Assembly: GCF_000003815.2 (NCBI RefSeq)
Contig: NC_049983.1
Span: 29,218,802 to 29,282,801, forward strand
Origin: Branchiostoma floridae
Lineage: Eukaryota; Chordata; Leptocardii; Amphioxiformes; Branchiostomatidae
DNA: 64,000 nt
Reading direction: 5' to 3'
Part shown: positions 1 to 64,000 of the stretch, piece by piece
Position numbering within the stretch: the first letter of the stretch is position 1
Layout: every line of letters begins with the position of its first letter
Translations under genes and position numbers: made by a program
The notes under the pieces: model-generated
Databases searched by the model: none
Seen by the model: the letters and a program-made list of their open reading frames with translations, nothing else
Told to the model about the DNA's origin: nothing

Positions 1-920
1 TTGGGACCCGGGGTCGGTGTTTTGAACTTTTCTTCCAACTTTGGAAATTTCTTTGGATTTCGGAAAATCGGGGCTTTTCTGGGAAAGGCAATAAAAAAAA
101 TTTAAAAAAACCCCTTACCAATAGGGGCTAATTTTTTAATTTCAGTCAGGGTTGTCGCTAATATTTAGCCAATTTGCTTGGGGGTTACAAAAAAAAACTT
201 TGTCCCCCAGGTGCGGGAGACCCCCCGGGGGCAACCAGTCCGGGGGGGTTTTTCCGAAATTCTTTGGGGATATTTGGGCAATTTGGCCCCCCCCCCCCCG
301 GGATTTCGCCCCCCCGGGGGCGAGGTCACTAGCGTTTTCGCCCCACTTTAGCGTTTTCGCCCCCCCCCCCCCGCACATTACATGTACTTCTCGGAGGGGT
401 CTCAAGAGCAGCTGTTTACTACATATTAGATGCGCTACCAGATAAAATACTGCACCTATGGGAGAAGCATAGTTGGTGTGTTACCTGGTTATATATGGCA
501 CCTTATTACCGTAAGATGTCGTACTCAAAAGTCGATACTACATTGTTCGGTGCAAACAAGACATTGACGGATTTTTTTTACCAGCTGAGGTGGTATAAAA
601 AACAGTGCTTATGCGAACGTTTAAATCAACACCGTCTATGGTATGGAATACGTCAGCTATATGTTTTCAATTTGTCACAGTATTTTCTCTCTTGTGCTGG
701 AAACATTTTCAAAGCACAAACAAAAACAAAAGTGAATAATATTTTCTCATTATAAACACTATCTACGCGCAATTTGATATACCTGTTGCTAAATGCTACA
801 GAAACACTTTTAAAGTACCAGTGTTAAGAAACACGGGTAAACGCACCAGTTCCTAAATACTGTTAGTGAATTGCATGAAATTTGCGAAAGCTCTAAATTT
901 TCATGGAGGTATGAGGTCAT
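1..920. other. no gene; low-quality homopolymer-rich start
   Basis: The first 400 bases are runs of C, G, A and T (for example C runs near 290-300 and 361-372) and look like a poorly resolved contig edge. Open frames here are products of the homopolymers. From 400 to 920 I see AT-rich sequence without recognisable coding or repeat structure. Confidence 0.6.
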
Positions 921-1386
921 CGAACTCTAGTTGAAAATGTCTTCTTTCATGAGAGCAGTTGAACATTAATTAATGTGATCAGTTTTAAGAATTAGTTTAC
1001 AAGTCCGTCATGGCGGTTTTCCATTATAGCTCTTTCTTTACATTATGGGTCTCGTCCAAGCTACATGGTAAATTCAGAATGTTTCCTTCAAGGTGAATTC
1101 GATTCCAGAGGTGAGTGTCCTGGTTATGTTGATAATATTTTTCTGGACAAAAAAAACACTTGTATTGCCAAATTAGACATCATACGTCGATTAGGCAGCA
1201 GCTGCATTATACAGCATCAATACCATACTTAAGATTTGGAAAAAATGACCTCAGAATAGGGCGCTCGAAAGGCCACTGTTCAAAAGCCTATGTTAAAGAT
1301 AATGTTTGCAGTGCGCATGTGAATAATTGTTCATCAACTTTCAACCTTACCAACTCTCTTGACCTGAACTTCAGCAATCATCCTAT
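921..1386 (+). repeat. diverged copy of the intron segment that follows CCP exons
   Basis: This stretch aligns by eye with 12567-12880 plus 13705-13817, the sequence just downstream of CCP exon B, and its first part also resembles 4487-4575 behind CCP exon A. The shared blocks include the GTCCGTCATGG core and the block around 1290-1386. It implies a third old duplication of a CCP exon plus its downstream intron; the exon expected just before 921 is not recognisable. Confidence 0.7.
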
Positions 1387-1792
1387 ACGAGCTAATATTT
1401 AAGAAGCGTTTGATACCACCATCTTGGATCGGCCATTTTGTTAGTACCACGGTTAATTTACTGCAGTAAATAGCTGTGGTAATTCCATCAATTGATTGAA
1501 TACGTGCCATTGAAGCAGGCTTTCCCCTTCTCAACCATAGTGATGTTTGTAGAGAATATTATTTTGATCTAAATGTTTTAGGAGACGATTGTATATCAGG
1601 TTTTTTTTTTCAAAAATACTGATGCAGGGTAGAACTGAAATAACTTGAAAGTTCATCTGTGTTGGTAGAAGTCATTCTTGAAATAGTTGAACTGTAATTT
1701 CCAACACAAAAATTGGACTCACCCAAATTTTCGACTGCACAACATCAGTCTTTGTCAAGGAATGAACAATCCACTGCTGTCGTGACGTCACG

Positions 1793-2824
1793 TTATGCAG
1801 ATAGAACACGTGACTCAGTAAGCAGTGGATTATAGGTTGCAGGAAGTCTATGGCGCCCACCGTCTCTGTTCAGGGATGGTTGTAAAGCCCGGATGTAGAT
1901 TGCTTCTTTAATCCCTCTGGCGAAAAAGTCTGGTTCTGTATCCAAAATTTCAACTTTGTCTAGTGAAACTGAATGACCCGGCGATTCTATGTGTATATGT
2001 TGGGAAACTTCTGAGGTTTTTGAACTCTTGCGTCTGTGCTCAAGGAACCTGGTCTTAAGTGACCTCTCAGTCTCCCCAATGTAGGTTTCTTTACAAGGGC
2101 CTCTGATGTTCTGGCCGTGGCACTTAATATGATTGATGACACCACACTTTTGTTCTTTAGGGGTTTTGTCCTTAGGTGCTACAAGGATGTTTCGCAGGGT
2201 ATTCGCCGGCTTGAAACAGGTTTTTATCCCATGTGAGGTGAAGATTCTTCTAAGTCCTTCAGATACACCTTTCACGTAAGGAAGCACAACAAATCCCCTG
2301 TTTTTCCCTCTGCTGGTGTTGTTCTGTGTAGTATCACTGGCTGATGGGGGTTTGGGTGCTGTAGCCTTCTCTATGGCCCATGTGGGATATCCGCACGTTT
2401 TCAACGCCTGGGTAATGTGAAGTTTCTCCTTCTGTTTGTCTTGAGGGTCAGTTATCATTGTTTCCGCCCTGTGAAAAAGGGTACGGACAACACTGAGTTT
2501 GTGTTCCAAAGGATGTTCCGACTGGAAGTTCAAATATTGGTCAGTATGTGTAGGTTTGCGGTAGATTGTCACTCGCAGGGACCCGTCTTCTTGTACTGTT
2601 GTCAAAGTGTCAAGGAAGGCTAAGGATCTGTTCTCTTCCTTCTCAAATGTGAACTTGATGTCAGGGTCAAGGTTGTTCAGATGTTCTGTGAACTCATCGG
2701 CGTACGTCTTCTTAAGCTTGGTATGGGTGTCGTCAACTGAAATAGGTTCGTTTTTACTACCTGAAGTACAATTATTGCTTCGCATTGAATATAGGAATTT
2801 TGGTTGATTTAGAGACCACACCAT
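1793..2824 (-). mobile_element. Penelope-like retroelement fragment, RT C-terminus plus GIY-YIG endonuclease
   Basis: A 343-residue open frame. Residues about 35-110 match the end of a Penelope-like reverse transcriptase (LAFLDT, then YRKPTHTDQYL, then a stretch ending LFHRAETMI). Residues about 195-320 form a GIY-YIG nuclease: a CGVINHIKC segment, TYIGETERSLKTRFLEHR, and EAIYIRALQPSLNRDGG with the conserved Glu and Asn. The catalytic RT core (YxDD) is absent, so the element is 5' truncated. The first ~25 residues are probably flanking DNA. It lies in antisense orientation upstream of CCP exon A. The family assignment is firm; whether the frame is still used is doubtful because it is a dead fragment without its polymerase. 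Confidence 0.88.
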
Positions 2825-4220
2825 TCTGAAGGGCTAGAGTTAGTGTGTGCATAAAAGGGCAAATGATACATGGCAAGGAAATTTTGAGAATTTAGCACTG
2901 ATTCTCTCGCACACATCAGCATATTCTTTTAGATTTCATACCATATCTAAAACTTCTTCAGTGCTGGATACTTGGATACTGTATCAAGCCCATTAGCTAT
3001 TATACATGAGTGGTGAGTAGTTTCAACTGACGTTAGTTGACTGTTGTTAGATGAGAGTTGTCGTAATCGCAATGGGAATTTTACTTTCTAGCATAGGGCC
3101 AACGTAAGCAAAGCTAAAGAAATCATTAAATTCTTCGCGCATTTTACTTTTATCTGTGATAAATTGTGTTTCATGTGGACCTAGTAGTGGCAGAATGGGG
3201 TGTATGTAACTCTGGTTTATGTACAAGAGAATGAGGAAGAGAAATGCTGTCAACGTGGCCATCAGTGGGAGAAGGTGTGGGTTTAGATAATTCTATATCA
3301 AAATCACCAAGAATATATAACAGGTGCCATTTTCTTAATCTTATTCATGCACTCTGTCAATTGGTCATTGAACAGCTGAATTTCTGTATTCGGAGGACAA
3401 TATACACAGTAATAACCTTTCTCCCCTCATTGCCACTCCAGAATAATTCAATGAAAATACGTTGAATATCCTGTCATTTGTTTCTACCTATGATAGATAT
3501 GTAACTTATATCCTCGCCGCAGCTTGTACAGAATGGAAAATGATAAACTGTTGTATGATTAGCATAATGTCACAACACGATAGGAGTGAATAGGGAACTA
3601 TCACTTGAAAATAAAGGTTCTTAAGCGTTGTCAGATGGGGGATTTCCACTGACCGGGTCTCCGAGAGTCCCGCAAAGCTTGCCGAAGAGAACTGAGAGCT
3701 GTTAGATATATTAGGTAGCCGTTTCGATTGCCTCCCACAGCTGCAGGATGAGCTTATGAGGGAAAAGACAGGCTGCAGGTATGCGAAGTCGTGTAACAAA
3801 AGTACATTTGTTGTTGGGGGATCCTTGTAATGTCGCTTTTTAAAGACTTCCATGGATTAAAGACGGTCTTCTAAATAAGTCATTGTATTGACTTTTTGTT
3901 CTTTTGTGATCAGAAATTGTAAACAATGGTCTTATTTTTGGTTCCTCTTAACCGATCATAATGTCGTAACATAGGTATGAATTACTGAAGTTATATTTAT
4001 AGTTATATTTGCCAACATGAGAGACTGTTGATAACATGGGACTGCTGATATGACGTAAAACAAGGAATCTCCATCACTTTTACTCAACAAGGAATAGTAA
4101 TGAGTAAAAAGCAGGACTACTGAACAATTGATATTTGTACCTTTACCGTTCGGTAATATCAGGTTCCCCTCCCTAGAATGAAAACTTAACAATAAACACC
4201 GACTCCATCCCTTTCCACAG
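2825..4220. other. intron or intergenic, no gene seen
   Basis: No exon with matching splice sites and domain signature is visible on either strand. Around 3545-3575 a short block resembles sequence at 33415-33445, suggesting an uncharacterised dispersed repeat. Confidence 0.5.
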
Positions 4221-4457
4221 AGAGGCCATGTGGAGACTTCAAGTTAACCCCGAATATCAGAAAACTGGTGTGTGATTACAAGTACTATTCCGTCAGAAAA
4301 AGCTTTTCCGACTACGCCAATGTTCCCTACAACGGTCTTTTCTTCGGGCGCTGTGCGGTCTACTGCTCTGAAGATACTTCACACGAGCCTGCCGACCGCT
4401 ACTTCTACTGTCATGTGGAAACGAAGACATGGGTAGGAGAAAAACCTCTGTGTGAAG
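4221..4457 (+). CDS. CCP-A exon, selectin-type sushi domain
   Basis: Phase 1-1 exon of 237 bases between a TTTCCACAG acceptor and a GAAG|GTAAGG donor. The translation starts RPCGDF and has six cysteines in the pattern PCGDF, VCDY, GRCAVYC, YFYCHVETKTW, PLCEG. A normal sushi domain has four cysteines; six with a closely spaced C-x3-C pair fits the selectin-type variant. The W followed by PxC is the usual end of the fold. It is the most N-terminal exon of the cluster that I can recognise, about 80 residues, and about 7.8 kb of repeats separate it from the next exon. The domain probably binds protein or glycan ligands outside the cell; no ligand can be inferred. Confidence 0.8.
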
Positions 4458-5500
4458 GTAAGGGTTTTAGAATGTGAGTTAGATATAAATGAATGAAAAT
4501 ATCCTCCTTCATGTGTGCAATTTCAGCACTGATTCATTAGATCAGGGGTTTACATGTCCGTCATGGTGGTTTCTTCCCTTCTTCACTGAGACCCCGCTCA
4601 CACTCCCGGCCCAACCGAGAACCTTCCTAAAAGGGCCTTCAGGTCTCATTGATGAGTTTCTTCATTCCATAGACTTGCATGTTATAATTCGTGGTTTTCA
4701 TGGGCGCGTTCATAATGAAGCTACGTAAAATTTTAGCAGATTTTTCATTCTATGTTGAGCACATTTACCCTATGTCGTGGGAAAATATTGCCAACGTCAA
4801 ATAGACACTGGTTCTTTTTTTATAGCAATTACAAACTACGATTAGTCAATCCCCACAAAAGGCACTTTTTCACTGCTAGTGTACAACCGCACCACTCAGA
4901 ACCCAGGACTGTGTACCTCCGACCTAGCGCGCGGCTGCAAAACTTTACCTGCTAATTTCTTCAGCTACAAACAAACTTTCACCAATCTAACTTTTGGGAT
5001 CAGTTCTGCTGGATAAAAGGGAATTTCTCACCGCTAAAAACACGCGTCTATGCAGCCATTTATTTTTTGGCTCGGATCTCTTTTAGGGTACCCACTCGGA
5101 GTAATACATCGATGAGACCTTCACACGGAATGGAATTAGCAGGAATCAGTGAGAACCAACCGGAATAAAGAATTTTCAAAATTCGCGCTGCATTCGGGTG
5201 GGGAATCTAAATGGAACTTTTATCCCCTTCTCACGAGACGGAATAAGTCGGAATGCCGTCAGAATGACTATTTTGGTCTATTCCTGGGTATTTGTAGTGA
5301 CTTCTGGACATTCTTACTGCATTCCAAATATTCTTTAGGCCACATTCTGGCAGAATTCGAAAAGGCCGTTTTGGTTTTCCATCAAATGAAATCAGAATAA
5401 TGTTGGGATGCCTTAAAATGCGGTCGTACTGCAGTTAGAATAGTTAGAGTACACTTTGAATACCGTTCGATATTTCCGCACTTCAAATGTGGAAAAATGT
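4458..5500. other. intron, diverged repeat
   Basis: The first ~100 bases resemble the sequence following CCP-B (12567 onward). The rest (4750-5500) has no recognised gene; GGAATT-rich motifs recur near 5130-5400 and 11990-12010, so the DIRS-like element at 5.5-11.5 kb may have inserted into an older repeat. Confidence 0.45.
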
Positions 5501-5693
5501 CTACGGGTCATTTTTGTTAATTGGCCTGGCTACAAGCTCCGCCCCTCCCGCGGTGCCAGGCTACCACATGGTCCAGGCCTGGCGTCGCCCAGCTCATTCC
5601 CGTTCAGGACTTGTCGGTAGTCCGCTCTGTCGTTCTCTCATTTTTTCTTCGTTTCGCGGTCTTCTTCTCGACTCTCACGGACCCAAACCCGTT

Positions 5694-6850
5694 CATGACG
5701 GGTTCGAAGTCTTGTCGGGCCTGCTCCCTGCCCGTGAAGGGACACCCGGGACCTCATGGAGTTGGAAAGTGCCAAGTGTATAGTCCACGCACTCGTCCCC
5801 GCTCGGAGGAGGAATATGAATCCTTGCGACGGGACAAATCAGTGCGGCGCTCTTTGGGAGACCTCCATCGCCGCAGTCGTACGAGAGAGTTCGCCAAGGA
5901 CCTGTGGTCAGAGGCCAGTGACTCCGAGAAGGACGTGAAGAAAACCGTTCGGGATTTACGCGCTGATGATGAGCTGAAAAAAGAGGTTGACAAAACCATA
6001 GATGAACTGCTGGTTACTCTCACTGAGCAGGACCTCCCACGTCACTCTCACCAGAGCGACCGCGACGGCAAGGCGGCGAGTGCTCGGACGCCATCTCGTT
6101 CTCCTCCACGTCTCAAGTCACCACCGAGCGTTCGCAGGAAAGACAGCTGGCCCAGGGCACGGGACACGTCGTTCCGTCGCGACTCTGGCCGACACCGCGG
6201 GGCGAAGTCAGGCCGACGTGACGCCTCCAGTTCCTCCGAGTGTTCCAGCCCATCTCGGTCTCCTTCTCCACGTCCACGCCGTTCACACCGCCATCGCTCC
6301 AGCCCAGCCCGGTCACCCCGCCGTGCCAAGTTCCCGCGTCACCGATCGGGTCCGTCACGGTCAAGCCGTCGCGCTCCGCGTCGACACCGCTCAAGCCTAT
6401 CATCTTCTCCCCGCCGCCGCTCGCGCCGTCACCATGCTTCGAGCTCGTCAAGGTCGCCTCGTCGCAGCGCCAGTCGACACCGATCCCACGCCCGCTCTAA
6501 ATCGCGGAAACAAGGTAAGAGCGGCCGCTCATACACTATCAACGACAATATAGGGCGTAAAGTCAAGGTCAGCTGGCCCCTGTGGAATGTCCACTTCCCT
6601 GGGCATGGGAAAGGCGGTGCCGTCACATAGGACGAGCTGACCTTGCCAATGTTCGTATGCGGGTTTATTCGGAATGTTGTGGGTGAACATCGCATGAGCT
6701 CGTCTGTAAGTAGCAAACTGTCCGTTCTCGCAGACGTCATGTATAACTCAGAATATTATGAGTGGCCTGTTGTTCACAAAAAGTACGCTTCCATCATGTA
6801 TTCACTTGAGAAGGGCTCTTTCGGGTGGTCTGACTTGGATGCCATTGAGG
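5694..6850 (+). pseudogene. gag-like protein of the YR retrotransposon, 5' part
   Basis: The likely start is the ATG at 5694 (MTGSKSCRACSLPVKGHPG), which opens with a Cys/His cluster usual in these gag proteins. It continues into an acidic helical segment (about residues 40-120) and an Arg-Ser-rich tail of about 140 residues. A stop at 6628 ends this frame. The next conserved part, FVCGFIRNVV through GWSDLDAIEGVRDG, is in another frame from 6643 and runs up to the MITE target site at 6853-6861. Gag continues after the MITE at about 8001. The RS-rich tail suggests nucleic-acid binding. Confidence 0.75.
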
Positions 6851-6861
6851 GTGTTAGGGAC

Positions 6862-7991
6862 GGTCTCACTAAATACCGAAAACAACCGAAAACAACCGAA
6901 AACAACTTGACATTTACCGAAAACAACCGAAAACAACTTGACAAATACCGAAAACAACCGAAAACAACTTGACAAATACCGAAAACAACTCGGAAAATAC
7001 CGAAAACAACTCAATAAATACCGAAAACAACTCGAAATCTCCTAAAACACGCATGAACAACCGATCAGAACTCCAAAACAGACGGCAAATAACTCTTAAA
7101 CAACTACTTATTTTTATTTTATTTTCATCTACTCGTTACTATCCCTTGAATGATTTTCTCCTTGGCCGACGGAGAGAATGGGGTGATTCTGAATGAAGGA
7201 TTCTTCCAGGAAAGGGGATGTCGTCTGTGGAAACACCTTTATATCCCACACTGTTTTATGATGTAGAACAAAATCCTTATTTTGATTATTTAGTTTAATC
7301 CAGAATAAGGGGCCGCTGTGGTAAGACACGTTTGTGGTTTGTCCATTTAAACCGATTTGTTGTGGCAGAGGAATGCGTTATAATTGAGCAAGAAATGTAC
7401 TAGATTGTTTTGGCTGCTAGAAAAAAATGTTGTACACATTGATTAGGTAAATGCGCAGTAGGCAGATTCAGCAGTAATTAATAAGCAAACCTATTTTCGA
7501 AGCAGTTTTGTCGGGGGATAGTAGTGACTGCGATTTCTTGTTGGGGCCACTACTACACCCCCGCTCCACCGTAACCTCTGCTTGGAGTTACACAGTAGAT
7601 GCCAAGTAGTATAGATATCCATTGCTGAGTTTGCGAGTTAACCAAGCAGTCCCCGTTTATAACATACTGGATCCATGAATCTGAATTCGAACATTAATAT
7701 ATTCAAAAGGGCAAAGGAGATCGTTGACTCTATTATTGCTAATATTGTATTAATAACATGGGTCGTCCTAGCCTACCCCTGTCCAAAATAAAAAAAATAT
7801 CAAATGATAACCCATTGAAATGATTTTCTGTTGTTCATGGTTGTGTCGAGTTGTTTTCGGTTGTTTTCGGTAGTTAAAAGTTGTTTTCGGTTGTTTTCGG
7901 TAATTAGTGAAACTTGTTTTTGGTTGTTTTCGGTAATTTGTGAAAGTTGTTTTCGGTTGTTTTCGGTTGTTTTCGGTATTTAGTGAGACCC
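6862..7991. mobile_element. MITE with CCGAAAACAA subterminal repeats and 9-bp target duplication
   Basis: The left end GGTCTCACTAAATACCG and right end (reverse complement of CGGTATTTAGTGAGACC) are matching terminal inverted repeats. Both ends continue into many copies of an ACCGAAAACAAC-type motif (6876-7035 and, inverted, 7840-7980). GTTAGGGAC occurs on both sides (6853-6861 and 7992-8000), a 9-bp target duplication. Removing the insert restores the gag reading from DAIEGVRDG to RDRHYRTAG. A 9-bp duplication suggests a Mutator-like family, but no transposase is encoded, so the superfamily is inference. Confidence 0.88.
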
Positions 7992-8000
7992 GTTAGGGAC

Positions 8001-8813
8001 AGACATTACAGAACAGCGGGGGCACACCAGTCTAAGCATGTGTCGAGCAGCCAGTCTAGCGCCAGGTCACACAGCGAACCGCCGGTAGCCATGACAACGG
8101 GTCTCTCCGGCACTAGACCGCGGTACTGTGGTCCGTATCAAAACAAGACTTGCAATCATTCGTCTGACCCCTGGGACGGGCGCTGGGGCGGCCGGGTGAA
8201 GCACATCTGCAACATGTGTCTGTTGGTCCGTAACGTCGAAGCCAAGCACCCGAAGGCCGACTGCCGCTATAACGACAAGTCCTTTCGTGACGCCCCCGGC
8301 CCGGTGACGGCGTCAACTCACAGCCCGGTTCCGGTGTTACCGGGGGACGATCTTATTAGTTTGTATAACGCAGTGGCTAGTACCGGGGTGCCTAATTATA
8401 TGGGTGCCCGCATCCCGGTAAAATCGAACTTGAACATTGCTGCGTGGCGGACACTTCTTCAGGATTATGACAATGCACATATCGTGGACTTTCTGGAGTT
8501 CGGGTGGCCGATTAATTTAGACCGTTCTCTGTACTCACCGCCTGTGCACTCTTTACACGACAATCACTACTCCGCCAAAGCTTTCCCTGATCACGTGGAT
8601 GCATTTATTCGTACTGAACTGCAACATGGTGCATTGGCTGGGCCTTTTGACCACAATCCTTTCCCATTTCCCGTGTACCCGGTGCCATTACAAACCGTAC
8701 CCAAGCGTGACAGTGAGCAGCGCCGGCTGGTTGTTGACTTTAGTTTTCCCCCCGGTCACTCGGTTAACGATGCTATACCTAAGGATACCTTTCTAGGGGA
8801 GCCTGTCACTTAA
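8001..8813 (+). pseudogene. YR retrotransposon gag C-terminus and RT N-terminus
   Basis: The frame opens into a Cys/His zinc-knuckle-like segment (RYCGPYQNKTCNHSSD, then KHICNMCLLV, then KHPKADC). It then moves to the start of the reverse transcriptase: FLEFGWPINLD, FPVYPVPLQTVPKRDS and RRLVVDFSFPPGHSVNDAI, the region holding the first conserved aspartates of DIRS-type RTs. It ends at an in-frame TAA (8811-8813); the same frame stays open directly afterwards (VYPSVDTLTD), so the stop is a recent nonsense change rather than a real end. Confidence 0.85.
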
Positions 8814-9354
8814 GTTTATCCTTCGGTAGATACGCTGACGGACATGATCTTGGACAAGGGTAGGGGTTGTCTCCTGTACAAGACTGATCTCAGTAGGGCG
8901 TACAGACAATTGCCAGTCGATCCCGCAGATTATCCTTTCTTATGTTATACCTGGCGAGACAAATATTACGTTGATACTAAGGCCGCGTTCGGGTTGAGAT
9001 CTTCAAGTATGTTTTGTCAATCCACAACGAACGCCGTGACTTTTATAGAAACGACAAAAGGCCATTCTGTTACTAATTACCTTGACGACTTTGGTGGGGC
9101 AGAGACCCCCTCCCTCGCGCCGGCGGCCTTTGCCAGCCTGCAAGACACGTTGTTTACATTAGGGCTGGAGGAAGCCCCAAAGAAGGCCGTTCCCCCGACA
9201 ACTTTTATGACCTGGTTGGGTATAGAGTTTGACACAATAGCGATGATTCGGCGCGTACCGAAGTTCCGGCTGGATGAAGTATCAGAATTAATTCGCCAGT
9301 GGCTCCAGAAACGGAAAGCCACCAAACGTGAACTGCAGTCTTTTATAGGGAAGT
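8814..9354 (+). pseudogene. YR retrotransposon reverse transcriptase core
   Basis: Same frame as the preceding segment after one stop codon. It contains the palm motifs KTDLSRAYRQLPVDP, then LRSSSMFCQ, then the catalytic NYLDDFGG, followed by TWLGIEFDT and the thumb end RELQSFIGK. The reading frame shifts at about 9355, where the next segment (LFVSRMLDTLR, with PPGRLFVSR) begins in another frame. Catalytic residues are intact, so the lesions look comparatively young. Confidence 0.9.
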
Positions 9355-9355
9355 A

Positions 9356-9876
9356 ATGGTCTTCGTGTCAGCGTGTGTACCCCCGGGGCGGCTTTTCGTG
9401 TCTCGTATGCTCGATACCCTTCGTTCTCTTCGCCGGAATAACCACAGGTTTCGGATCTCGCGAGATCTTCGTCTCGACTTAGCTTGGTGGGACAGATTCC
9501 TGCATGTATTTAACGGAGTGTCTCTCATCGCGCCGACACTGGACACCGCCCCAGACGAAGTGGTGTCCACTGATGCGTGCAGCACGGGCTGCGGTGCCTA
9601 CTCTCGCGGACGTTTCTTCCATGTGCAATTCCTGGTGCTCCGATACGCGGCTCGTATTCACGTACTCGAGATGCTAACTATTGTCGTCGCGGCTCGCCTG
9701 TGGGGGTCCGAATGGTCGACCCTCCGTGTACTCGTCCGTTGCGATAACGCGGCTTGCGTGCATGTACTGAATTCCGGACGTTCAAAAGATAAAGACTTAA
9801 TAGCATGTGCACGCGAACTCTGGTTCCTAGCAGCCTCTCACACCTTCGAATTAAAGGCTTCGCACATCAGCGGCTG
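9356..9876 (+). pseudogene. YR retrotransposon RNase H, cut by the TRIM
   Basis: After a frameshift the connection segment (PPGRLFVSRMLDTLRSL) leads into RNase H, with the acidic residues in VSTDACSTGCGAY, HVLEMLTIVVAARLWG and VRCDNAACVHVLNSGRSKD. The domain is interrupted at KASHISG by the TRIM at 9877. It resumes after the TRIM and its GCTG duplication as DNRIADHLSRWHLSPAHAEQ (about 10362-10500). The usual motif order of this family is thereby complete. Confidence 0.85.
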
Positions 9877-10357
9877 TGTAACAGTGGTGTTCAAGGACTG
9901 CTAAACCGAAGACGCCTAACGGCTTAAGCCTTTTGGCCGAACGGTTTGCACGTTCGATTTGTGATCCGGCTGCCCGGGTTTGGCGCGGGTTCGAATCCCG
10001 GGAGTCGGGGTGTTGTTTCTTTCTGTTCTTACTCGCCCCCCTGGTTGTTTCACTGGTTCCCACGCCGGCCCTGTGAGTAACAGGCTAGTATGTGCCACGC
10101 AGGGATGTCGATCTCGGAGATTCGAGGACGAATCTTGAAAAGAAAAGGGGGAGTAGTGTAACAGTGGTGTTCAAGGACTGCTAAACCGAAGACGCCTAAC
10201 GGTGTTCAAGGACTGCTAAACCGAAGACTTAAGCCTTTTGGCCGAACGGTTTGCACGTTCGATTTGTGATCCGGCTGCCCGGGTTTGGCGCGGGTTCGAA
10301 TCCCGGGAGTCGGGGTGTTGTTTCTTTCTGTTCTTACTCGCCCCTCTGGTTGTTTCA
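9877..10357 (+). mobile_element. TRIM: miniature LTR retrotransposon with tRNA-like sequence in its LTRs
   Basis: Two direct repeats, 9877-10052 and 10157-10357, start TGTAACAG and end TTGTTTCA. A 4-bp target duplication GCTG flanks them (9873-9876 and 10358-10361). Directly inside the 5' LTR is TGGTTCCCACGCCGG, positioned as a primer-binding site. Directly before the 3' LTR is a purine tract (GAAAAGAAAAGGGGGAG). The 103-bp interior codes for nothing. The right LTR has an internal duplication of a 30-35 bp block. Both LTRs contain a tRNA-like segment, annotated separately. A second, inverted member lies at 53874-54334. Confidence 0.9.
9935..10016 (+). other. tRNA-like segment with A and B boxes inside the TRIM LTR
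   Basis: TGGCCGAACGGTTTGCACG resembles a tRNA D arm/A box, and GCGGGTTCGAATCCCG is a well-formed T arm/B box with stem and TTCGAAT loop. Spacing is tRNA-like with a longer variable region, but the acceptor stem does not close convincingly, so I do not call a functional tRNA or an anticodon. Copies lie at about 10237-10318 in the right LTR and, inverted, in both LTRs at 53.9-54.3 kb. Confidence 0.75.
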
Positions 10358-10361
10358 GCTG

Positions 10362-11526
10362 TGACAACCGTATCGCCGATCATTTATCCAGATGGCACTT
10401 GTCGCCTGCCCACGCCGAACAGTTCCGTTTGTTGACCGCCCATGTTGACACGGTAGAAACCGCGGTTTTCCAGGAGGATTTCATGTTGGACGACCACTTG
10501 TAACATGTCAACGAACTGTCTTCTGTTCTTCCAGCGTCTACTGATCTCGGCCGACTACGCGGGGAGGTGCAACGGACCAAGCTGGCTCGTTCGCGGACGG
10601 TACGTGGAATAACCTGCGGACAACTTTACGGACTTATCTACTCTTCTGCGCGTTTTACGTAATCACTCCGTTTCCTGCCACCGTGGACACACTAGAGGTC
10701 TTCGCAGAATTCTTGGCTCGGTCCTTCCGGTCACCGGCATCTATAGTGAACTATCTCAGTGGCTTGAAAACACTGCATACTCTTTTCGGGTTGAACACTC
10801 GCGCCTTTGACTCTACAAACCTGGCATTGTTGAAACGCGGACTTCATAAACAGTTGCGACACACTCCGAGACAAGCAGCGCCGTTCACGCCTTCCATCCT
10901 GCTTCACATCCATGGACAGTTAAATCTCACAGACCCTTTACATGCCACGATATGGACATTAGTACTACTTAGTTTCTTCACCTTTCAGCGAAAGTCAAAT
11001 TTTCTGCCGAGAGCTAGCTTTGATCCATTTAAACAGTTCACATGTAATGATTTCACGTTGTATCGCAGCATGCTACTCGTTCGGATCCGTTGGTCCAAGA
11101 CCATTCAATGTGCTGAACGTATTCTACATGTCCCGGTTTTAGCCATTCCAAATTCTCCGCTGTGCCCCGTTACTGCGCGCGTTTCTTCGAATGCTTCGTT
11201 TAAATGCTTGTAGTCGCTCCTCTAGTTTAGCCGTTTTCCTTCAACAGACTAGTTCCGGGCCAGTACCCCTCACTCAGCCAGTTTTTGATAGAGCGTTCAA
11301 AACCATTCTGACCCGTGCCGGACTCAATCCGTCCATGTATTCCCTACACAGCGGACGACGTGGTGGCGCCACGTTCGCCTTTCGTTCAGGTGTCCCTGTA
11401 GAGTTAATCCGCCTGCAAGGAGACTGGCGGTCAAGTGCATATCTCCTATATCTCAGAGTTCCCCTGTCGCAACGTCTGTATTTGTGTACGAGGATGAACA
11501 GACGCATCCGTTCGTATCATAATTAG
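10362..11526 (+). pseudogene. YR retrotransposon RNase H end and tyrosine recombinase
   Basis: From about 10683 the frame gives a core-binding part (VFAEFLARSFRSPASIVNYL, then GLKTLHTLFG) and the first catalytic half (LLSFFTFQRKSNFLP). After a frame change near 11190-11215 it gives the catalytic end: YSLHSGRRGGATFAF with the H-x-x-R box, then LIRLQGDWRSSAYLLYL with the likely nucleophilic tyrosine. The order RT-RNase H-recombinase is diagnostic of DIRS/Ngaro. At least one stop and one frameshift make it inactive. Confidence 0.87.
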
Positions 11527-11559
11527 TCTGCTTCGCAGTTATAGTTTATATTTATCTCT

Positions 11560-12250
11560 CCTTGCATATTTCTGTGACAATTACATAATTGTTCGCTTAG
11601 ATCTTAGCCTTTGTTGTTATTACCTTACTTTTGTTTACACTGTCCCCGTGGTTACCTCGAGTAGGGTGGTGGTCTTTTCTCACAACGGGGAACCGGACGC
11701 CCTTCTTGCATAACCCTGGCGTACTGGTTTTCCTACCTATCTCTACTTCTACGCAGTTTGGCCTCTCTGTTTGGCTTGTGTATCCGGAAAAGTGAACAAA
11801 GCATTAAACTTTTCCCCGGTAGGCCAAACTGCGTCTCCGTGTGTCTCTTGTGTAAGCAGCTAATTGCACCTCGAAAGTTTTTAGCAAGACAGAACATTCA
11901 GAATTGCCCCAAGAATGGGCAGAAATATTTGGAACGCTGTGTGAAAATTTCTAGAATTAACTACGAATATCCAAGGAATATAAAAAAAAGTTATTCTGAC
12001 GGAATTCCGGCTGATTCCGCTTGTCGTTCGGGGCCTTAAACATGGCGCAAATATTAGGTTCAATTTGATCAAGTGGCTTCATTTTTTCTGTTTATTTTTT
12101 CTTCTGTGTGAGCACACACAGCACGGGCTGATGTTGCTCAAAATACTTACTTAACTGGGGATTATGACATTTAGCGGTCGTGTACAGTCTACCTTTAAAG
12201 TAAGATAATCAAGCATATTTTACGAGACGTTTATCCTATCTTCCCCACAG
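11560..12250. other. 3' flank of the YR retrotransposon, no gene seen
   Basis: CAGTTTGGCCTC near 11755 and its near-complement around 11815-11830 could form a hairpin at or near the element's 3' end. No coding signal was found up to the CCP-B acceptor. Confidence 0.4.
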
Positions 12251-12535
12251 ACATGCCGTGTGGTGACTTCCCGTGGAATCCTAACTACGCTAATGTGCTG
12301 TGTGAATACCGGTTCGAAAGGCCCGACGACTTCGACTTCCTCTCAGACGATGGCACACCCCTCAAACGTTACAATGGTCCTTTTAGTGGGCGCTGTAGGA
12401 TCTCCTGCGGGTCTACCCTTAGCCCAATGCCGGCGATAGGTTCGCTGGCTAATTCCTTTGATGCGCCGGACAAGCCATACTACTACTGCCATGTAGACTC
12501 GAAGAAATGGCTAGGAAACAAACCTCTGTGTGAAG
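12251..12535 (+). CDS. CCP-B exon, selectin-type sushi domain
   Basis: Phase 1-1 exon of 285 bases between TTCCCCACAG and GAAG|GTAAGG. The translation begins MPCGDFPWNPNY and shows the same six cysteines as CCP-A (PCGDF, LCEYRF, GRCRISC, YYYCHVDSKKW, PLCEG) with a longer loop between the middle and last pairs. It is closest to CCP-A by the KxWxGxKPLCEG ending. The intron after it is a paralogue of 921-1386, showing that exon and intron were copied together. Confidence 0.82.
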
Positions 12536-12566
12536 GTAAGGGGGTTTATAGGCAAGTAAGTGATTG

Positions 12567-12880
12567 AAAATGTCTTCTTTCATGAGAGCAGTTTGGCATT
12601 GATTAATGCGATTTGTGTAAAAGAATTAGTTTAAAAGTCCGTCATGGCGGTTTTCCATTATGGGTCTCGTCCAAGCTTTATGTTAAATTCAGAATCTTTC
12701 CTTCAGGGTGAAGTCAACTCCAGAGGTGAGTGTCCTGGTTATGCTAATAATATTTTTCTGGACAAAATAATACCCGTATTGACAATTTAGACATCATACC
12801 GTCGATCAGGCAGCAGCTGTATTATACAGGATCAATAGCATGCTTAAGATTGGGAAAAATGACCTCAGAATAGGGCACTC
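12567..12880 (+). repeat. intron segment paralogous to 921-1386, left part
   Basis: Shares long blocks with 921-1265, including the TCATGAGAGCAGTT, GTCCGTCATGGCGG and GACCTCAGAATAGGGC cores. The paralogy is interrupted at 12880 by a MITE and resumes at 13705. Confidence 0.8.
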
Positions 12881-13704
12881 TAATACCACCCTCACAATAG
12901 GCGCGATTCGATCGGAAGACTAGTTTACGAACTCTGGATGACATTTTCGTGAGTAAGACGTCCGGTGTTCTCACGATCATCTTGCGATTTTTACGGATCG
13001 CCGGCAGTTTTCAGGTGTCTTACGACGGTCGCGGTGCAGCGAAACATGTTCTTAACATATGCGACTAGTCGAAGGAAATCTCCAAAATCGCACAGCTCGT
13101 TACCGAGTCGCAGATTGTGCGCAAAAATCGTGCGTACCTTGCAAGGGTATCGGTCAATAGTCTTGCGTCAATCCAACGATTGAAGACCGATAGGCGAGCA
13201 AAGACATATAGTTATTAATCATCGAGCGCAAATCGGATGGCTAACGCCCGTCAGTTGGGCAACGTTCGGGCGACGTTCGCCCGACTTCCATTTGTTTACA
13301 AATATTGAATTTCTGGGAATGTGAGGGTAATTCTAACATTGTGGCCGCTGTGGCAGTATGTAGGGTGGCTTTGTGACACACTTTCTTTTCTTGTGTCATT
13401 TCTATTATGCCCGCGCATTACATTCATTGGTTAAAAAGATTACGACAACAAATTAAGCAACATTTATTGATATCTTGCCTTTTTTGAGGAACGTTTTGTG
13501 TTACCTTGTCCGCGTGCAAGAGGTCATGGGAGGTTTATTATCATAGATTCATTCACCGTCGATCTCACGAGCCTCGCGTATATGTGAGGGGGACAGTTTT
13601 GAGGCGAAAAATACGCAAGACCATCTTAAGATCTTAAAATCAGCCGACCTTCCTGCGATCGCGAAGAACGTCCGAAGATCGTATATAATGTGAGGGGGGT
13701 ATTA
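12881..13704. mobile_element. MITE, 824 bp, with a paralogous empty site
   Basis: The ends TAATACCACCCTCACA and, inverted, TAATACCCCCCTCACA match at 15 of 16 positions. The paralogous locus near 1268 lacks the insert: GGGCGCTC-GAA-AGGCCACTG there corresponds to GGGCACTC, insert, AGGCCACTG here. No longer target duplication than about TAA/TTA is visible. No transposase frame. Confidence 0.85.
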
Positions 13705-14499
13705 AGGCCACTGAAAGCCTATGATAAAGATAATGTTTGCAGTGCGCATGTGAATAATTATTCATCAACTTTCAACCTTAGCAACTCGCTTACCTGAACT
13801 TCAGCAATCATCCTATAGTAATCAAACTGAAAATGGACTAAAAACGTTTGTATATCATTAAGTCTTTTTGGTAGGTGGTTCGTTGACTACCAAATGACGT
13901 TGACTATCCGGGAAGGTTGCTCGGATAAGATATGGCAAATAGTGGAGCGGCGAACAAGGCGTCACAGTCTTGCCACCATCTTGGATTCTCTCTAGAAAGT
14001 ATTTTTTTACTCTTTTAGATACCGTCATAGAAAATAAAAATAAATCTTGTATGGTTTGGCAAAGCTCTGTACATACATGGCACTCCACATTTTAAACCTC
14101 CAGTGTTATATGCTATTTAAATGCGTCTGGTTAATCGTCCTTCCTCCATTCTACGATATACATGTTCTACTGAGTCTATGTTCCCAATAAGGACCAAGAA
14201 TTTTTGTCCGGATTCGCTCGGAAACGTTCCGTATTCGCCATGATGCATGATTCTGGATTCGTCAGGATTCAATGCCATTTTTCGTAATGCTGGGGCCTTG
14301 TGGCCACAGCCCACAAATGCAGTCCCGTATTCAAATACATAGAAAACATGTAAGAAAAAGGCCGTCAAAAGTCGCCTACCTGAGGTTTATTCGGTGGAAA
14401 ACTACCTACATACTAGACACAACACACGGCCATTCACATCACAGGCACATGTGAAGAACGAAGCACGAATGACCCGTTTTGCACGACTCCCCTCCACAG
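13705..14499. other. intron, right part of paralogous segment
   Basis: 13705-13817 continues the paralogy to 1278-1386. The remainder contains a diverged CCATCTTGGATT-type repeat near 13970 that also occurs near 1421, 15350-15460 and 26420; no gene. Confidence 0.5.
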
Positions 14500-14757
14500 T
14501 GAAGCCGTGTGGAGACTTCCCGTGGGAAACAAACCCTGATGTGAACGTAGACTGTGATGACGACTACATTGCAACATGGACCTGGCCAAGCATGGTGGAT
14601 GTCCAGGGCCGCTGTAATGTTTCCTGCCTGAATGACAAAATGCTAGCTGGACCGTCTGTAGAATACGAGGCTCAGACTCGCAGCTCCGCCTATTACTGCA
14701 TCGCCAACGTTAACCGCATTAAATTCCAGTGGGACGGTGTCGAGCCCGTCTGTATCG
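14500..14757 (+). CDS. CCP-C exon, selectin-type sushi domain
   Basis: Phase 1-1 exon of 258 bases between CCTCCACAG and ATCG|GTAGGT. The translation begins KPCGDFPWETN and runs through VDCDDDY, GRCNVSCLNDKMLAGPSVE and AYYCIAN to FQWDGVEPVCIG, giving six cysteines. It belongs to the GRCNVSC...MLxGPS subtype shared with CCP-D, E and F rather than with CCP-A and B. It is the first of the run that alternates with SRCR exons. Confidence 0.85.
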
Positions 14758-15987
14758 GTAGGTGACATTGTTTTTTTCTGAGTGTATGAGTGATTCTTTT
14801 TTAATTTGTCACCTTTCAACCTTTAATTTGAGTGATTCTTTTTTAATTTGTCAACCTTCATGTAGCCTTGAGTACAAATCCCTTCGACCTAAGACGGTTT
14901 TCAATGGTTCAAGGTTTGGGAGAGGTCAAGGGATCTTTCGTTGCACATAGTTATTTACATCATCATCATCATTACAATACAACAATTTACTATTCCATAA
15001 TCGTAGTCAATCCATAGTTAGTCCATAGTTACTCGTTTGTGTTTCGTAACATGTTCTTCAAAGTTACTTCTAAACGATTTGCTTGGTTGTTCCTTTTCCG
15101 GGAGTTTTCCTCTAAATGATGCCTTGCTTATTTCTGTGTTTACAAACGTTATACGTTCTTCGCATTTACTTAGTTTACCCAGATATTTAATCCCTGGCCG
15201 TTCAAAAGTAGAGCAACAAACAATTCATTGAAAATAACACCGTAATTACGCTTATGTTTCCAATAATTAACAACACCAACGACGTCAAAATGACGTAATA
15301 AATTGCCGTCATTCAAATCTAAGGTACCAGTTGTGGTCCACCATCTTAAATCTACCACCTTAAATTTTCAAAAATACATTTTTCAGCAAATATCGCAAAA
15401 GACAATGGAAATAGACCAAAAACGTTCATTTAAACATCTGGTTCACCATCTTGGATTTTGGGATTAGCATAATTTATTAATATTTAATTATTAAAGATAG
15501 TGTATGTGAGAAAATAGCTGTAATGTATTGAATAAAATTGAAAATACATTGTTAGGACCGAAATTAGCGACTTTCGTGAAAAATGCTTCTCAACTCAACG
15601 GTTGCCATAGCATTACGAAAAAATAGAAAAGTTTCCGAAATTTGTCAAACTGTCACCAACTAAGTTCTAGGGCAATTCACCAAATTTTGTGACGGTGACA
15701 TCAAAAAGACCCCCCCCCCCCCGACTGAATAGGATTAATCGCCTTATACCACTTTTTGGGTTCAGCTAATTTGAGATGATTTACTTTAGTTTCGTAGTTG
15801 ATTTGTTTCAAATATCGGATAATGTAGTAGACTTCATCCCAGTGATGGTTTTTAAATCCAGAATACAAAGGTCCTTAAGTCTTAACTTTTGTCCTTGGTC
15901 TTGATTATCCCATACATCCGTGTATTCCAATGACACAACATGTTAGACCGCCATGCATCCTTAGGTGACAAATGATACCGATTCTTA
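14758..15987. other. intron, no gene seen
   Basis: Contains a short direct repeat (GAGTGATTCTTTTTTAATTT at about 14789 and 14830), an AT-rich stretch and a C homopolymer at about 15710-15722. No exon found. Confidence 0.5.
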
Positions 15988-16390
15988 AAGGTCTGTCCAT
16001 TTTGCTCAAAGCATATTGAAGATGAATTTCACTTTATAATGGAATGTTCTAGATACGCTAGTTTACGTAATGAATTATTAATATTTCTCGAATCAAGTAC
16101 AACAGATTTCAAGAGATTCGACACTACAAACATCTTTAGATGTCAGAACTCCCATAATGCAAAAATAGGCAAATATATCAAGGACTGCTCTGCTATTAGA
16201 AAGAATACCGAAACTAATGATTAGCGTACTCCATTGCAATACTACAATACTAAGAATTACGTTAGCCCTTATTGTTATGTTAACTAGGTCGTTAATCTTT
16301 ATCCTATACCTCTATTATGTACTTTGTGTAATAGTTGCTGGCATACATTGTATCATGTACAATTGTCGTGCAATAAAGTTCTATTTACTC
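15988..16390 (+). mobile_element. LINE 3' fragment, C-terminal Cys/His motif and tail
   Basis: The open frame reads KVCPFCSKHIEDEFHFIMEC, the C-terminal CxxC-H-C motif of non-LTR retrotransposon polymerases, and ends in a stop at 16222-16224. About 160 bases later the tail GTCGTGCAATAAAGTTC occurs, also seen inverted near 32152-32170. The fragment is 5' truncated and abuts the SRCR1 acceptor. Confidence 0.8.
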
Positions 16391-16413
16391 TATACTCTCT
16401 TCTTTGGTCCCAG

Positions 16414-16887
16414 GTGGGTTAAACAACTCGGAAGTAAGAGAACGTGAGGCTAACAGAGTCCGGCTGGTGGGGGGAGATTTCTACGGCTGCGTGGAGCTGT
16501 ACGATGACGTCACACAGCAGTGGGGGCCTGTCAGTGGTCTGGGCTTTGCTGAGTATTACTATACATCAAACAGGGGGCCTCTGATGGCCTGGGCTGACCT
16601 AGTCTGCAGAGACGTCGGGTTTACTGGAGGTTTGGCCACTCACGGGTTTCTTCCAGGCGAGTCTGACCTCACACCGATGTCAAGCCACTTTTACCCCTCC
16701 TACACTAGGCCTAGCGATACCGGGCCGATCTTCTTCCTGAACACGAGTGCTCCCGTTGCGGAGGGAGGAGTTCAGCACCTGTACGACACCGTGGAGAGGG
16801 TGTTCCGAGGCGACTGCTCCGGAACACAGTGGAGCGCGGACTGTCAACTGCACCTGATGTGTTTGGCCTGTCTGAACGAGCTTGAAC
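16414..16887 (+). CDS. SRCR1 exon, SRCR-like domain
   Basis: Phase 1-1 exon of 474 bases between GTCCCAG and GAAC|GTAAGT. After a short linker the domain opens with NRVRLVGGDFYGCVELYDD, the classical SRCR start, and continues with QQWGP, MAWADLVCRDVGFTGGLATH and a C-terminal part with GDCSGTQWSADCQLHLMCLAC. The cysteine that normally follows WGxV is missing and the C-terminal half is long, so this is a divergent SRCR subtype. It probably folds as an extracellular binding domain. An array of the 59-bp minisatellite follows in its intron. Confidence 0.78.
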
Positions 16888-17153
16888 GTAAGTCTTTTAT
16901 CCGAATATCATTTGTCTGATATATTTATGTGTTAAAGTGCTGAGTGTTTCACAAAAACTGCTAACTTTGCACTTTCATCAACAACAAAATTGTGATCATG
17001 TGTGATGAAAAAGCTATGCCCCCTCCCCCTTCCAGGGTGACTTGTACTGTAACTCAGACACCATTTGGATCACTTTTACACAGTGATACCCCGAGTATGT
17101 GCTTGTGCATTCTCAGGGTGAGTACTAATTAGTAAGATGCGTGTGTTTGTCGG

Positions 17154-18012
17154 AGTGAGTGGGAGACAGGGTCCACTGCCAGGGTGAGTACGGAGATGTG
17201 TGTGCGAACCTGGGTGTGTTGGAGACGGGGTCCACTGCCAGGGTGTGTACGGAGATGTGTGTGCGAACCTGGGTGGGTTGGAGACGGGGTCCACTGCCAG
17301 GGTGTGTACGGAGATGTGTGTGCGAACCTGGGTGGGTTGGAGACGGGGTCCACTGCCAGGGTGTGTACGGAGATGTGTGTGCGAACCTGGGTGTGTTGGA
17401 GACGGGGTCCACTGCCAGGGTGTGTACGGAGATGTGTGTGCGAACCTGGGTGGGTTGGAGACGGGGTCCACTGCCAGGGTGAGTACGGAGATGTGTGTGC
17501 GAACCTGGGTGGGTTTGAGACGGAGTGCACTGCCAGGGTGAGTACGGAGATGTGTGTGCAAACCTGGGTGGGTTGGAGACGGGGTGCACTGCCAGGGTGA
17601 GTACGGAGGTGTGTGTGCGAACCTGGGTGGGTTGGAGACGGGGTCCACTGCCAGGGTGAGTACGGAGATGTGTGCGAACCCGGGTGGGTTGGAGACGGGG
17701 TCCACTGCCAGGGTGAGTACGGAGATGTGTGTGCGAACCTGGGTGGGTTGGAGATGGGGTCCACTGCCAGGGTGAGTACGGAGGTGTGTGTGCGAACCTG
17801 GGTGGGTTTGAGACGGAGTGCACTGCCAGGGTGAGTACGGAGATGTGTGTGCGAACCTGGGTGGGTTGGAGACGCGGAGTCCACTGCCAGGGTGAGTACG
17901 GAGATGTGTGTGCGAACCTGGGTGGGTTGGAGATGGGGTCCACTGCCAGGGTGAGTACGGAGGTGTGTGTGCGGACCTGGGTGGGTTGGAGGCGGGGTCC
18001 ACTGCCAGGGTA
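17154..18012 (+). repeat. 59-bp minisatellite, array 1 (~14.5 units)
   Basis: The period is 59 bases. Each unit reads TGCGAACCTGGGTGGGTTGG, then AGACGGGGTCCACTGCCAGG, then GTGAGTACGG and a GT-rich spacer. In one frame a unit encodes CEPGWVGDGVHCQG, the end of an EGF domain, directly followed by a consensus 5' splice site (CCAGG|GTGAGTA). Since 59 is not a multiple of three, the array is not a coding repeat. Long open frames on either strand here arise because few stops occur in the unit. Confidence 0.92.
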
Positions 18013-19860
18013 GGTCCGGAATATTTGCCGGTTTTACTGGTATGCAATATAATATTGTAGGCTAAATGATCAAAGCTAAAAGGAAAGAACAAAGGTTAAC
18101 TAGTACACAGAGTACGGAAAGGTGGGAACATTCGCCGGGTTCGTTGTTGCTGCTGTTCAGCTCTGATCCTCCTCACTATTATTGAACTACTGACTTTTGT
18201 TGTCCGACTCCGAGGATCTTGTATGAGGCTTGGTAGCTGTGATGAAAAGTGTTTTCAATGTCATAGAAGCAGTCCTTCGCGACGCTCTTGTCCTGGCCAT
18301 TTATTTGTCAGTTAGAACCAGAAGCTTTGGCTGACGGATTGAACGAAGCATGAATGGCCTGTTTTACTCCATTCCCCTCCGTAGAGAAGCCGTGTGGAGA
18401 TTTCCCTGACGCATGGAACACCTCCGAAGTAACGGTACACTGCGACTACAACTACCGTGAGACATGGCGGGACCTCAACGTGGTGGATGTCCTTGGTCGC
18501 TGTAATGTTTCCTGCCGGAATGAGAAAATGCTAGTTGGACCGTCTGTAGAACACGTGCCTCTCAGCTCCACCTATTACTGCATCGCTAACAATGCCCAAT
18601 GGGACGGTGTCAAGCCCGTCTGCATCGGTAGGTGACATTTTTTTCTGAGCGTACCTGAGTTTTGTTTCTAAAGGCTTTATTTGCTTGTGCCTTTTCCTGG
18701 GTTTGTTTCTAAATGACGCTTTGCTTGTATCTTTACCCATGTTTCATGATCAAATGATACCTTGCTTCTTATTGTCTTGACAAACGTTAAAGTTTTCGTC
18801 TTTATAAACGTATTCTACCTAGATCAATCTACCCAGATTTTTAATAGACCATTAATAGCCGTCTTTCACAGAGTCCACAAGGAGAGGAATAGAAACGTCG
18901 ACCATCTGTGACGTACAACATATCTTTACATATCCTTGGTAAATAATAAGCATTTAAGTTAGTCTTGTTTAGACCGAAAGAATATCTAACTCATACCGAA
19001 AACCATCTGATTTTGTTCAGTTTGTTTGCTTATTGATTCGCACACCAAAAAATTAAACAAAATACAATTATAGTAATGAATAACGTAGTGCAGGAGGAGG
19101 GGAAAAGCAAGTCCATGAGGCGGGGGGAGGGGAGCACGCGCGGCTTATGCTTAGCCTTCCTCCATTGAGCTAAAGAAATTTGAAAGGAAATATTTGTATC
19201 ATCAGGAAATAGGATAAAAAGATACTATGATTGGGGATGATTCAGCAGGATCATTAGCATATGCTAAAAACAATTGGGGACCTGGAATTGAGTCGTAGGG
19301 AACTCCACAATTTACCGGTTTGAATTATGATTAAGGTTTAGACCGAAGTGACATCTAAGTCATACTGAACAACCATCTGAATCAGCAGGCAATCTTACCA
19401 GGGCAGGCCGTGGTCTACATTAACATGTAATTCATGGATCACCTTAGATATTTCAGAAACTCATTATTGACCGAGGGCATTCCAGACGTTGTGACTAGAC
19501 CATTGAGGATACGTCAACACAGTAACTCAGCGGTACTAGTATACTACGCAAAAGCCAGTTATCATCAGCAATGGATAACGACATATGTTTAATCCTTAGT
19601 CACGAATATCCTTTATAAAAACAAAAAAATATGATACGAAGAAGTTTTCCATCTAACGACACAGCCGGTTAAACTCGTCGCGCATCATCAGGTGACAATT
19701 GATAACGATTCTTCACTAATTTATACTCTCCTCTTTAATAACAGGTGAGCTTGACAACTCGGATGTTAGAGAAAGCAAAGCCAACCGGGTCCGGCTGGTG
19801 GGGGGAGAGTTCTATGGCTGCGTGGAGCTGTACGATGACGTCACACAGCAGTGGGGGCCT
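17820..19860 (+). repeat. tandem segmental duplication, copy 1
   Basis: Matches 20710-22750 at a constant offset of 2,890 bases, apart from a few bases (for example a short A-run deletion near 22514 and C-to-T changes near 22535). The copy begins inside minisatellite array 1 and ends inside the SRCR2 exon. It contains CCP-D and the whole following intron. Confidence 0.92.
18385..18627 (+). CDS. CCP-D exon, selectin-type sushi domain
   Basis: Phase 1-1 exon of 243 bases between CCCCTCCGTAG and ATCG|GTAGGT. Translation EKPCGDFPDAWNTSEV, then HCDYNYRETW, GRCNVSCRNEKMLVGPSVE, YYCIAN and QWDGVKPVCIG, with six cysteines. Its coding sequence appears identical to CCP-E at 21275-21517, reflecting a young tandem duplication. 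Confidence 0.88.
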
Positions 19861-20209
19861 GTCGTTGGGTATGAGCTCCCGTCACCGGTCACGCCGAATA
19901 CCCGGATGGCCTGGGCCGACCTAGTCTGCAGAGATGTCGGGTTTACTGGAGGTTTGGCCACTCAAGGGTTTCTACCAGGCGAGTCTGACCTCACACCGAT
20001 GTCAAGCCACTTTTACCCCTCCTACACCAGGCCTAGCGAGACCGGCCCGACATTCTTCCTGAACACGAGTTCACCTGTGGCGGAGGGACGAGTTCAGCAC
20101 CTGTACGACACTGTGTACCGGATAGTCCCGGGCAAATGCACGGGATCAGAGATCACATCGGACTGTGATCAGCACCTCATGTGTTTGGTCTGTCGAGATG
20201 AGCTTGAAC
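19745..20209 (+). CDS. SRCR2 exon, SRCR-like domain
   Basis: Phase 1-1 exon of 465 bases between TAACAG and GAAC|GTAAGT. It encodes ELDNSDVRES, then NRVRLVGGEFYGCVELYDD, MAWADLVCRDVGFTGGLATQ, FFLNTSSPVAEGRVQHLYDT and SDCDQHLMCLVC. The first ~115 bases are essentially identical to SRCR3, but the remainder differs from SRCR3 (for example VVGYELPSPVTPNTR here against SGRGFVEYYWTSNR there). Confidence 0.78.
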
Positions 20210-20453
20210 GTAAGTTGTAAGTCCGAAGGTCCTTTTGTCTGATATATGTCTGTGCGTCAAAGTGCTTCACACAAACTGTTAACTTTAGACTTTCATAAAC
20301 AGCATTACTGTGGCCAGAAAGGGACGCCCTCCTCTTAGGTCCAGGCTGACTTGTACTGTAAATCAGACACCATTTGGGTGACTTTTACCGGCCGTGATAA
20401 GCCGAGTATGTACTTGTGCTTTGTTAGGGTGAGCACTAATTAGTATGATACGT

Positions 20454-20902
20454 GTGCGGGTTGGAGACGGGGTCCACTGCCAGGGTTAGTACGGAGATGT
20501 GTGTGCGAACCTGGGTGGGTTGGAGACGGGGTCCACTGCCAGGGTTAGTACGGAGATGTGTGTGCGAACCTGGGTGGGTTGGAGACGGGGTCCACTGCCA
20601 GGGTGTGTACGGAGATGTGTGTGCGAACCTGGGTGGGTTGGAGACGGGGTGCACTGCCAGGGTGAGTACGGAGATGTGTGTGCGAACCTGGGTGGGTTGG
20701 AGACGGGGTGCACTGCCAGGGTGAGTACGGAGATGTGTGTGCGAACCTGGGTGGGTTGGAGACGCGGGGTCCACTGCCAGGGTGAGTACGGAGATGTGTG
20801 TGCGAACCTGGGTGGGTTGGAGATGGGGTCCACTGCCAGGGTGAGTACGGAGGTGTGTGTGCGGACCTGGGTGGGTTGGAGGCGGGGTCCACTGCCAGGG
20901 TA
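20454..20902 (+). repeat. 59-bp minisatellite, array 2 (~7.6 units)
   Basis: Same unit as array 1 with the EGF-like end and CCAGG|GTGAGTA donor in each copy. The last four units, including a variant with GACGCGG, match the end of array 1 through the segmental duplication. Array 1 has about twice as many units, so copy number has changed. Confidence 0.92.
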
Positions 20903-22750
20903 GGTCCGGAATATTTGCCGGTTTTACTGGTATGCAATATAATATTGTAGGCTAAATGATCAAAGCTAAAAGGAAAGAACAAAGGTTAACTAGTACACAG
21001 AGTACGGAAAGGTGGGAACATTCGCCGGGTTCGTTGTTGCTGCTGTTCAGCTCTGATCCTCCTCACTATTATTGAACTACTGACTTTTGTTGTCCGACTC
21101 CGAGGATCTTGTATGAGGCTTGGTAGCTGTGATGAAAAGTGTTTTCAATGTCATAGAAGCAGTCCTTCGCGACGCTCTTGTCCTGGCCATTTATTTGTCA
21201 GTTAGAACCAGAAGCTTTGGCTGACGGATTGAACGAAGCATGAATGGCCTGTTTTACTCCATTCCCCTCCGTAGAGAAGCCGTGTGGAGATTTCCCTGAC
21301 GCATGGAACACCTCCGAAGTAACGGTACACTGCGACTACAACTACCGTGAGACATGGCGGGACCTCAACGTGGTGGATGTCCTTGGTCGCTGTAATGTTT
21401 CCTGCCGGAATGAGAAAATGCTAGTTGGACCGTCTGTAGAACACGTGCCTCTCAGCTCCACCTATTACTGCATCGCTAACAATGCCCAATGGGACGGTGT
21501 CAAGCCCGTCTGCATCGGTAGGTGACATTTTGTTCTGAGCGTACCTGAGTTTTGTTTCTAAAGGCTTTATTTGCTTGTGCCTTTTCCTGGGTTTGTTTCT
21601 AAATGACGCTTTGCTTGTATCTTTACCCATGTTTCATGATCAAATGATACCTTGCTTCTTATTGTCTTGACAAACGTTAAAGTTTTCGTCTTTATAAACG
21701 TATTCTACCTAGATCAATCTACCCAGATTTTTAATAGACCATTAATAGCCGTCTTTCACAGAGTCCACAAGGAGAGGAATAGAAACGTCGACCATCTGTG
21801 ACGTACAACATATCTTTACATATCCTTGGTAAATAATAAGCATTTAAGTTAGTCTTGTTTAGACCGAAAGAATATCTAACTCATACCGAAAACCATCTGA
21901 TTTTGTTCAGTTTGTTTGCTTATTGATTCGCACACCAAAAAATTAAACAAAATACAATTATAGTAATGAATAACGTAGTGCAGGAGGAGGGGAAAAGCAA
22001 GTCCATGAGGCGGGGGGAGGGGAGCACGCGCGGCTTATGCTTAGCCTTCCTCCATTGAGCTAAAGAAATTTGAAAGGAAATATTTGTATCATCAGGAAAT
22101 AGGATAAAAAGATACTATGATTGGGGATGATTCAGCAGGATCATTAGCATATGCTAAAAACAATTGGGGACCTGGAATTGAGTCGTAGGGAACTCCACAA
22201 TTTACCGGTTTGAATTATGATTAAGGTTTAGACCGAAGTGACATCTAAGTCATACTGAACAACCATCTGAATCAGCAGGCAATCTTACCAGGGCAGGCCG
22301 TGGTCTACATTAACATGTAATTCATGGATCACCTTAGATATTTCAGAAACTCATTATTGACCGAGGGCATTCCAGACGTTGTGACTAGACCATTGAGGAT
22401 ACGTCAACACAGTAACTCAGCGGTACTAGTATACTACGCAAAAGCCAGTTATCATCAGCAATGGATAACGACATATGTTTAATCCTTAGTCACGAATATC
22501 CTTTATAAAAACAATATGATACGAAGAAGTTTTCCGTCTAACGACACAGCCGGTTAAACTCGTCGTGCATCATCAGGTGACAATTGATAACGATTCTTCA
22601 CTAATTTATACTCTCCTCTTTAATAACAGGTGAGCTTGACAACTCGGATGTTAGAGAAAGCAAAGCCAACCGGGTCCGGCTGGTGGGGGGAGAGTTCTAT
22701 GGCTGCGTGGAGCTGTACGATGACGTCACACAGCAGTGGGGCCCTGTCAG
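20710..22750 (+). repeat. tandem segmental duplication, copy 2
   Basis: Near-identical to 17820-19860. Contains CCP-E and the following intron and breaks off inside the SRCR3 exon. Confidence 0.92.
21275..21517 (+). CDS. CCP-E exon, duplicate of CCP-D
   Basis: Phase 1-1 exon; the encoded domain (EKPCGDFPDAWNTSEV to KPVCIG) is the same as in CCP-D. Splice sites are conserved. The first base difference I notice lies in the intron just after the donor. Because exon phases are 1-1, insertion of the duplicated CCP-SRCR cassette leaves the reading frame intact. Confidence 0.88.
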
Positions 22751-23103
22751 TGGTCGGGGCTTTGTTGAGTATTACTGGACATCAAACAGGGAGCCCCTGG
22801 TGGCCTGGGCTGACCTAGTCTGCTGGGACGTGGGGTTTATCGGCGCTCTGGCCACTCACGGGTTCCTGCCTAGCGATTCCTGGCTCACACCGATGTCAAA
22901 CCACTTTTACCCCTCCTACACCAGACCTAGCGATACCGGGCCGATCTTCTTCCTGAACACGAGTGCTCCCGTTGCGGAGGGAGGAGTTCAGCACCTGTAC
23001 GACACCGTGGAGAGGGTGTTCCGGGGAAACTGCTCCGGAACACAGTGGAGCGCGGACTGTCAACTGCACCTGATGTGTTTGGCCTGTCTGAACGAGCTTG
23101 AAC
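22630..23103 (+). CDS. SRCR3 exon, chimeric SRCR-like domain
   Basis: Phase 1-1 exon of 474 bases. The first ~120 bases equal SRCR2 (GGEFYGCVELYDD), while from about 22748 the exon follows SRCR1: SGRGFVEYYWTSNREPLVAWADLVCWDVG, then TRPSDTGPIFFLNTSAPVAE and SADCQLHLMCLACLNELE. The join inside the exon indicates gene conversion or unequal exchange. Substitutions VCWDVGF and PSDSW are private to this copy. Confidence 0.78.
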
Positions 23104-23368
23104 GTAAGTTTTCAATCAGAATATCATTTTGTCTGGTATATGTATTTGAGACAAAGTGCTAAGTGTTTCACAAAAACTGCTAACTTTTCACTTTTATCAA
23201 TAGCATTACTGTAATTAGAAAGCGATGCCCTCCTCCCCGGTCCAGTGTGACTTGTGCTGTAAATCCTACACCATCTGGGTCACTTGTATACAGATAAAGA
23301 ACTAGAGGCTTTGGCTGACGGATTGAACAAAGCACTAATGATGCGATTTACACGATTCCCCTCTACAG

Positions 23369-23620
23369 AGAAGCCGTGTGGAGATTTCCCGGACGCGTGG
23401 AACACCTCTGATGTAAAGGTAGACTGCGAATACGACTACCGTGAGACATGGGCCACACCCAGCGTGGTGGATGTTCTTGGACGCTGCAATGTTTCTTGCC
23501 TGAATGGCACAATGCTAGTGGGGCCATCTCACGCATCTGCAGAACACGTGGCTCCCATTTCCTACTATTACTGCATCGCCAACAACGCCAAATGGGGTGG
23601 TGTCGAGCCCGTCTGTATCG
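23369..23620 (+). CDS. CCP-F exon, selectin-type sushi domain
   Basis: Phase 1-1 exon of 252 bases, acceptor CTCTACAG and donor ATCG|GTAGGT. It encodes EKPCGDFPDAWNTSDVKVDC, GRCNVSCLNGTMLVGPSHAS, YYYCIANNAKW and VEPVCIG. The intron before it is only about 265 bases and has no minisatellite, unlike the introns behind SRCR1 and SRCR2. Confidence 0.85.
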
Positions 23621-23644
23621 GTAGGTGACATTTCTTTTCTGAGC

Positions 23645-23830
23645 ATATTATAATAATCTTTATTGCAAATTCATGCCCGAGGGCTAATTGCATACAAGTA
23701 AAGCAGTAGTGATATACATAATCATACTTAACAAAGAAGGAAAATGATACTCATAGATAAATTAAAAGGGAATAACGACTAATCTAAATCTATTTCTAAT
23801 AAGCTATTTGATAGGTTTGACTTCTGAGCA
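23645..23830 (-). mobile_element. LINE 3' tail
   Basis: In reverse complement the segment ends in GCCCTCGGGCATGAATTTGC followed by AATAAAGATTATTAT, the same tail as the LINE fragment at 38592-38990 and a short piece near 62500-62540. Only the tail remains. Confidence 0.7.
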
Positions 23831-23975
23831 TATTTGAGCATAATGTTTTTATATTCTTTGTTTGCTTGTGCGTTACCAACGTTTGTTTCTAAAATGTACT
23901 TTGCTGTGCACATCCCTTCATTTCGCCTTTTGTTTCGTTTTGTTATCTTCGCTACAAGGGTATGTTTTTGGTAGC

Positions 23976-24033
23976 GTTTGTGTGTGTGTGTGTGTGTGTG
24001 TGTTTATGTATGTGTGTGTGCTTGTGTGTGTGC

Positions 24034-24067
<34 letters not shown>

Positions 24068-24107
24068 TTATGTATGTGTGTGCATATGTGTGTGTGTGTG
24101 TGTGTGA

Positions 24108-24147
<40 letters not shown>

Positions 24148-24148
24148 C
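23976..24148. repeat. TG/GA microsatellite
   Basis: Interrupted (TG)n followed by (GA)n near 24123-24148. Cys/Val and Ser/Leu frames through it are artefacts of the repeat. Confidence 0.95.
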
Positions 24149-24918
24149 CTTGAAACGATCATATTTAGCGTTTTAGGAGTTCTGAACATGGTATGGTCTT
24201 AATTTTTAGTGGTAGATAGCTATTGAGGTCAAAAGTAAATGGTATAGGTTTGGGCTCTATATAGCTTGCGGCCTTTTTTAAACTGCAGGGACCTGTTTAG
24301 GAGCAAACTTTGAAGAGGAATATGTTTAGAAGGGGTTGAAAAATCTTCATTGTTTTTGGTACGTAGATAGCTTAAGTGATGCTTCACATAGTTAAATATT
24401 CATTATGCAAATCGGAATCTACTTTGTAAATTGGAATCTGATGCTGAGGGTTGGTCTGAACTGACACTGTACTCTTTTGCGTCTGTACGGTTACTTTGAA
24501 TTTCCGGTGTTATGGCTTTCCTTACCATTGGTTTAGTAATACCTAGACGTTTTCTCTTTTCGACAGTATCAGACATTTTCGTGTCGACAGTAGATAATTT
24601 TGGTTAAATTCCTCATAAATCTACCATATTGTGCGCATCACTTTTGGCCGGAGCACCCTTGGCCTTGCCCCTATGATTCACTAACATTGAGGAGATGAAG
24701 AAACAAACTCGGCTGATCTTAACGCTAGAGGAATATCGTTCATTCTCATACACAATCTTTTAAGAAGTACTTACTGGAAGAGACGGCCGCTAGACTTGGG
24801 GGTGTGCAGCCTTGAATTGAGACTCCAAGTCAACTTAGGTGTGTCCTCCCAATAATTCCCAACAGATGATAATTGGAAATGCTTCGTTAATAACCTATAC
24901 TCTCGTCTTTGATCCCAG
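24149..24918. other. intron, no gene seen
   Basis: No exon or delimitable repeat recognised between the microsatellite and the SRCR4 acceptor. Confidence 0.5.
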
Positions 24919-25383
24919 GTGGGTTCGACAACTCGGTAGTAACAGAGAGCGCGGCGAACCGAGTCCGGCTGGTGGGGGGAGACTTCTACGGCTGCGTGGA
25001 GCTGTACGATGACGTCACACAGCAGTGGGGGCCTGTGGTCGGGTTTGAGTACATGTCACCCGGGCCGTGGGACTACAGGATGGCCTGGGCCGACCTAGCC
25101 TGCAGGGACGTCGGGTTTACGGGGGGTTTGGACACTCACGCATTCCCCAAAGGCGAAACGTGGTTACGGTCGATATCAGACCAGTTTTACACCTCCTACT
25201 CCAGACCTAGCGAGACCGGTCCGAACTTCTTCCTGAACACGAGTTCTGTCGTGTCCGCGGGAGGAGTTCAGCACCTGTACGACACCGTGGGGAGGGTGGT
25301 CCGGGGGGACTGTACGGCGACAGAGAGCAGCCAGGACTGTGATCGGTACCTGATGTGCTTGGCATGTCAGGGGCAGCCAGAAA
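24919..25383 (+). CDS. SRCR4 exon, SRCR-like domain
   Basis: Phase 1-1 exon of 465 bases, acceptor GATCCCAG, donor GAAA|GTAAGT. Encodes GFDNSVVTESAANRVRLVGG, DFYGCVELYDDVTQQWGPVV, MAWADLACRDVGFTGGLDTH and SSQDCDRYLMCLAC. It is the most divergent of the four SRCR-like exons in the middle (EYMSPGPWDYR, AFPKGETWLRS) while the first ~45 residues of the domain remain nearly constant, a pattern consistent with homogenisation of the exon's 5' half. A minisatellite array follows. Confidence 0.78.
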
Positions 25384-25616
25384 GTAAGTCTTTGGTCCGA
25401 ATGTCATTGTGTCGAGTTTAACAATTACAGTTAAGTTTGCACTTACACTAATAAATTAACTGTAACAAGAAGCAGATATCCTCGTTTCCAGTCCAGGGTG
25501 ACTGTAACCTCGACACTATTTGGGTCGTTTTCGCTGTGATAATCTTGCTCCCCGGGACTCGCCAGTAAGCACTTGTGCATTTGCCAAAGCGAGCACGGAC
25601 TTGTATGTGAGAAACT

Positions 25617-26170
25617 GGGTGGGTTGGAGACGGGGTCCACTGCCAGGGTGAGTACGGAGATGTGTGCGAAACTGGGTGGGTTGGAGACGGGGTCCACTGC
25701 CAGGGTGAGTACGGAGATGTGTGCGAAACTGGGTGGGTTGGAGACGGGGTCCACTGCCAGGGTGAGTACGGAGATGTGTGCGAACCTGGGTGGGTTGGAG
25801 ACGGGGTCCACTGCCAGGGTGAGTACGGAGATGTGTGTGCGAACCTGGGTGGGTTGGAGACGGGGTCCACTGCCAGGGTGAGTAAGGAGATGTGTGTGCG
25901 AACCTGGGTGGGTTGGAGACGGGGTCCACTGCCAGGGTGAGTACGGAGATGTGTGTGCGAACCTGGGTGGGTTGGAGACGGGGTCCACTGCCAGGGTGAG
26001 TACGGAGATGTGTGTGCGAACCTGGGTGGGTTGGAGACGGGATCAACTGCCAGGGTGAGTACGGAGATGTGTGTGCGAACCTGGGTGGGTTAGAGATGGG
26101 GTCCACTGCCAGGGTGAGTACGGAGATGTGTGCGAACCTGGGTGGGTTGGAGACGGTGTCCCTACCAGGG
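25617..26170 (+). repeat. 59-bp minisatellite, array 3 (~9.4 units)
   Basis: Same EGF-end plus donor unit as arrays 1 and 2, with several 57-base units lacking one TG. A lone degenerate unit remains at about 26487-26575. Confidence 0.92.
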
Positions 26171-26239
26171 TGAGTTCGGACGCCAGTTTTAGGGGTTCAC
26201 AATATGATATTGTTTGCTAAATGATGTAAGTTAAAAGCA

Positions 26240-27248
26240 AAAGAACGAAGATTGCCATCTCAGTTGGATCGGAAATCTTGAATTTTCTCAAATACGTTTG
26301 GACATATAACTGCAAAACCTAATGAAAATAGACTTATAACTTTCACACGAATGTGTTTGAAAAATATTATAAATAAAACAAAATTTGAGTGAACCTAATT
26401 ACGCCGTTGCTTAAGATATGGTCCGTCATCCTTGATTTTGACCCATGACGACATCAAATCAGCATAACTTATGAATATTTTGTTGGTTGGTTGGAGACGA
26501 GGTTCACGGCCAGGGTAAGTACGGAGATGTGTGCACGAACCCGATTAGGTTGGAGGTGGTGTGTATACTGAAATGTGGAGTACAAGCTTTCAGGAAAATC
26601 TGTTATATGTCGAATCGTTACAAGCAGAAACCCGTGGTAGATTTTATGTGAGTAAGGTTTGGACTTCACAAGTCGCTTTTGATAGTTACATTCATTATGT
26701 TTAACTTTGTGGAAATATATTGTTTTGTGCCATTCTTTTCTTCTTCTCAAAACAAGTAAAAGTCAATGACCTGGAACAGCCGGCTGTCTCTTACTGGCAC
26801 AGTAGCAAGCTACCTTTGGTGTTTGATTACATTATATAGCAAGTGACAGGACAGAGTTGGTGCAGCTGGTCACCGTGGTTATGGATGAGCTTGTGTAAGA
26901 ATAAACAGGGCAATAGTTTGTTATGCTAGGCCATGCAAATGTTATATTATGTATTTGCTCATAAAGATTAATTTCTAGATGTCTAGTTGTTGAGTCTTTA
27001 TGTTTCACTCTCGGGACTTTGGTAAAGTTAGTGCCCTACTGTTGACACAAAATGAAGGAATACGGTTATTTGAAGTGACCGAAAAGACGTTCTTGACTGC
27101 AAGTGGAATCAATAGATCTGCTTTGTTTCTATGAACGGGCTCGTAGGTGGCTGCGTATCATTTCTGTTGATTGTTCCTTTAGATCTCATTAACTGTCGCG
27201 AACCACAGCTCAGTTCTGTAGTAACCACATTGCCCACCCCCCTCCCAG
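26240..27248. other. intron, dispersed-repeat remnants
   Basis: 26270-26480 resembles 15350-15480 (CCTTGATTTTGACC, GACATCAAATCAGCATAA), an uncharacterised dispersed repeat. No exon found before EGF1. Confidence 0.45.
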
Positions 27249-27365
27249 ATTTTGACGAGTGCACGATCGTGTCCTGCGGGGTCCATCAGCGCTGCGTCAA
27301 CACGCCCGGAAGTCACGTGTGCGAGTGCATGCCGGGATACATGGAGGTGGATGGGGGCTGCCAAG
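27249..27365 (+). CDS. EGF1 exon, calcium-binding EGF-like domain
   Basis: Phase 1-1 exon of 117 bases between CCCCTCCCAG and CAAG|GTAAGA. The translation DFDECTIVSCGVHQRCVNTP, then GSHVCECMPGYMEVDGGCQG, has six cysteines and the D-x-D-E-C start of calcium-binding EGF domains. It precedes the SEA domain, an order known from mucin-like membrane proteins. Confidence 0.9.
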
Positions 27366-27539
27366 GTAAGATGAACGGTAGACTGAAGCGTTTGTTTGTG
27401 AAGTGTTTGTTGTTGCAAATTTTGTTAAAGACGAGTATAGAAATTCCGGATGCTGCTGCCACACCCTGTTCATGACAACGTGGAAATATCGACCAAATCC
27501 TCTGATGCCATATGACATTGTTCAATGTTGTTTTTTCAG

Positions 27540-27652
27540 CTGTGCATACCTTTCAGTCCACCTTCCGCCTGCAGGCCGGAAACCTCTCCGAGTTGCTGTT
27601 AGATTATTCGCTCGAAGGAAACAGTGACCTTGTCGGCGAGGTCACCAGCACG
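27540..27652 (+). CDS. SEA domain exon 1
   Basis: Exon of 113 bases, phase 1 to phase 0, between TTTTTTCAG and ACG|GTAAGC. It encodes VHTFQSTFRLQAGNLSELLL, then DYSLEGNSDLVGEV, the first strand and helix of a SEA domain. It joins in frame to the exon at 27745. Confidence 0.82.
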
Positions 27653-27744
27653 GTAAGCGATGATGTCATGCATCGATTTCCATTTATACACTCTTCATTT
27701 TCAGAGAGTGTGCTCGTTTTAATGAATGTTTATCGTCCCCTCAG

Positions 27745-27961
27745 ATGGAGTCCCTGTACCACCAGACGAGTCTGGCCGAAGACTTTGTCGGCATCAACAT
27801 CACCGACATCCGGCCCGGCAGCGTCCTCGTGGATCACGTCATCAACATCCGGGCGTCCGCAGACTTCTCTCCTGCGATGGCGTCAGAGGAACTGAAGGTC
27901 CTTGTGAAGGAAGCCAACGGAACGGCTCTGGGCATCGATGCGGATCAGATCGCCATTACTG
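27745..27961 (+). CDS. SEA domain exon 2
   Basis: Exon of 217 bases, phase 0 to phase 1, between CCCTCAG and ACTG|GTAAAT. It encodes MESLYHQTSLAEDFVGINIT, then DIRPGSVLVDHVINIR, with GSVLV at the place of the GSVVV autoproteolysis site of SEA domains, followed by the last helix and strand (ASEELKVLVKEANGTALGID). If cleaved, the protein would be a two-chain, mucin-like surface molecule; that is inferred from the motif only. Confidence 0.85.
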
Positions 27962-28850
27962 GTAAATACATCACCGATTGCTACGGCCAGGGGGCAGCAA
28001 GGACCCTCCATTCAGGCCCCCTTCAAACTCAGAATATATACTTTTTAGTCGTGTCCTCTTGCAGATTAGTTGCGCTCTATCAGCGATCCAACCTCTCTTA
28101 GTTCGATCAGGCATCGGCTCGGAAATTGCTTCTCTTGCTTCTCTATGCGTGCTTGCCCTGTGTAGGATCCATCAGACCACTAGGTATGAATCATTTAACA
28201 GCGTCTTTCTGGACTTAACGTGTGCCTTACGATAGGAGAACACAGTTTTGGACCTATGGAAATTTCTATAGTTAAGGGTCACAGGGTGACTGGCTTCGAC
28301 GCGGAAAAAATAGTAGGGTGTACTTTAGGGATACAAAAACCAATGTGTTTGAGTTGAGGGTATAGGACACAAAATAAAGAAGAAAAATCCTGTCTGCGTG
28401 TCGCCTTTGAAACGCCCAGTTTGAAACGCCGCTCCGCAGAGGTGAAATAACTGCAGCCGGCTCACACTATAAAGGCAGGTTTGTAATGGGCGCATCAATT
28501 TTCATACACAAACTAGAAAACCTTCAGTCGAAATCACACAGTCTCAGAGTCGACACCTTCCTTAACCACACAACACAGATTATATATGACTGCCCCTCAA
28601 ATAAGGCTTTCTACTCAGCCTTCAACACTTTTATCGGTACTACTTTATGTACCCGCGTCATAGCACGCCTGGGAAGGCTGCTGCATAGCACGAGGTAGAC
28701 ACTTAACACCCAAGCTTCTATACTCTAACGGTATTTTAGCGGCATGCCTGTAACGAATACAAATACAATTCAATCTTTACAACTGGATGAAAATGGAGGT
28801 TTACTTTCGGACGTGTCGAGTAATATTTCGAGTCATCTTCAGCGTCACTA
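27962..28850. other. intron, no gene seen
   Basis: No splice-flanked coding segment with a recognisable domain was found. Confidence 0.5.
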
Positions 28851-29202
28851 GAAAGTAACATATTTTACCCCCACCCTCCGAGACTATGGCGAGTGCGGGG
28901 AAGACCAACTGCTCCCCACATGCCTCCTGTTGTATCCAATATGTAACACAATCCAAGACGTGCTTCGACGCACATTCTTGATATCCGGAACATGTACCTA
29001 ACCGGTAACATGTTTCACCCCCTCCCAGATGACGAGTGCTCGGAGTCGGAGAAGACCGACTAGTACTGTTCCCAGCACGCCGCCTGTTGTATCCAATATG
29101 TGCTGCTATCCAAGACGTGCTTCGAAGCACATCCTGGATATAAGCACATCCTGGATATCCAGAACACGTACCTTACCTGTAACATGTTTCCCCCTCCCCC
29201 AG
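28851..29202 (+). repeat. two decayed tandem copies of the EGF2 acceptor edge
   Basis: Copies near 28860-28935 and 29010-29098 repeat the pyrimidine tract, AG and first ~60 bases of the EGF2 exon (GACGAGTGCTCGGAGTCGG in the second). The second has a TAG where the real exon has TGC; the first has small deletions. Spacing is about 150-175 bases. Confidence 0.85.
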
Positions 29203-29358
29203 ACTATGACGAGTGCTCGGAGCCGGAGAAGACCGACTGCTCCCCGCACGCCGCCTGTCTCAACACCGTCGGCTCCTTCTCATGCAGCTGCATCATGGGA
29301 TACCAGGACAAGTCCCCGGATGTAATCTCGCGCCCGGGAAGGATTTGTGAACCAGCCG
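29203..29358 (+). CDS. EGF2 exon, calcium-binding EGF-like domain
   Basis: Phase 1-1 exon of 156 bases between CCCCCTCCCCCAG and GCCG|GTACGC. It encodes DYDECSEPEKTDCSPHAACL, NTVGSFSCSCIMGYQDKSPD and a final GRICEPAG: six cysteines and the calcium-binding DYDEC start. It is the last certain exon of the gene. A degenerate EGF-like piece follows at 29715-29808. Confidence 0.88.
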
Positions 29359-29714
29359 GTACGCGAGCCAAGCCTCGTCATGATTTATTCAAATACACAA
29401 TGTATAATATACATAAGAAACTAGAGTTCCACAACCCAATAGCTTCTTCAAATGATACTATCCTTTTCATTGTTTGTGAAAACAAGGTCCACATTTGCAC
29501 CATTTGCATAAGTTCTCTCAATTGATCATTTGCATAAATTTATTAGTTCATTTGCATAAATTATCTTGGTTGCTCATCTTCCCTAGCCTAAGATTCATTG
29601 CAGATCCGGATAAGGTAAGGTGTTGAACTTGTATCATTGCGCTGGTACACACTGGCGATTGGTCTGGTTTTCTGATCATCTAACGTTCAATGTATGAAAG
29701 CTTTATCTTAGCAA

Positions 29715-29808
29715 AGCAGGCTTGCTCGGAGTCGGAGAACACCGACTGCTCCTGTCTCAACAACATCGTCTCCTTCTCCTGTGGCTGCATCATGGGATGC
29801 AAGTCTTA
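29715..29808 (+). pseudogene. degenerate EGF2-like exon copy
   Basis: Encodes ACSESENTDCSCLNNIVSFS, then CGCIMGCKSY, closely related to EGF2 but lacking the DYDE start and part of the loop (HAAC). No good donor follows. Probably a decayed duplicate rather than a working exon. Confidence 0.6.
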
Positions 29809-29948
29809 CAGGTTAGTGTTTGGCTTCAGAGGTTTGTCGTTGGCTTCCACATTATGTCGTTGCCAATTCCTGTTCTGTGTTTAATTTTTGCCACAGACCA
29901 AAACCCACTACCTGGAAATTAACTTTTTGTTCCTTTCCTTTCACAGCA

Positions 29949-30049
29949 GAACCAGTAACGCTCGGGGCCGCCCGAGCCGTATTTTCCGTTCCAGGACCTG
30001 CCACCGGATCGCCTGTGTCACCAGCTTCTCCGCAGGGTGCCACCTGAGT
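29949..30049 (+). CDS. possible terminal exon, weak
   Basis: After CTTTCACAG a phase-1-compatible frame gives AEPVTLGAARAVFSVPGPAT and stops at about 30047. It has no known domain and overlaps LINE-derived sequence on its right, so it may be spurious. I see no transmembrane segment here. Confidence 0.2.
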
Positions 30050-30300
30050 GTCTCCCGTCGTCGACGCATCATGGTCTGCCAACAAGACGCCAAAGAGGGC
30101 GCCACGGACAACGCAGTCATCCCAAGGAGTGCGGCCGAGGGGTCGCCCCGCCGAGCATGGATCAACGATGCGAAGGACTGAACAGGAAGGACGTCAGCCC
30201 AGCTGACTAGACTGGCCGACGACCGCCAGAAGTGGAAAACCCTTGTGGACAGCCAGACTGCCCCTACGGCCACCAGCTACGGGACTGGGTGAGACTGAGA
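30050..30300 (+). mobile_element. LINE polymerase C-terminal remnant
   Basis: WINDAKD followed, after a stop in the same frame, by LTRLADDRQKWKTLVDSQTA resembles the conserved end of non-LTR retrotransposon ORF2 proteins (W-I-D-x-K-x-D-L ... A-x-D-R-x-x-W-K). Upstream pieces in two frames fit the preceding region. Frameshifts and stops make it dead. Confidence 0.6.
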
Positions 30301-30581
30301 GAGTCATCTTCAAAACGATGTGAACTTCTTACATTCAGATGTAACTGGACCGGAAATGGACTGTCGAAATAACTTAGCAATTATAATTTTAGTTTATGTG
30401 TATTGATTGTTAGGTAGACTTGTTTTTAAACTGACGTATACACAAAGTTTCATTGCAATATATTTTGTTTTGATGTTGTGGGACATCAAACTGAACAGTA
30501 TACGTAATTATAATAATGTATGTATGTAATAGCTTCGTCTTGCTATCGAAATGGATGTTTGAAAGGCGTGATATACTATAT

Positions 30582-31130
30582 ATCTACGCGGTTGAGTAAA
30601 AAAAAAGTGTTGCAGACGATTCTAAAACAGGCTAATTTTAATAGGATGAGTTAAAATTCGGCACAAAGGTAAAGGCACATGTCCTCTTGAGATTGAAATA
30701 AATGAGTGACTGAGTTGATTTCAAGATAACCACACCGTTGGACGCCTGTCGGGAGAAATGAGCAGAACAATAGAGCTAACTTAACGTGTAATTAAGAATT
30801 TCCCTGACTCACTTGTAGCTACTATAGGAGACTGAGAATGCACATGTATCAATCTGAATTTCTCTGTAAGCTACATGCTTATCTTGAATTAGGAAATCCA
30901 ATTAGTTTTATGTTTATTTTTTATCTAACTCCCTACAGTAACTGTAAGTGGGTCAGATCTAGAAGAACGTATCGTCTGAAAAAGTTCCAAAGGTATGGTC
31001 ATGTTGAAATCAAGTCAGTCACTATACAATAATCAACATAACAAGTTTAAATATTCTAATCTCAAGGATCTATACGTTTGTACCTTTGTGCCCCGTTTTG
31101 CATTGCTTTTTCACTCACAATCGTCGTGTT
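30582..31130. mobile_element. diverged copy of the mariner-type MITE found at 49982-50916
   Basis: Long blocks such as CACAAAGGTA, CTCTTGAGATTGA, GTGACTGAGTTGA, TGCACATGTATCAA and the inverted GTACCTTTGTGCC at the right match the other copy. The terminal repeats are degenerate, so the outer ends are approximate. Confidence 0.7.
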
Positions 31131-34100
31131 TTCGTCATTAAGTGTGTGGCGCACAGTCAGACCACTTCGTGTTCTCGGCTTTTGACATGACCGCGAATCG
31201 GAGGCACACTTGACGAGGTTGTGCTATGCATGGTCCACTCAGAGCATGAGTTGATCTTCGTCCTTTTCCCGTTTTACGGAATCGTTACAGTTAGAATAAT
31301 GTTAAGACTTGGTAGACATGTCCATGCGAGGATTGGTAAGTTTTTTGCATCGGGCATGTTTTGAGTCGATACTCTTCTCAGCGACCACCTGACAGTGTCC
31401 AAATCGACCGCTTTTTTCCGGTCCCCCTGGTGGTCGTCTTGGACAGGTTTGACTGTATACACGTTTTGTTTCTTTGCACATCATAGCCAGACTTCCATTT
31501 GTCTGCAGTGTGTCCATCTCTCGCGCCTGGTGAGGATTTCAGTAACTAATCTCCAAGGATATCANNNNNNNNNNNNNNNNNNNNNNNNNNNNNNNNNNNN
31601 NNNNNNNNNNNNNNNNNNNNNNNNNNNNNNNNNNNNNNNNNNNNNNNNNNNNNNNNNNNNNNNNNNNNNNNNNNNNNNNNNNNNNNNNNNNNNNNNNNNN
31701 NNNNNNNNNNNNNNNNNNNNNNNNNNNNNNNNNNNNNNNNNNNNNNNNNNNNNNNNNNNNNNNNNNNNNNNNNNNNNNNNNNNNNNNNNNNNNNNNNNNN
31801 NNNNNNNNNNNNNNNNNNNNNNNNNNNNNNNNNNNNNNNNNNNNNNNNNNNNGCCACGGCGTGGCAAATAGTCCTCCTCTGCCGGCTTACTCCTTCCCCA
31901 ACTTATGTTACTTTCTTATGCCACAGAGGAATCTACTTGGAGATTAGCAGTTCAGGTGTTCGGGCAGGTGTTTGGGCAGGTGATTCACGAGTTTCATCCG
32001 TGTTCTTTGTTGGCTCCATGGAATTTGCGCATGTCCCAAGATTTGTGTTGTTAGTCTGACTTGTGCGACGCACACTCTACAGCTACATTCATGTGTATTG
32101 TTATATTGTTCAACATTGTATGACCACACTTATTACTTGACTTGACCGAGAGAACTTTATTGCACGACATTTGCACATGGTACAATGTATTGCAACGACT
32201 ATTGCACAAAGTACAAAATAGGTGTATAGAATAAGACTTAACATCCTAATTAACATAACAACTTATTACCTAAGAATAATATATCCACATCATAATCATC
32301 AGATCGTACTCAAACAGCGAGTTGAAGCATGTAAAAAGTTTTATATCCGCAAAGTACCACAGATGAGTAAACACCTGCAGTAGGACTGAGCAATGGAAAC
32401 ATGTGCCTCTCCCTTTGTAATTTCTATTTGGCATCCTTTTGGCGTTCCCGAAGTGGGGTTGGGTAGCCGACTCGCAATATTTTGGGTACTTCTGGCGTTA
32501 ACACTCATTACGCTCGCTACAAGAGGTGACACATTGTAATTAGATCATATAGGGAAGTTAATTTGAATGTGTCAGTACCAGCCATTGGTAGTCTAGTTGG
32601 TGAAAGCAGGTTATATTAACTTGTTAGGGGCGCAAGGTTCAAACAAGACGCATCCAGGCATCCGGGGTTATTAGTGCACAAGCTGTGTTAGATCTCCGAT
32701 AGTGGACAATGTTGTTTCACCCATAATTAGACTTCCGTAATAAGGCCATAACTATAACCTGATGAAGACCTGGAAGTATAGTACAGTAGAGACANNNNNN
32801 NNNNNNNNNNNNNNNNNNNNNNNNNNNNNNNNNNNNNNNNNNNNNNNNNNNNNNNNNNNNNNNNNNNNNNNNNNNNNNNNNNNNNNNNNNNNNNCCAGCT
32901 AAACCGCACCGGTTTAGGATTTTAGTACTCCGTGCAGTTAACATAAGTGTGCGTTAATCCGGTGTGCGAATTAACTGGCTTTTACTGTATAAGAAAATGT
33001 ATGTGACTACATCAATACATCTGTGACAGTGAGTTGACAGATGCAACAACAAAGCACGCATTAAGCTAACGATCATGTGATACATTGTAGCTTTGATCTT
33101 CCTTTTTAGATGTTGCAATATCATCATCATCATCATCATCTGCATATGCTGTAATAAAGGGATAGGCAATCAAACAGAATGAAGTATCGACGACGACATC
33201 TTTAGCTTCGTTGCTTTTTTTAATTCTACAAAAACACAAAGAAGCATAAAAACAAGGGAATATCAACAAGAATAAAATGTACAACCAAATAACTCGTAAG
33301 TCTCGTGTTTGTGTGCTGTATTTCAAAGAAGATTAGCTGATTACATATATTGCATGTTAGCTTATGGACTTAAGTATATAGCATTCATGTATGCTATTTT
33401 GGAAACACCATCAATATTGTATAATCAACATTATGTCATACCTGTGACGCGAAAACGTTCGACACGGGTGTTCCGGACCGTGTGATAACTTCCATATCAT
33501 ACAGGTTCTAAGTTGTATCCACACAGGCTTCCTTCGAGTAAATCGAACTATTTCGAACGGGCCGAATACGGCACGGTTGAAGATTGGAATACCGGATTCG
33601 GCCGATCGGACGTTAGAACTGCTGTTGTTACCATCTTTTGTTCGAGGACACAACATTTTCTCAACTTCTGGTGCATTTCGCATCAAAATATGTGTCTTCT
33701 CAGGTGGGTATGACAAACGGTGTATTCTATATACAAAGGTGAACACAGTGATGGGCCCTACAGAAATGTGTTGCTGATTCCGATTTGTTTCGTGACAGCA
33801 CCTGACGTGTAATGTTGTTACCACAGACAAAAAGTGTTAAAAAATATGTTTGCGACACTTTCCGTTCCTCAGAATTGTCTCAAAGGAAGCAGAGATGCTT
33901 TAAATGAAGGCTTGGTCAGACTCCACGGTAAATGACAAAAGAAACATCACTTCAAATGTAATCATCTTGATATTGCGCTTTTTAAAATAATATAACAAAC
34001 ATGAAATATTTTCCCGACTGTCGCCCACTGGGGCGCAGGAACGTGAATCTCTGTTGAATTGATAACAAGTTAGAAGCGCAGAAAGTGAGCTTAAATTCCG

Positions 34101-34150
34101 TTTCATAATGTCTCCTCACTACTGGCATTAAGGTATTAATTTCATTGTCA
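31131..34150. other. gene-poor stretch with two assembly gaps
   Basis: N runs occupy 31565-31852 and 32795-32894 (the latter exactly 100, a nominal size). A LINE tail lies inverted at about 32150-32300, a tRNA-like relic at 32583-32660 and a CATCAT tract at 33119-33140. No exon was recognised. Confidence 0.5.
32583..32660 (+). other. degenerate tRNA-like relic
   Basis: TAGTCTAGTTGGTGAAAGC looks like a tRNA D arm/A box and AAGGTTCAAACAAG like a decayed B box at tRNA-like spacing. The acceptor and T stems do not pair well. Probably a tRNA pseudogene or SINE head. Confidence 0.35.
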
Positions 34151-34153
34151 AAA

Positions 34154-35152
34154 TTAAGCAGCAAGTATTTTAGTTTCAAGAGTAAGTCGAAGAAGAAGCT
34201 GTGTGACATGTAACATATTAATTTTGATGTTTCTATTGCAATATTCAATATATGTTTGGTACCTGGCGCTGTCGTTGTCATCAAACCAGGAGTGACCATC
34301 AACTCCTGACGTCATAGTGGTGGTACCCGGACTAACCGTGGTAGTGACTTCGGGTGTGAAACGAACTCCAGTCAACCTGGTGGTACCCGGACCAACCGTG
34401 GTAGTGACTCCGGGTGTGCCACCAACTCCAGTCATAGTGGTGGTACCCGGACCAATCGTGGTAGTGACTCCGGGTGTGCCACCAACTCCAGTCATAGTGG
34501 TGGTACCCGGACTAACCGTGGTAGTGACTCCGGGTGTGCCACCAACTCCAGTCATAGTGGTGGTACCCGGACCAACCGTGGTAGTGACTCCGGGTGTGCC
34601 ACCAACTCCAGTCATAGTGGTGGTACCCGGACCAACCGTGGTAGTGACTCCGGGTGTGCCACCAACTCCAGTCATAGTGGTGGTACCCGGACTAACCGTG
34701 GTAGTGACTCCGGGTGTGCCACCAACTCCAGTCATAGTGGTGGTACCCGGACCAACCGTGGTAGTGACTCCGGGTGTGCCACCAACTCCAGTCATAGTGG
34801 TGGTACCCGGACCAACCGTGGTAGTGACTCCGGGTGTGCCACCAACTCCAGTCATAGTGGTGGTACCCGGACCAATCGTGGTAGTGACTCCGGGTGTGCC
34901 ACCAACTCCAGTCATAGTGGTGGTACCCAGACCAACCGTGGTAGTGACTTCGGGTGTGACACGAACTCCAGTCAAAGTGGTGGTACCCAGACCAACCGTG
35001 GTAGTGACTTCGGGTGTGACACGAACTCCAGTCAAAGTGGTGGTACCCGGACCAACCGTGGTAGTGACTCCTTGCAAATTGCTGGTACCTGCAGCAGCCG
35101 TGGTCGTCACTTCAGGTGGGATAGGGATAGTTGTGTTGCCTAGTGTTGACAT
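34154..35152 (-). CDS. Thr-rich mucin-like 60-bp coding repeat
   Basis: A perfect 60-base period, about 13 units, keeps one frame open on the minus strand with the 20-residue unit GTPGVTTTVGPGTTTMTGVG. Thr and Pro content suggests a densely O-glycosylated stalk. The N-terminal units are more diverged (VRVTPEVTTTVGLGTTTLTG), and a 1-base slip ends the frame in the last unit near 34300, where CAG|GTACC could be a donor. No flanking domain is certain; a C-type lectin exon lies about 0.9 kb upstream on the same strand and could belong to the same gene. The opposite strand is also open, as expected from a 60-base unit without stops. Confidence 0.6.
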   Translation of the reverse strand: MSTLGNTTIPIPPEVTTTAAAGTSNLQGVTTTVGPGTTTLTGVRVTPEVTTTVGLGTTTLTGVRVTPEVTTTVGLGTTTMTGVGGTPGVTTTIGPGTTTMTGVGGTPGVTTTVGPGTTTMTGVGGTPGVTTTVGPGTTTMTGVGGTPGVTTTVSPGTTTMTGVGGTPGVTTTVGPGTTTMTGVGGTPGVTTTVGPGTTTMTGVGGTPGVTTTVSPGTTTMTGVGGTPGVTTTIGPGTTTMTGVGGTPGVTTTVGPGTTRLTGVRFTPEVTTTVSPGTTTMTSGVDGHSWFDDNDSARYQTYIEYCNRNIKINMLHVTQLLLRLTLETKILAA

Positions 35153-35472
35153 AAAGTGTGTATTGAAAAATACACCATTCTTTTCTTTGTCTTTCTGAAA
35201 GATGCTTTGAAAACCCAGTCTTTACTCGTGTTATATGATGCGACGCTCAATTTTAAAAAGTCATTTACTGCCCAGAAGAAGTACCAAATATCATAATACA
35301 ATTCGTTATGCTGAGTTTCTATTTTTTTGAATCTGCAGAAAATTATTTGTTCATCCTACACTACTGTTTGTTACACCACCTCCCCTCGCCCTTTCAAATC
35401 GTAGTTATTTTCTGAGCAGCAACCTGTAGCGAATGAATCAATGGATGGCTGAAGAATGGAGAACGGGATGCA

Positions 35473-35756
35473 AGAGCATCCTCCTATGCAGGGACATCCA
35501 ACCGCCTGTCTGGCTGTGCCCTGCTCTTTTAACCGTCACCCTTAGTTCCTGTGGACGCCCCCCCCCCCCCAAACCAGCTGTCAGCCAATCAGAGAATAGG
35601 CTTTCTGTTTTCAAAAGCTGTCTCGCATGTATAAGGGTAAGCTCATTAATATTTATAAGCAGGGCGGTCAGGAACTAAGGGTGACAGTTGAAACAGCAGG
35701 GCACATCCAGATAGGCGGTTTGGCTGTTGGATGTCCCTGCGTAGGAGGATGTGCCA
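35473..35756. mobile_element. foldback MITE with ~90-base inverted ends
   Basis: The left arm (ATCCTCCTATGCAGGGACAT onward, through GTGCCCTGCT and ACCCTTAGTTCCTG) is repeated in inverted orientation at the right (about 35668-35756). A C homopolymer lies in the middle. No target duplication is clear (AGAGC occurs near both ends). Confidence 0.8.
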
Positions 35757-36019
35757 GAGCAACCTGCATGGAATTTGTTTGCACAGCCCTTCAGCACCGT
35801 TGAGCTAGCTCCGCGCAATATAAATGTAACCACATGGTTTACATCACTTCAATCAAATTTTGAACCTCTATGGTTTTGTCAGGCCCGTATACCTAGTTCT
35901 ATGCAACATGAAATTAATATAGCTCCTTGGAGGAGCTCTAGTCAAGAAAACTCAAGATAATAAAAAGTCACTGAAGAACACATTAATTATTTCCCCCTAA
36001 AAGCATGAACCTCGCTTAC

Positions 36020-36124
36020 CATCCTCGTCTCCATCGGCATTATCCGGCTGCCCCTCAGCCCAGTCGCTGCACCGCAGTTCTCCGCCATCTACGTAACTCC
36101 ACGAGCCATTCCTACGGTCAAGTC
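36020..36124 (-). CDS. C-type lectin domain exon
   Basis: Phase 1-1 exon of 105 bases on the minus strand between TTCTATTTTAG and GATG|GTAAGC. It encodes DRRNGSWSYVDG, then LRCSDWAEGQPDNADGDED. The WSYVDG strand, the W-x-x-G-QPD sugar-specificity motif (galactose type) and NxxGDED calcium ligands are typical of C-type lectins. The exons giving the domain's start (WIGL) and end (WNDxxC) were not found, so the domain is incomplete in this window. A truncated LINE lies directly upstream and may have disrupted the gene. Confidence 0.7.
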
Positions 36125-36164
36125 TAAAATAGAACTTCGTATCATTGTTGGCGGCGTTCTTCAA

Positions 36165-37117
36165 CTATGCAGTGCACATATGAGTCCTGCTCCAGCACCC
36201 ATGTTCACTGTATGAGAGCCTGTTGTAGACTGAATCCGATAGTTTACAGTAGCCGAATTTATTGGGTGATTTTATAGTACCACCTTGATCTTTAAGATTC
36301 GTTTGACAATGATACAATAAAGGGTAGTGTGCTTTTTTTGAATCTGGAAGATCTGCATTTAAACTGTGTGTAGTTATCCTTCTTACGTAATCCCCTGCCA
36401 TGAACACTTCCCCGTTTCGGGGGTAACCAGCCTGAGAATAGTGGAGACTTAGACACAGACGATGCAAATTTCAAGCAAAGACTGTGGCGTCTCAGGTACA
36501 GGGGAGTAAATGACAGCTGCTCTAAGGTTCTGTCTTAGCCTACCTAGAATTATTCTACACACCCTCTTTTGTACAGCTTCAATACACTTAGACTGGAGAG
36601 CAGCGAGGCCGATATGCCACACTGGGCAACCATACTCTAACACTGGCCTTACAACCCCACAGAAAACAAGAGTTAAGTCATAGTCACCAAGTCCATGTTT
36701 CTTTAGGACACGTGGTAGGTAGAGCCTGCGGTTGGCCTTACTGACAATAGAGCTAACATGAGCGGACCACTTGAGATCGGCTTGCATGATTACGCCTAGA
36801 ACTCTAGCAAATTCAACTACTTCCAACTCTGACGGTCCTACTGACAACTGTGGGGGCGGAGGTTCTCATAAAACATATTACCATTACTTTACACTTAGTT
36901 GGATTAAGTTCCATGTGATTGGTATCAGTCCATTGCACAAGTTCATCAATGTGCATCGCGGAAGGAGCGGTACTGGGTCTGGATTCGGCAAACGACATGT
37001 CATCTACGTACTTCCAGCCATCCGCGGAGCCTTCATCGACCGGAACAGCGTCATTGATAAGAGCCAGGAATACAAGCGGGCCTAACTTAGTTCCTTGAGG
37101 CACTCCGCATGCATGTA
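36165..37117 (-). mobile_element. 5'-truncated LINE (CR1/L2-like), RT domain
   Basis: Two overlapping frames on the minus strand. The first has CGVPQGTKLGPLVFLALIND and the catalytic KYVDDMSF. The second continues LGVIMQADLKWSAHV, YGCPVWHIGL and the end LPPKRG with RSSRFKKSTLPFIVSLSNES, the usual C-terminus of these polymerases. A frameshift joins them near 36830. The 5' end is lost at about 37117 next to a (GA)n tract. Confidence 0.88.
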
Positions 37118-37146
37118 AGAATGTAAGAGAGAGAGAGAGAGAGAGA

Positions 37147-37310
37147 TAGCGGCCCACCCAACTTCAGCCGTTCCTGTGTTCTATCCACGGACGGCGTTGT
37201 TTTCATTACACGACTATCAGCTGACCGCAACTACCCAACTCGTGTTAGTGAGGACGATGTGTGTTTTCACGCTCAGAGCCGTAACGTTTGCTAAACAATG
37301 TCCGTGAGAG
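37147..37310 (+). repeat. dispersed repeat, copy paired with 39903-40090
   Basis: AGCGGCCCACCCAACTTCAG, GTGTTCTATCCACGGAC and the CGTAACGTTTGCTAAAC block recur at 39903-40090 in the same orientation. Function unknown. Confidence 0.7.
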
Positions 37311-37603
37311 TTTTGGGTACAACTGCTAATTGTATAGGCCATGTTTGTAAGCTTGAATTACTTCTCAGATGCCTTTGTTATTGTTGATGCAACATTGTCA
37401 ATTATAGATGTGAAAACCCCCGCCCCCCCTCCCCTTCCCCCACAGCCACACACACTGAACATGAATTCCACATCTGTATGGTGTGACGGAGTTCAATGTC
37501 TGTGTAGACGAAGTAGGTGGTAAATATCCCCCAGGATGTACAAAGTGAGGTGCCTCTACTATCCACATGTCGCTCGGAACGTTCAGTAGAAATTGGCCAA
37601 AAG

Positions 37604-37672
37604 TTAAACACACACTCTCACACACACACAGACACACGCACACACACACACTCAGACACACGCACACGCACA
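37604..37672. repeat. CA microsatellite
   Basis: (CA)n interrupted by CTCA and CGCA motifs. Confidence 0.9.
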
Positions 37673-38588
37673 CCAGACGAGTCCAAAACTACAGGTTGCG
37701 ATATACAAGGGGTGATCAATAAGTTCTCGTCCTCACCTACAACTAATGAGCTCAACCCAGATTTAGAAGCATAGATGTCAAGTATAAAGTCTTATATAAA
37801 TGTGTACCAAAATTCAAATTAGTGTGATCATTACTTTGCAGGCGACACCCAGTAATGTTGGATAAGGGAGAAGGAACAAAAACGTGGACAATTGAGCTGC
37901 GACCTGAGGTGTGCGGGTCAACTTGAGCTTGAGGAAGTTAGACACCCACCTCTCGGTATCAAGGCTAGTTATATGTCCGACTTAGCCTATTTCTACTACT
38001 TCAAGTGACACGTCGAGCCTGGGACTACCAGTGGTAGAGGCCAAGTTTAAACATTTGTCGCGATATTTTTGCCAAGGTGAGGCAAGAATACATTTCGTTA
38101 TACATTTGGCAAATTCATTGACAACACATGATGATTTCCAACGAATCCATTCCATGGATCAAAAACTCAATATTACCATCAGCAGAAACTGTCTACACGC
38201 AGACTATGCCGAACCTAGGCAGTTTTCGGTGCCGGTTTTAAGCATTCACCACTAGCCCTGTTCACACCCGTGCAGTTAAACATCGTTTCTACAGTAATAA
38301 TTGTTGTGCAATAAAAATTGACTTGGCGATGAAAACGAAATTTTCCTGGTTGTCTGGCAGCTTCGCGGATTTGGCTGTATGTCCTGGGTATATCTGTAGA
38401 CAAATCTCTGCGAACTCATTCTCAAGCAAAATGACTATTACCAGAACGTAGGCGAATCACCCCCGAACTTCACGCGACCGAAATCCAGCCAAAAAGAAAG
38501 AAACATAAACCGTGTTGGAGCCATCTGTGATCCAAATTTGATTTTTCGGTGATGTTAACAACATAGAAGAATGGGTCATTTTGATTAA
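37673..38588. other. no gene seen
   Basis: No recognisable coding exon, RNA gene or delimitable element. Confidence 0.45.
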
Positions 38589-38990
38589 ATATTGAGAATA
38601 TGTAAATATTGTACAGGAAAAGTAGTGGAAGATGAAATGCACTTTATTTGTCATTGTCCTCACTACAGTACCGAAAGAGACAAACTATTTAAACTAGTTA
38701 ACAAATTTTTTCCCAGCTTTGCACATCGTAACGAACTACAAAAAACTGCCTTCCTGTTAGCACCACCCAATGCATATGTCTCCCAAAATGTCGGAAATTT
38801 CATCCTCCACTGTATACAGAAAAGAAATCAAACCCAATAGCATTCATTTTAGATTAGAAGTATCACTAGTTGTTGACCCCTATGTCCACTTTGTTATTGT
38901 ATCATTATCATCAATGTACTTTCACACATGTATTTTTGCAATTTTTTTTAAGCCTTCGGGCATGAGTTTGCAATAAAAGATTATTATTAA
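38589..38990 (+). mobile_element. LINE 3' fragment with Cys/His motif and tail
   Basis: The frame RICKYCTGKVVEDEMHFICH, then CPHYSTERDKLF, is the C-terminal CxxC-H-C motif of a non-LTR polymerase, ending at 38838-38840. The tail GCCTTCGGGCATGAGTTTGC plus AATAAAAGATTATTATTA follows. Related to the fragment at 15988-16390. Confidence 0.82.
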
Positions 38991-40640
38991 AAACGAAAAT
39001 AACCACTCTTTTAAGAATCGCTGATTATGTCCATTTCTACTAGGTCGTGAGAGGGTCGGCAATCGGTTGGGAATCAGTCAGGAGTGATTCGACAGTCTGC
39101 GGTTAGAGGTCAGGGTGGTCGGGAGTAGGTTAGATTGTATTTGGGGCTTTATCGGGAGTAAGTCATCACTTACTGGCCGGGAGTAAGTGGTTAGGACATG
39201 TGTATGTTCGGGATATGTTCGGCACTCAAAGATAGGCGTGGCCTAAAACTGGTCAAACTGCTCCCAAACTACTGCCGACTCTTTGTGTAACCGGGGCTTT
39301 AAGTACATCAAAACAACAACGAGCTCTTTTGAATCTGTAATTCCCTACACAAAAAAATGCCATCCGTATTTCCGACTGTCCAATTGCAGTCCTTGTCCTT
39401 GTTCTGAACGAATGAGGAGAAATCCACGGTTTCTATTGGGGGTGATCGTGAGGCCATTTTTTATGTTTATTGGAAAAATGCGTATCAGGGTGTTCAACAT
39501 TCCTTCAGAATAATTTACACAAAGATAAGATTTCAAGCTGACAAAGACGAACTTATGAGAATGGATAAGAAGAAAGATCTTACCTTGGACTCTGCAGCAG
39601 GATGGTTTCCGTGGAATGCGAAGCGATCTTAGTGTTGACGTATCTTGGTCTGTTCACCTGTTCCCGAAAAACACTCGATGCCGGGCTCTCAAGACCGTAG
39701 ACAGCGGACCGTACCCTTAGTCCGTGCACACTAATATAGCGTTAAAGTGATAACACCAAACTTTCCCACGCTCAGTGCCGCAAAGTTTGCAAAACGATCT
39801 TCGATGTGATCTTGCCGTGTCTTGACGTACGCGTGTTACCAAGAACACCCAGGCTTCAGGTGGCAAACTACCAGTGACTAGACCAGGCTTGACTTAGTCT
39901 CGGTTATAGCGGCCCGCCCAACTTCAGCCGGCCCGTGTTCTATCCACGGACAGCGGAGTTTGCGTTCCACGGACTGTTACCTGACCGAAACTACTCAACT
40001 CGTGTACTTGATGCCTCATTATATATGTATGCTGTTAGTGAGAACAAAACGTGCTTTTCACAGTCACCTCCGTGAAGTTTGCTAAACTATCCCTTCCGTT
40101 CCGGAACGGTGCCAGGAAGACATGGAGCGTGCATTAGAGCTCGGGTTCACCGGCCATGTATAGTGTCTTACAACCGTGTACGCGGTTGGTTAGAACCGCA
40201 GTGATGTGGCAATATCTGCAACTAATAAATGCTCTCTATAGGCACAAAAACACTGGCAGCTCAACAGATTTTGTTACTTAATTACCGCATACAAAACAGA
40301 AGACCCCGCGAAACTTTGTCGGCGGGAAGAAACGCCTTGAACAGACCCATATTTTACAAGTCTTATAGAACAAACGCGTGAAGCGCATATGGAGTGACAT
40401 GAGAGCCAACGCCTGCAGCGTCTTTCATCCCTTCTAAAGCAAAGGCATTTGTTTCATGTCATCTTAATTTTGCTTTGTTAAGTATTTCTCACGACTTAAC
40501 AAAATGATTGTGTTTTCTCATATTAAAAGATCTCTGAACTTTGCTAGCCTGGCTAAATCGCGCTCCTCGCGGCCGGCCCATCAGGACGGGGTCATTAACC
40601 CCAACTAGCGAGAGTGTGTAAAGTTGGCTGAATGTTTCCC
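38991..40640. other. no certain gene; repeat copy at 39903-40090
   Basis: The segment 39903-40090 repeats 37147-37310. A donor-like AAG|GTAAGAT on the minus strand at about 39583 might end a short upstream exon, but no domain supports it. Confidence 0.4.
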
Positions 40641-40644
40641 TTCA

Positions 40645-41044
40645 TATAGACCTTTCTCACGCGGCGGCCATGATAGATCTAAAACAAGTTCAGTGAGGCA
40701 AACAAAAGACTGCCCATCATAATTAGCAATTCAACCAATGATAGCCTGCCTATTAGGAAAGCGACCAATGCTGAGAATGGCTTCATGTCCGTCAAATATT
40801 TGCACTATTATGTTTTTATTTTGCATCTCTTAAGGGACTATGGGATCAGTACGCGAGTCTAAATTGCTACATATTTCGCTGCATAAAACCAGTTATGATA
40901 TTTATTATTTGATCTTATATTGTGAAAAATTGTGTGGTCTGAGGGAAACTAAATGGGAGCTGATTTTAGAAATAAGTTTTGTCTGTTTGCCTCATTGACG
41001 TTGTCTTCAATCTATCATGGCCGCGGCATGAGAAAGGTGTATAT
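40645..41044. mobile_element. MITE with TATAGACCTTTCTCA ends
   Basis: The left end TATAGACCTTTCTCACGC and GGCGGCCATGATAGA are mirrored at the right by TCTATCATGGCCGCGGCATG and AGAAAGGTGTATA. Size about 400 bases with TA at both ends. No coding capacity. Confidence 0.78.
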
Positions 41045-41705
41045 GTCTTCATCTCTCGTCAGTCAGTCAGTCAGTCCCATTGCTATCGTACATGTCAATA
41101 AAAATACCAGATATCTTTCCTCCGGCTGTGGGGCCATCTTCAGAACAACACTCAGTAACACTTAGTCATGCAAGAAATAAAGTGTTGAGGAAAGTTTTAA
41201 TTAAAAAATACAACAAGTTCTAGTGCATATTGTACAAAGAAAACGTCTTGTATTTATGCATAAAAAGACATAATGATAGTTCTCTCCTCTCCAGCCCCGG
41301 GACGCCAAAAAGCAGTTACTGGAACAACTGGATGCTTTAGGAAATGGTCTGACAAAGAAAAACGTCTTTCATCAGTGACGATTGACAATTGTCATCCAGT
41401 GTCACTGCTGATTGATAACGGATGTTACCTGATACGTCTGACCGTTTCCAAAGTCATATCAAGTTCCTCGAGTAACTGCTTTTTGGTGCACCTTACTACC
41501 TGGATGTGTAACCTTCATTGAGCAAGCCCAGTGAGGTTTAGAACTAGCTATTGTCACTGCATCTGGCAGAGAGAAGCAGTACTGCCCTGATGGAGGTCAC
41601 AAACTACAAAAATGTTGGCAGGGAAGGCCAGGGTTAACCTTCAGTCAGCTAAGGGTGCCCCAAACACAGACTGGTTACAGCCGAAGTCGTTAAAGTAGTC
41701 TCAGG

Positions 41706-41711
41706 TTTATT
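41706..41711 (-). promoter_or_regulatory. PPIL1: PPIL1 polyadenylation signal
   Basis: AATAAA on the minus strand, about 140 bases after the PPIL1 stop codon. Confidence 0.6.
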
Positions 41712-41850
41712 CCTTATGATTACGATGAAAATTTGGAATGTACATCATTGGTTTAACTATGTCATCAGTCCTGTCTTGTGTTCATACATACAAAAAGTGA
41801 CCAACAAAAAGTCACACTAAGAAATTCCCTACATTTTGTCGTAGATGGCA

Positions 41851-42140
41851 TCATTGTGAGGGGTAAGCTTTAACTATTTTGATATCGTCCACCGGCCGGT
41901 CGTTATTTCCGGTTTCGACCATCCCGACCTTCTTAACCACGCCCATCCCCTGGCACACACGCCCAAATATGGTGTGCTTGCCGTCGAGCCACTGCGTGGG
42001 CGCCAGCGTGACGAAGAACTGCGAACCGTTCGAGTTCGGGCCGCTGTTCGCCATGGACAGGATTCCCGCGCCCGTGTGCTTCAGGTCAGAGGTTATCTCG
42101 TCCTCGAACTGGGCTCCGTAGATCGACGCACCGCCGCGAC
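41851..42140 (-). CDS. PPIL1: PPIL1 exon 3, cyclophilin-type prolyl isomerase
   Basis: Terminal coding exon, acceptor CCTTACAG, stop TGA at 41851-41853. It encodes [34 protein letters not shown] and [19 protein letters not shown], ending KIVKAYPSQ. The active-site residues of cyclophilins (NGSQFF, W and H of WLDGKH) are present. With exons 2 and 1 the protein is 168 residues, close to the ~166 of vertebrate PPIL1, a peptidyl-prolyl isomerase of the activated spliceosome. The three exons join in frame (phase 2, then phase 1). Confidence 0.97.
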
Positions 42141-42293
42141 CTGTAAGGAAAATGGCGTACACGTTAGGAAAAACGGGAATGGTATTTTCGTAGGGAGAAC
42201 AGGAAATAGTGTATCTGTTAGAGTAAACGGGAAAGTGATCTTTGAGTATACTTCAGAATCTGTAACTGCTTTTCTATGATATTAATTTGCTTG

Positions 42294-42727
42294 TAGGGGT
42301 GGGTACCGGTACAGAAAATTCAGGTCCAGGTCCGGTTCAGGTCCAGAGGATCAGGTCCAGGTCCGGACCTGAACCTGGACCTGATTCAGTATGACTGATA
42401 CCAATGGTCCATTTCACTAATTTAAGAAATCTGTTTGGTGGTGTATTAGACTCACACTGGCGTTTTAAAATCCTCCAATGCTAACTGCACCTGTACGATT
42501 GGCTGTAAACTTGGTAGAAATGACTATAAACTCTACTCTGCTCCACTCATGTTATTTTCTTCCACCTGCAAGCGCCAAAACGTGTGAATGCCTGATAAAA
42601 TAATCTGTTAATTTTCTAATCGGCCCTACATCCGGTCCACCTAATTTTTTCAGGTCCGGTTTTTCTGGACCAGTCCAATAAGAAAAACCGGTTTTGCACC
42701 GGTACGCTGTACCGATACCCAGCCCTA
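42294..42727. mobile_element. hAT-type MITE with 8-bp target duplication (PPIL1 intron 2)
   Basis: The ends TAGGGGTGGGTACCGGTACA and, inverted, TAGGGCTGGGTATCGGTACA match, and TTTGCTTG flanks both sides (42286-42293, 42728-42735). The interior is rich in CAGGTCC/GGACCTG motifs. A related copy lies at 58809-59243. Confidence 0.88.
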
Positions 42728-43003
42728 TTTGCTTGTCTATTGTAAATTATATATTATGTATGGTGTGTGTGTGTGAGGGGGCTTAGGGTGACACGTGTGA
42801 GTGACGCACAAACACCTACATACACACTCAGCTGCATACATACGACTTTGTGTGTGTATGTGTGAACATGGTGTTTTACCTTTTGCATCATGAAGCCCTT
42901 GATGTGTGTGTGTTTAGCTGAGTGTGTAACTCACTGTAAGCAGGTATGTGTGTGTGTGTGTGTGTGTACACATGTGGGAGGGGGTTGTTGTTGAGGGGGT
43001 TAC

Positions 43004-43158
43004 CTGTAGCTGTGGGGTCTCCCCCCTGGATCATGAAGCCCTTGATGATCCTGTGAAACTTGACACCGCTGTAGTACCCCCTCCGAGCCAGCTCAGCGAA
43101 GTTGCAGCAGGTTCTGGGTGCGTGCAGCCAGTACAGCTCTACAACTATGGTACCCATA
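43004..43158 (-). CDS. PPIL1: PPIL1 exon 2
   Basis: 155-base exon, acceptor CCCTGTACAG, donor ACAG|GTAACC. It encodes [40 protein letters not shown] and [11 protein letters not shown], including the catalytic Arg of FHRII and the Gln of MIQGGD. The first ~27 exon bases and the acceptor are repeated three more times upstream (43159-43373), so four potential 3' splice sites compete. This one gives the standard protein. Confidence 0.96.
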
Positions 43159-43373
43159 CTGTACAGGGAACAGGTTAGGGTTATACTATAGTACAGCTCT
43201 ACAACTATAGTACCCATACTGTACAAGGAACAGGTTAGGGTTATAACTTATAGTACAGCTCTACAACTTTGGTACCCATAGTCCCATACTGTACAGGGAA
43301 TGGAACAGGTTAGGGTTATACTATAGTACTGCTTCACTACTTTGGTACCCATACTGTACAGGGAGGATAAAGG
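43129..43373 (-). repeat. tandem copies of the PPIL1 exon 2 acceptor edge
   Basis: Four units of about 50-73 bases each contain the pyrimidine tract, GTACAG and the exon start TATGGGTACCATAGTTGTAG (copies vary). The first unit is the real exon edge. The second lies exactly 60 bases upstream and keeps the frame open. The units also carry a TAACCCTAACC stretch. Confidence 0.92.
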
Positions 43374-43688
43374 ATGTTTATCTGTTAAACAGGCATGTTG
43401 TTTGTTGTGAAACTCCTCCAGGTTTATTTGATTCAACGCACAGATAGATCAAATTTTAAGCAGCAAATATTGGCGACAGTGAATCAAACTTGTGGGCCTT
43501 CACTAACCGTTAGTATAGAAAAGGCGAGAGGACCACAAAATCTGGCGAGGGACGAGAACTTGCATGGTGCAAAGTTTGTAACTGTTTAGCTCAACCAAGG
43601 AACATAATATTTTGCCCCCCTCCCCCTTCAGCGGTGATGCAGCACAAATCGCCGACAAGCGAACTTCTGACCGTGACTTTGAACCCAC

Positions 43689-43750
43689 CTGGTCTCCATG
43701 GTGACGTTCGGAGGCTGCCATGAGGGCGGGGGGATCCCGGGGTCCGACAT
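43689..43750 (-). CDS. PPIL1: PPIL1 exon 1
   Basis: The start codon is at 43748-43750; it encodes MSDPGIPPPSWQPPNVTMET and ends ACCAG|GTGGGT in phase 2, joining exon 2 as [14 protein letters not shown]. The SWQPPNV block is typical of PPIL1. Confidence 0.95.
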
Positions 43751-45470
43751 GAGTCAGGTTCACGTTCAAGTCGCCGCTTTCTGTTGTTGTTCGCTTCTTT
43801 TCGTGTAGGACCCACGCTTCTCAACACTGGGGCAGAAACTAGCCGCGGATTCGTCAAATAAATATTCTGAACACCGCGAGACAGAAACTAGCGGCAGATT
43901 CGTAATAAGATTCTGAATACCGCGAGACAAAAACTGGCGGCGGATTTCTTAATAAAGATTATAACCACTGCGAGAGAGACAGAGACTTGCCGAAAACTTG
44001 TTTGCAAATGCTTATAAAAATGTCCGCTGGGCCGACTGACTTTGACTTTATTGAGTTTCCTTTTATTTATTTATTAATCTTTCATAATCCTTTGACATTT
44101 CTGGTAGAAAAATATTGAAAACCCCATGAAATATTAACCAAACCAGTTCAGTATGGTCAAATATAACGTTAGCAGCTTAGTAAGATATCATTTGGTAGTT
44201 TTCTGATATAATATACAGGCACCATAGGCAGAAAAGTGTACTTCTGATTATCACCGCCAGAGGGCGTAACTTATCAGTGACTGCAAGGCTGTTCTTGTTT
44301 GTTGGATCAGTGTTGTCAAGGGGGTAAATTAATCTCTAATTGCAAGCAGATCCTACGATGGCATAAGATAGTACTAAAGTGGCCAAGGAGTGTAGTCAGC
44401 TAAGAGGTAGCCAAACACACTCCTAGGCCAGCTTCACTCCTCTGGCAGCTTTTAATATTAACTTATGATACCGTAGGATTTGCTTGGAGATTAAAAAGGC
44501 CTTGCTTGCATCAAACCTTGAACTATGACAAGGAAAACAACAAAGTGACACAATAGGAAAAAAATTCAACTGCTCGGTGCCCACAGAACATTTATTGCAA
44601 TGATTTTATACTGTGTTAAACACTGAGGTATTTCTTTTCAGCCAATAAACTTTCATGCTGACAATCTTTGCAACTGACTGCAACACGAATCTGACTTTTT
44701 ACAAATTTTAACAGGTTTACAGTTTAAAACCCACAATTTTACAGTACTGCAGGTTAACAAATACAACATACACAAAACACTCACAGTGAAACCAGCTATA
44801 ACTTGCTCCTAGATCATACTGTGGTGTGGGGGAAAGTATTATACATTATTTACTCATCATCCTAGTTTTTTTTACTCTACTGCACAACAACTTGTTATTA
44901 CAATAAGTTATTCTTCATATCCTTATTCATAAAACTCTATCATCCACAACTTATGGGTCATGTGACAAGAAACAGAGAACAAACAATGAATAGAATAGAT
45001 TACTGCACAAATATGGCTCCTAACTAAAATTTCTGCATAATGTCATGTGAAGAGTCATTCTCAACTCCCATAGTATTCACGTTACATACAAGTTGCCATA
45101 CATTGTACAACGTACCTGTTACAGTTCTTCTTCTACTACAACACACTCTTACACTTTTTCCTTTAAAAGTTTACAAACATTCCTGCTTGGCATCATTGAA
45201 GTTTTTATTTTAAAACATTTTCCAAAGTGAAGCATTAACAGCATTTTGGCCGATGGCCGTATTGACTCTATTGTTTATGGTGGAGGAATTTTTTAAATAT
45301 CCTTTATAAAATTTCCTGAGAAAAGGCAAGAAAGAAGCAAACAGACTTGCCGACTGCTTCTTCCTACAGCTGTAACTGATACCTCTTCCTTAATGTTGTA
45401 AAAGTCTTAAGAAACAAATCCAATCTTTAACCTTCTCCTTCCAACATAATCAGTGCAAAGTTGGCTCAAA
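43751..45470. other. upstream of PPIL1, no further gene
   Basis: Contains the PPIL1 promoter region, three diverged CCGCGAGACA-type repeats (43860-43990) and a short MITE at 44331-44492. The rest is AT-rich with no recognised exon. Confidence 0.5.
44331..44492. mobile_element. short MITE, AATCTC ends
   Basis: AATCTCTAATTGCAAGCAGA/TCCTACG at the left is mirrored by CCGTAGGATTTGCTTGGAGA/TT at the right, with TTAA at the borders. About 160 bases, noncoding. Confidence 0.7.
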
Positions 45471-45471
45471 A

Positions 45472-45735
45472 ATGTTTTGGCTTTCTTGGCAGGCTAAAAG
45501 GAGACCCAATAAACAAGTAGTAAACAACAGCAAGTCAACAAGAAACACCTCAAGGCTTACAAAGCTTGGAACAGAATGTCTGGATGTGCCGTGTGGTGTT
45601 GCATCACTAAGGGAGCTTTTTCCTTGGACTGCCAAACTATGGAACTGTCTTGATAACAACTGTTTCCCTTCTGTATACAATATGCAAGCCTTCAAAAACA
45701 AAATAACTTCCATCATCCATCAACTTAGTTCATAG
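45472..45735 (+). mobile_element. LINE polymerase C-terminal relic
   Basis: The frame with TRNTSRLTKLGTECLDVP, then LRELFPWTAKLWNCLDNN and AFKNKITSIIH resembles the final segment of CR1-like polymerases (F-x-x-x-x-x-LWN-x-L ... FK). No upstream RT is visible, so it is a relic. Confidence 0.55.
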
Positions 45736-46189
45736 TCTAGAAGTGATCAAATGGCCTTACATTGAAAATACCTGTTAAACTTCAAGAAGGATCATAATAA
45801 AAAGGAAGAAACAAGCAAACACACAAACAAAGTTGGATCCTTGTTAAAAGTACATTGATGGTTCCTGTAGTACATGTTATCTCACTTCCATTTACTGTGC
45901 TAATATATAGATCACACTCATGATCAGGTCTGTGGCCTGTTGTTCAGGTGTCCTTGGACGCATACAGAAACACTCTAGAACAAACACTGGATAAGATACA
46001 AGAGGTATAGAACAATTTACGTGGAGTACAAGAGTTAGTATAAACAGCACATAGCTTTTTAGTATTCACCCCTGGTTGAGGGATATGGTTTAAGGTTTCC
46101 GGTATAACTCAAGTCCCAGGTGAGGTTTGTGACGTGAAGTTGGCTCACGAGAACAAAATTTGCATCCGACCTACACTGTAAACCGTGTC

Positions 46190-46442
46190 TGGGCTCGAAA
46201 TTCATTTTTGAGATTAGGTGCACTGGTGCACCCAGCTTAAGAAATTGGGTGCACCAAAAACTTTTTGGGTGCACCACTTTAAATTGAAGTTATATAGTAT
46301 ATACTAGTATACTTTGATATCTTTACATACACGACCTAAGAAAATATTTGGGTGCACCATGTGCACCCACAGAAAAAAATTGGGTGCACAGCTCCAATTT
46401 TGGGTGCACCTGGGTGCACATGCACCCAGTATTTCGAGCCCT
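46190..46442 (+). mobile_element. GGTGCAC-rich hAT-like element, copy A
   Basis: The ends GGGCTCGAAAT and, inverted, AGGGCTCGAAATACTGGG enclose many GGGTGCACC motifs that pair with one another. Copy B lies 300 bases away in opposite orientation. Confidence 0.75.
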
Positions 46443-46748
46443 CCATGTTGTCAGACCTCCGGGAGTAATTTGATATGGTCGAAAAATCCCTGGATAACAA
46501 GACCGAGACGAGGGCCGATACCGACTTCCTTTGACCATTTGCTGATGCCACACTTCTGGTCTGGATGTGTGATGTAGGTTTTGGGTCATTTCAACTTGAG
46601 AAGGATCAGAGGACTGATGGAAAGCTTGTCGTTAAGCGCTTTATTTTGTGTACGGATACAAAGTCTTAAAATTGCAACATAACAAGACTTTATCCACAAC
46701 CAGGACATAAAGTCACAGCCGACCTTTTGGTGACCGCCCGTCACCTTC

Positions 46749-47109
46749 TCAGGGCTCGAAATACTGGGTGCATGTGCACCCAGGTGCACCCAAAATTGGA
46801 GCTGTGCACCCAATTATTTTCTGTGGGTGCACAAGATTTTCTTGGGTTTATGTATGGGATGATATCAAAGTATACTAGTAAACATCGTATTCTTGACTGC
46901 CAATTGTTACAAAGATAATAAGAATGTCTGTCATGGTACTTGGTTAAGAATTTGATAACATGTAACTCACTCACTCACTCTTTTGTTACTAGTTTTTTCT
47001 GACATTCTACTTAAATTTAAGTGGTGCACCCAAAACGTTTTTGGTGCACCCAATCTATTAAGCTGGGTGCACCAGTGCACCTAATCCCCCAAATGAATTT
47101 CGAGCCCTG
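46749..47109 (-). mobile_element. GGTGCAC-rich hAT-like element, copy B
   Basis: Starts CAGGGCTCGAAATACTGGG and ends TTTCGAGCCCTG; CCTTCT occurs at both flanks. Shares GTGCACCCAAAATTGGAGCT with copy A in inverted orientation, so A and B could pair into a very large hairpin. Confidence 0.78.
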
Positions 47110-47413
47110 CCTTCTTCAGGGCAATTTTGACTGGATATGTTTGTGACCGCATCTGTAAGCAGCGCCACCTACAGCTGCAGTACAATGTTAGCAGCGGCAC
47201 CTACAGCTGCAGTGCAATGTGAACCAGTCAGAATTGCCTGAAGAAGGTGACGCATAGTCATTGAAACGTTAGCTCTATCTGTCTTTGCATTTGTGTCTGG
47301 TTGTGGATGAAGAACCTTGTTATTCTGTGTTGTCAGACCTGTGGAACATGGAGGTGTGTTTTTGAGGAAACCTGGACTGTGACAAACAAACATGGTTCTT
47401 CACAAAAACTGCC

Positions 47414-47504
47414 TCAGTCCACATCGAAGTCGCTGTCGTCGTCCTGACTGTGGGACTCCTGCAGAACGGTCGGCACGTCCGCTTTAGACTGGAGCAGCCC
47501 GTGT
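47414..47504 (-). CDS. PDCL: phosducin-like protein, last exon
   Basis: 91-base terminal coding exon, acceptor CTCACCCCAG, stop TGA at 47414-47416. It encodes EHGLLQSKADVPTVLQESHS and an acidic end QDDDSDFDVD, matching the GLL... and acidic tail of phosducin-like proteins. Part of the exon and its acceptor are duplicated at 47617-47732. Confidence 0.88.
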
Positions 47505-47732
47505 CTGGGGTGAGGAGAGACAACAGCATATGTAAGATAGATCAAAACTGTCTCCCTAACTATAACCCTAACCCTAACCTCTAACCTCTAACCCCTAACC
47601 ATAACAACTAATGCCTGCAGAACGGTCGGCACATCCGCTTTGGACTGGAGCAGCCCGTGTCTGGGGTGAGGAGAGACAACAGCAGATGTAAGCTAGATTA
47701 AAACTGTCTCCCTAACCCTAACCCTAACCCTA
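47461..47732 (-). repeat. duplicated acceptor edge of the phosducin-like last exon, with telomere-like tracts
   Basis: 47461-47578 and 47617-47732 are near-identical direct copies containing the first ~44 exon bases, the acceptor and the upstream intron. Both are joined to CCCTAA-rich tracts (47556-47600 and 47711-47735). Confidence 0.9.
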
Positions 47733-47937
47733 ACGCTAACAGCGTTAGACTGCAATGTTAGTGTGTGCGAGCACTGCTTGGATGCATGTTTGTGTGCGTG
47801 TTCATTATTTGTGCTTGTACTATACGTAAGGATGCCTACAAGGACAACTACATTACTCATAATCTGCACAGTTGTGTGTCCTTTTTGCAACACTACAGGA
47901 GAGAAGGAACAACATGCAGAAACACAAGACGTCTTAC

Positions 47938-48062
47938 TCCACTAAGAAGGACTCCAAGTCTCCAGCGAAGAAGTCCTCGCCCAGCTGGTCTGTGATTCGC
48001 AGGAAGTTCGCCACCAGCTGGCCGCCCCGGTACGCCAGAATCGCAGGCAGGCCTTTGGACGT
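47938..48062 (-). CDS. PDCL: phosducin-like protein, penultimate exon
   Basis: 125-base exon, phase 0 to 2, acceptor CCCTTCCAG, donor GTGGA|GTAAGA. It encodes SKGLPAILAYRGGQLVANFL and RITDQLGEDFFAGDLESFLV, the thioredoxin-fold end of phosducin family proteins (LPxLLxYKGGEL, F-x-x-x-x-E-x-F). A retroelement fragment is inserted 38 bases upstream of its acceptor. Confidence 0.95.
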
Positions 48063-48100
48063 CTGGAAGGGACAAATGTTTCACTGTTTTAACATTTAGT

Positions 48101-48488
48101 GGAGGTATATAGATGATATATTCGTCATCTGGACACATTCGGAAGAAGATTTCAGTTCGTTCATACAAGACCTCAACACGGCACATCCCACCATCAAATT
48201 CACAGTAGAAACCTCAACTACCTCTATCAACTTCCTGGACGTCACCATCAACGTTTCCGAGGCCTTCACCACTGATCTCTACACAAAACCAACAGACAAG
48301 CACCAATACCTCCTGAGGAGCTCTTCCCACCCCACCCACTGCAAACGGGGAATCCCCTTTGGTCAATTCTTACGCGTACGCAGAATCTGCTCCGACGAAC
48401 CCAAATACAGGGAACGGGCACAGCTTTCAGTTTTGGTCAATGAATACTGTCATCTCTGAGCTATCATTTTCCCAAGCTACGAATGATG
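48101..48488 (+). mobile_element. Penelope-like RT fragment with 12-bp target duplication
   Basis: Open from 48103 to 48459 without an ATG: RYIDDIFVIWTHSEEDFSSF with the YxDD catalytic motif, TTSINFLDVTINV, then LYTKPTDKHQYLLRSSSHPT. It ends before the endonuclease. TTAACATTTAGT flanks it exactly (48089-48100 and 48489-48500). So only a 388-base internal piece was inserted, antisense in the phosducin-like gene. Confidence 0.9.
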
Positions 48489-48750
48489 TTAACATTTAGT
48501 TAAATGATTTGGTCATACAGGGCTCCCTTGCAGACATGTTTACGACTCTGTTTCAGTCTTTTGGTATTGAATATTTCGATGATGCTCGTTATATTATTCA
48601 TGGAATCATGTTTGGTCTGCATAAATCTCTATTTACTTGGGTATCAATATCTGCATTGCACTATGGCCACCAAAGTGAAATGTCCAGGAATAAACAAATA
48701 ATACAACAAATAATGAAGCCAAATCTACACACCGATTATGACATGTTTAC

Positions 48751-49149
48751 NNNNNNNNNNNNNNNNNNNNNNNNNNNNNNNNNNNNNNNNNNNNNNNNNN
48801 NNNNNNNNNNNNNNNNNNNNNNNNNNNNNNNNNNNNNNNNNNNNNNNNNNNNNNNNNNNNNNNNNNNNNNNNNNNNNNNNNNNNNNNNNNNNNNNNNNNN
48901 NNNNNNNNNNNNNNNNNNNNNNNNNNNNNNNNNNNNNNNNNNNNNNNNNNNNNNNNNNNNNNNNNNNNNNNNNNNNNNNNNNNNNNNNNNNNNNNNNNNN
49001 NNNNNNNNNNNNNNNNNNNNNNNNNNNNNNNNNNNNNNNNNNNNNNNNNNNNNNNNNNNNNNNNNNNNNNNNNNNNNNNNNNNNNNNNNNNNNNNNNNNN
49101 NNNNNNNNNNNNNNNNNNNNNNNNNNNNNNNNNNNNNNNNNNNNNNNNN
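48751..49149. other. assembly gap
   Basis: Run of N. It is followed directly by a G-rich GGGAGGTTGTTTGG minisatellite (49150-49285), which probably caused the gap. Confidence 0.95.
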
Positions 49150-49285
49150 GGGGGGGGGGGGATGTTTGGGGGGAGGTTGTTTAGGGGGGAGGTTGTTTGG
49201 GGAGGGGGTTGTTTGGGGGGGAGGTTGTTTGGGGAGGGGGTTGTTTGGGGGGGAGGTTGTTTGGTGGGTGTTTGGGGGTTGTTTG
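49150..49285. repeat. G-rich minisatellite
   Basis: Irregular copies of GGGGGGAGGTTGTTTGG. G runs of 3-7 could form quadruplexes on this strand. Confidence 0.9.
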
Positions 49286-49297
49286 TGTGACACTTAC

Positions 49298-49348
49298 GAA
49301 TGTCTGACTGACGTCTGCCTCCGACGACTGGATCCGGCAGAACTTTAC
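49298..49348 (-). CDS. PDCL: phosducin-like protein, exon
   Basis: 51-base phase 0-0 exon, acceptor TTCCACAG, donor TTC|GTAAGT, encoding VKFCRIQSSEADVSQTF. VKFCKI is a signature of the phosducin family. It joins in frame to neighbours on both sides. Confidence 0.9.
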
Positions 49349-49647
49349 CTGTGGAAAGAGGGACAGGTGTTAAGGCCACAGTCGTATCGACAGGTGTTAA
49401 AGCAGCAGCCGTATAACAGGTGTTCAGGTGGTAGCCCCATAACTCATACAACCATGATTATGCAGTTTGGATTGTTAAGCTTCTGAACCCTAACACACCG
49501 AGTCCACTTCATGGAGCTGATTTGCAGGGATATAGCCTTGCTGCATGACTCTTAGACTTGCACTGTACAGTGTAACAATGATTGTACAGAGTAGGTAGCT
49601 AACTCTCTACCCAGAGGTGGCTTGATTGATTAATTAACCCTACTCAC

Positions 49648-49710
49648 CCGAGGATGGTCCTGAGCTAGACACTGAAAACAGCCGTTGACGGCATCACATC
49701 CTGGCACAAA
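49648..49710 (-). CDS. PDCL: phosducin-like protein, exon
   Basis: 63-base phase 0-0 exon, acceptor CCTGTAG, donor CGG|GTGAGT, encoding FVPGCDAVNGCFQCLAQDHPR. The GCDA-N-x-x-x-x-x-CLA block is characteristic of phosducin family thioredoxin-like domains. Confidence 0.9.
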
Positions 49711-49981
49711 CTACAGGAAACAGCAGGACAAAGATGAGAATAGCACAATTATCATATCAGACTGAGTAATTATGTTTTTGATTCTTGCCAATTTTCTCCT
49801 CCAGAATCTCAGACAATCAAGACCCACAGTCCTGTGCCAAACGTCCTGGAGAGATGCCTACGAGGGGCATTCAATAAGTAATGTCCCTGACCCACTTCCA
49901 GTTGTCTGATCTAGATGAAATTTTGCATCTGTAATGATTCATATCTCTATGGGTTATGTTGCAAAAAACAGCTCTGAACTA

Positions 49982-50916
49982 CGAGGGCGGTTCAAAAAGT
50001 AATGCCACTGGTTTTATAACAGGCTCATTTTTTTCACCGAATGAGTTGCAATTTGGCACAAAGGTACAACAATATATCCTCTTGAGATTGACATATCTCA
50101 ATTTGTTGTTAAGATTTTTATAAGTGACTGAGTTGAGTTCAAGATGACCACACCATTGTTATCCCGTCGGAAGAAATTAGTTGGTCAATTAACGTGCAAT
50201 TGATAATGTCTCTAAATCACTTGTAGCTATTGCAAGGAACTAAAATTGCACATGTATCAAGTTGCATTTCTCTATAAGCCACATGCCTATTTTCATCTTT
50301 TAAATACAATCACTTATCATTTTTTCGTTCCTGATGTGAAGTAAGGTCGTCAGGGTCGTAATTAGCGGTGGATTAGGGGTGGTCTGCTTAACGTTTCCAT
50401 AACCGACTCTTTTATTAACTGAGAAAAATCAAACTTAAGACACTTCTTGATCTTGAAACAGTTAATAATTGTGCTAAGTTTCGCATCTTTTGGCTAATGG
50501 AAAAGCAGTCTACAAAGACCTTTATTAAACAAATCACGTATTTGGCTATTAATCAAACTGTCTGTAATATAGCCACTCGCTCCATTCTAGTGGCTGTAAA
50601 AGATGAACCATTGTGAGTTCAAACATGAAATTTGGCATGTAATCTATAGAGACATTTATTATTGTACAGGTAAAATTTCGGATTCCTACAATAACTTTAA
50701 AATGGTAAGATCTAGAGGAACTGATCTCCTGACAAGCTTTTAAGGGTGTGGTCATCTTAAAATCATGTTAGTTGCTCATAAAAATTTGCACCACAAATTG
50801 AGATACATCAATCTCAAGAGGATATAGTCTTGTACATTTGTGCCAAATTTCAACTCATTCGATGAAAAAATGAGCCTGTTATAAAACCAGTGGCATTACT
50901 TTTTGAACCGCCCTCG
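49982..50916. mobile_element. mariner-type MITE nested in the element above
   Basis: Ends CGAGGGCGGTTCAAAAAGTA and the exact inverse, long inverted arms of more than 100 bases, and TA at both borders (49980-49981, 50917-50918). No transposase. A diverged relative lies at 30582-31130. Confidence 0.92.
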
Positions 50917-50987
50917 TAATTGTGGTTACTGATTTACTGGTGTTTGAACTGAGTCAGGTGTGAAATGGACCAGGTGTGAAATGGAAC

Positions 50988-51200
50988 CAGTTGAGTGTCG
51001 CGCAGTGATCCGGTTTTTGTATTTGAAAGGATGCACACTAAAGGGGACTTTTGATGAAACGAAAAAAAACTTATGGTGATGATGCCCCATCATATGACCT
51101 TGTAAAACGCTGGCATCCTGAATTCAAACAAGGCCGGAAGTCTGTGGAAACAGCTCCCAGACCTGGTCGTCCCTCTTCTGCCATTGATGAGGCATCTGTC
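50988..51200 (+). pseudogene. mariner transposase N-terminal fragment
   Basis: CRAVIRFLYLKGCTLKGTFD, then KKTYGDDAPSYDLVKRW, FKQGRKSVETAPRPGRPSSA match the paired helix-turn-helix of mariner transposases, including the GRPS AT-hook-like linker. The catalytic D,D(34)D domain is missing. Confidence 0.87.
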
Positions 51201-51484
51201 GGAGGACCAACCTGGGATGTCCTACAAGAACGGTGGCCAGAGCTACATCAAATGATGGGAGAAATGCAAAACTCTGGGTGGTTCCTATGAAGAGAAAGAC
51301 TAATAACTGTGCCAAGTTTCATTAATCTCCTGCTATGGGAAATGGGTCAGGGACATTACTTATTGAATGCCCCTCGTACAGATGCCAGGCATCAACACCT
51401 GAAGCCAACAGAGGACTAAATGAGGGAAAATTAGTTGACTAACGATTAAAATCTACCTGCTTAAAGATTATCACGTAAACTCAC

Positions 51485-51587
51485 CTGCTCAAAGATGTGG
51501 ATGATGATTAAGACATGTTTGTTCTCCTTGTCGATGGCGTCCACATATTGACTTCTCGTCAGGTCAAAAACATGTCCAAACGTCGGT
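51485..51587 (-). CDS. PDCL: phosducin-like protein, exon
   Basis: 103-base exon, phase 2 to 0, acceptor CTTTCCAG, donor GAGCAG|GTGAGT. It encodes TFGHVFDLTRSQYVDAIDKE and NKHVLIIIHIFEQ, the start of the thioredoxin-like domain (FG-x-V ... ID-KE-x-K ... VHIYE in relatives). Confidence 0.93.
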
Positions 51588-51897
51588 CTGGAAAGTAGAT
51601 GGAATGTACAAAGTGACCGTAGAGACAAAACATTATACAAAAAAGATCAAATACATCTTAATCTGTTGTGTGTTTAAGAAGAGCTACACCTCATGCAGGT
51701 TAAAGATCCCACCACACGTATTGAAAAGGGTTCTTCCTGATCAAACCTTACAGTCTGGCCTTACTCACCTTGTATCTACTGTACAAAACTGGTGTGTTAC
51801 GTATTAAGGTGGTTTACTGGTTAATGGGAGATAAAAACAAAAAAAATTCTGTCCTTTTCCCAGATGCTGCTGGCAGCCACAAAGTTACTTGTCTTAA

Positions 51898-52425
51898 AGG
51901 GGCATTCCACTCCACACGAGAGTGTTATTTTCCGATAGATATTCATTTTAGGAAGTGATAACTGCATACGACTTCACATTATACGACAAAGTACCCAGTT
52001 GCTCCACATGCCTCAAAAGCATTCAGTCTTCTACTAAACTCCCCAAGTACCCTCTAATTGAATTAATCCTATGGCTGAATACAATGCAGAACTTTAAGGT
52101 AAGGTTACCAAACTAATTTCAGGTTCACTAAGAAATCTCGTATTCTTCTTGTATTCTAAAATGCTATCTTATGAACAATTTGCCTTCTCGGTGTGCTCAG
52201 CGTACCTCATTTATTCCGAAAATATGTACGATAAACAAAGTGTCTATGCGTATAGGGAATGCATGGGTAGGGTCTGCATGGGTTTAATGAGTGTCATTAT
52301 TGTTTTATAAAACACACATCACGTAATTCATCCTAAGGTGAATTCCACAAAATTCGGCTGATTATGTATTTATTGACACATTATTTATTGGAAAACAAGA
52401 CTCCCTTCTGGAGTGGAATGCCCCT
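51898..52425. mobile_element. MITE with TTAA target duplication
   Basis: AGGGGCATTCCACTCC at the left and GGAGTGGAATGCCCCT at the right are perfect inverted repeats, each bordered by TTAA (51894-51897, 52426-52429). TTAA suggests a piggyBac-type (or Kolobok) family. Noncoding. Confidence 0.9.
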
Positions 52426-52538
52426 TTAATTAACAGTAGAAGATTTCTGTACCCCAAGATCTGATCTAAGAAGGATACGTAATATAAACTTCCTGCAGTG
52501 TCATTCTGATCTTCCATATTTTAGAAATGATGACTCAC

Positions 52539-52660
52539 AAGCTGGCGGCTTTCTGCTGCATCTCCCGAAGTCTCTGCTCCCGGTACCACCGCAGGAAATC
52601 CTCGTCAAGCTCAACATCCTCCTCCTGCTCCCGGCCATCTGTCTTGTCATCATCATTCAG
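52539..52660 (-). CDS. PDCL: phosducin-like protein, exon with EDFLRWYREQR motif
   Basis: 122-base exon, phase 0 to 2, acceptor TTGTCCGCAG, donor GCTT|GTGAGT. It encodes an acidic run (NDDDKTDGREQEEDVELDED), then FLRWYREQRLREMQQKAASL, the conserved helix before the thioredoxin fold in phosducin-like proteins. The family acts as co-chaperone of CCT in G-protein beta-gamma assembly. Coding exons further upstream (about 100 residues) are not visible and may lie in the gap at 52913-53012. PDCL and phosducin cannot be separated with certainty. Confidence 0.93.
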
Positions 52661-52912
52661 CTGCGGACAAACATATTATATAACAAGTTTACTGATACGT
52701 CTTCTCCAATAACTCAACGTGACTGGAAACAATGACCAAGGTGAGGTCATTAAACAACCATCTTCAGCTTCAATAACAGAATATTTGCACTGTTCACAGG
52801 ATCATTGTCATTTTCTGAAGAATCCAGAGCTGCTATTAATGCATGATGCAGTCAAAAGAAGGAAAGAAAGTGGGCTGTAGTTGTGGCTTCTGTCATTTCT
52901 GTCTCACAGTGA

Positions 52913-53012
52913 NNNNNNNNNNNNNNNNNNNNNNNNNNNNNNNNNNNNNNNNNNNNNNNNNNNNNNNNNNNNNNNNNNNNNNNNNNNNNNNNNNNNNNNN
53001 NNNNNNNNNNNN
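52913..53012. other. assembly gap, nominal 100 bases
   Basis: Run of N with nominal size; the missing N-terminal exon(s) of the phosducin-like gene are probably here. Confidence 0.9.
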
Positions 53013-53382
53013 ATAATATAAATTATAAATTATATGATATAAATATATTCATGATGCCCCCCTCCCCCAGCTCTCCTTTGTTCTTTTTCTGATAATTTTC
53101 CTGCGAATAACTCAAGCTTATAACGGTTAGACATTTAGGTAATTACATATACCAAATAGCAGTTAGCAAGCAACAGGATATGATGTTTGAAACGGTCAGA
53201 CGATTTGTGATGTTAATTACCATCCAAAATTATATACCTTCGTCAGTTTCACTGAGCGCATGAACAGATCTGTTGATCAGAAGATTTTTATGAAGAGTAG
53301 AAGAGTCTAGTGAATTTTTCACAGCGTTAAATCTTACTACTATACATATATTAAAGGCAAAAGGTGTAATTCCTTCTCTTAC

Positions 53383-53600
53383 CGGCTCCAGATGGGTTTT
53401 AAGGGAATCCTCGGCACAGCTAAAGAAGCTCCCCTTTCTCTTTTTTCTCTCCGCACAAAAACACACGGGCAGCCTTTTACTTCCGGGTTGGGTTAGCTTC
53501 CGGTTGGTCTCGCACCGGCGTTGTGTGGGACTGTTTCCGGTCCGTGTTGCCGCCCTGAGTTCCGGGTCTGCTGCGGTGTCGTCAGGCTGAGCTGCCGTAG
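53383..53600. promoter_or_regulatory. bidirectional promoter region, phosducin-like gene (-) and ARL6IP5 (+)
   Basis: On the minus strand GAGCCG|GTAAGAG (donor at 53382) ends a probable noncoding first exon. On the plus strand GCCGTAG|GTAAGC (donor at 53601) ends another. Between them lies a CG-rich stretch with CTTCCGG/CCGGAAG motifs (53479-53545), suggesting ETS-type sites. Start sites are inferred, not read. Confidence 0.6.
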
Positions 53601-53873
53601 GTAAGCGGAGGGGGACGGGCTTGTCGTCTGTGGCGTGCGTTTGGCGCCTTTTGGACCTCTGGGACGTGCAGAGAAAGCACTTGAGACTCTAGGAACGGAG
53701 ACGCTACATGCAAAAATACGTGCCAAACATTCGGCTCTGCGCCACGTATCTGCTCGGAGATTAGTAAGGCGGATCCTAGAGCCATTGATTCATGCCAGGT
53801 TGTCATGTCTGCTGCTGCCGTCCTTATGTCTGTCCCCGTGCTTTCAGCTCCTGTCAACATGTGCCCTCACAAT

Positions 53874-54334
53874 TGTAAGAAATCAGAGGGGCGAGTAAGA
53901 ACAGAAAGAAACAAACATGCCGACACGCAGGATCGAACCCGGGTCGGCAGGTTACAAATCCAACGTGCAAACCACAACACCAAAGGCTCTAGAGCCATCG
54001 GCGTGGTCAGTCTGAACCCCACTGTTACACTACTCCCCCTTTTCTTTTCAAGATTCGTCCTCGAATCTCCAAGATCGATATCCCTGTGTGGCACATTGTA
54101 GCCTGTTAGTCACAGTGTGGCACATCCGCTAGCCTGTTACTCACAGGGCCGGTGTGGGAACCAACGTAAGAATTCAGAGGGGTGAGTAGAACAGAAAGAA
54201 ACAACATGCCGCCAGCCGGGATCGAACCCCGGGTCGGCAGGTTACAAATCGAATGTGCAAACCGTTCGGCCTGGCCAAAAGGCTTAAGCCATTAGGCAAC
54301 TTCGGTTTAGCAGTTCTTGAACACCACTGTAACA
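53874..54334 (-). mobile_element. second TRIM with tRNA-like LTRs (ARL6IP5 intron 1)
   Basis: On the minus strand: 5' LTR 54165-54334, TGG-type primer site TGGTTCCCACACCGG, purine tract, 3' LTR 53874-54029. CAAT flanks it (53870-53873, 54335-54338). The two LTRs share only part of their sequence, with different tRNA-like segments (T arms CCGGGGTTCGATCCCGG and CCCGGGTTCGATCC), so this copy is older or recombined. The interior is about 135 bases and noncoding. Confidence 0.88.
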
Positions 54335-54523
54335 CAATTATCATTGTTGTGGCTTAAATGAGAGTCTACTTTGAATCTTAATTGCAGCAGAGTATGACAA
54401 CCAATGTGTCCTGACTGGGTGGTTTTGTAAACGTGCTTGTGCACAGCTGTACTCAGTATGTAAATTGTCCCCTGTGTAACGTTAGTCTGTACCTCAATGA
54501 CACGATCTCTATTATATTTCCAG

Positions 54524-54808
54524 GAGACAAGTCACAGTTTGCACAGACTCCCCATCAGTACAACATCTGCCTACAACAACAACCAGCTGACCCCCCTCCC
54601 CCGACACCCCCACTCCCACCATGGAGCTGTCCCGAAATGTGGCCCTCCCCCCCGTGCGCCCGCTCGCAGACTTTGTGGGTTCGGAGGCGCGGTTCGCCGT
54701 GCCAGACTATAAGGACCCGGTCCGGTGGAACAACCGGATCGTCAACAACCTGCTGTACTACCAGACCAACTACATCGCCGTGGCAACCGGCATCTTCATC
54801 CTGGCCGG
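54524..54808 (+). CDS. ARL6IP5: ARL6IP5 (PRAF3) exon 2, start codon exon
   Basis: Acceptor TATTTCCAG at 54521-54523; the ATG is at 54621 in a CCACCATGG context; donor GCCGG|GTAAGC at 54808, phase 2. It encodes ELSRNVALPPVRPLADFVGS, YKDPVRWNNRIVNNLLYYQT and NYIAVATGIFILAG. The W-N-x-R-x-x-x-NLLYYQTNY signature is typical of PRA1 family protein 3, an ER membrane protein that regulates membrane traffic and glutamate transporter export. The full product would be about 181 residues, near the 188 of the human protein. Confidence 0.95.
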
Positions 54809-55056
54809 GTAAGCACTGCATCATGGGTAGTGTTCTCAGTGATGTCATAGGTCAATGCTGGGGGTGTGGGTGTGATGCTGCACTGACGACTGGGAAAGTA
54901 AAAACCTAATGTTCCTAGGCCTGATGATTCCCCCTGCTGCTGTTGTGCAGAAAGTGGTTCTGATGTTGTTGTTTACCACATGTTGCTGTTTACATGTTTA
55001 CCTGTTGTTGTTTACCTGTTGTTGTTTATATGTTGTTGTTTATATGTTGTCCCCAG

Positions 55057-55149
55057 GCTGATGAACCCCCTGGCAATGCTCGTCGGCACGATGCTGGTTG
55101 CCGTGGTTATGTTGTTGTTTACCTGTTGTTGTTTACTTGTTGTCCCCAG
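55057..55149 (+). repeat. upstream copy of the ARL6IP5 exon 3 acceptor edge
   Basis: TGTCCCCAG plus GCTGATGAACCCCCTGGC and about 30 further bases repeat the true exon start at 55150, exactly 93 bases upstream. The frame stays open from this copy through the true exon. Confidence 0.92.
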
Positions 55150-55367
55150 TCTGACGAATCCCCTTGCGATGCTGGTTGGCACGATGCTCGTCACCGTGGT
55201 TTTTGCGGCCTTCATCACGCTGACGGAGAACCAGCGCCAGCTGCAGCGGTTCAAGAAGGACCACCCGACGGTCTGCGTGGCCGGCCTGCTCGCCGCATGC
55301 TACTTCATCATGCGCACCTTCCAGCTGCTGCTAGTCTTCGTCTTTGGCATCACCCTGCCTCTGCTAG
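55150..55367 (+). CDS. ARL6IP5: ARL6IP5 exon 3
   Basis: 218-base exon, phase 2 to 1, acceptor TTGTCCCCAG, donor GCTAG|GTAAAG. It encodes LTNPLAMLVGTMLVTVVFAA, a loop RQLQRFKKDHPTV, and CVAGLLAACYFIMRTFQLLL with FVFGITLPLL: the hydrophobic hairpins of the PRA1 domain. An upstream copy of its acceptor edge and a long array of its donor edge flank it. Confidence 0.95.
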
Positions 55368-56500
55368 GTAAAGTCATGCTAGGTATCACCCAACTCTACT
55401 AGGTAAGGTCACATTGCTAGGTAAGGTTACGCTAGGCATCACCCTGCCTCTGCTAGGTAAGGTCACCCTGCCTCTGCTAGGTAAGGTCACATTGCTAGGT
55501 AAGGTCATGATAGGCATCACCCAGCCTCTGCTAGGTAAGGTCATACTGCTAGGTAAGGTCATGATAGGCATCACCCTGCCTCTGCTACATGTAAGGGCAC
55601 ACTAGGCATCACCCAGCCTCTGCTAGGTAAGGTCACCCTGCCTCGGCTAGGTAAGGACACGCTGCTAGGTAAGGACATGCTAGGTATCACCCACCTCTGC
55701 TAGGTAAGGTCACATTGCTAGGTAAGGTCATGATAGGCATCACCCTGCCTCTGCTACATGTAAGGGCACACTAGGCATTACCCTGCCTCTGCTAGGTAAG
55801 GTCATGCTGCCTCTGCTAGGTAAGGTCACGCTGCCTCTGCTAGGTAAGGTCATGCTAGGCATCACCCTGCCTCTGCTAGGTAAGGTCATGCTAGGCATCA
55901 CCCTGCATCTGCTATGTAAGGGCACTCTAAGCATCACCCAGCCTCTGCTAGGTAAGGTCATACGGCTAGGTAAGGTCATGCTAGACATCTCCCTGTCTAT
56001 GCTAGGTAAGGTCAAACTGCTAGGTAAGGTTACCCAGGTAAGGTCATGCTAGGCATCACCCTGCCTCTGCTAGGTTAGGTCACCCTGCCTCTGCTAGGTA
56101 AGGTCATGCTGCCTCTGCTAGGTAAGGTCACCCTTCCTCTGCTAGGTAAGGTCACCCTGCCTCTGCTAGGTAAGGTCATGCTGCCTCTGCTAGGTAAGGT
56201 CATGCTGCTAGGTAAGGTCATGCTGCTAGGTAAGGTCATGCTAGGCATCACCCTGCATCTGCTATGTAAGGGCACTCTAGGCATCACCCAGTCTCTGCTA
56301 GGTAAGGTCATACGGCTAGGTAAGGTCATGCTAGACATCTCCCTGTCTATGCTGGGTAAGGTCAAACTGCTAGGTAAGGTTACCCTGCCTCTGCTAGGTA
56401 AGGTCATGCTAGGCATCACCCTGCCTCTGCTAGGTTAGGTCATGCTAGTCAACACCCTCTGCTAAGTAGGTTAATGCTTGAAATCAGCCAGCCTCTGCTA
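55349..56500 (+). repeat. minisatellite of ARL6IP5 exon 3 donor edges
   Basis: Starting at the real exon end, GGCATCACCCTGCCTCTGCT/AG|GTAAGG is repeated in units of mixed length (about 17 to 46 bases), each with CTAGGTAAGG. More than 30 potential 5' splice sites follow one another. Confidence 0.93.
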
Positions 56501-56626
56501 GGTTAGGTCTCATCTGATAAATGAACTGAACTGAACTGTTTTCTCCCTACTCACTAGCGTCCTCTGGCAGAGCCCTGCAGTAGCACAGGTAGTAAACAAT
56601 TGTTTGTTTGTTTATCTCCTGCCCAG

Positions 56627-56766
56627 TTGTCCTTGTGCACGCCTCTCTGCGGATGCGAAACCTGAAGAACAAGCTGAGTAACAAGGTGGAGTCCATCGGC
56701 ATCAAGCGCACCCCGATGGGCATTCTGCTGGAGGCACTGGGACAGGAACAGGAGGCCGGCTCATAA
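56627..56766 (+). CDS. ARL6IP5: ARL6IP5 terminal coding exon
   Basis: Acceptor CTCCTGCCCAG, phase 1, stop TAA at 56764-56766. It encodes [40 protein letters not shown] and QEAGS. The HASLR-x-RNLKNK and KRTPMGI blocks are hallmarks of ARL6IP5. The last ~50 coding bases, the stop and following 3' UTR are tandemly repeated. Confidence 0.95.
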
Positions 56767-57520
56767 ACGCCTCCTAGCAGGACCCGACAGTACTGCAGTA
56801 CCGATGGCATCCTGCAGGAGGCCGGCTCATAAACGCCCCCTAGCAGGACCCTACAGTACTGCAGTACTGATAGCATCCTGCTGGAGGCGCTGGGGCAGGA
56901 GCAGGAGGCCGGCTCATAAACGCCTCCTAGCAGGACCTGACAGTACTGCAGTACCGATGGCATCCTTCTGGAGGCGCTGGGGCAGGAGGCTGGCTCATAA
57001 ACGCCTCCTAGCAGGACCTGACAGTACTGCAGTACCGATGGCATCCTTCTGGAGGCGCTGGGGCAGGAGGCTGGCTCATAAACGCCTCCTAGCAGGACCC
57101 GACAGTACTGCAGTACTGATAGCATCCTGCTGGAGGCGCTGGGACAGGAGGCCGGCTCATAAACGCCTCCTAGCAGGACCCGACAGTACTGCAGTACCGA
57201 TGGCATGCTGCTGGAGGCGCTGGGGCAGGAGGCCGGCTCATAAACGCCTCCTAGCAGGACCCGACAGTACTGCAGTACCGATGGCATGCTGCTGGAGGCG
57301 CTGGGGCAGGAGGCCGGCTCATAAACGCCTCCAGCAGGACCCGACAGTACTGCAGTACCGATGGCATGCTGCTGGAGGCGCTGGGGCAGGAGGCCGGCTC
57401 ATAAACGCCTCCAGCAGGACCCGACAGTACTGCAGTACCGATGGGCATCCTGCTGGAGGCATTTGGGCAGAAGGCTGGCTCATAAACGCCTCCTAGCAGG
57501 ACCCGACAGTACTGCAGCTA
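56716..57520 (+). repeat. minisatellite of the ARL6IP5 C-terminus, stop codon and 3' UTR
   Basis: Ten units of about 67-88 bases contain GGAGGCCGGCTCATAAACGCC and ACAGTACTGCAGTACCGATG. The first unit is the real gene end. Each later unit keeps the coding-like part and the TAA, although it is not translated after the first stop. Confidence 0.93.
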
Positions 57521-58470
57521 CTAGTAAACAGTAAACATGATATCATTACTGTACCAGTAGATAGAAATTCATCTGTGTCGATATGTTACAGATTTTTAGC
57601 CTTCCTCAGAAGTTTGACCGACTATCCTTACCCTGATCTTAGGAAAGTATTGAGTGGGTCACTTGCTCATCTCACACTTTCCTAACATCAGTGTGTTTAG
57701 CGGGAAAGTCGACCAGACAACCGGAGTCTGGTGGACACGGCAGCAAATTGAGCTGAAATCTTGGCACATCGTTGGATTGGGTTGAAACTTTCAAATTATC
57801 ATAGCATCATGGTGGAATCCTAGGCCTACATAGTTTTGATGGGACAAAAATTTAAACAGACATCTTTGGCAGATTGAACAAATAGTAATCAGCTTTGTCT
57901 ATATCGAGAAGAATTCAAAACTCACGCAGCTCATTTTCAGAAGACTGTGCATGTGTGCCATCTAGCTGATCCTTAAAGTAGTGCAGCTTTGTCCTGTCTA
58001 AAGTGGTAGAGTGATTGTGAGTGCCAGACTTTAAAATTAACTACATTTAGGTACAACAAATGAAACAAACATCATTTTCTGCTTTCACAGATAATCAATT
58101 TTCTGGATATTATGAAATTTTCCTTTCAAAAATACAGAATTCCAAAAGTACAGATTTCTCCTTTCAGCTATCAAGATGTGACAAATCAATTGAAACAAAT
58201 TTCTTAGAATTCTAGATAATTTTATCCTGCCAGATTCCTGTAAGTGTAAGTGAGATTCCTGTAAGGTGTTTAGTTAGTGGGAAAGGTCCTGCTTTTATAT
58301 GAAGGTACCTTTGCCCAGCTTAAATGTCTGTTTGTGTCTTGTGTCGTTTTCAATGTCGTAAGTAAGTTGTTTTCCAGTTACATGTTGAGTCAGAGACCTG
58401 ACATATAATAATATAATAGATTATGTATATCCAGTGTTGCAATATAATTAATGTATAAATAAACTTTATT
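57521..58470 (+). other. ARL6IP5: ARL6IP5 3' UTR
   Basis: No coding signal; ends with an AATAAA at 58458-58463. The 3' UTR including the array would be about 1.7 kb. Confidence 0.6.
58458..58463 (+). promoter_or_regulatory. ARL6IP5: ARL6IP5 polyadenylation signal
   Basis: AATAAA followed by a T-rich stretch, the first good signal after the ARL6IP5 stop. Confidence 0.55.
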
Positions 58471-58561
58471 CCTGTGGCGTTTATCACAGCTGTCTGGCCT
58501 TTTCCTCTCGAAGCACAATTATTGTGCATCTGAAAGTAGCCACTATTTTTTTCTATAATTA

Positions 58562-59416
58562 AGGCCATGTTGATTTGATTATATGGATGACATCCGCGCT
58601 CGCACCAATTTTCGGCCATTTCCAAAAAAAAAAGTTTTCGACCACACAATAAATTGTGCAAGGCAGCTGTAAAATGAGCACAAATATTCCGTAGATTGAA
58701 AAAAAAAGTATCAGAAAACAGATAACTAATGCCATAGAATGCCAAAATGAATCTAAAGTCAAAGAATAAGATGTGAAAGGACAGAAAGAAAAAAAATCTA
58801 TTGTTGGTTGGGGGAGGTACCAGTACAGAAAATTCAGGTCCAGAGGATCATTTCCAGGTCCGGACATGAACCTGGACCTGATTGTCTGTGGAAACTTGAG
58901 AACTGGTAATACTCAAAACAATGGTAATTGGTCAATTTTGCTACAAAGGAATCTGTTTGGTGGATTATTGGACTCCCACTGCATTTTAAAATCCCATCTC
59001 CATGTAATAAAGGCTAACTGTCTCTGTACCTTTGACTGTAGAAACTTGGTGCAATTGGCCATAAACTCTACTTGACTTCGCTCTTGTTGTCTTCTTGGCC
59101 CCCCGGTTAGACACCAAATGGCTGCCAACATAGTGTGTCCATTTTGTAATTGGCGAAACCTGTTCCTCTGTTGTTTTTTTCGGATTGGTCCAAGAAGAAA
59201 AAAATGTTTTGCACCCGTATGATGTACTGGTCCCTACACCTAACTGTTGGTATACCATACTATGTGTGTTTAGTCCTATGTTCAACCTTCCTGGCCACTT
59301 TGATTTCATACTGAAGGCAACTTTTTTTTTTCGCCAAACTTTTTTTTATTCGCTCGCTCGCATCAGTTTTGGAGTTCCCGGAGGATGTCATCCATATAAT
59401 CAAATCAACATGGCCT
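58562..59416. mobile_element. inverted-repeat element hosting a nested hAT MITE
   Basis: AGGCCATGTTGATTTGATTA/TATGGATGACATCC at the left is exactly inverted at 59383-59416. Inside lies the hAT-type MITE at 58809-59243. No transposase frame. Confidence 0.85.
58809..59243. mobile_element. hAT-type MITE, second copy
   Basis: Related along its length to 42294-42727 (GTACCAGTACAGAAAATTCA, GGACATGAACCTGGACCTGA). Flanks TTGTTGGT and CTGTTGGT resemble an aged 8-bp target duplication. Confidence 0.78.
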
Positions 59417-59891
59417 AAGTGCAAGTTTCTGAAAAAGATTATTTATTTAGCTCTTTTTACACAACCCTTACTTTATTTCGGTGACCGTCTGTCACCTTCC
59501 TAGGGCAGTTCTGACTGATTAACATTGAACCGCAGCTGTAGGTGTTCATGTAGGTGCCGCTGTTTAGAAAGAAAGATGCAGTTTCAAATGCAAAGTATTA
59601 ACAAACTTCGGTGGAAATAAAACAAGGATTGAAAAAGAGGATTTTCTTTATTTAGTGACGATTGACGAAGCAACCTAGGGAAACTTTTCACGGAAGTACA
59701 AACTTACCAAATGTTCCTCTCCTTAATACCCAAGACCATCACACAAGGACTTTCAAATTGGTATTAACTAATATTACATGTACTATATAGAGTGATTTAT
59801 TATAATATGAGCACAGTCCCTGACCCAAAACTCAACATGTCTTGAGCTGCCCATTTTCACTGTCCTTCACTCCGGAAGTTGTCTTATTTTT

Positions 59892-59920
59892 GCATTTTGC
59901 GACTTGCAGTCGCAAAATGC
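59892..59920. other. near-perfect palindrome
   Basis: GCATTTTGCGACT and its exact inverse are separated by three bases (TGC). Confidence 0.85.
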
Positions 59921-60028
59921 CTTCTGGCCAGTGTAGTCGCCGTTGTGATGTTGTGATGTTGAGATGAACGGACCTGTTCAATCCATGCCAAACATTTGTA
60001 TACCAGTTAAAACAGGCATTTCCGGAAC

Positions 60029-60102
60029 ATGTTCGCACTAGCGCAGTGGTAAAGTTTACGCATTTTAAACCAATGCACCCGGTTCGAATCCGGGGAGGTA
60101 GA
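60029..60102 (+). tRNA. tRNA-like sequence, probably pseudogene
   Basis: TAGCGCAGTGGTAAAG is a good A box, GCATT-TTAAACC-AATGC a possible anticodon arm and CCCGGTTCGAATCCGGG a perfect T arm, followed by a T run. The acceptor stem (TTCGCAC against GAGGTAG) does not pair, so a working tRNA is unlikely. Confidence 0.4.
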
Positions 60103-61460
60103 TTTTTTTCAACTTTTTTTTTTCTTTTTTACATCCATTAAAATACTAATTTTTACATCCATTTGGCCACACCAATTTATTTGTTTGGTTAACGGATTCC
60201 CCGCTTCGTTTTTTTGCCGAATAGAAATAAAAATTAAAAAAAAACAACTTAAAAATGCCCCGCAACAGAGCTCACTCAAAAAAAGCCAATGTGTAGTGAA
60301 ATTTGCTGCAGTTCACGCAAATTTTAACAGGTGGCGTCTAGATCTGCTGCAGTTCAGGCACATATGTGAATTTCTCCATGCGCCAATATCAGGTTTAGTT
60401 ACTCTGTTCTATTTATATGACATTCTAATAACTAGAAAAAAACGTTCACACACGCAAACATTGGCAAAATGCCAGCTTTTTTAAAAGCACTTGTTTTACT
60501 AACTACTGACCAGTGTTTATCCTAGCTTGCTGGAAACATTCTGAACCAGTTTTTGCCGACCCCCGATAAACAACAACATCACACATTTGAGGTTGAAAGT
60601 AATATTACGGATTTATTCGCATAATTTTCAAACATCATCATTAGTCAAACAATCAAGTCTTATCAAACAAAGTCTCGCGCAACTTTAGTTCCAACCTTCT
60701 CCCAAAGACACACATATATAGATATGTACATTTTAGCAGCATAGCAGTTAAGATCTGTTCAGTTTAAAACAAGTTCAGAAATGGCCTGGGCATGATACCA
60801 AAGCTCCGGCCACTCTTTGGACTGGCTTTAGGGTGAAGCCAACTCGGTTCAGAACCGTGGTTTTATAACTATTATTACAACTGTCCTCGGGAAAAACTTT
60901 ATGGTCATGATGTGAAGTATGCTTCAATCTGTGACTTAATTTTACAAACACTCGTGGCAAAAACACCAACAGAAGCATGCGAGTGAACTGTGAGTGTCAC
61001 AAGTTTGAGTAACTCGAAACTCTCATGGACTGAAAAATCAAACTGTAACAATAAAACTTTTAGACTTAAAATAATAGTTCCAGACATAAAGAATCAAATC
61101 TCTGCTTTACAAATTCTAGTAAAAGTTAATTTACATGTCAAGTTTCCCCTGTTTCCCTTCTCTGTCCCTCATGACAAATAAAAGCTGAAGCAGTATCAGT
61201 ATCGACGTCTGTGGAAGTAAACCCGGCCGGTGCCACTTGCTCGAGCTTGTAGCTACAGTCAGGCAGGAGAAACAACAATTTGCAGCGGCACAAAAGCCCA
61301 AACTGTTCCTCTCGGAAAGAAGTGGCACAAAAAGTGTCATCTGACGGCTCAAGGTCACACACAAGCTGAAGGTCACAGTTGGCACCATGAGGATATTTAC
61401 TATTAGGACACGGCAACTTTTAGTTCACCTGAATATAGAATTTTTTACTCAACACAGGAA
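60103..61460. other. no certain gene; probable 3' UTR of the coiled-coil gene on -
   Basis: AT-rich to 60600. A minus-strand AATAAA lies at 60612-60617. An open frame at 61138-61416 (-) has no recognised domain and is better explained as 3' UTR of the gene ending at 61827. Confidence 0.4.
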
Positions 61461-61850
61461 GGTGTGAAGGGGTTTTCGTTGCTACTTGAGTGAGCCGCTC
61501 CAGTTGATGGGGTGTGAAGGGGTTTTGGTGCTACTTGAGTGAGCCGCTCCAGTTGGGGTGTGAAGGGGTTTTCTGTGCTACTGGAGTGAGCCGCTCCAGT
61601 TGATGGGGTGTGAAGGGGTTTTGGTGCTACTTGAGTGAGCCGCTCCAGTTGATGGGGTGTGAAGGGGTTTTCGGTGCTACTTGAGTGAGCCGCTCCAGTT
61701 GATGGGGTGTGAAGGGGTTTTCGGTGCTACTTGAGTGAGCCGCTCCAGTTGATGGGGTGTGAAGGGGTTTTGGGTGCTACTTGAGTGAGCCGCTCCAGTT
61801 GATGGGGTGTGAAGGGGTTTTCGGTGCTACTTGAGTGAGCCGCTCCAGTT
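61461..61850 (-). repeat. minisatellite of the coiled-coil gene's C-terminus, stop codon and 3' UTR
   Basis: Eight units of about 48-50 bases. In minus orientation each reads ATCAACTGGAGCGGCTCACT, CAAGTAG, then 3' UTR CACCGAAAACCCCTTCACAC. The most upstream unit is the true gene end. The arrangement is the same as in ARL6IP5. Confidence 0.93.
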
Positions 61851-61937
61851 GATGGGGTTGTATTTCATGATCTCCCTGTCGAGCTGGTCCTGCCGTTGTC
61901 TCTGTTGTCTCATCTGGTCCCACTTCCACTCCATCAA
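61827..61937 (-). CDS. coiled-coil protein, terminal exon
   Basis: Acceptor CCCCCTCCCCCAG, phase 0, stop TAG at 61827-61829. It encodes LMEWKWDQMRQQRQRQDQLD, then REIMKYNPINWSGSLK. The Arg/Gln-rich helix resembles coiled-coil ciliary proteins, but I cannot name the family with confidence. It joins in frame with the exon at 62640. Confidence 0.8.
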   Translation of the reverse strand: MMEWKWDQMRQQRQRQDQLDREIMKYNPINWSGSLK

Positions 61938-62324
61938 CTGGGGGAGGGGGGCAAAAAGCAACATGGTTATATAAAGCCTTGTCCTAAAGTACAGGATACA
62001 ACATACATGAAACAAAAGATATATGATGAAAAACAACCAGAGGGGCAATGTTAGGGATGTATCACTGACTCCATCAACTGTTGGGGGGGGGGCAATGTTA
62101 TTCTATCTTTAATGATTTTATTCCACTCACATTCATCTGCTAAATGGATTTGACAAAAAGAAAAATAATTTAATATAAACTCAAAGCCTTGTCCTAAAAT
62201 GCAGAATACAAGTAGAAAACAATTACATTGATGAAAGGCACAACATAAATATTAGAACACAAGATAAATGATGAAAAACAACCAGAGGGGCAATGTTAGG
62301 GATGTGTCACTGACTTCAGATATG

Positions 62325-62690
62325 GATGTTTTTTGTTGAAATTCTCATCCCTAAAGTGCTGTAGGTACTCTGTGTGCTTACAGTCACTGTGGTTAATGTA
62401 TTAGTGTATATAAATGATATGATGTAATAAGAATATTGGATGTTTTGTCTTTACCTTCTTGTTCTCATCCCGGAAGTGCTGTTGTTCATGTATTAATAAT
62501 TGTTTATTTGCGAAATCATGCCCGAGGGCTAATTGTATTAGTGTATTAATGAATGATATTATAATGGATGTTTTTTGTTCTCATCCCTTTGGTTCATGTA
62601 TTAGTGTATATAAATGATATGACTATGGATGGTTGTTACCTTCTTGTTCTCATCCCGGAAGTGTTGTAGGTATTCGGCGCGTTTGCGATG
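62325..62690 (-). repeat. copies of the 62640 exon donor edge
   Basis: The true edge (TTACCTTCTTGTTCTCATCC/CGGAAGTG at 62636-62663) recurs near 62452-62482 almost unchanged, with poorer copies near 62325-62360 and 62570-62590. Confidence 0.75.
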
Positions 62691-62829
62691 GTTCAGGGCG
62701 TCGTCCGTGAGGCACTGTCTGTCGTGCTGCACGGCAAACTCGCTCTCCTGCTTCCGGTCCCGGAACGATTCGCGCTGCATCTGCATCCGCTCGGCCATCT
62801 GCTCCTGCAGAATCAGCCGGATGTTCTTC
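62640..62829 (-). CDS. coiled-coil protein, penultimate exon
   Basis: 190-base exon, phase 2 to 0, acceptor TGATTACAG, donor AAGAAG|GTAACA. It encodes KNIRLILQEQMAERMQMQRE, SFRDRKQESEFAVQHDRQCL and RKRAEYLQHFRDENKK, a long charged helix. The product is likely a structural, possibly ciliary coiled-coil protein; this is inference from composition. Confidence 0.82.
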
Positions 62830-63655
62830 CTGTAATCAATAATCAATAAATAATCAATAGATAATCAATAATCAATAACCAAACATCTGCATCCGCTCTG
62901 CCATCTGCTCCTGCAGGATCAGCCGGATGTTCTTCCTGTAATCAATAATCAATCAATCATCAATCAATCATCAATCAATCAATCAATAATCAATCAATCA
63001 TCAATCATCAATCAATAATCAATCATCAATCAATAATCAATCATCAATCAATCAATAATCAATCAATCATCAATAATCAATCAATCATCAATCAATCAAT
63101 CAATAATCACTCAATCATCAATCAATCAATCAATAATCAATCAATCATCAATCATCAATCAATAATCAATCATCAATCAATCATCAATCATCAATCAATC
63201 AATAATCAATCAATCATCAATAATCAATCAATCATCAATCAATCATCAATAATCAATCATCAATCGATAATCAATCATCAATCAATCAATAATCAACCAA
63301 TCATCAATAATCAATCATCAATCAATCATCAATCAATCAATCAATAATCAATCAATCATCAATCAATTATCAGTCAATAATAATCAATATCAAACATCTG
63401 CATCCGCTCCGCCATCTGCTCCTGCAGAATCAGCCGGATGTTCTTCCTGTAATCAATAATCAACCAATAATCAATCTATAATCAATCAATAACCAAACAT
63501 CAATAATCAATAACCAAACATCTCCATCCGCTCGGCCATCTGCTCCTGCAGAATCAGCCGGATGTTCTTCCTGCAGATCGATCATCAATCAATTATCAAT
63601 CAATTATCACTCATCAATCAATCATCTGCATCAGCTCTGCCATCTGCTCCTACAT
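62781..63655 (-). repeat. copies of the 62640 exon acceptor edge in an ATCA-rich array
   Basis: The first ~60 exon bases with acceptor (edge sequence CAGCCGGATGTTCTTCCTG on +) recur at about 62884-62942, 63393-63451 and 63519-63573, with a partial copy near 63622-63652. They are separated by (AATC)n/(ATCA)n runs up to 450 bases long. In minus orientation these runs form the intron sequence before each acceptor copy. Confidence 0.9.
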
Positions 63656-63754
63656 GATCAATAATTATGCATTTTAAGACATCTAAGATCTCTCAAAAAT
63701 CTTTTACTTCGTTGGTAATAATGGTAAGTGAAAATGCTGGTGTCTAAGACTCAC

Positions 63755-63816
63755 CTGTGCGACTCCTTCTCGGCAGGTGTGCCGTAGTAAGGTTTTCTCC
63801 AGGAGTTGTGAAAGCG
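63755..63816 (-). CDS. coiled-coil protein, 3' end of upstream exon (one of several copies)
   Basis: The segment encodes SWRKPYYGTPAEKESHR and ends CACAG|GTGAGT in phase 2, which fits the next exon. Which of the four identical edges is used, and where the exon begins, cannot be told because the window ends. Confidence 0.55.
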
Positions 63817-64000
63817 AAGTGCTCACCTGTGCGACTCCTTCTCGGCAGGTGTGCCGTAGTAAGGTTTTCTCCAGGAGTTGTGGAAGCGAAAGTGCTCACC
63901 TGTGCGACTCCTTCTCGGCAGGTGTGCCGTAGTAAGGTTTTCTCCAGGAGTTGTGAAAGCAAAAGTGCTCACCTGTGCGACTCCTTCTCGGCAGGTGTGC
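63755..64000 (-). repeat. tandem copies of an upstream exon's donor edge
   Basis: Units of 72-73 bases with edges at 63755, 63827, 63900 and 63973. In minus orientation each encodes FHNSWRKPYYGTPAEKESHR directly followed by GTGAGC/GTGAGT. The coding part joins in frame to the exon at 62829 (HR|KNIRLIL). The window ends inside the array. Confidence 0.9.

Follow-up and report, generated by a model that had tools for sequence, protein, structure and literature searches.

The window, by which we mean the whole 64,000-nucleotide stretch of Branchiostoma floridae DNA analysed here, raises the question of why tandem repeats recur at the edges of exons in genes that have nothing else in common, and whether exon borders as such give rise to them.

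Tandem arrays at exon edges

Read directly in the sequence, the window holds 11 tandem arrays on live exon edges of five genes, as the original prediction had claimed for five genes; six lie at 3' splice sites, three at 5' splice sites and two at stop codons. Three relic arrays accompany them. The features are the following, numbered from the first letter of the window.

17155..18011, forward strand: relic 59-bp array derived from the 5' splice site of an EGF exon, for which no live source was found here
20450..20910, forward strand: second copy of the 59-bp relic array, including a self-alignment cluster
25582..26180, forward strand: third copy of the 59-bp relic array, including a self-alignment cluster
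28855..29258, forward strand: EGF2 exon 3' splice site array (sequence, self-alignment cluster, EGF_CA exon); true edge 29203, clear copy 29029 (~170 bp upstream), a more decayed one further up
43130..43364, reverse strand: PPIL1-like exon 2 3' splice site array, three copies (sequence; PF00160 match); true edge 43158, copies 43218 and 43353
47458..47740, reverse strand: phosducin-like last-exon 3' splice site, two copies (sequence; PF02114, E=5e-18); true edge 47504, copy 47660
55017..55201, forward strand: ARL6IP5-like exon 3 3' splice site, 93-bp unit, two copies; true edge 55150, copy 55057
55346..56509, forward strand: ARL6IP5-like exon 3 5' splice site array with its true edge at 55368; a probe finds 29 copies that span the edge, counting the true one
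56749..57517, forward strand: ARL6IP5-like stop-codon array, 10 copies, the first being the live one and ending at 56766
61461..61858, reverse strand: coiled-coil gene stop-codon array, 50-bp unit, eight copies (sequence)
61925..62090, reverse strand: coiled-coil gene last-exon 3' splice site, two copies; true edge 61937, decayed copy 62077
62330..62670, reverse strand: coiled-coil gene exon C 5' splice site, three copies; true edge 62639, copy 62454, the third further on and decayed
62778..63613, reverse strand: coiled-coil gene exon C 3' splice site array; true edge 62829, copies 62935, 63446 and 63570 (three good copies counting the true edge, plus one less perfect)
63750..64000, reverse strand: coiled-coil gene exon B 5' splice site array, 73-bp unit, seven copies in all; live source exon in the adjoining stretch L038

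The label ARL6IP5 is taken from the earlier sequence-only prediction, and the match of this gene to PF03208 (E=8e-5) is below the Pfam cut-off. Just beyond the window, L038 carries two further edge arrays, at the acceptor and the donor of coiled-coil exon A; the coiled-coil gene has edge arrays at seven edges in ~4 kb, which looks extreme for chance. The three EGF-type arrays had been placed at 5' splice sites, and they do derive from the 5' splice site of an EGF exon, but they are one family, relics of a single ancestral array, and the full EGF source exon was looked for in the window and not found. The family also occurs at C5:29.19, 6.86 and 4.08 Mb; a full EGF exon precedes the 59-bp array in L010-L012, the source exon being found only in these paralogs.

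Exon-side homology ranges from 2 to 91 bp over 20 splice edges, so that the 20 to 60 exon bases originally assigned to each repeat describe 11 of the 20 and not the rest. The units are unrelated in sequence, which bears out the earlier view of many separate events. A single repeat family behind all arrays was considered and rejected: the units differ, and 21 of the 29 self-similar clusters compared have no relative elsewhere in the sequence examined.

Relation to amphioxus mirages

The phenomenon is already known in amphioxus as mirages, published examples of which are Adh3, the globins BflGb6 and BflGb9, and PGBD5 (PMC3087553, PMC3902484); the Adh precedent named with the original prediction is among them. 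Mirages are characterized here by a boundary-spanning unit, undisturbed regular splicing, copy-number instability between haplotypes or cells, and a cephalochordate host. Units spanning an exon-intron boundary were found in nine splice-edge arrays of the window, two in L038 and nine in the blind and random loci described below, whereas neither the two stop-codon arrays nor the three relics have such a unit as they stand. Compared with the mirages described in those papers, the present set extends to stop codons, to relics with no live exon and to a gene that carries many arrays; it comes with a blind estimate of frequency, and its arrays are known from the sequence of one assembly.

Frequency outside the window

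The window is atypical and repeat-rich: tandem arrays detected by TRF (period 15 or more, score 60 or more, microsatellites left out) cover 10.6% of it, compared with 3.0% in 17 random stretches and 1.3% in 10 blind loci. Its contig, 29.55 Mb long, ends ~267 kb away, and a telomere-end cause of the repeat content was considered and is no more than possible: among the matches listed for 48-bp TTAGGG places none is on C5, and interstitial tracts are many.

Both comparison samples, 10 multi-exon loci (blind) and 17 random 10-kb stretches, were picked without regard to repeats. Edge arrays are present in three of the former (a CCT6 3' site, 68 bp x6 by TRF, with a decayed CCT6 5' site copy; a myosin 5' site; an adaptin 3' site) and in four of the latter (SLC26-type 3' and 5' sites, an Rrp5-like 5' site, a Cys-loop receptor 3' site and a phosphatase-like 5' site). 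From the blind loci we dropped, before counting, three TRF arrays (period 19-22) and three self-similar clusters whose relatives are dispersed, leaving seven repeats. Two of these (L032 2929 and L035 4186), in regions with an exon still to be placed, were classed by eye as non-edge. In the random stretches, 16 of 19 tandem clusters were kept, two others being part of arrays already counted and one a transposable element; non-contiguous pairs, including the SLC26 5' site copy (offset 555), fall outside the 16, and L024 4936, a possible edge or whole-exon copy, was left out of the count.

On this basis, edge repeats make up 4/7 repeats in the blind loci and at least 4/16 in the random stretches, the latter count being a lower bound since unknown exons go unseen. 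Relative to uniform placement this is a 1.7-2.8-fold excess (P 0.005-0.07, with exon density assumed); at the central edge density, 8 were counted against 3.5 expected (2.3-fold, P=0.016). The density of exon edges assumed for the random stretches is ~0.85 per kb. The adaptin unit contains only 2 bp of exon, and dropping it leaves 3/6 in the blind loci with P 0.08-0.22. Some edge preference may be real; the data do not show targeting of exon edges.

Are exon borders hot-spots?

On one explanation, small tandem duplication is genuinely favoured at exon borders, owing for instance to nucleosome edges, to transcription-coupled nicks or to R-loops at splice sites. The blind excess, the 11 edge arrays of the window and the concentration of seven in the coiled-coil gene are what would be expected of it; however, the significance of the excess hangs on the assumed exon density. 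The position of the edge relative to unit length is indistinguishable from uniform (n=20, mean 0.52, KS P=0.46), also in the nine cases from blind and random loci only (mean 0.49, P=0.97), with some values hand-set (unit lengths of 30 for the ARL6IP5 donor, 59 for EGF and 79 for the SLC26 donor, and an exon share of 22 for the ARL6IP5 donor). The lack of a preferred place for the edge speaks against the splice site being the anchor of duplication, although an alternative measure, in which the position is divided by the homologous length where the intron side has decayed, does depart from uniform (KS P=0.02). A weak test for donors only, run on 19 array consensus units from the random and blind loci, gave no donor-motif enrichment (mean P 0.49, 3/19 below 0.1).

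Conservation of exons by itself lengthens the time over which an edge array can be detected. Mean divergence from the true copy is 6% on the exon side and 22% on the intron side, the exon side being lower in 10/12 arrays. The definition of the exon side biases that comparison, and we rely instead on distances among copies: in 9/11 arrays the copies are further from one another than the exon-derived half is from the true edge. Because the exon copy drifts less than the intronic copies, edge arrays should stay recognizable longer, which raises their count without any hot-spot. We regard a true hot-spot as unlikely. The exon-edge process advanced in the original prediction stands in so far as separate events, unrelated units and genome-wide recurrence are concerned, while a replication or repair event favoured at borders is not established. 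Survival bias, the other cause proposed there, fits better, except that survival extends to every duplication that holds one edge, and an array need not have begun inside an intron and grown outwards.

Are the extra splice sites selected?

It seems very improbable that selection maintains the extra sites, whether as spares, as decoys or as a stock from which new introns could arise. AG/GT is retained at many copied edges, in the globin study new introns are suggested to come from mirages (PMC3087553), and gap openings in non-genic copies are fewer in the exon-derived than in the flank-derived half in 7/12 arrays (more in four, equal in one). Against this, substitutions in the same copies are fewer in the exon-derived half in 6/12 arrays and more in 6/12, so that no substitution-level constraint on exon-derived halves was seen in these 12 arrays; relic arrays persist without their exon, and the stop-codon arrays have no splice site to be kept. 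Assembly artefact is the least credible account of all, for although the window has four runs of N and such arrays are hard to assemble, so that copy numbers may be wrong, substitutions distinguish the copies, many unrelated loci of this assembly carry edge arrays, and mirages were independently reported in globin genes from two haplotypes with RT-PCR (PMC3087553).

Probable origin in small tandem duplications

Small tandem duplications are common in the amphioxus genome. Units are under 200 bp, mostly below ~190 bp, in 40/41 self-alignment clusters. The 41 include six EGF-family clusters, one L029 array in two pieces and the L021 element, with the smallest period kept for each array. The method recovers 84-100% of implanted duplications of 250-1200 bp and 0% of units up to 40 bp, to which it is blind; one 297-bp tandem repeat in L015, found by TRF, was missed by the self-alignment criterion. 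Among simple cases, 8/13 duplication junctions have 0-4 extra bases or a 5-base overlap, and 5/13 are blurred by alignment gaps of 8-29 bp. All six non-coding duplications queried (116-185 bp) match their own locus only, in a search that skips very common words; the same unit was not found at many loci, and a transposable-element origin of these duplications was rejected. A seventh non-coding unit, that of L021, is a dispersed repeat (a transposable element) and was set aside.

It is proposed that the arrays are most likely amphioxus mirages, that is, minisatellites seeded by small tandem duplications whose breakpoints fall regardless of gene structure. Seen directly are the anatomy of the arrays, their recurrence in the blind samples and non-coding single-locus duplications of like size. 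The initial event would be a small tandem duplication, with a unit mostly of 45-190 bp, placed irrespective of genes and perhaps arising from staggered nicks or Okazaki-scale repair. A duplicated piece holding exactly one splice site or stop codon would leave an extra copy in the intron or the 3' UTR; with the outermost true edge still usable, splicing should stay correct and the change would be silent, free to drift and, through ordinary unequal exchange or slippage, to expand. Within coding exons, most duplications would be purged. Three things make edges look special: the density of exons, the longer recognizability of an array whose exon copy is conserved, and the richness of this window in repeats.

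Fill-in repair of staggered breaks by Pol alpha-primase/CST gives small tandem duplications (PMC8355091) and offers a possible parallel, in that short local sequence is tandemly duplicated and 8/13 simple cases here are near blunt or have a short overlap. The duplications described in that work differ in being induced in cells, the paper also speaking of natural human insertions under 100 bp, whereas the present ones are evolutionary copies, mostly to ~190 bp, with 5/13 junctions blurred. As a more tentative extension, the amphioxus germ line might have an unusually active small tandem duplication process acting on single-copy sequence genome-wide, with units capped near 190 bp (the scale of one nucleosome repeat or Okazaki fragment), mirages being its visible exon-edge subset and a two- to three-fold real edge preference being possible. 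Such a limit, if genome-wide, would point to a specific, testable repair or replication step.

If exon-edge duplication is common, silent and continuing in lancelets, it would keep providing duplicated splice sites, from which new and longer introns have been proposed to come, in animals much used to reconstruct vertebrate gene structure; it would also be a warning that repeat expansion shapes lancelet gene models and intron lengths. The arrays resemble the intron gain by tandem genomic duplication described in PMC4974935, in which splice-signal sequence is likewise tandemly duplicated within a gene, with the difference that existing introns are here lengthened at their edges.

Edge arrays in the window

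Tandem Repeats Finder returned 78 repeat rows in the window, and comparison of these rows with the coding frames placed a live exon edge in 11 arrays, the unit of each containing a 3' splice site (acceptor), a 5' splice site (donor) or a stop codon.

Window arrays that carry a live exon edge
EGF2: acceptor array
PPIL1-like: exon 2 acceptor array
Phosducin-like: last-exon acceptor array
ARL6IP5-like: exon 3 acceptor array, exon 3 donor array and stop codon array
Coiled-coil gene: exon B donor, exon C acceptor, exon C donor, last-exon acceptor and stop codon arrays

Pfam supports the families PF07645, PF00160 and PF02114 in the window; the PF03208 match scores below its cut-off, and the coiled-coil gene gave no family above the Pfam cut-off and no convincing PDB match. 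The exon B source exon of this gene lies in L038, the following 4 kb of the contig, where exon A bears two more edge arrays. Motifs in the translations of long frames at window 8814-11526 and 1793-2833 suggest pieces of retroelements, with a reverse transcriptase, a recombinase and a GIY-YIG type among them. TTAGGG tracts lie inside the phosducin-like intron copies (window 47554-47740); perfect 48-bp TTAGGG runs are common within chromosomes, the whole genome giving 174 overlapping matches in the forward and 315 in the reverse direction.

Tandem repeats spanning exon-intron boundaries are called "mirages" in amphioxus in PMC3087553 and PMC3902484, which report them in globins (PMC3087553) and PGBD5 (PMC3902484); the former credits the Adh3 mirage to Canestro 2002. 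PMC3087553 puts the globin units at 150-160 and 157 bp and those of Adh3 at 10-72 bp, describes a globin mirage with 6 units on one haplotype and 3 on the other, and gives RT-PCR suggesting that splicing is undisturbed. The window arrays are a real, recurrent feature with an existing name; new beyond the known mirages are further members, arrays on stop codons, relic arrays, a first estimate of frequency from blind samples, a comparison of drift and an apparent size limit. A search of open-licence papers found no genome-wide test for edge enrichment.

Probable relic arrays of the EGF type

Arrays of a 59-bp unit occur at six sites along C5, the contig of the window, and three of these lie in the window. 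A full EGF-like exon directly precedes the array in L010, L011 and L012, loci outside the window whose exons are paralogous by tblastn (L010: EGF_3, E=2e-6, slightly under that family's cut-off); such an exon was looked for at all three window arrays and not found. From this sequence comparison we read the three, which the original prediction listed among its 5' splice-site arrays, as probable relics of a single ancestral donor-site array, copied along with the gene, and not as three independent events. The window relics (17155-26180) lack the source exon that the paralogs retain, so an array alone is no marker of a live exon.

Frequency at exon edges

The blind set comprised ten compact, exon-dense loci (65.9 kb) chosen by protein-family searches before repeats were inspected, and the random set seventeen seed-chosen 10-kb stretches (159 kb excluding N). 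A script located the intron between adjacent exons in 37 of 67 pairs, in a few of them with a low score. Edge arrays occurred in the blind loci L035, L037 (two) and L040 and in the random stretches L014 (two), L019, L022 and L027. Exon identity is supported for CCT6, Rrp5, SLC26, a Cys-loop ligand-binding domain and a calcineurin-like phosphoesterase, with a sub-cut-off STAS match; for adaptin and myosin its basis is the family searches. At L014:6120-6475 and 6991-7623, both an acceptor and a donor of neighbouring SLC26-type exons are duplicated, and a long stretch separates the donor copies.

At periods of at least 25, edge arrays made up 4 of 7 in the blind loci and at least 4 of 16 contiguous tandem duplications in the random stretches. 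Pooled, 8 were observed against 2.9-4.6 expected (P 0.005-0.07 across the edge densities tried) under uniform placement outside coding sequence, the edge density being an assumed value in the random set and an estimate in the blind set. Removal of the adaptin case, in which the exon contributes just 2 bp of the unit, leaves 3 of 6 in the blind loci (P 0.08-0.22). Edge arrays stay detectable longer because the exon copy is conserved, and this could explain up to about a two-fold excess; the exon-derived half was closer to the true edge than the copies were to one another in 9 of 11 arrays. The excess is therefore indistinguishable from the absence of a hot-spot. A process favouring exon borders, one of the candidate causes originally suggested, is not established, and an exon-edge hot-spot remains compatible with the blind counts.

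Edge position and drift of copies

Copies seeded by splicing or R-loops should hold the edge at a fixed position within the unit. The exon instead made up anything from 0.04 to 0.97 of its length (mean 0.52; 20 splice edges, three units hand-set; KS P=0.46), and this spread counts against a splice-anchored mechanism because a fixed position is expected there. An earlier measure (mean 0.62, P=0.02) was, we think, raised by intron-side decay. Of 22 edge units, 16 have lengths not divisible by three. The unit length of a mucin-like array is divisible by three: at window 34311-35071 a 60-bp unit is repeated 12.7 times, its minus-strand open frame reading as a Thr/Gly/Pro-rich repeat.

Among the non-genic copies of 12 arrays, the exon-derived half had fewer substitutions than the flank-derived half in 6 and more in the other 6, thus no consistent difference, and gap openings in the exon-derived half were fewer in 7, more in 4 and equal in 1. 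When the true edge was compared with a copy in 12 arrays (window, L038, blind and random sets), the exon side had 1 indel column in 652, a low count partly but not wholly explained by how that side was delimited, and the intron side had many.

Small tandem duplications across the genome

Self-alignment revealed contiguous tandem duplications all through the random stretches, several of 116-187 bp, and a whole-genome search with six non-coding ones gave no match beyond the locus of each. Over all the sequence analysed, the unit was below 200 bp in 40 of 41 clusters (a list that includes related arrays) and 227 in the remaining one, a complex array; none had units of 300 to 4000. The procedure recovered 84-100% of implanted duplications of 250-1200 bp and is blind to units of 40 bp or less. 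A 297-bp two-copy repeat with microsatellite sequence in L015 (Tandem Repeats Finder) is an exception to this pattern, and larger, non-contiguous direct repeats are also present. Simple junctions were near blunt or had a short overlap in 8 of 13 cases and were blurred in 5. We infer that these sizes and junctions would fit small duplications arising by break repair or replication, by analogy with the break-repair duplications in PMC8355091. The 187-bp tandem unit at L021:2984-3392 is part of a dispersed family; copies of this family often form inverted pairs about 1.8 kb apart and resemble DNA transposon ends.
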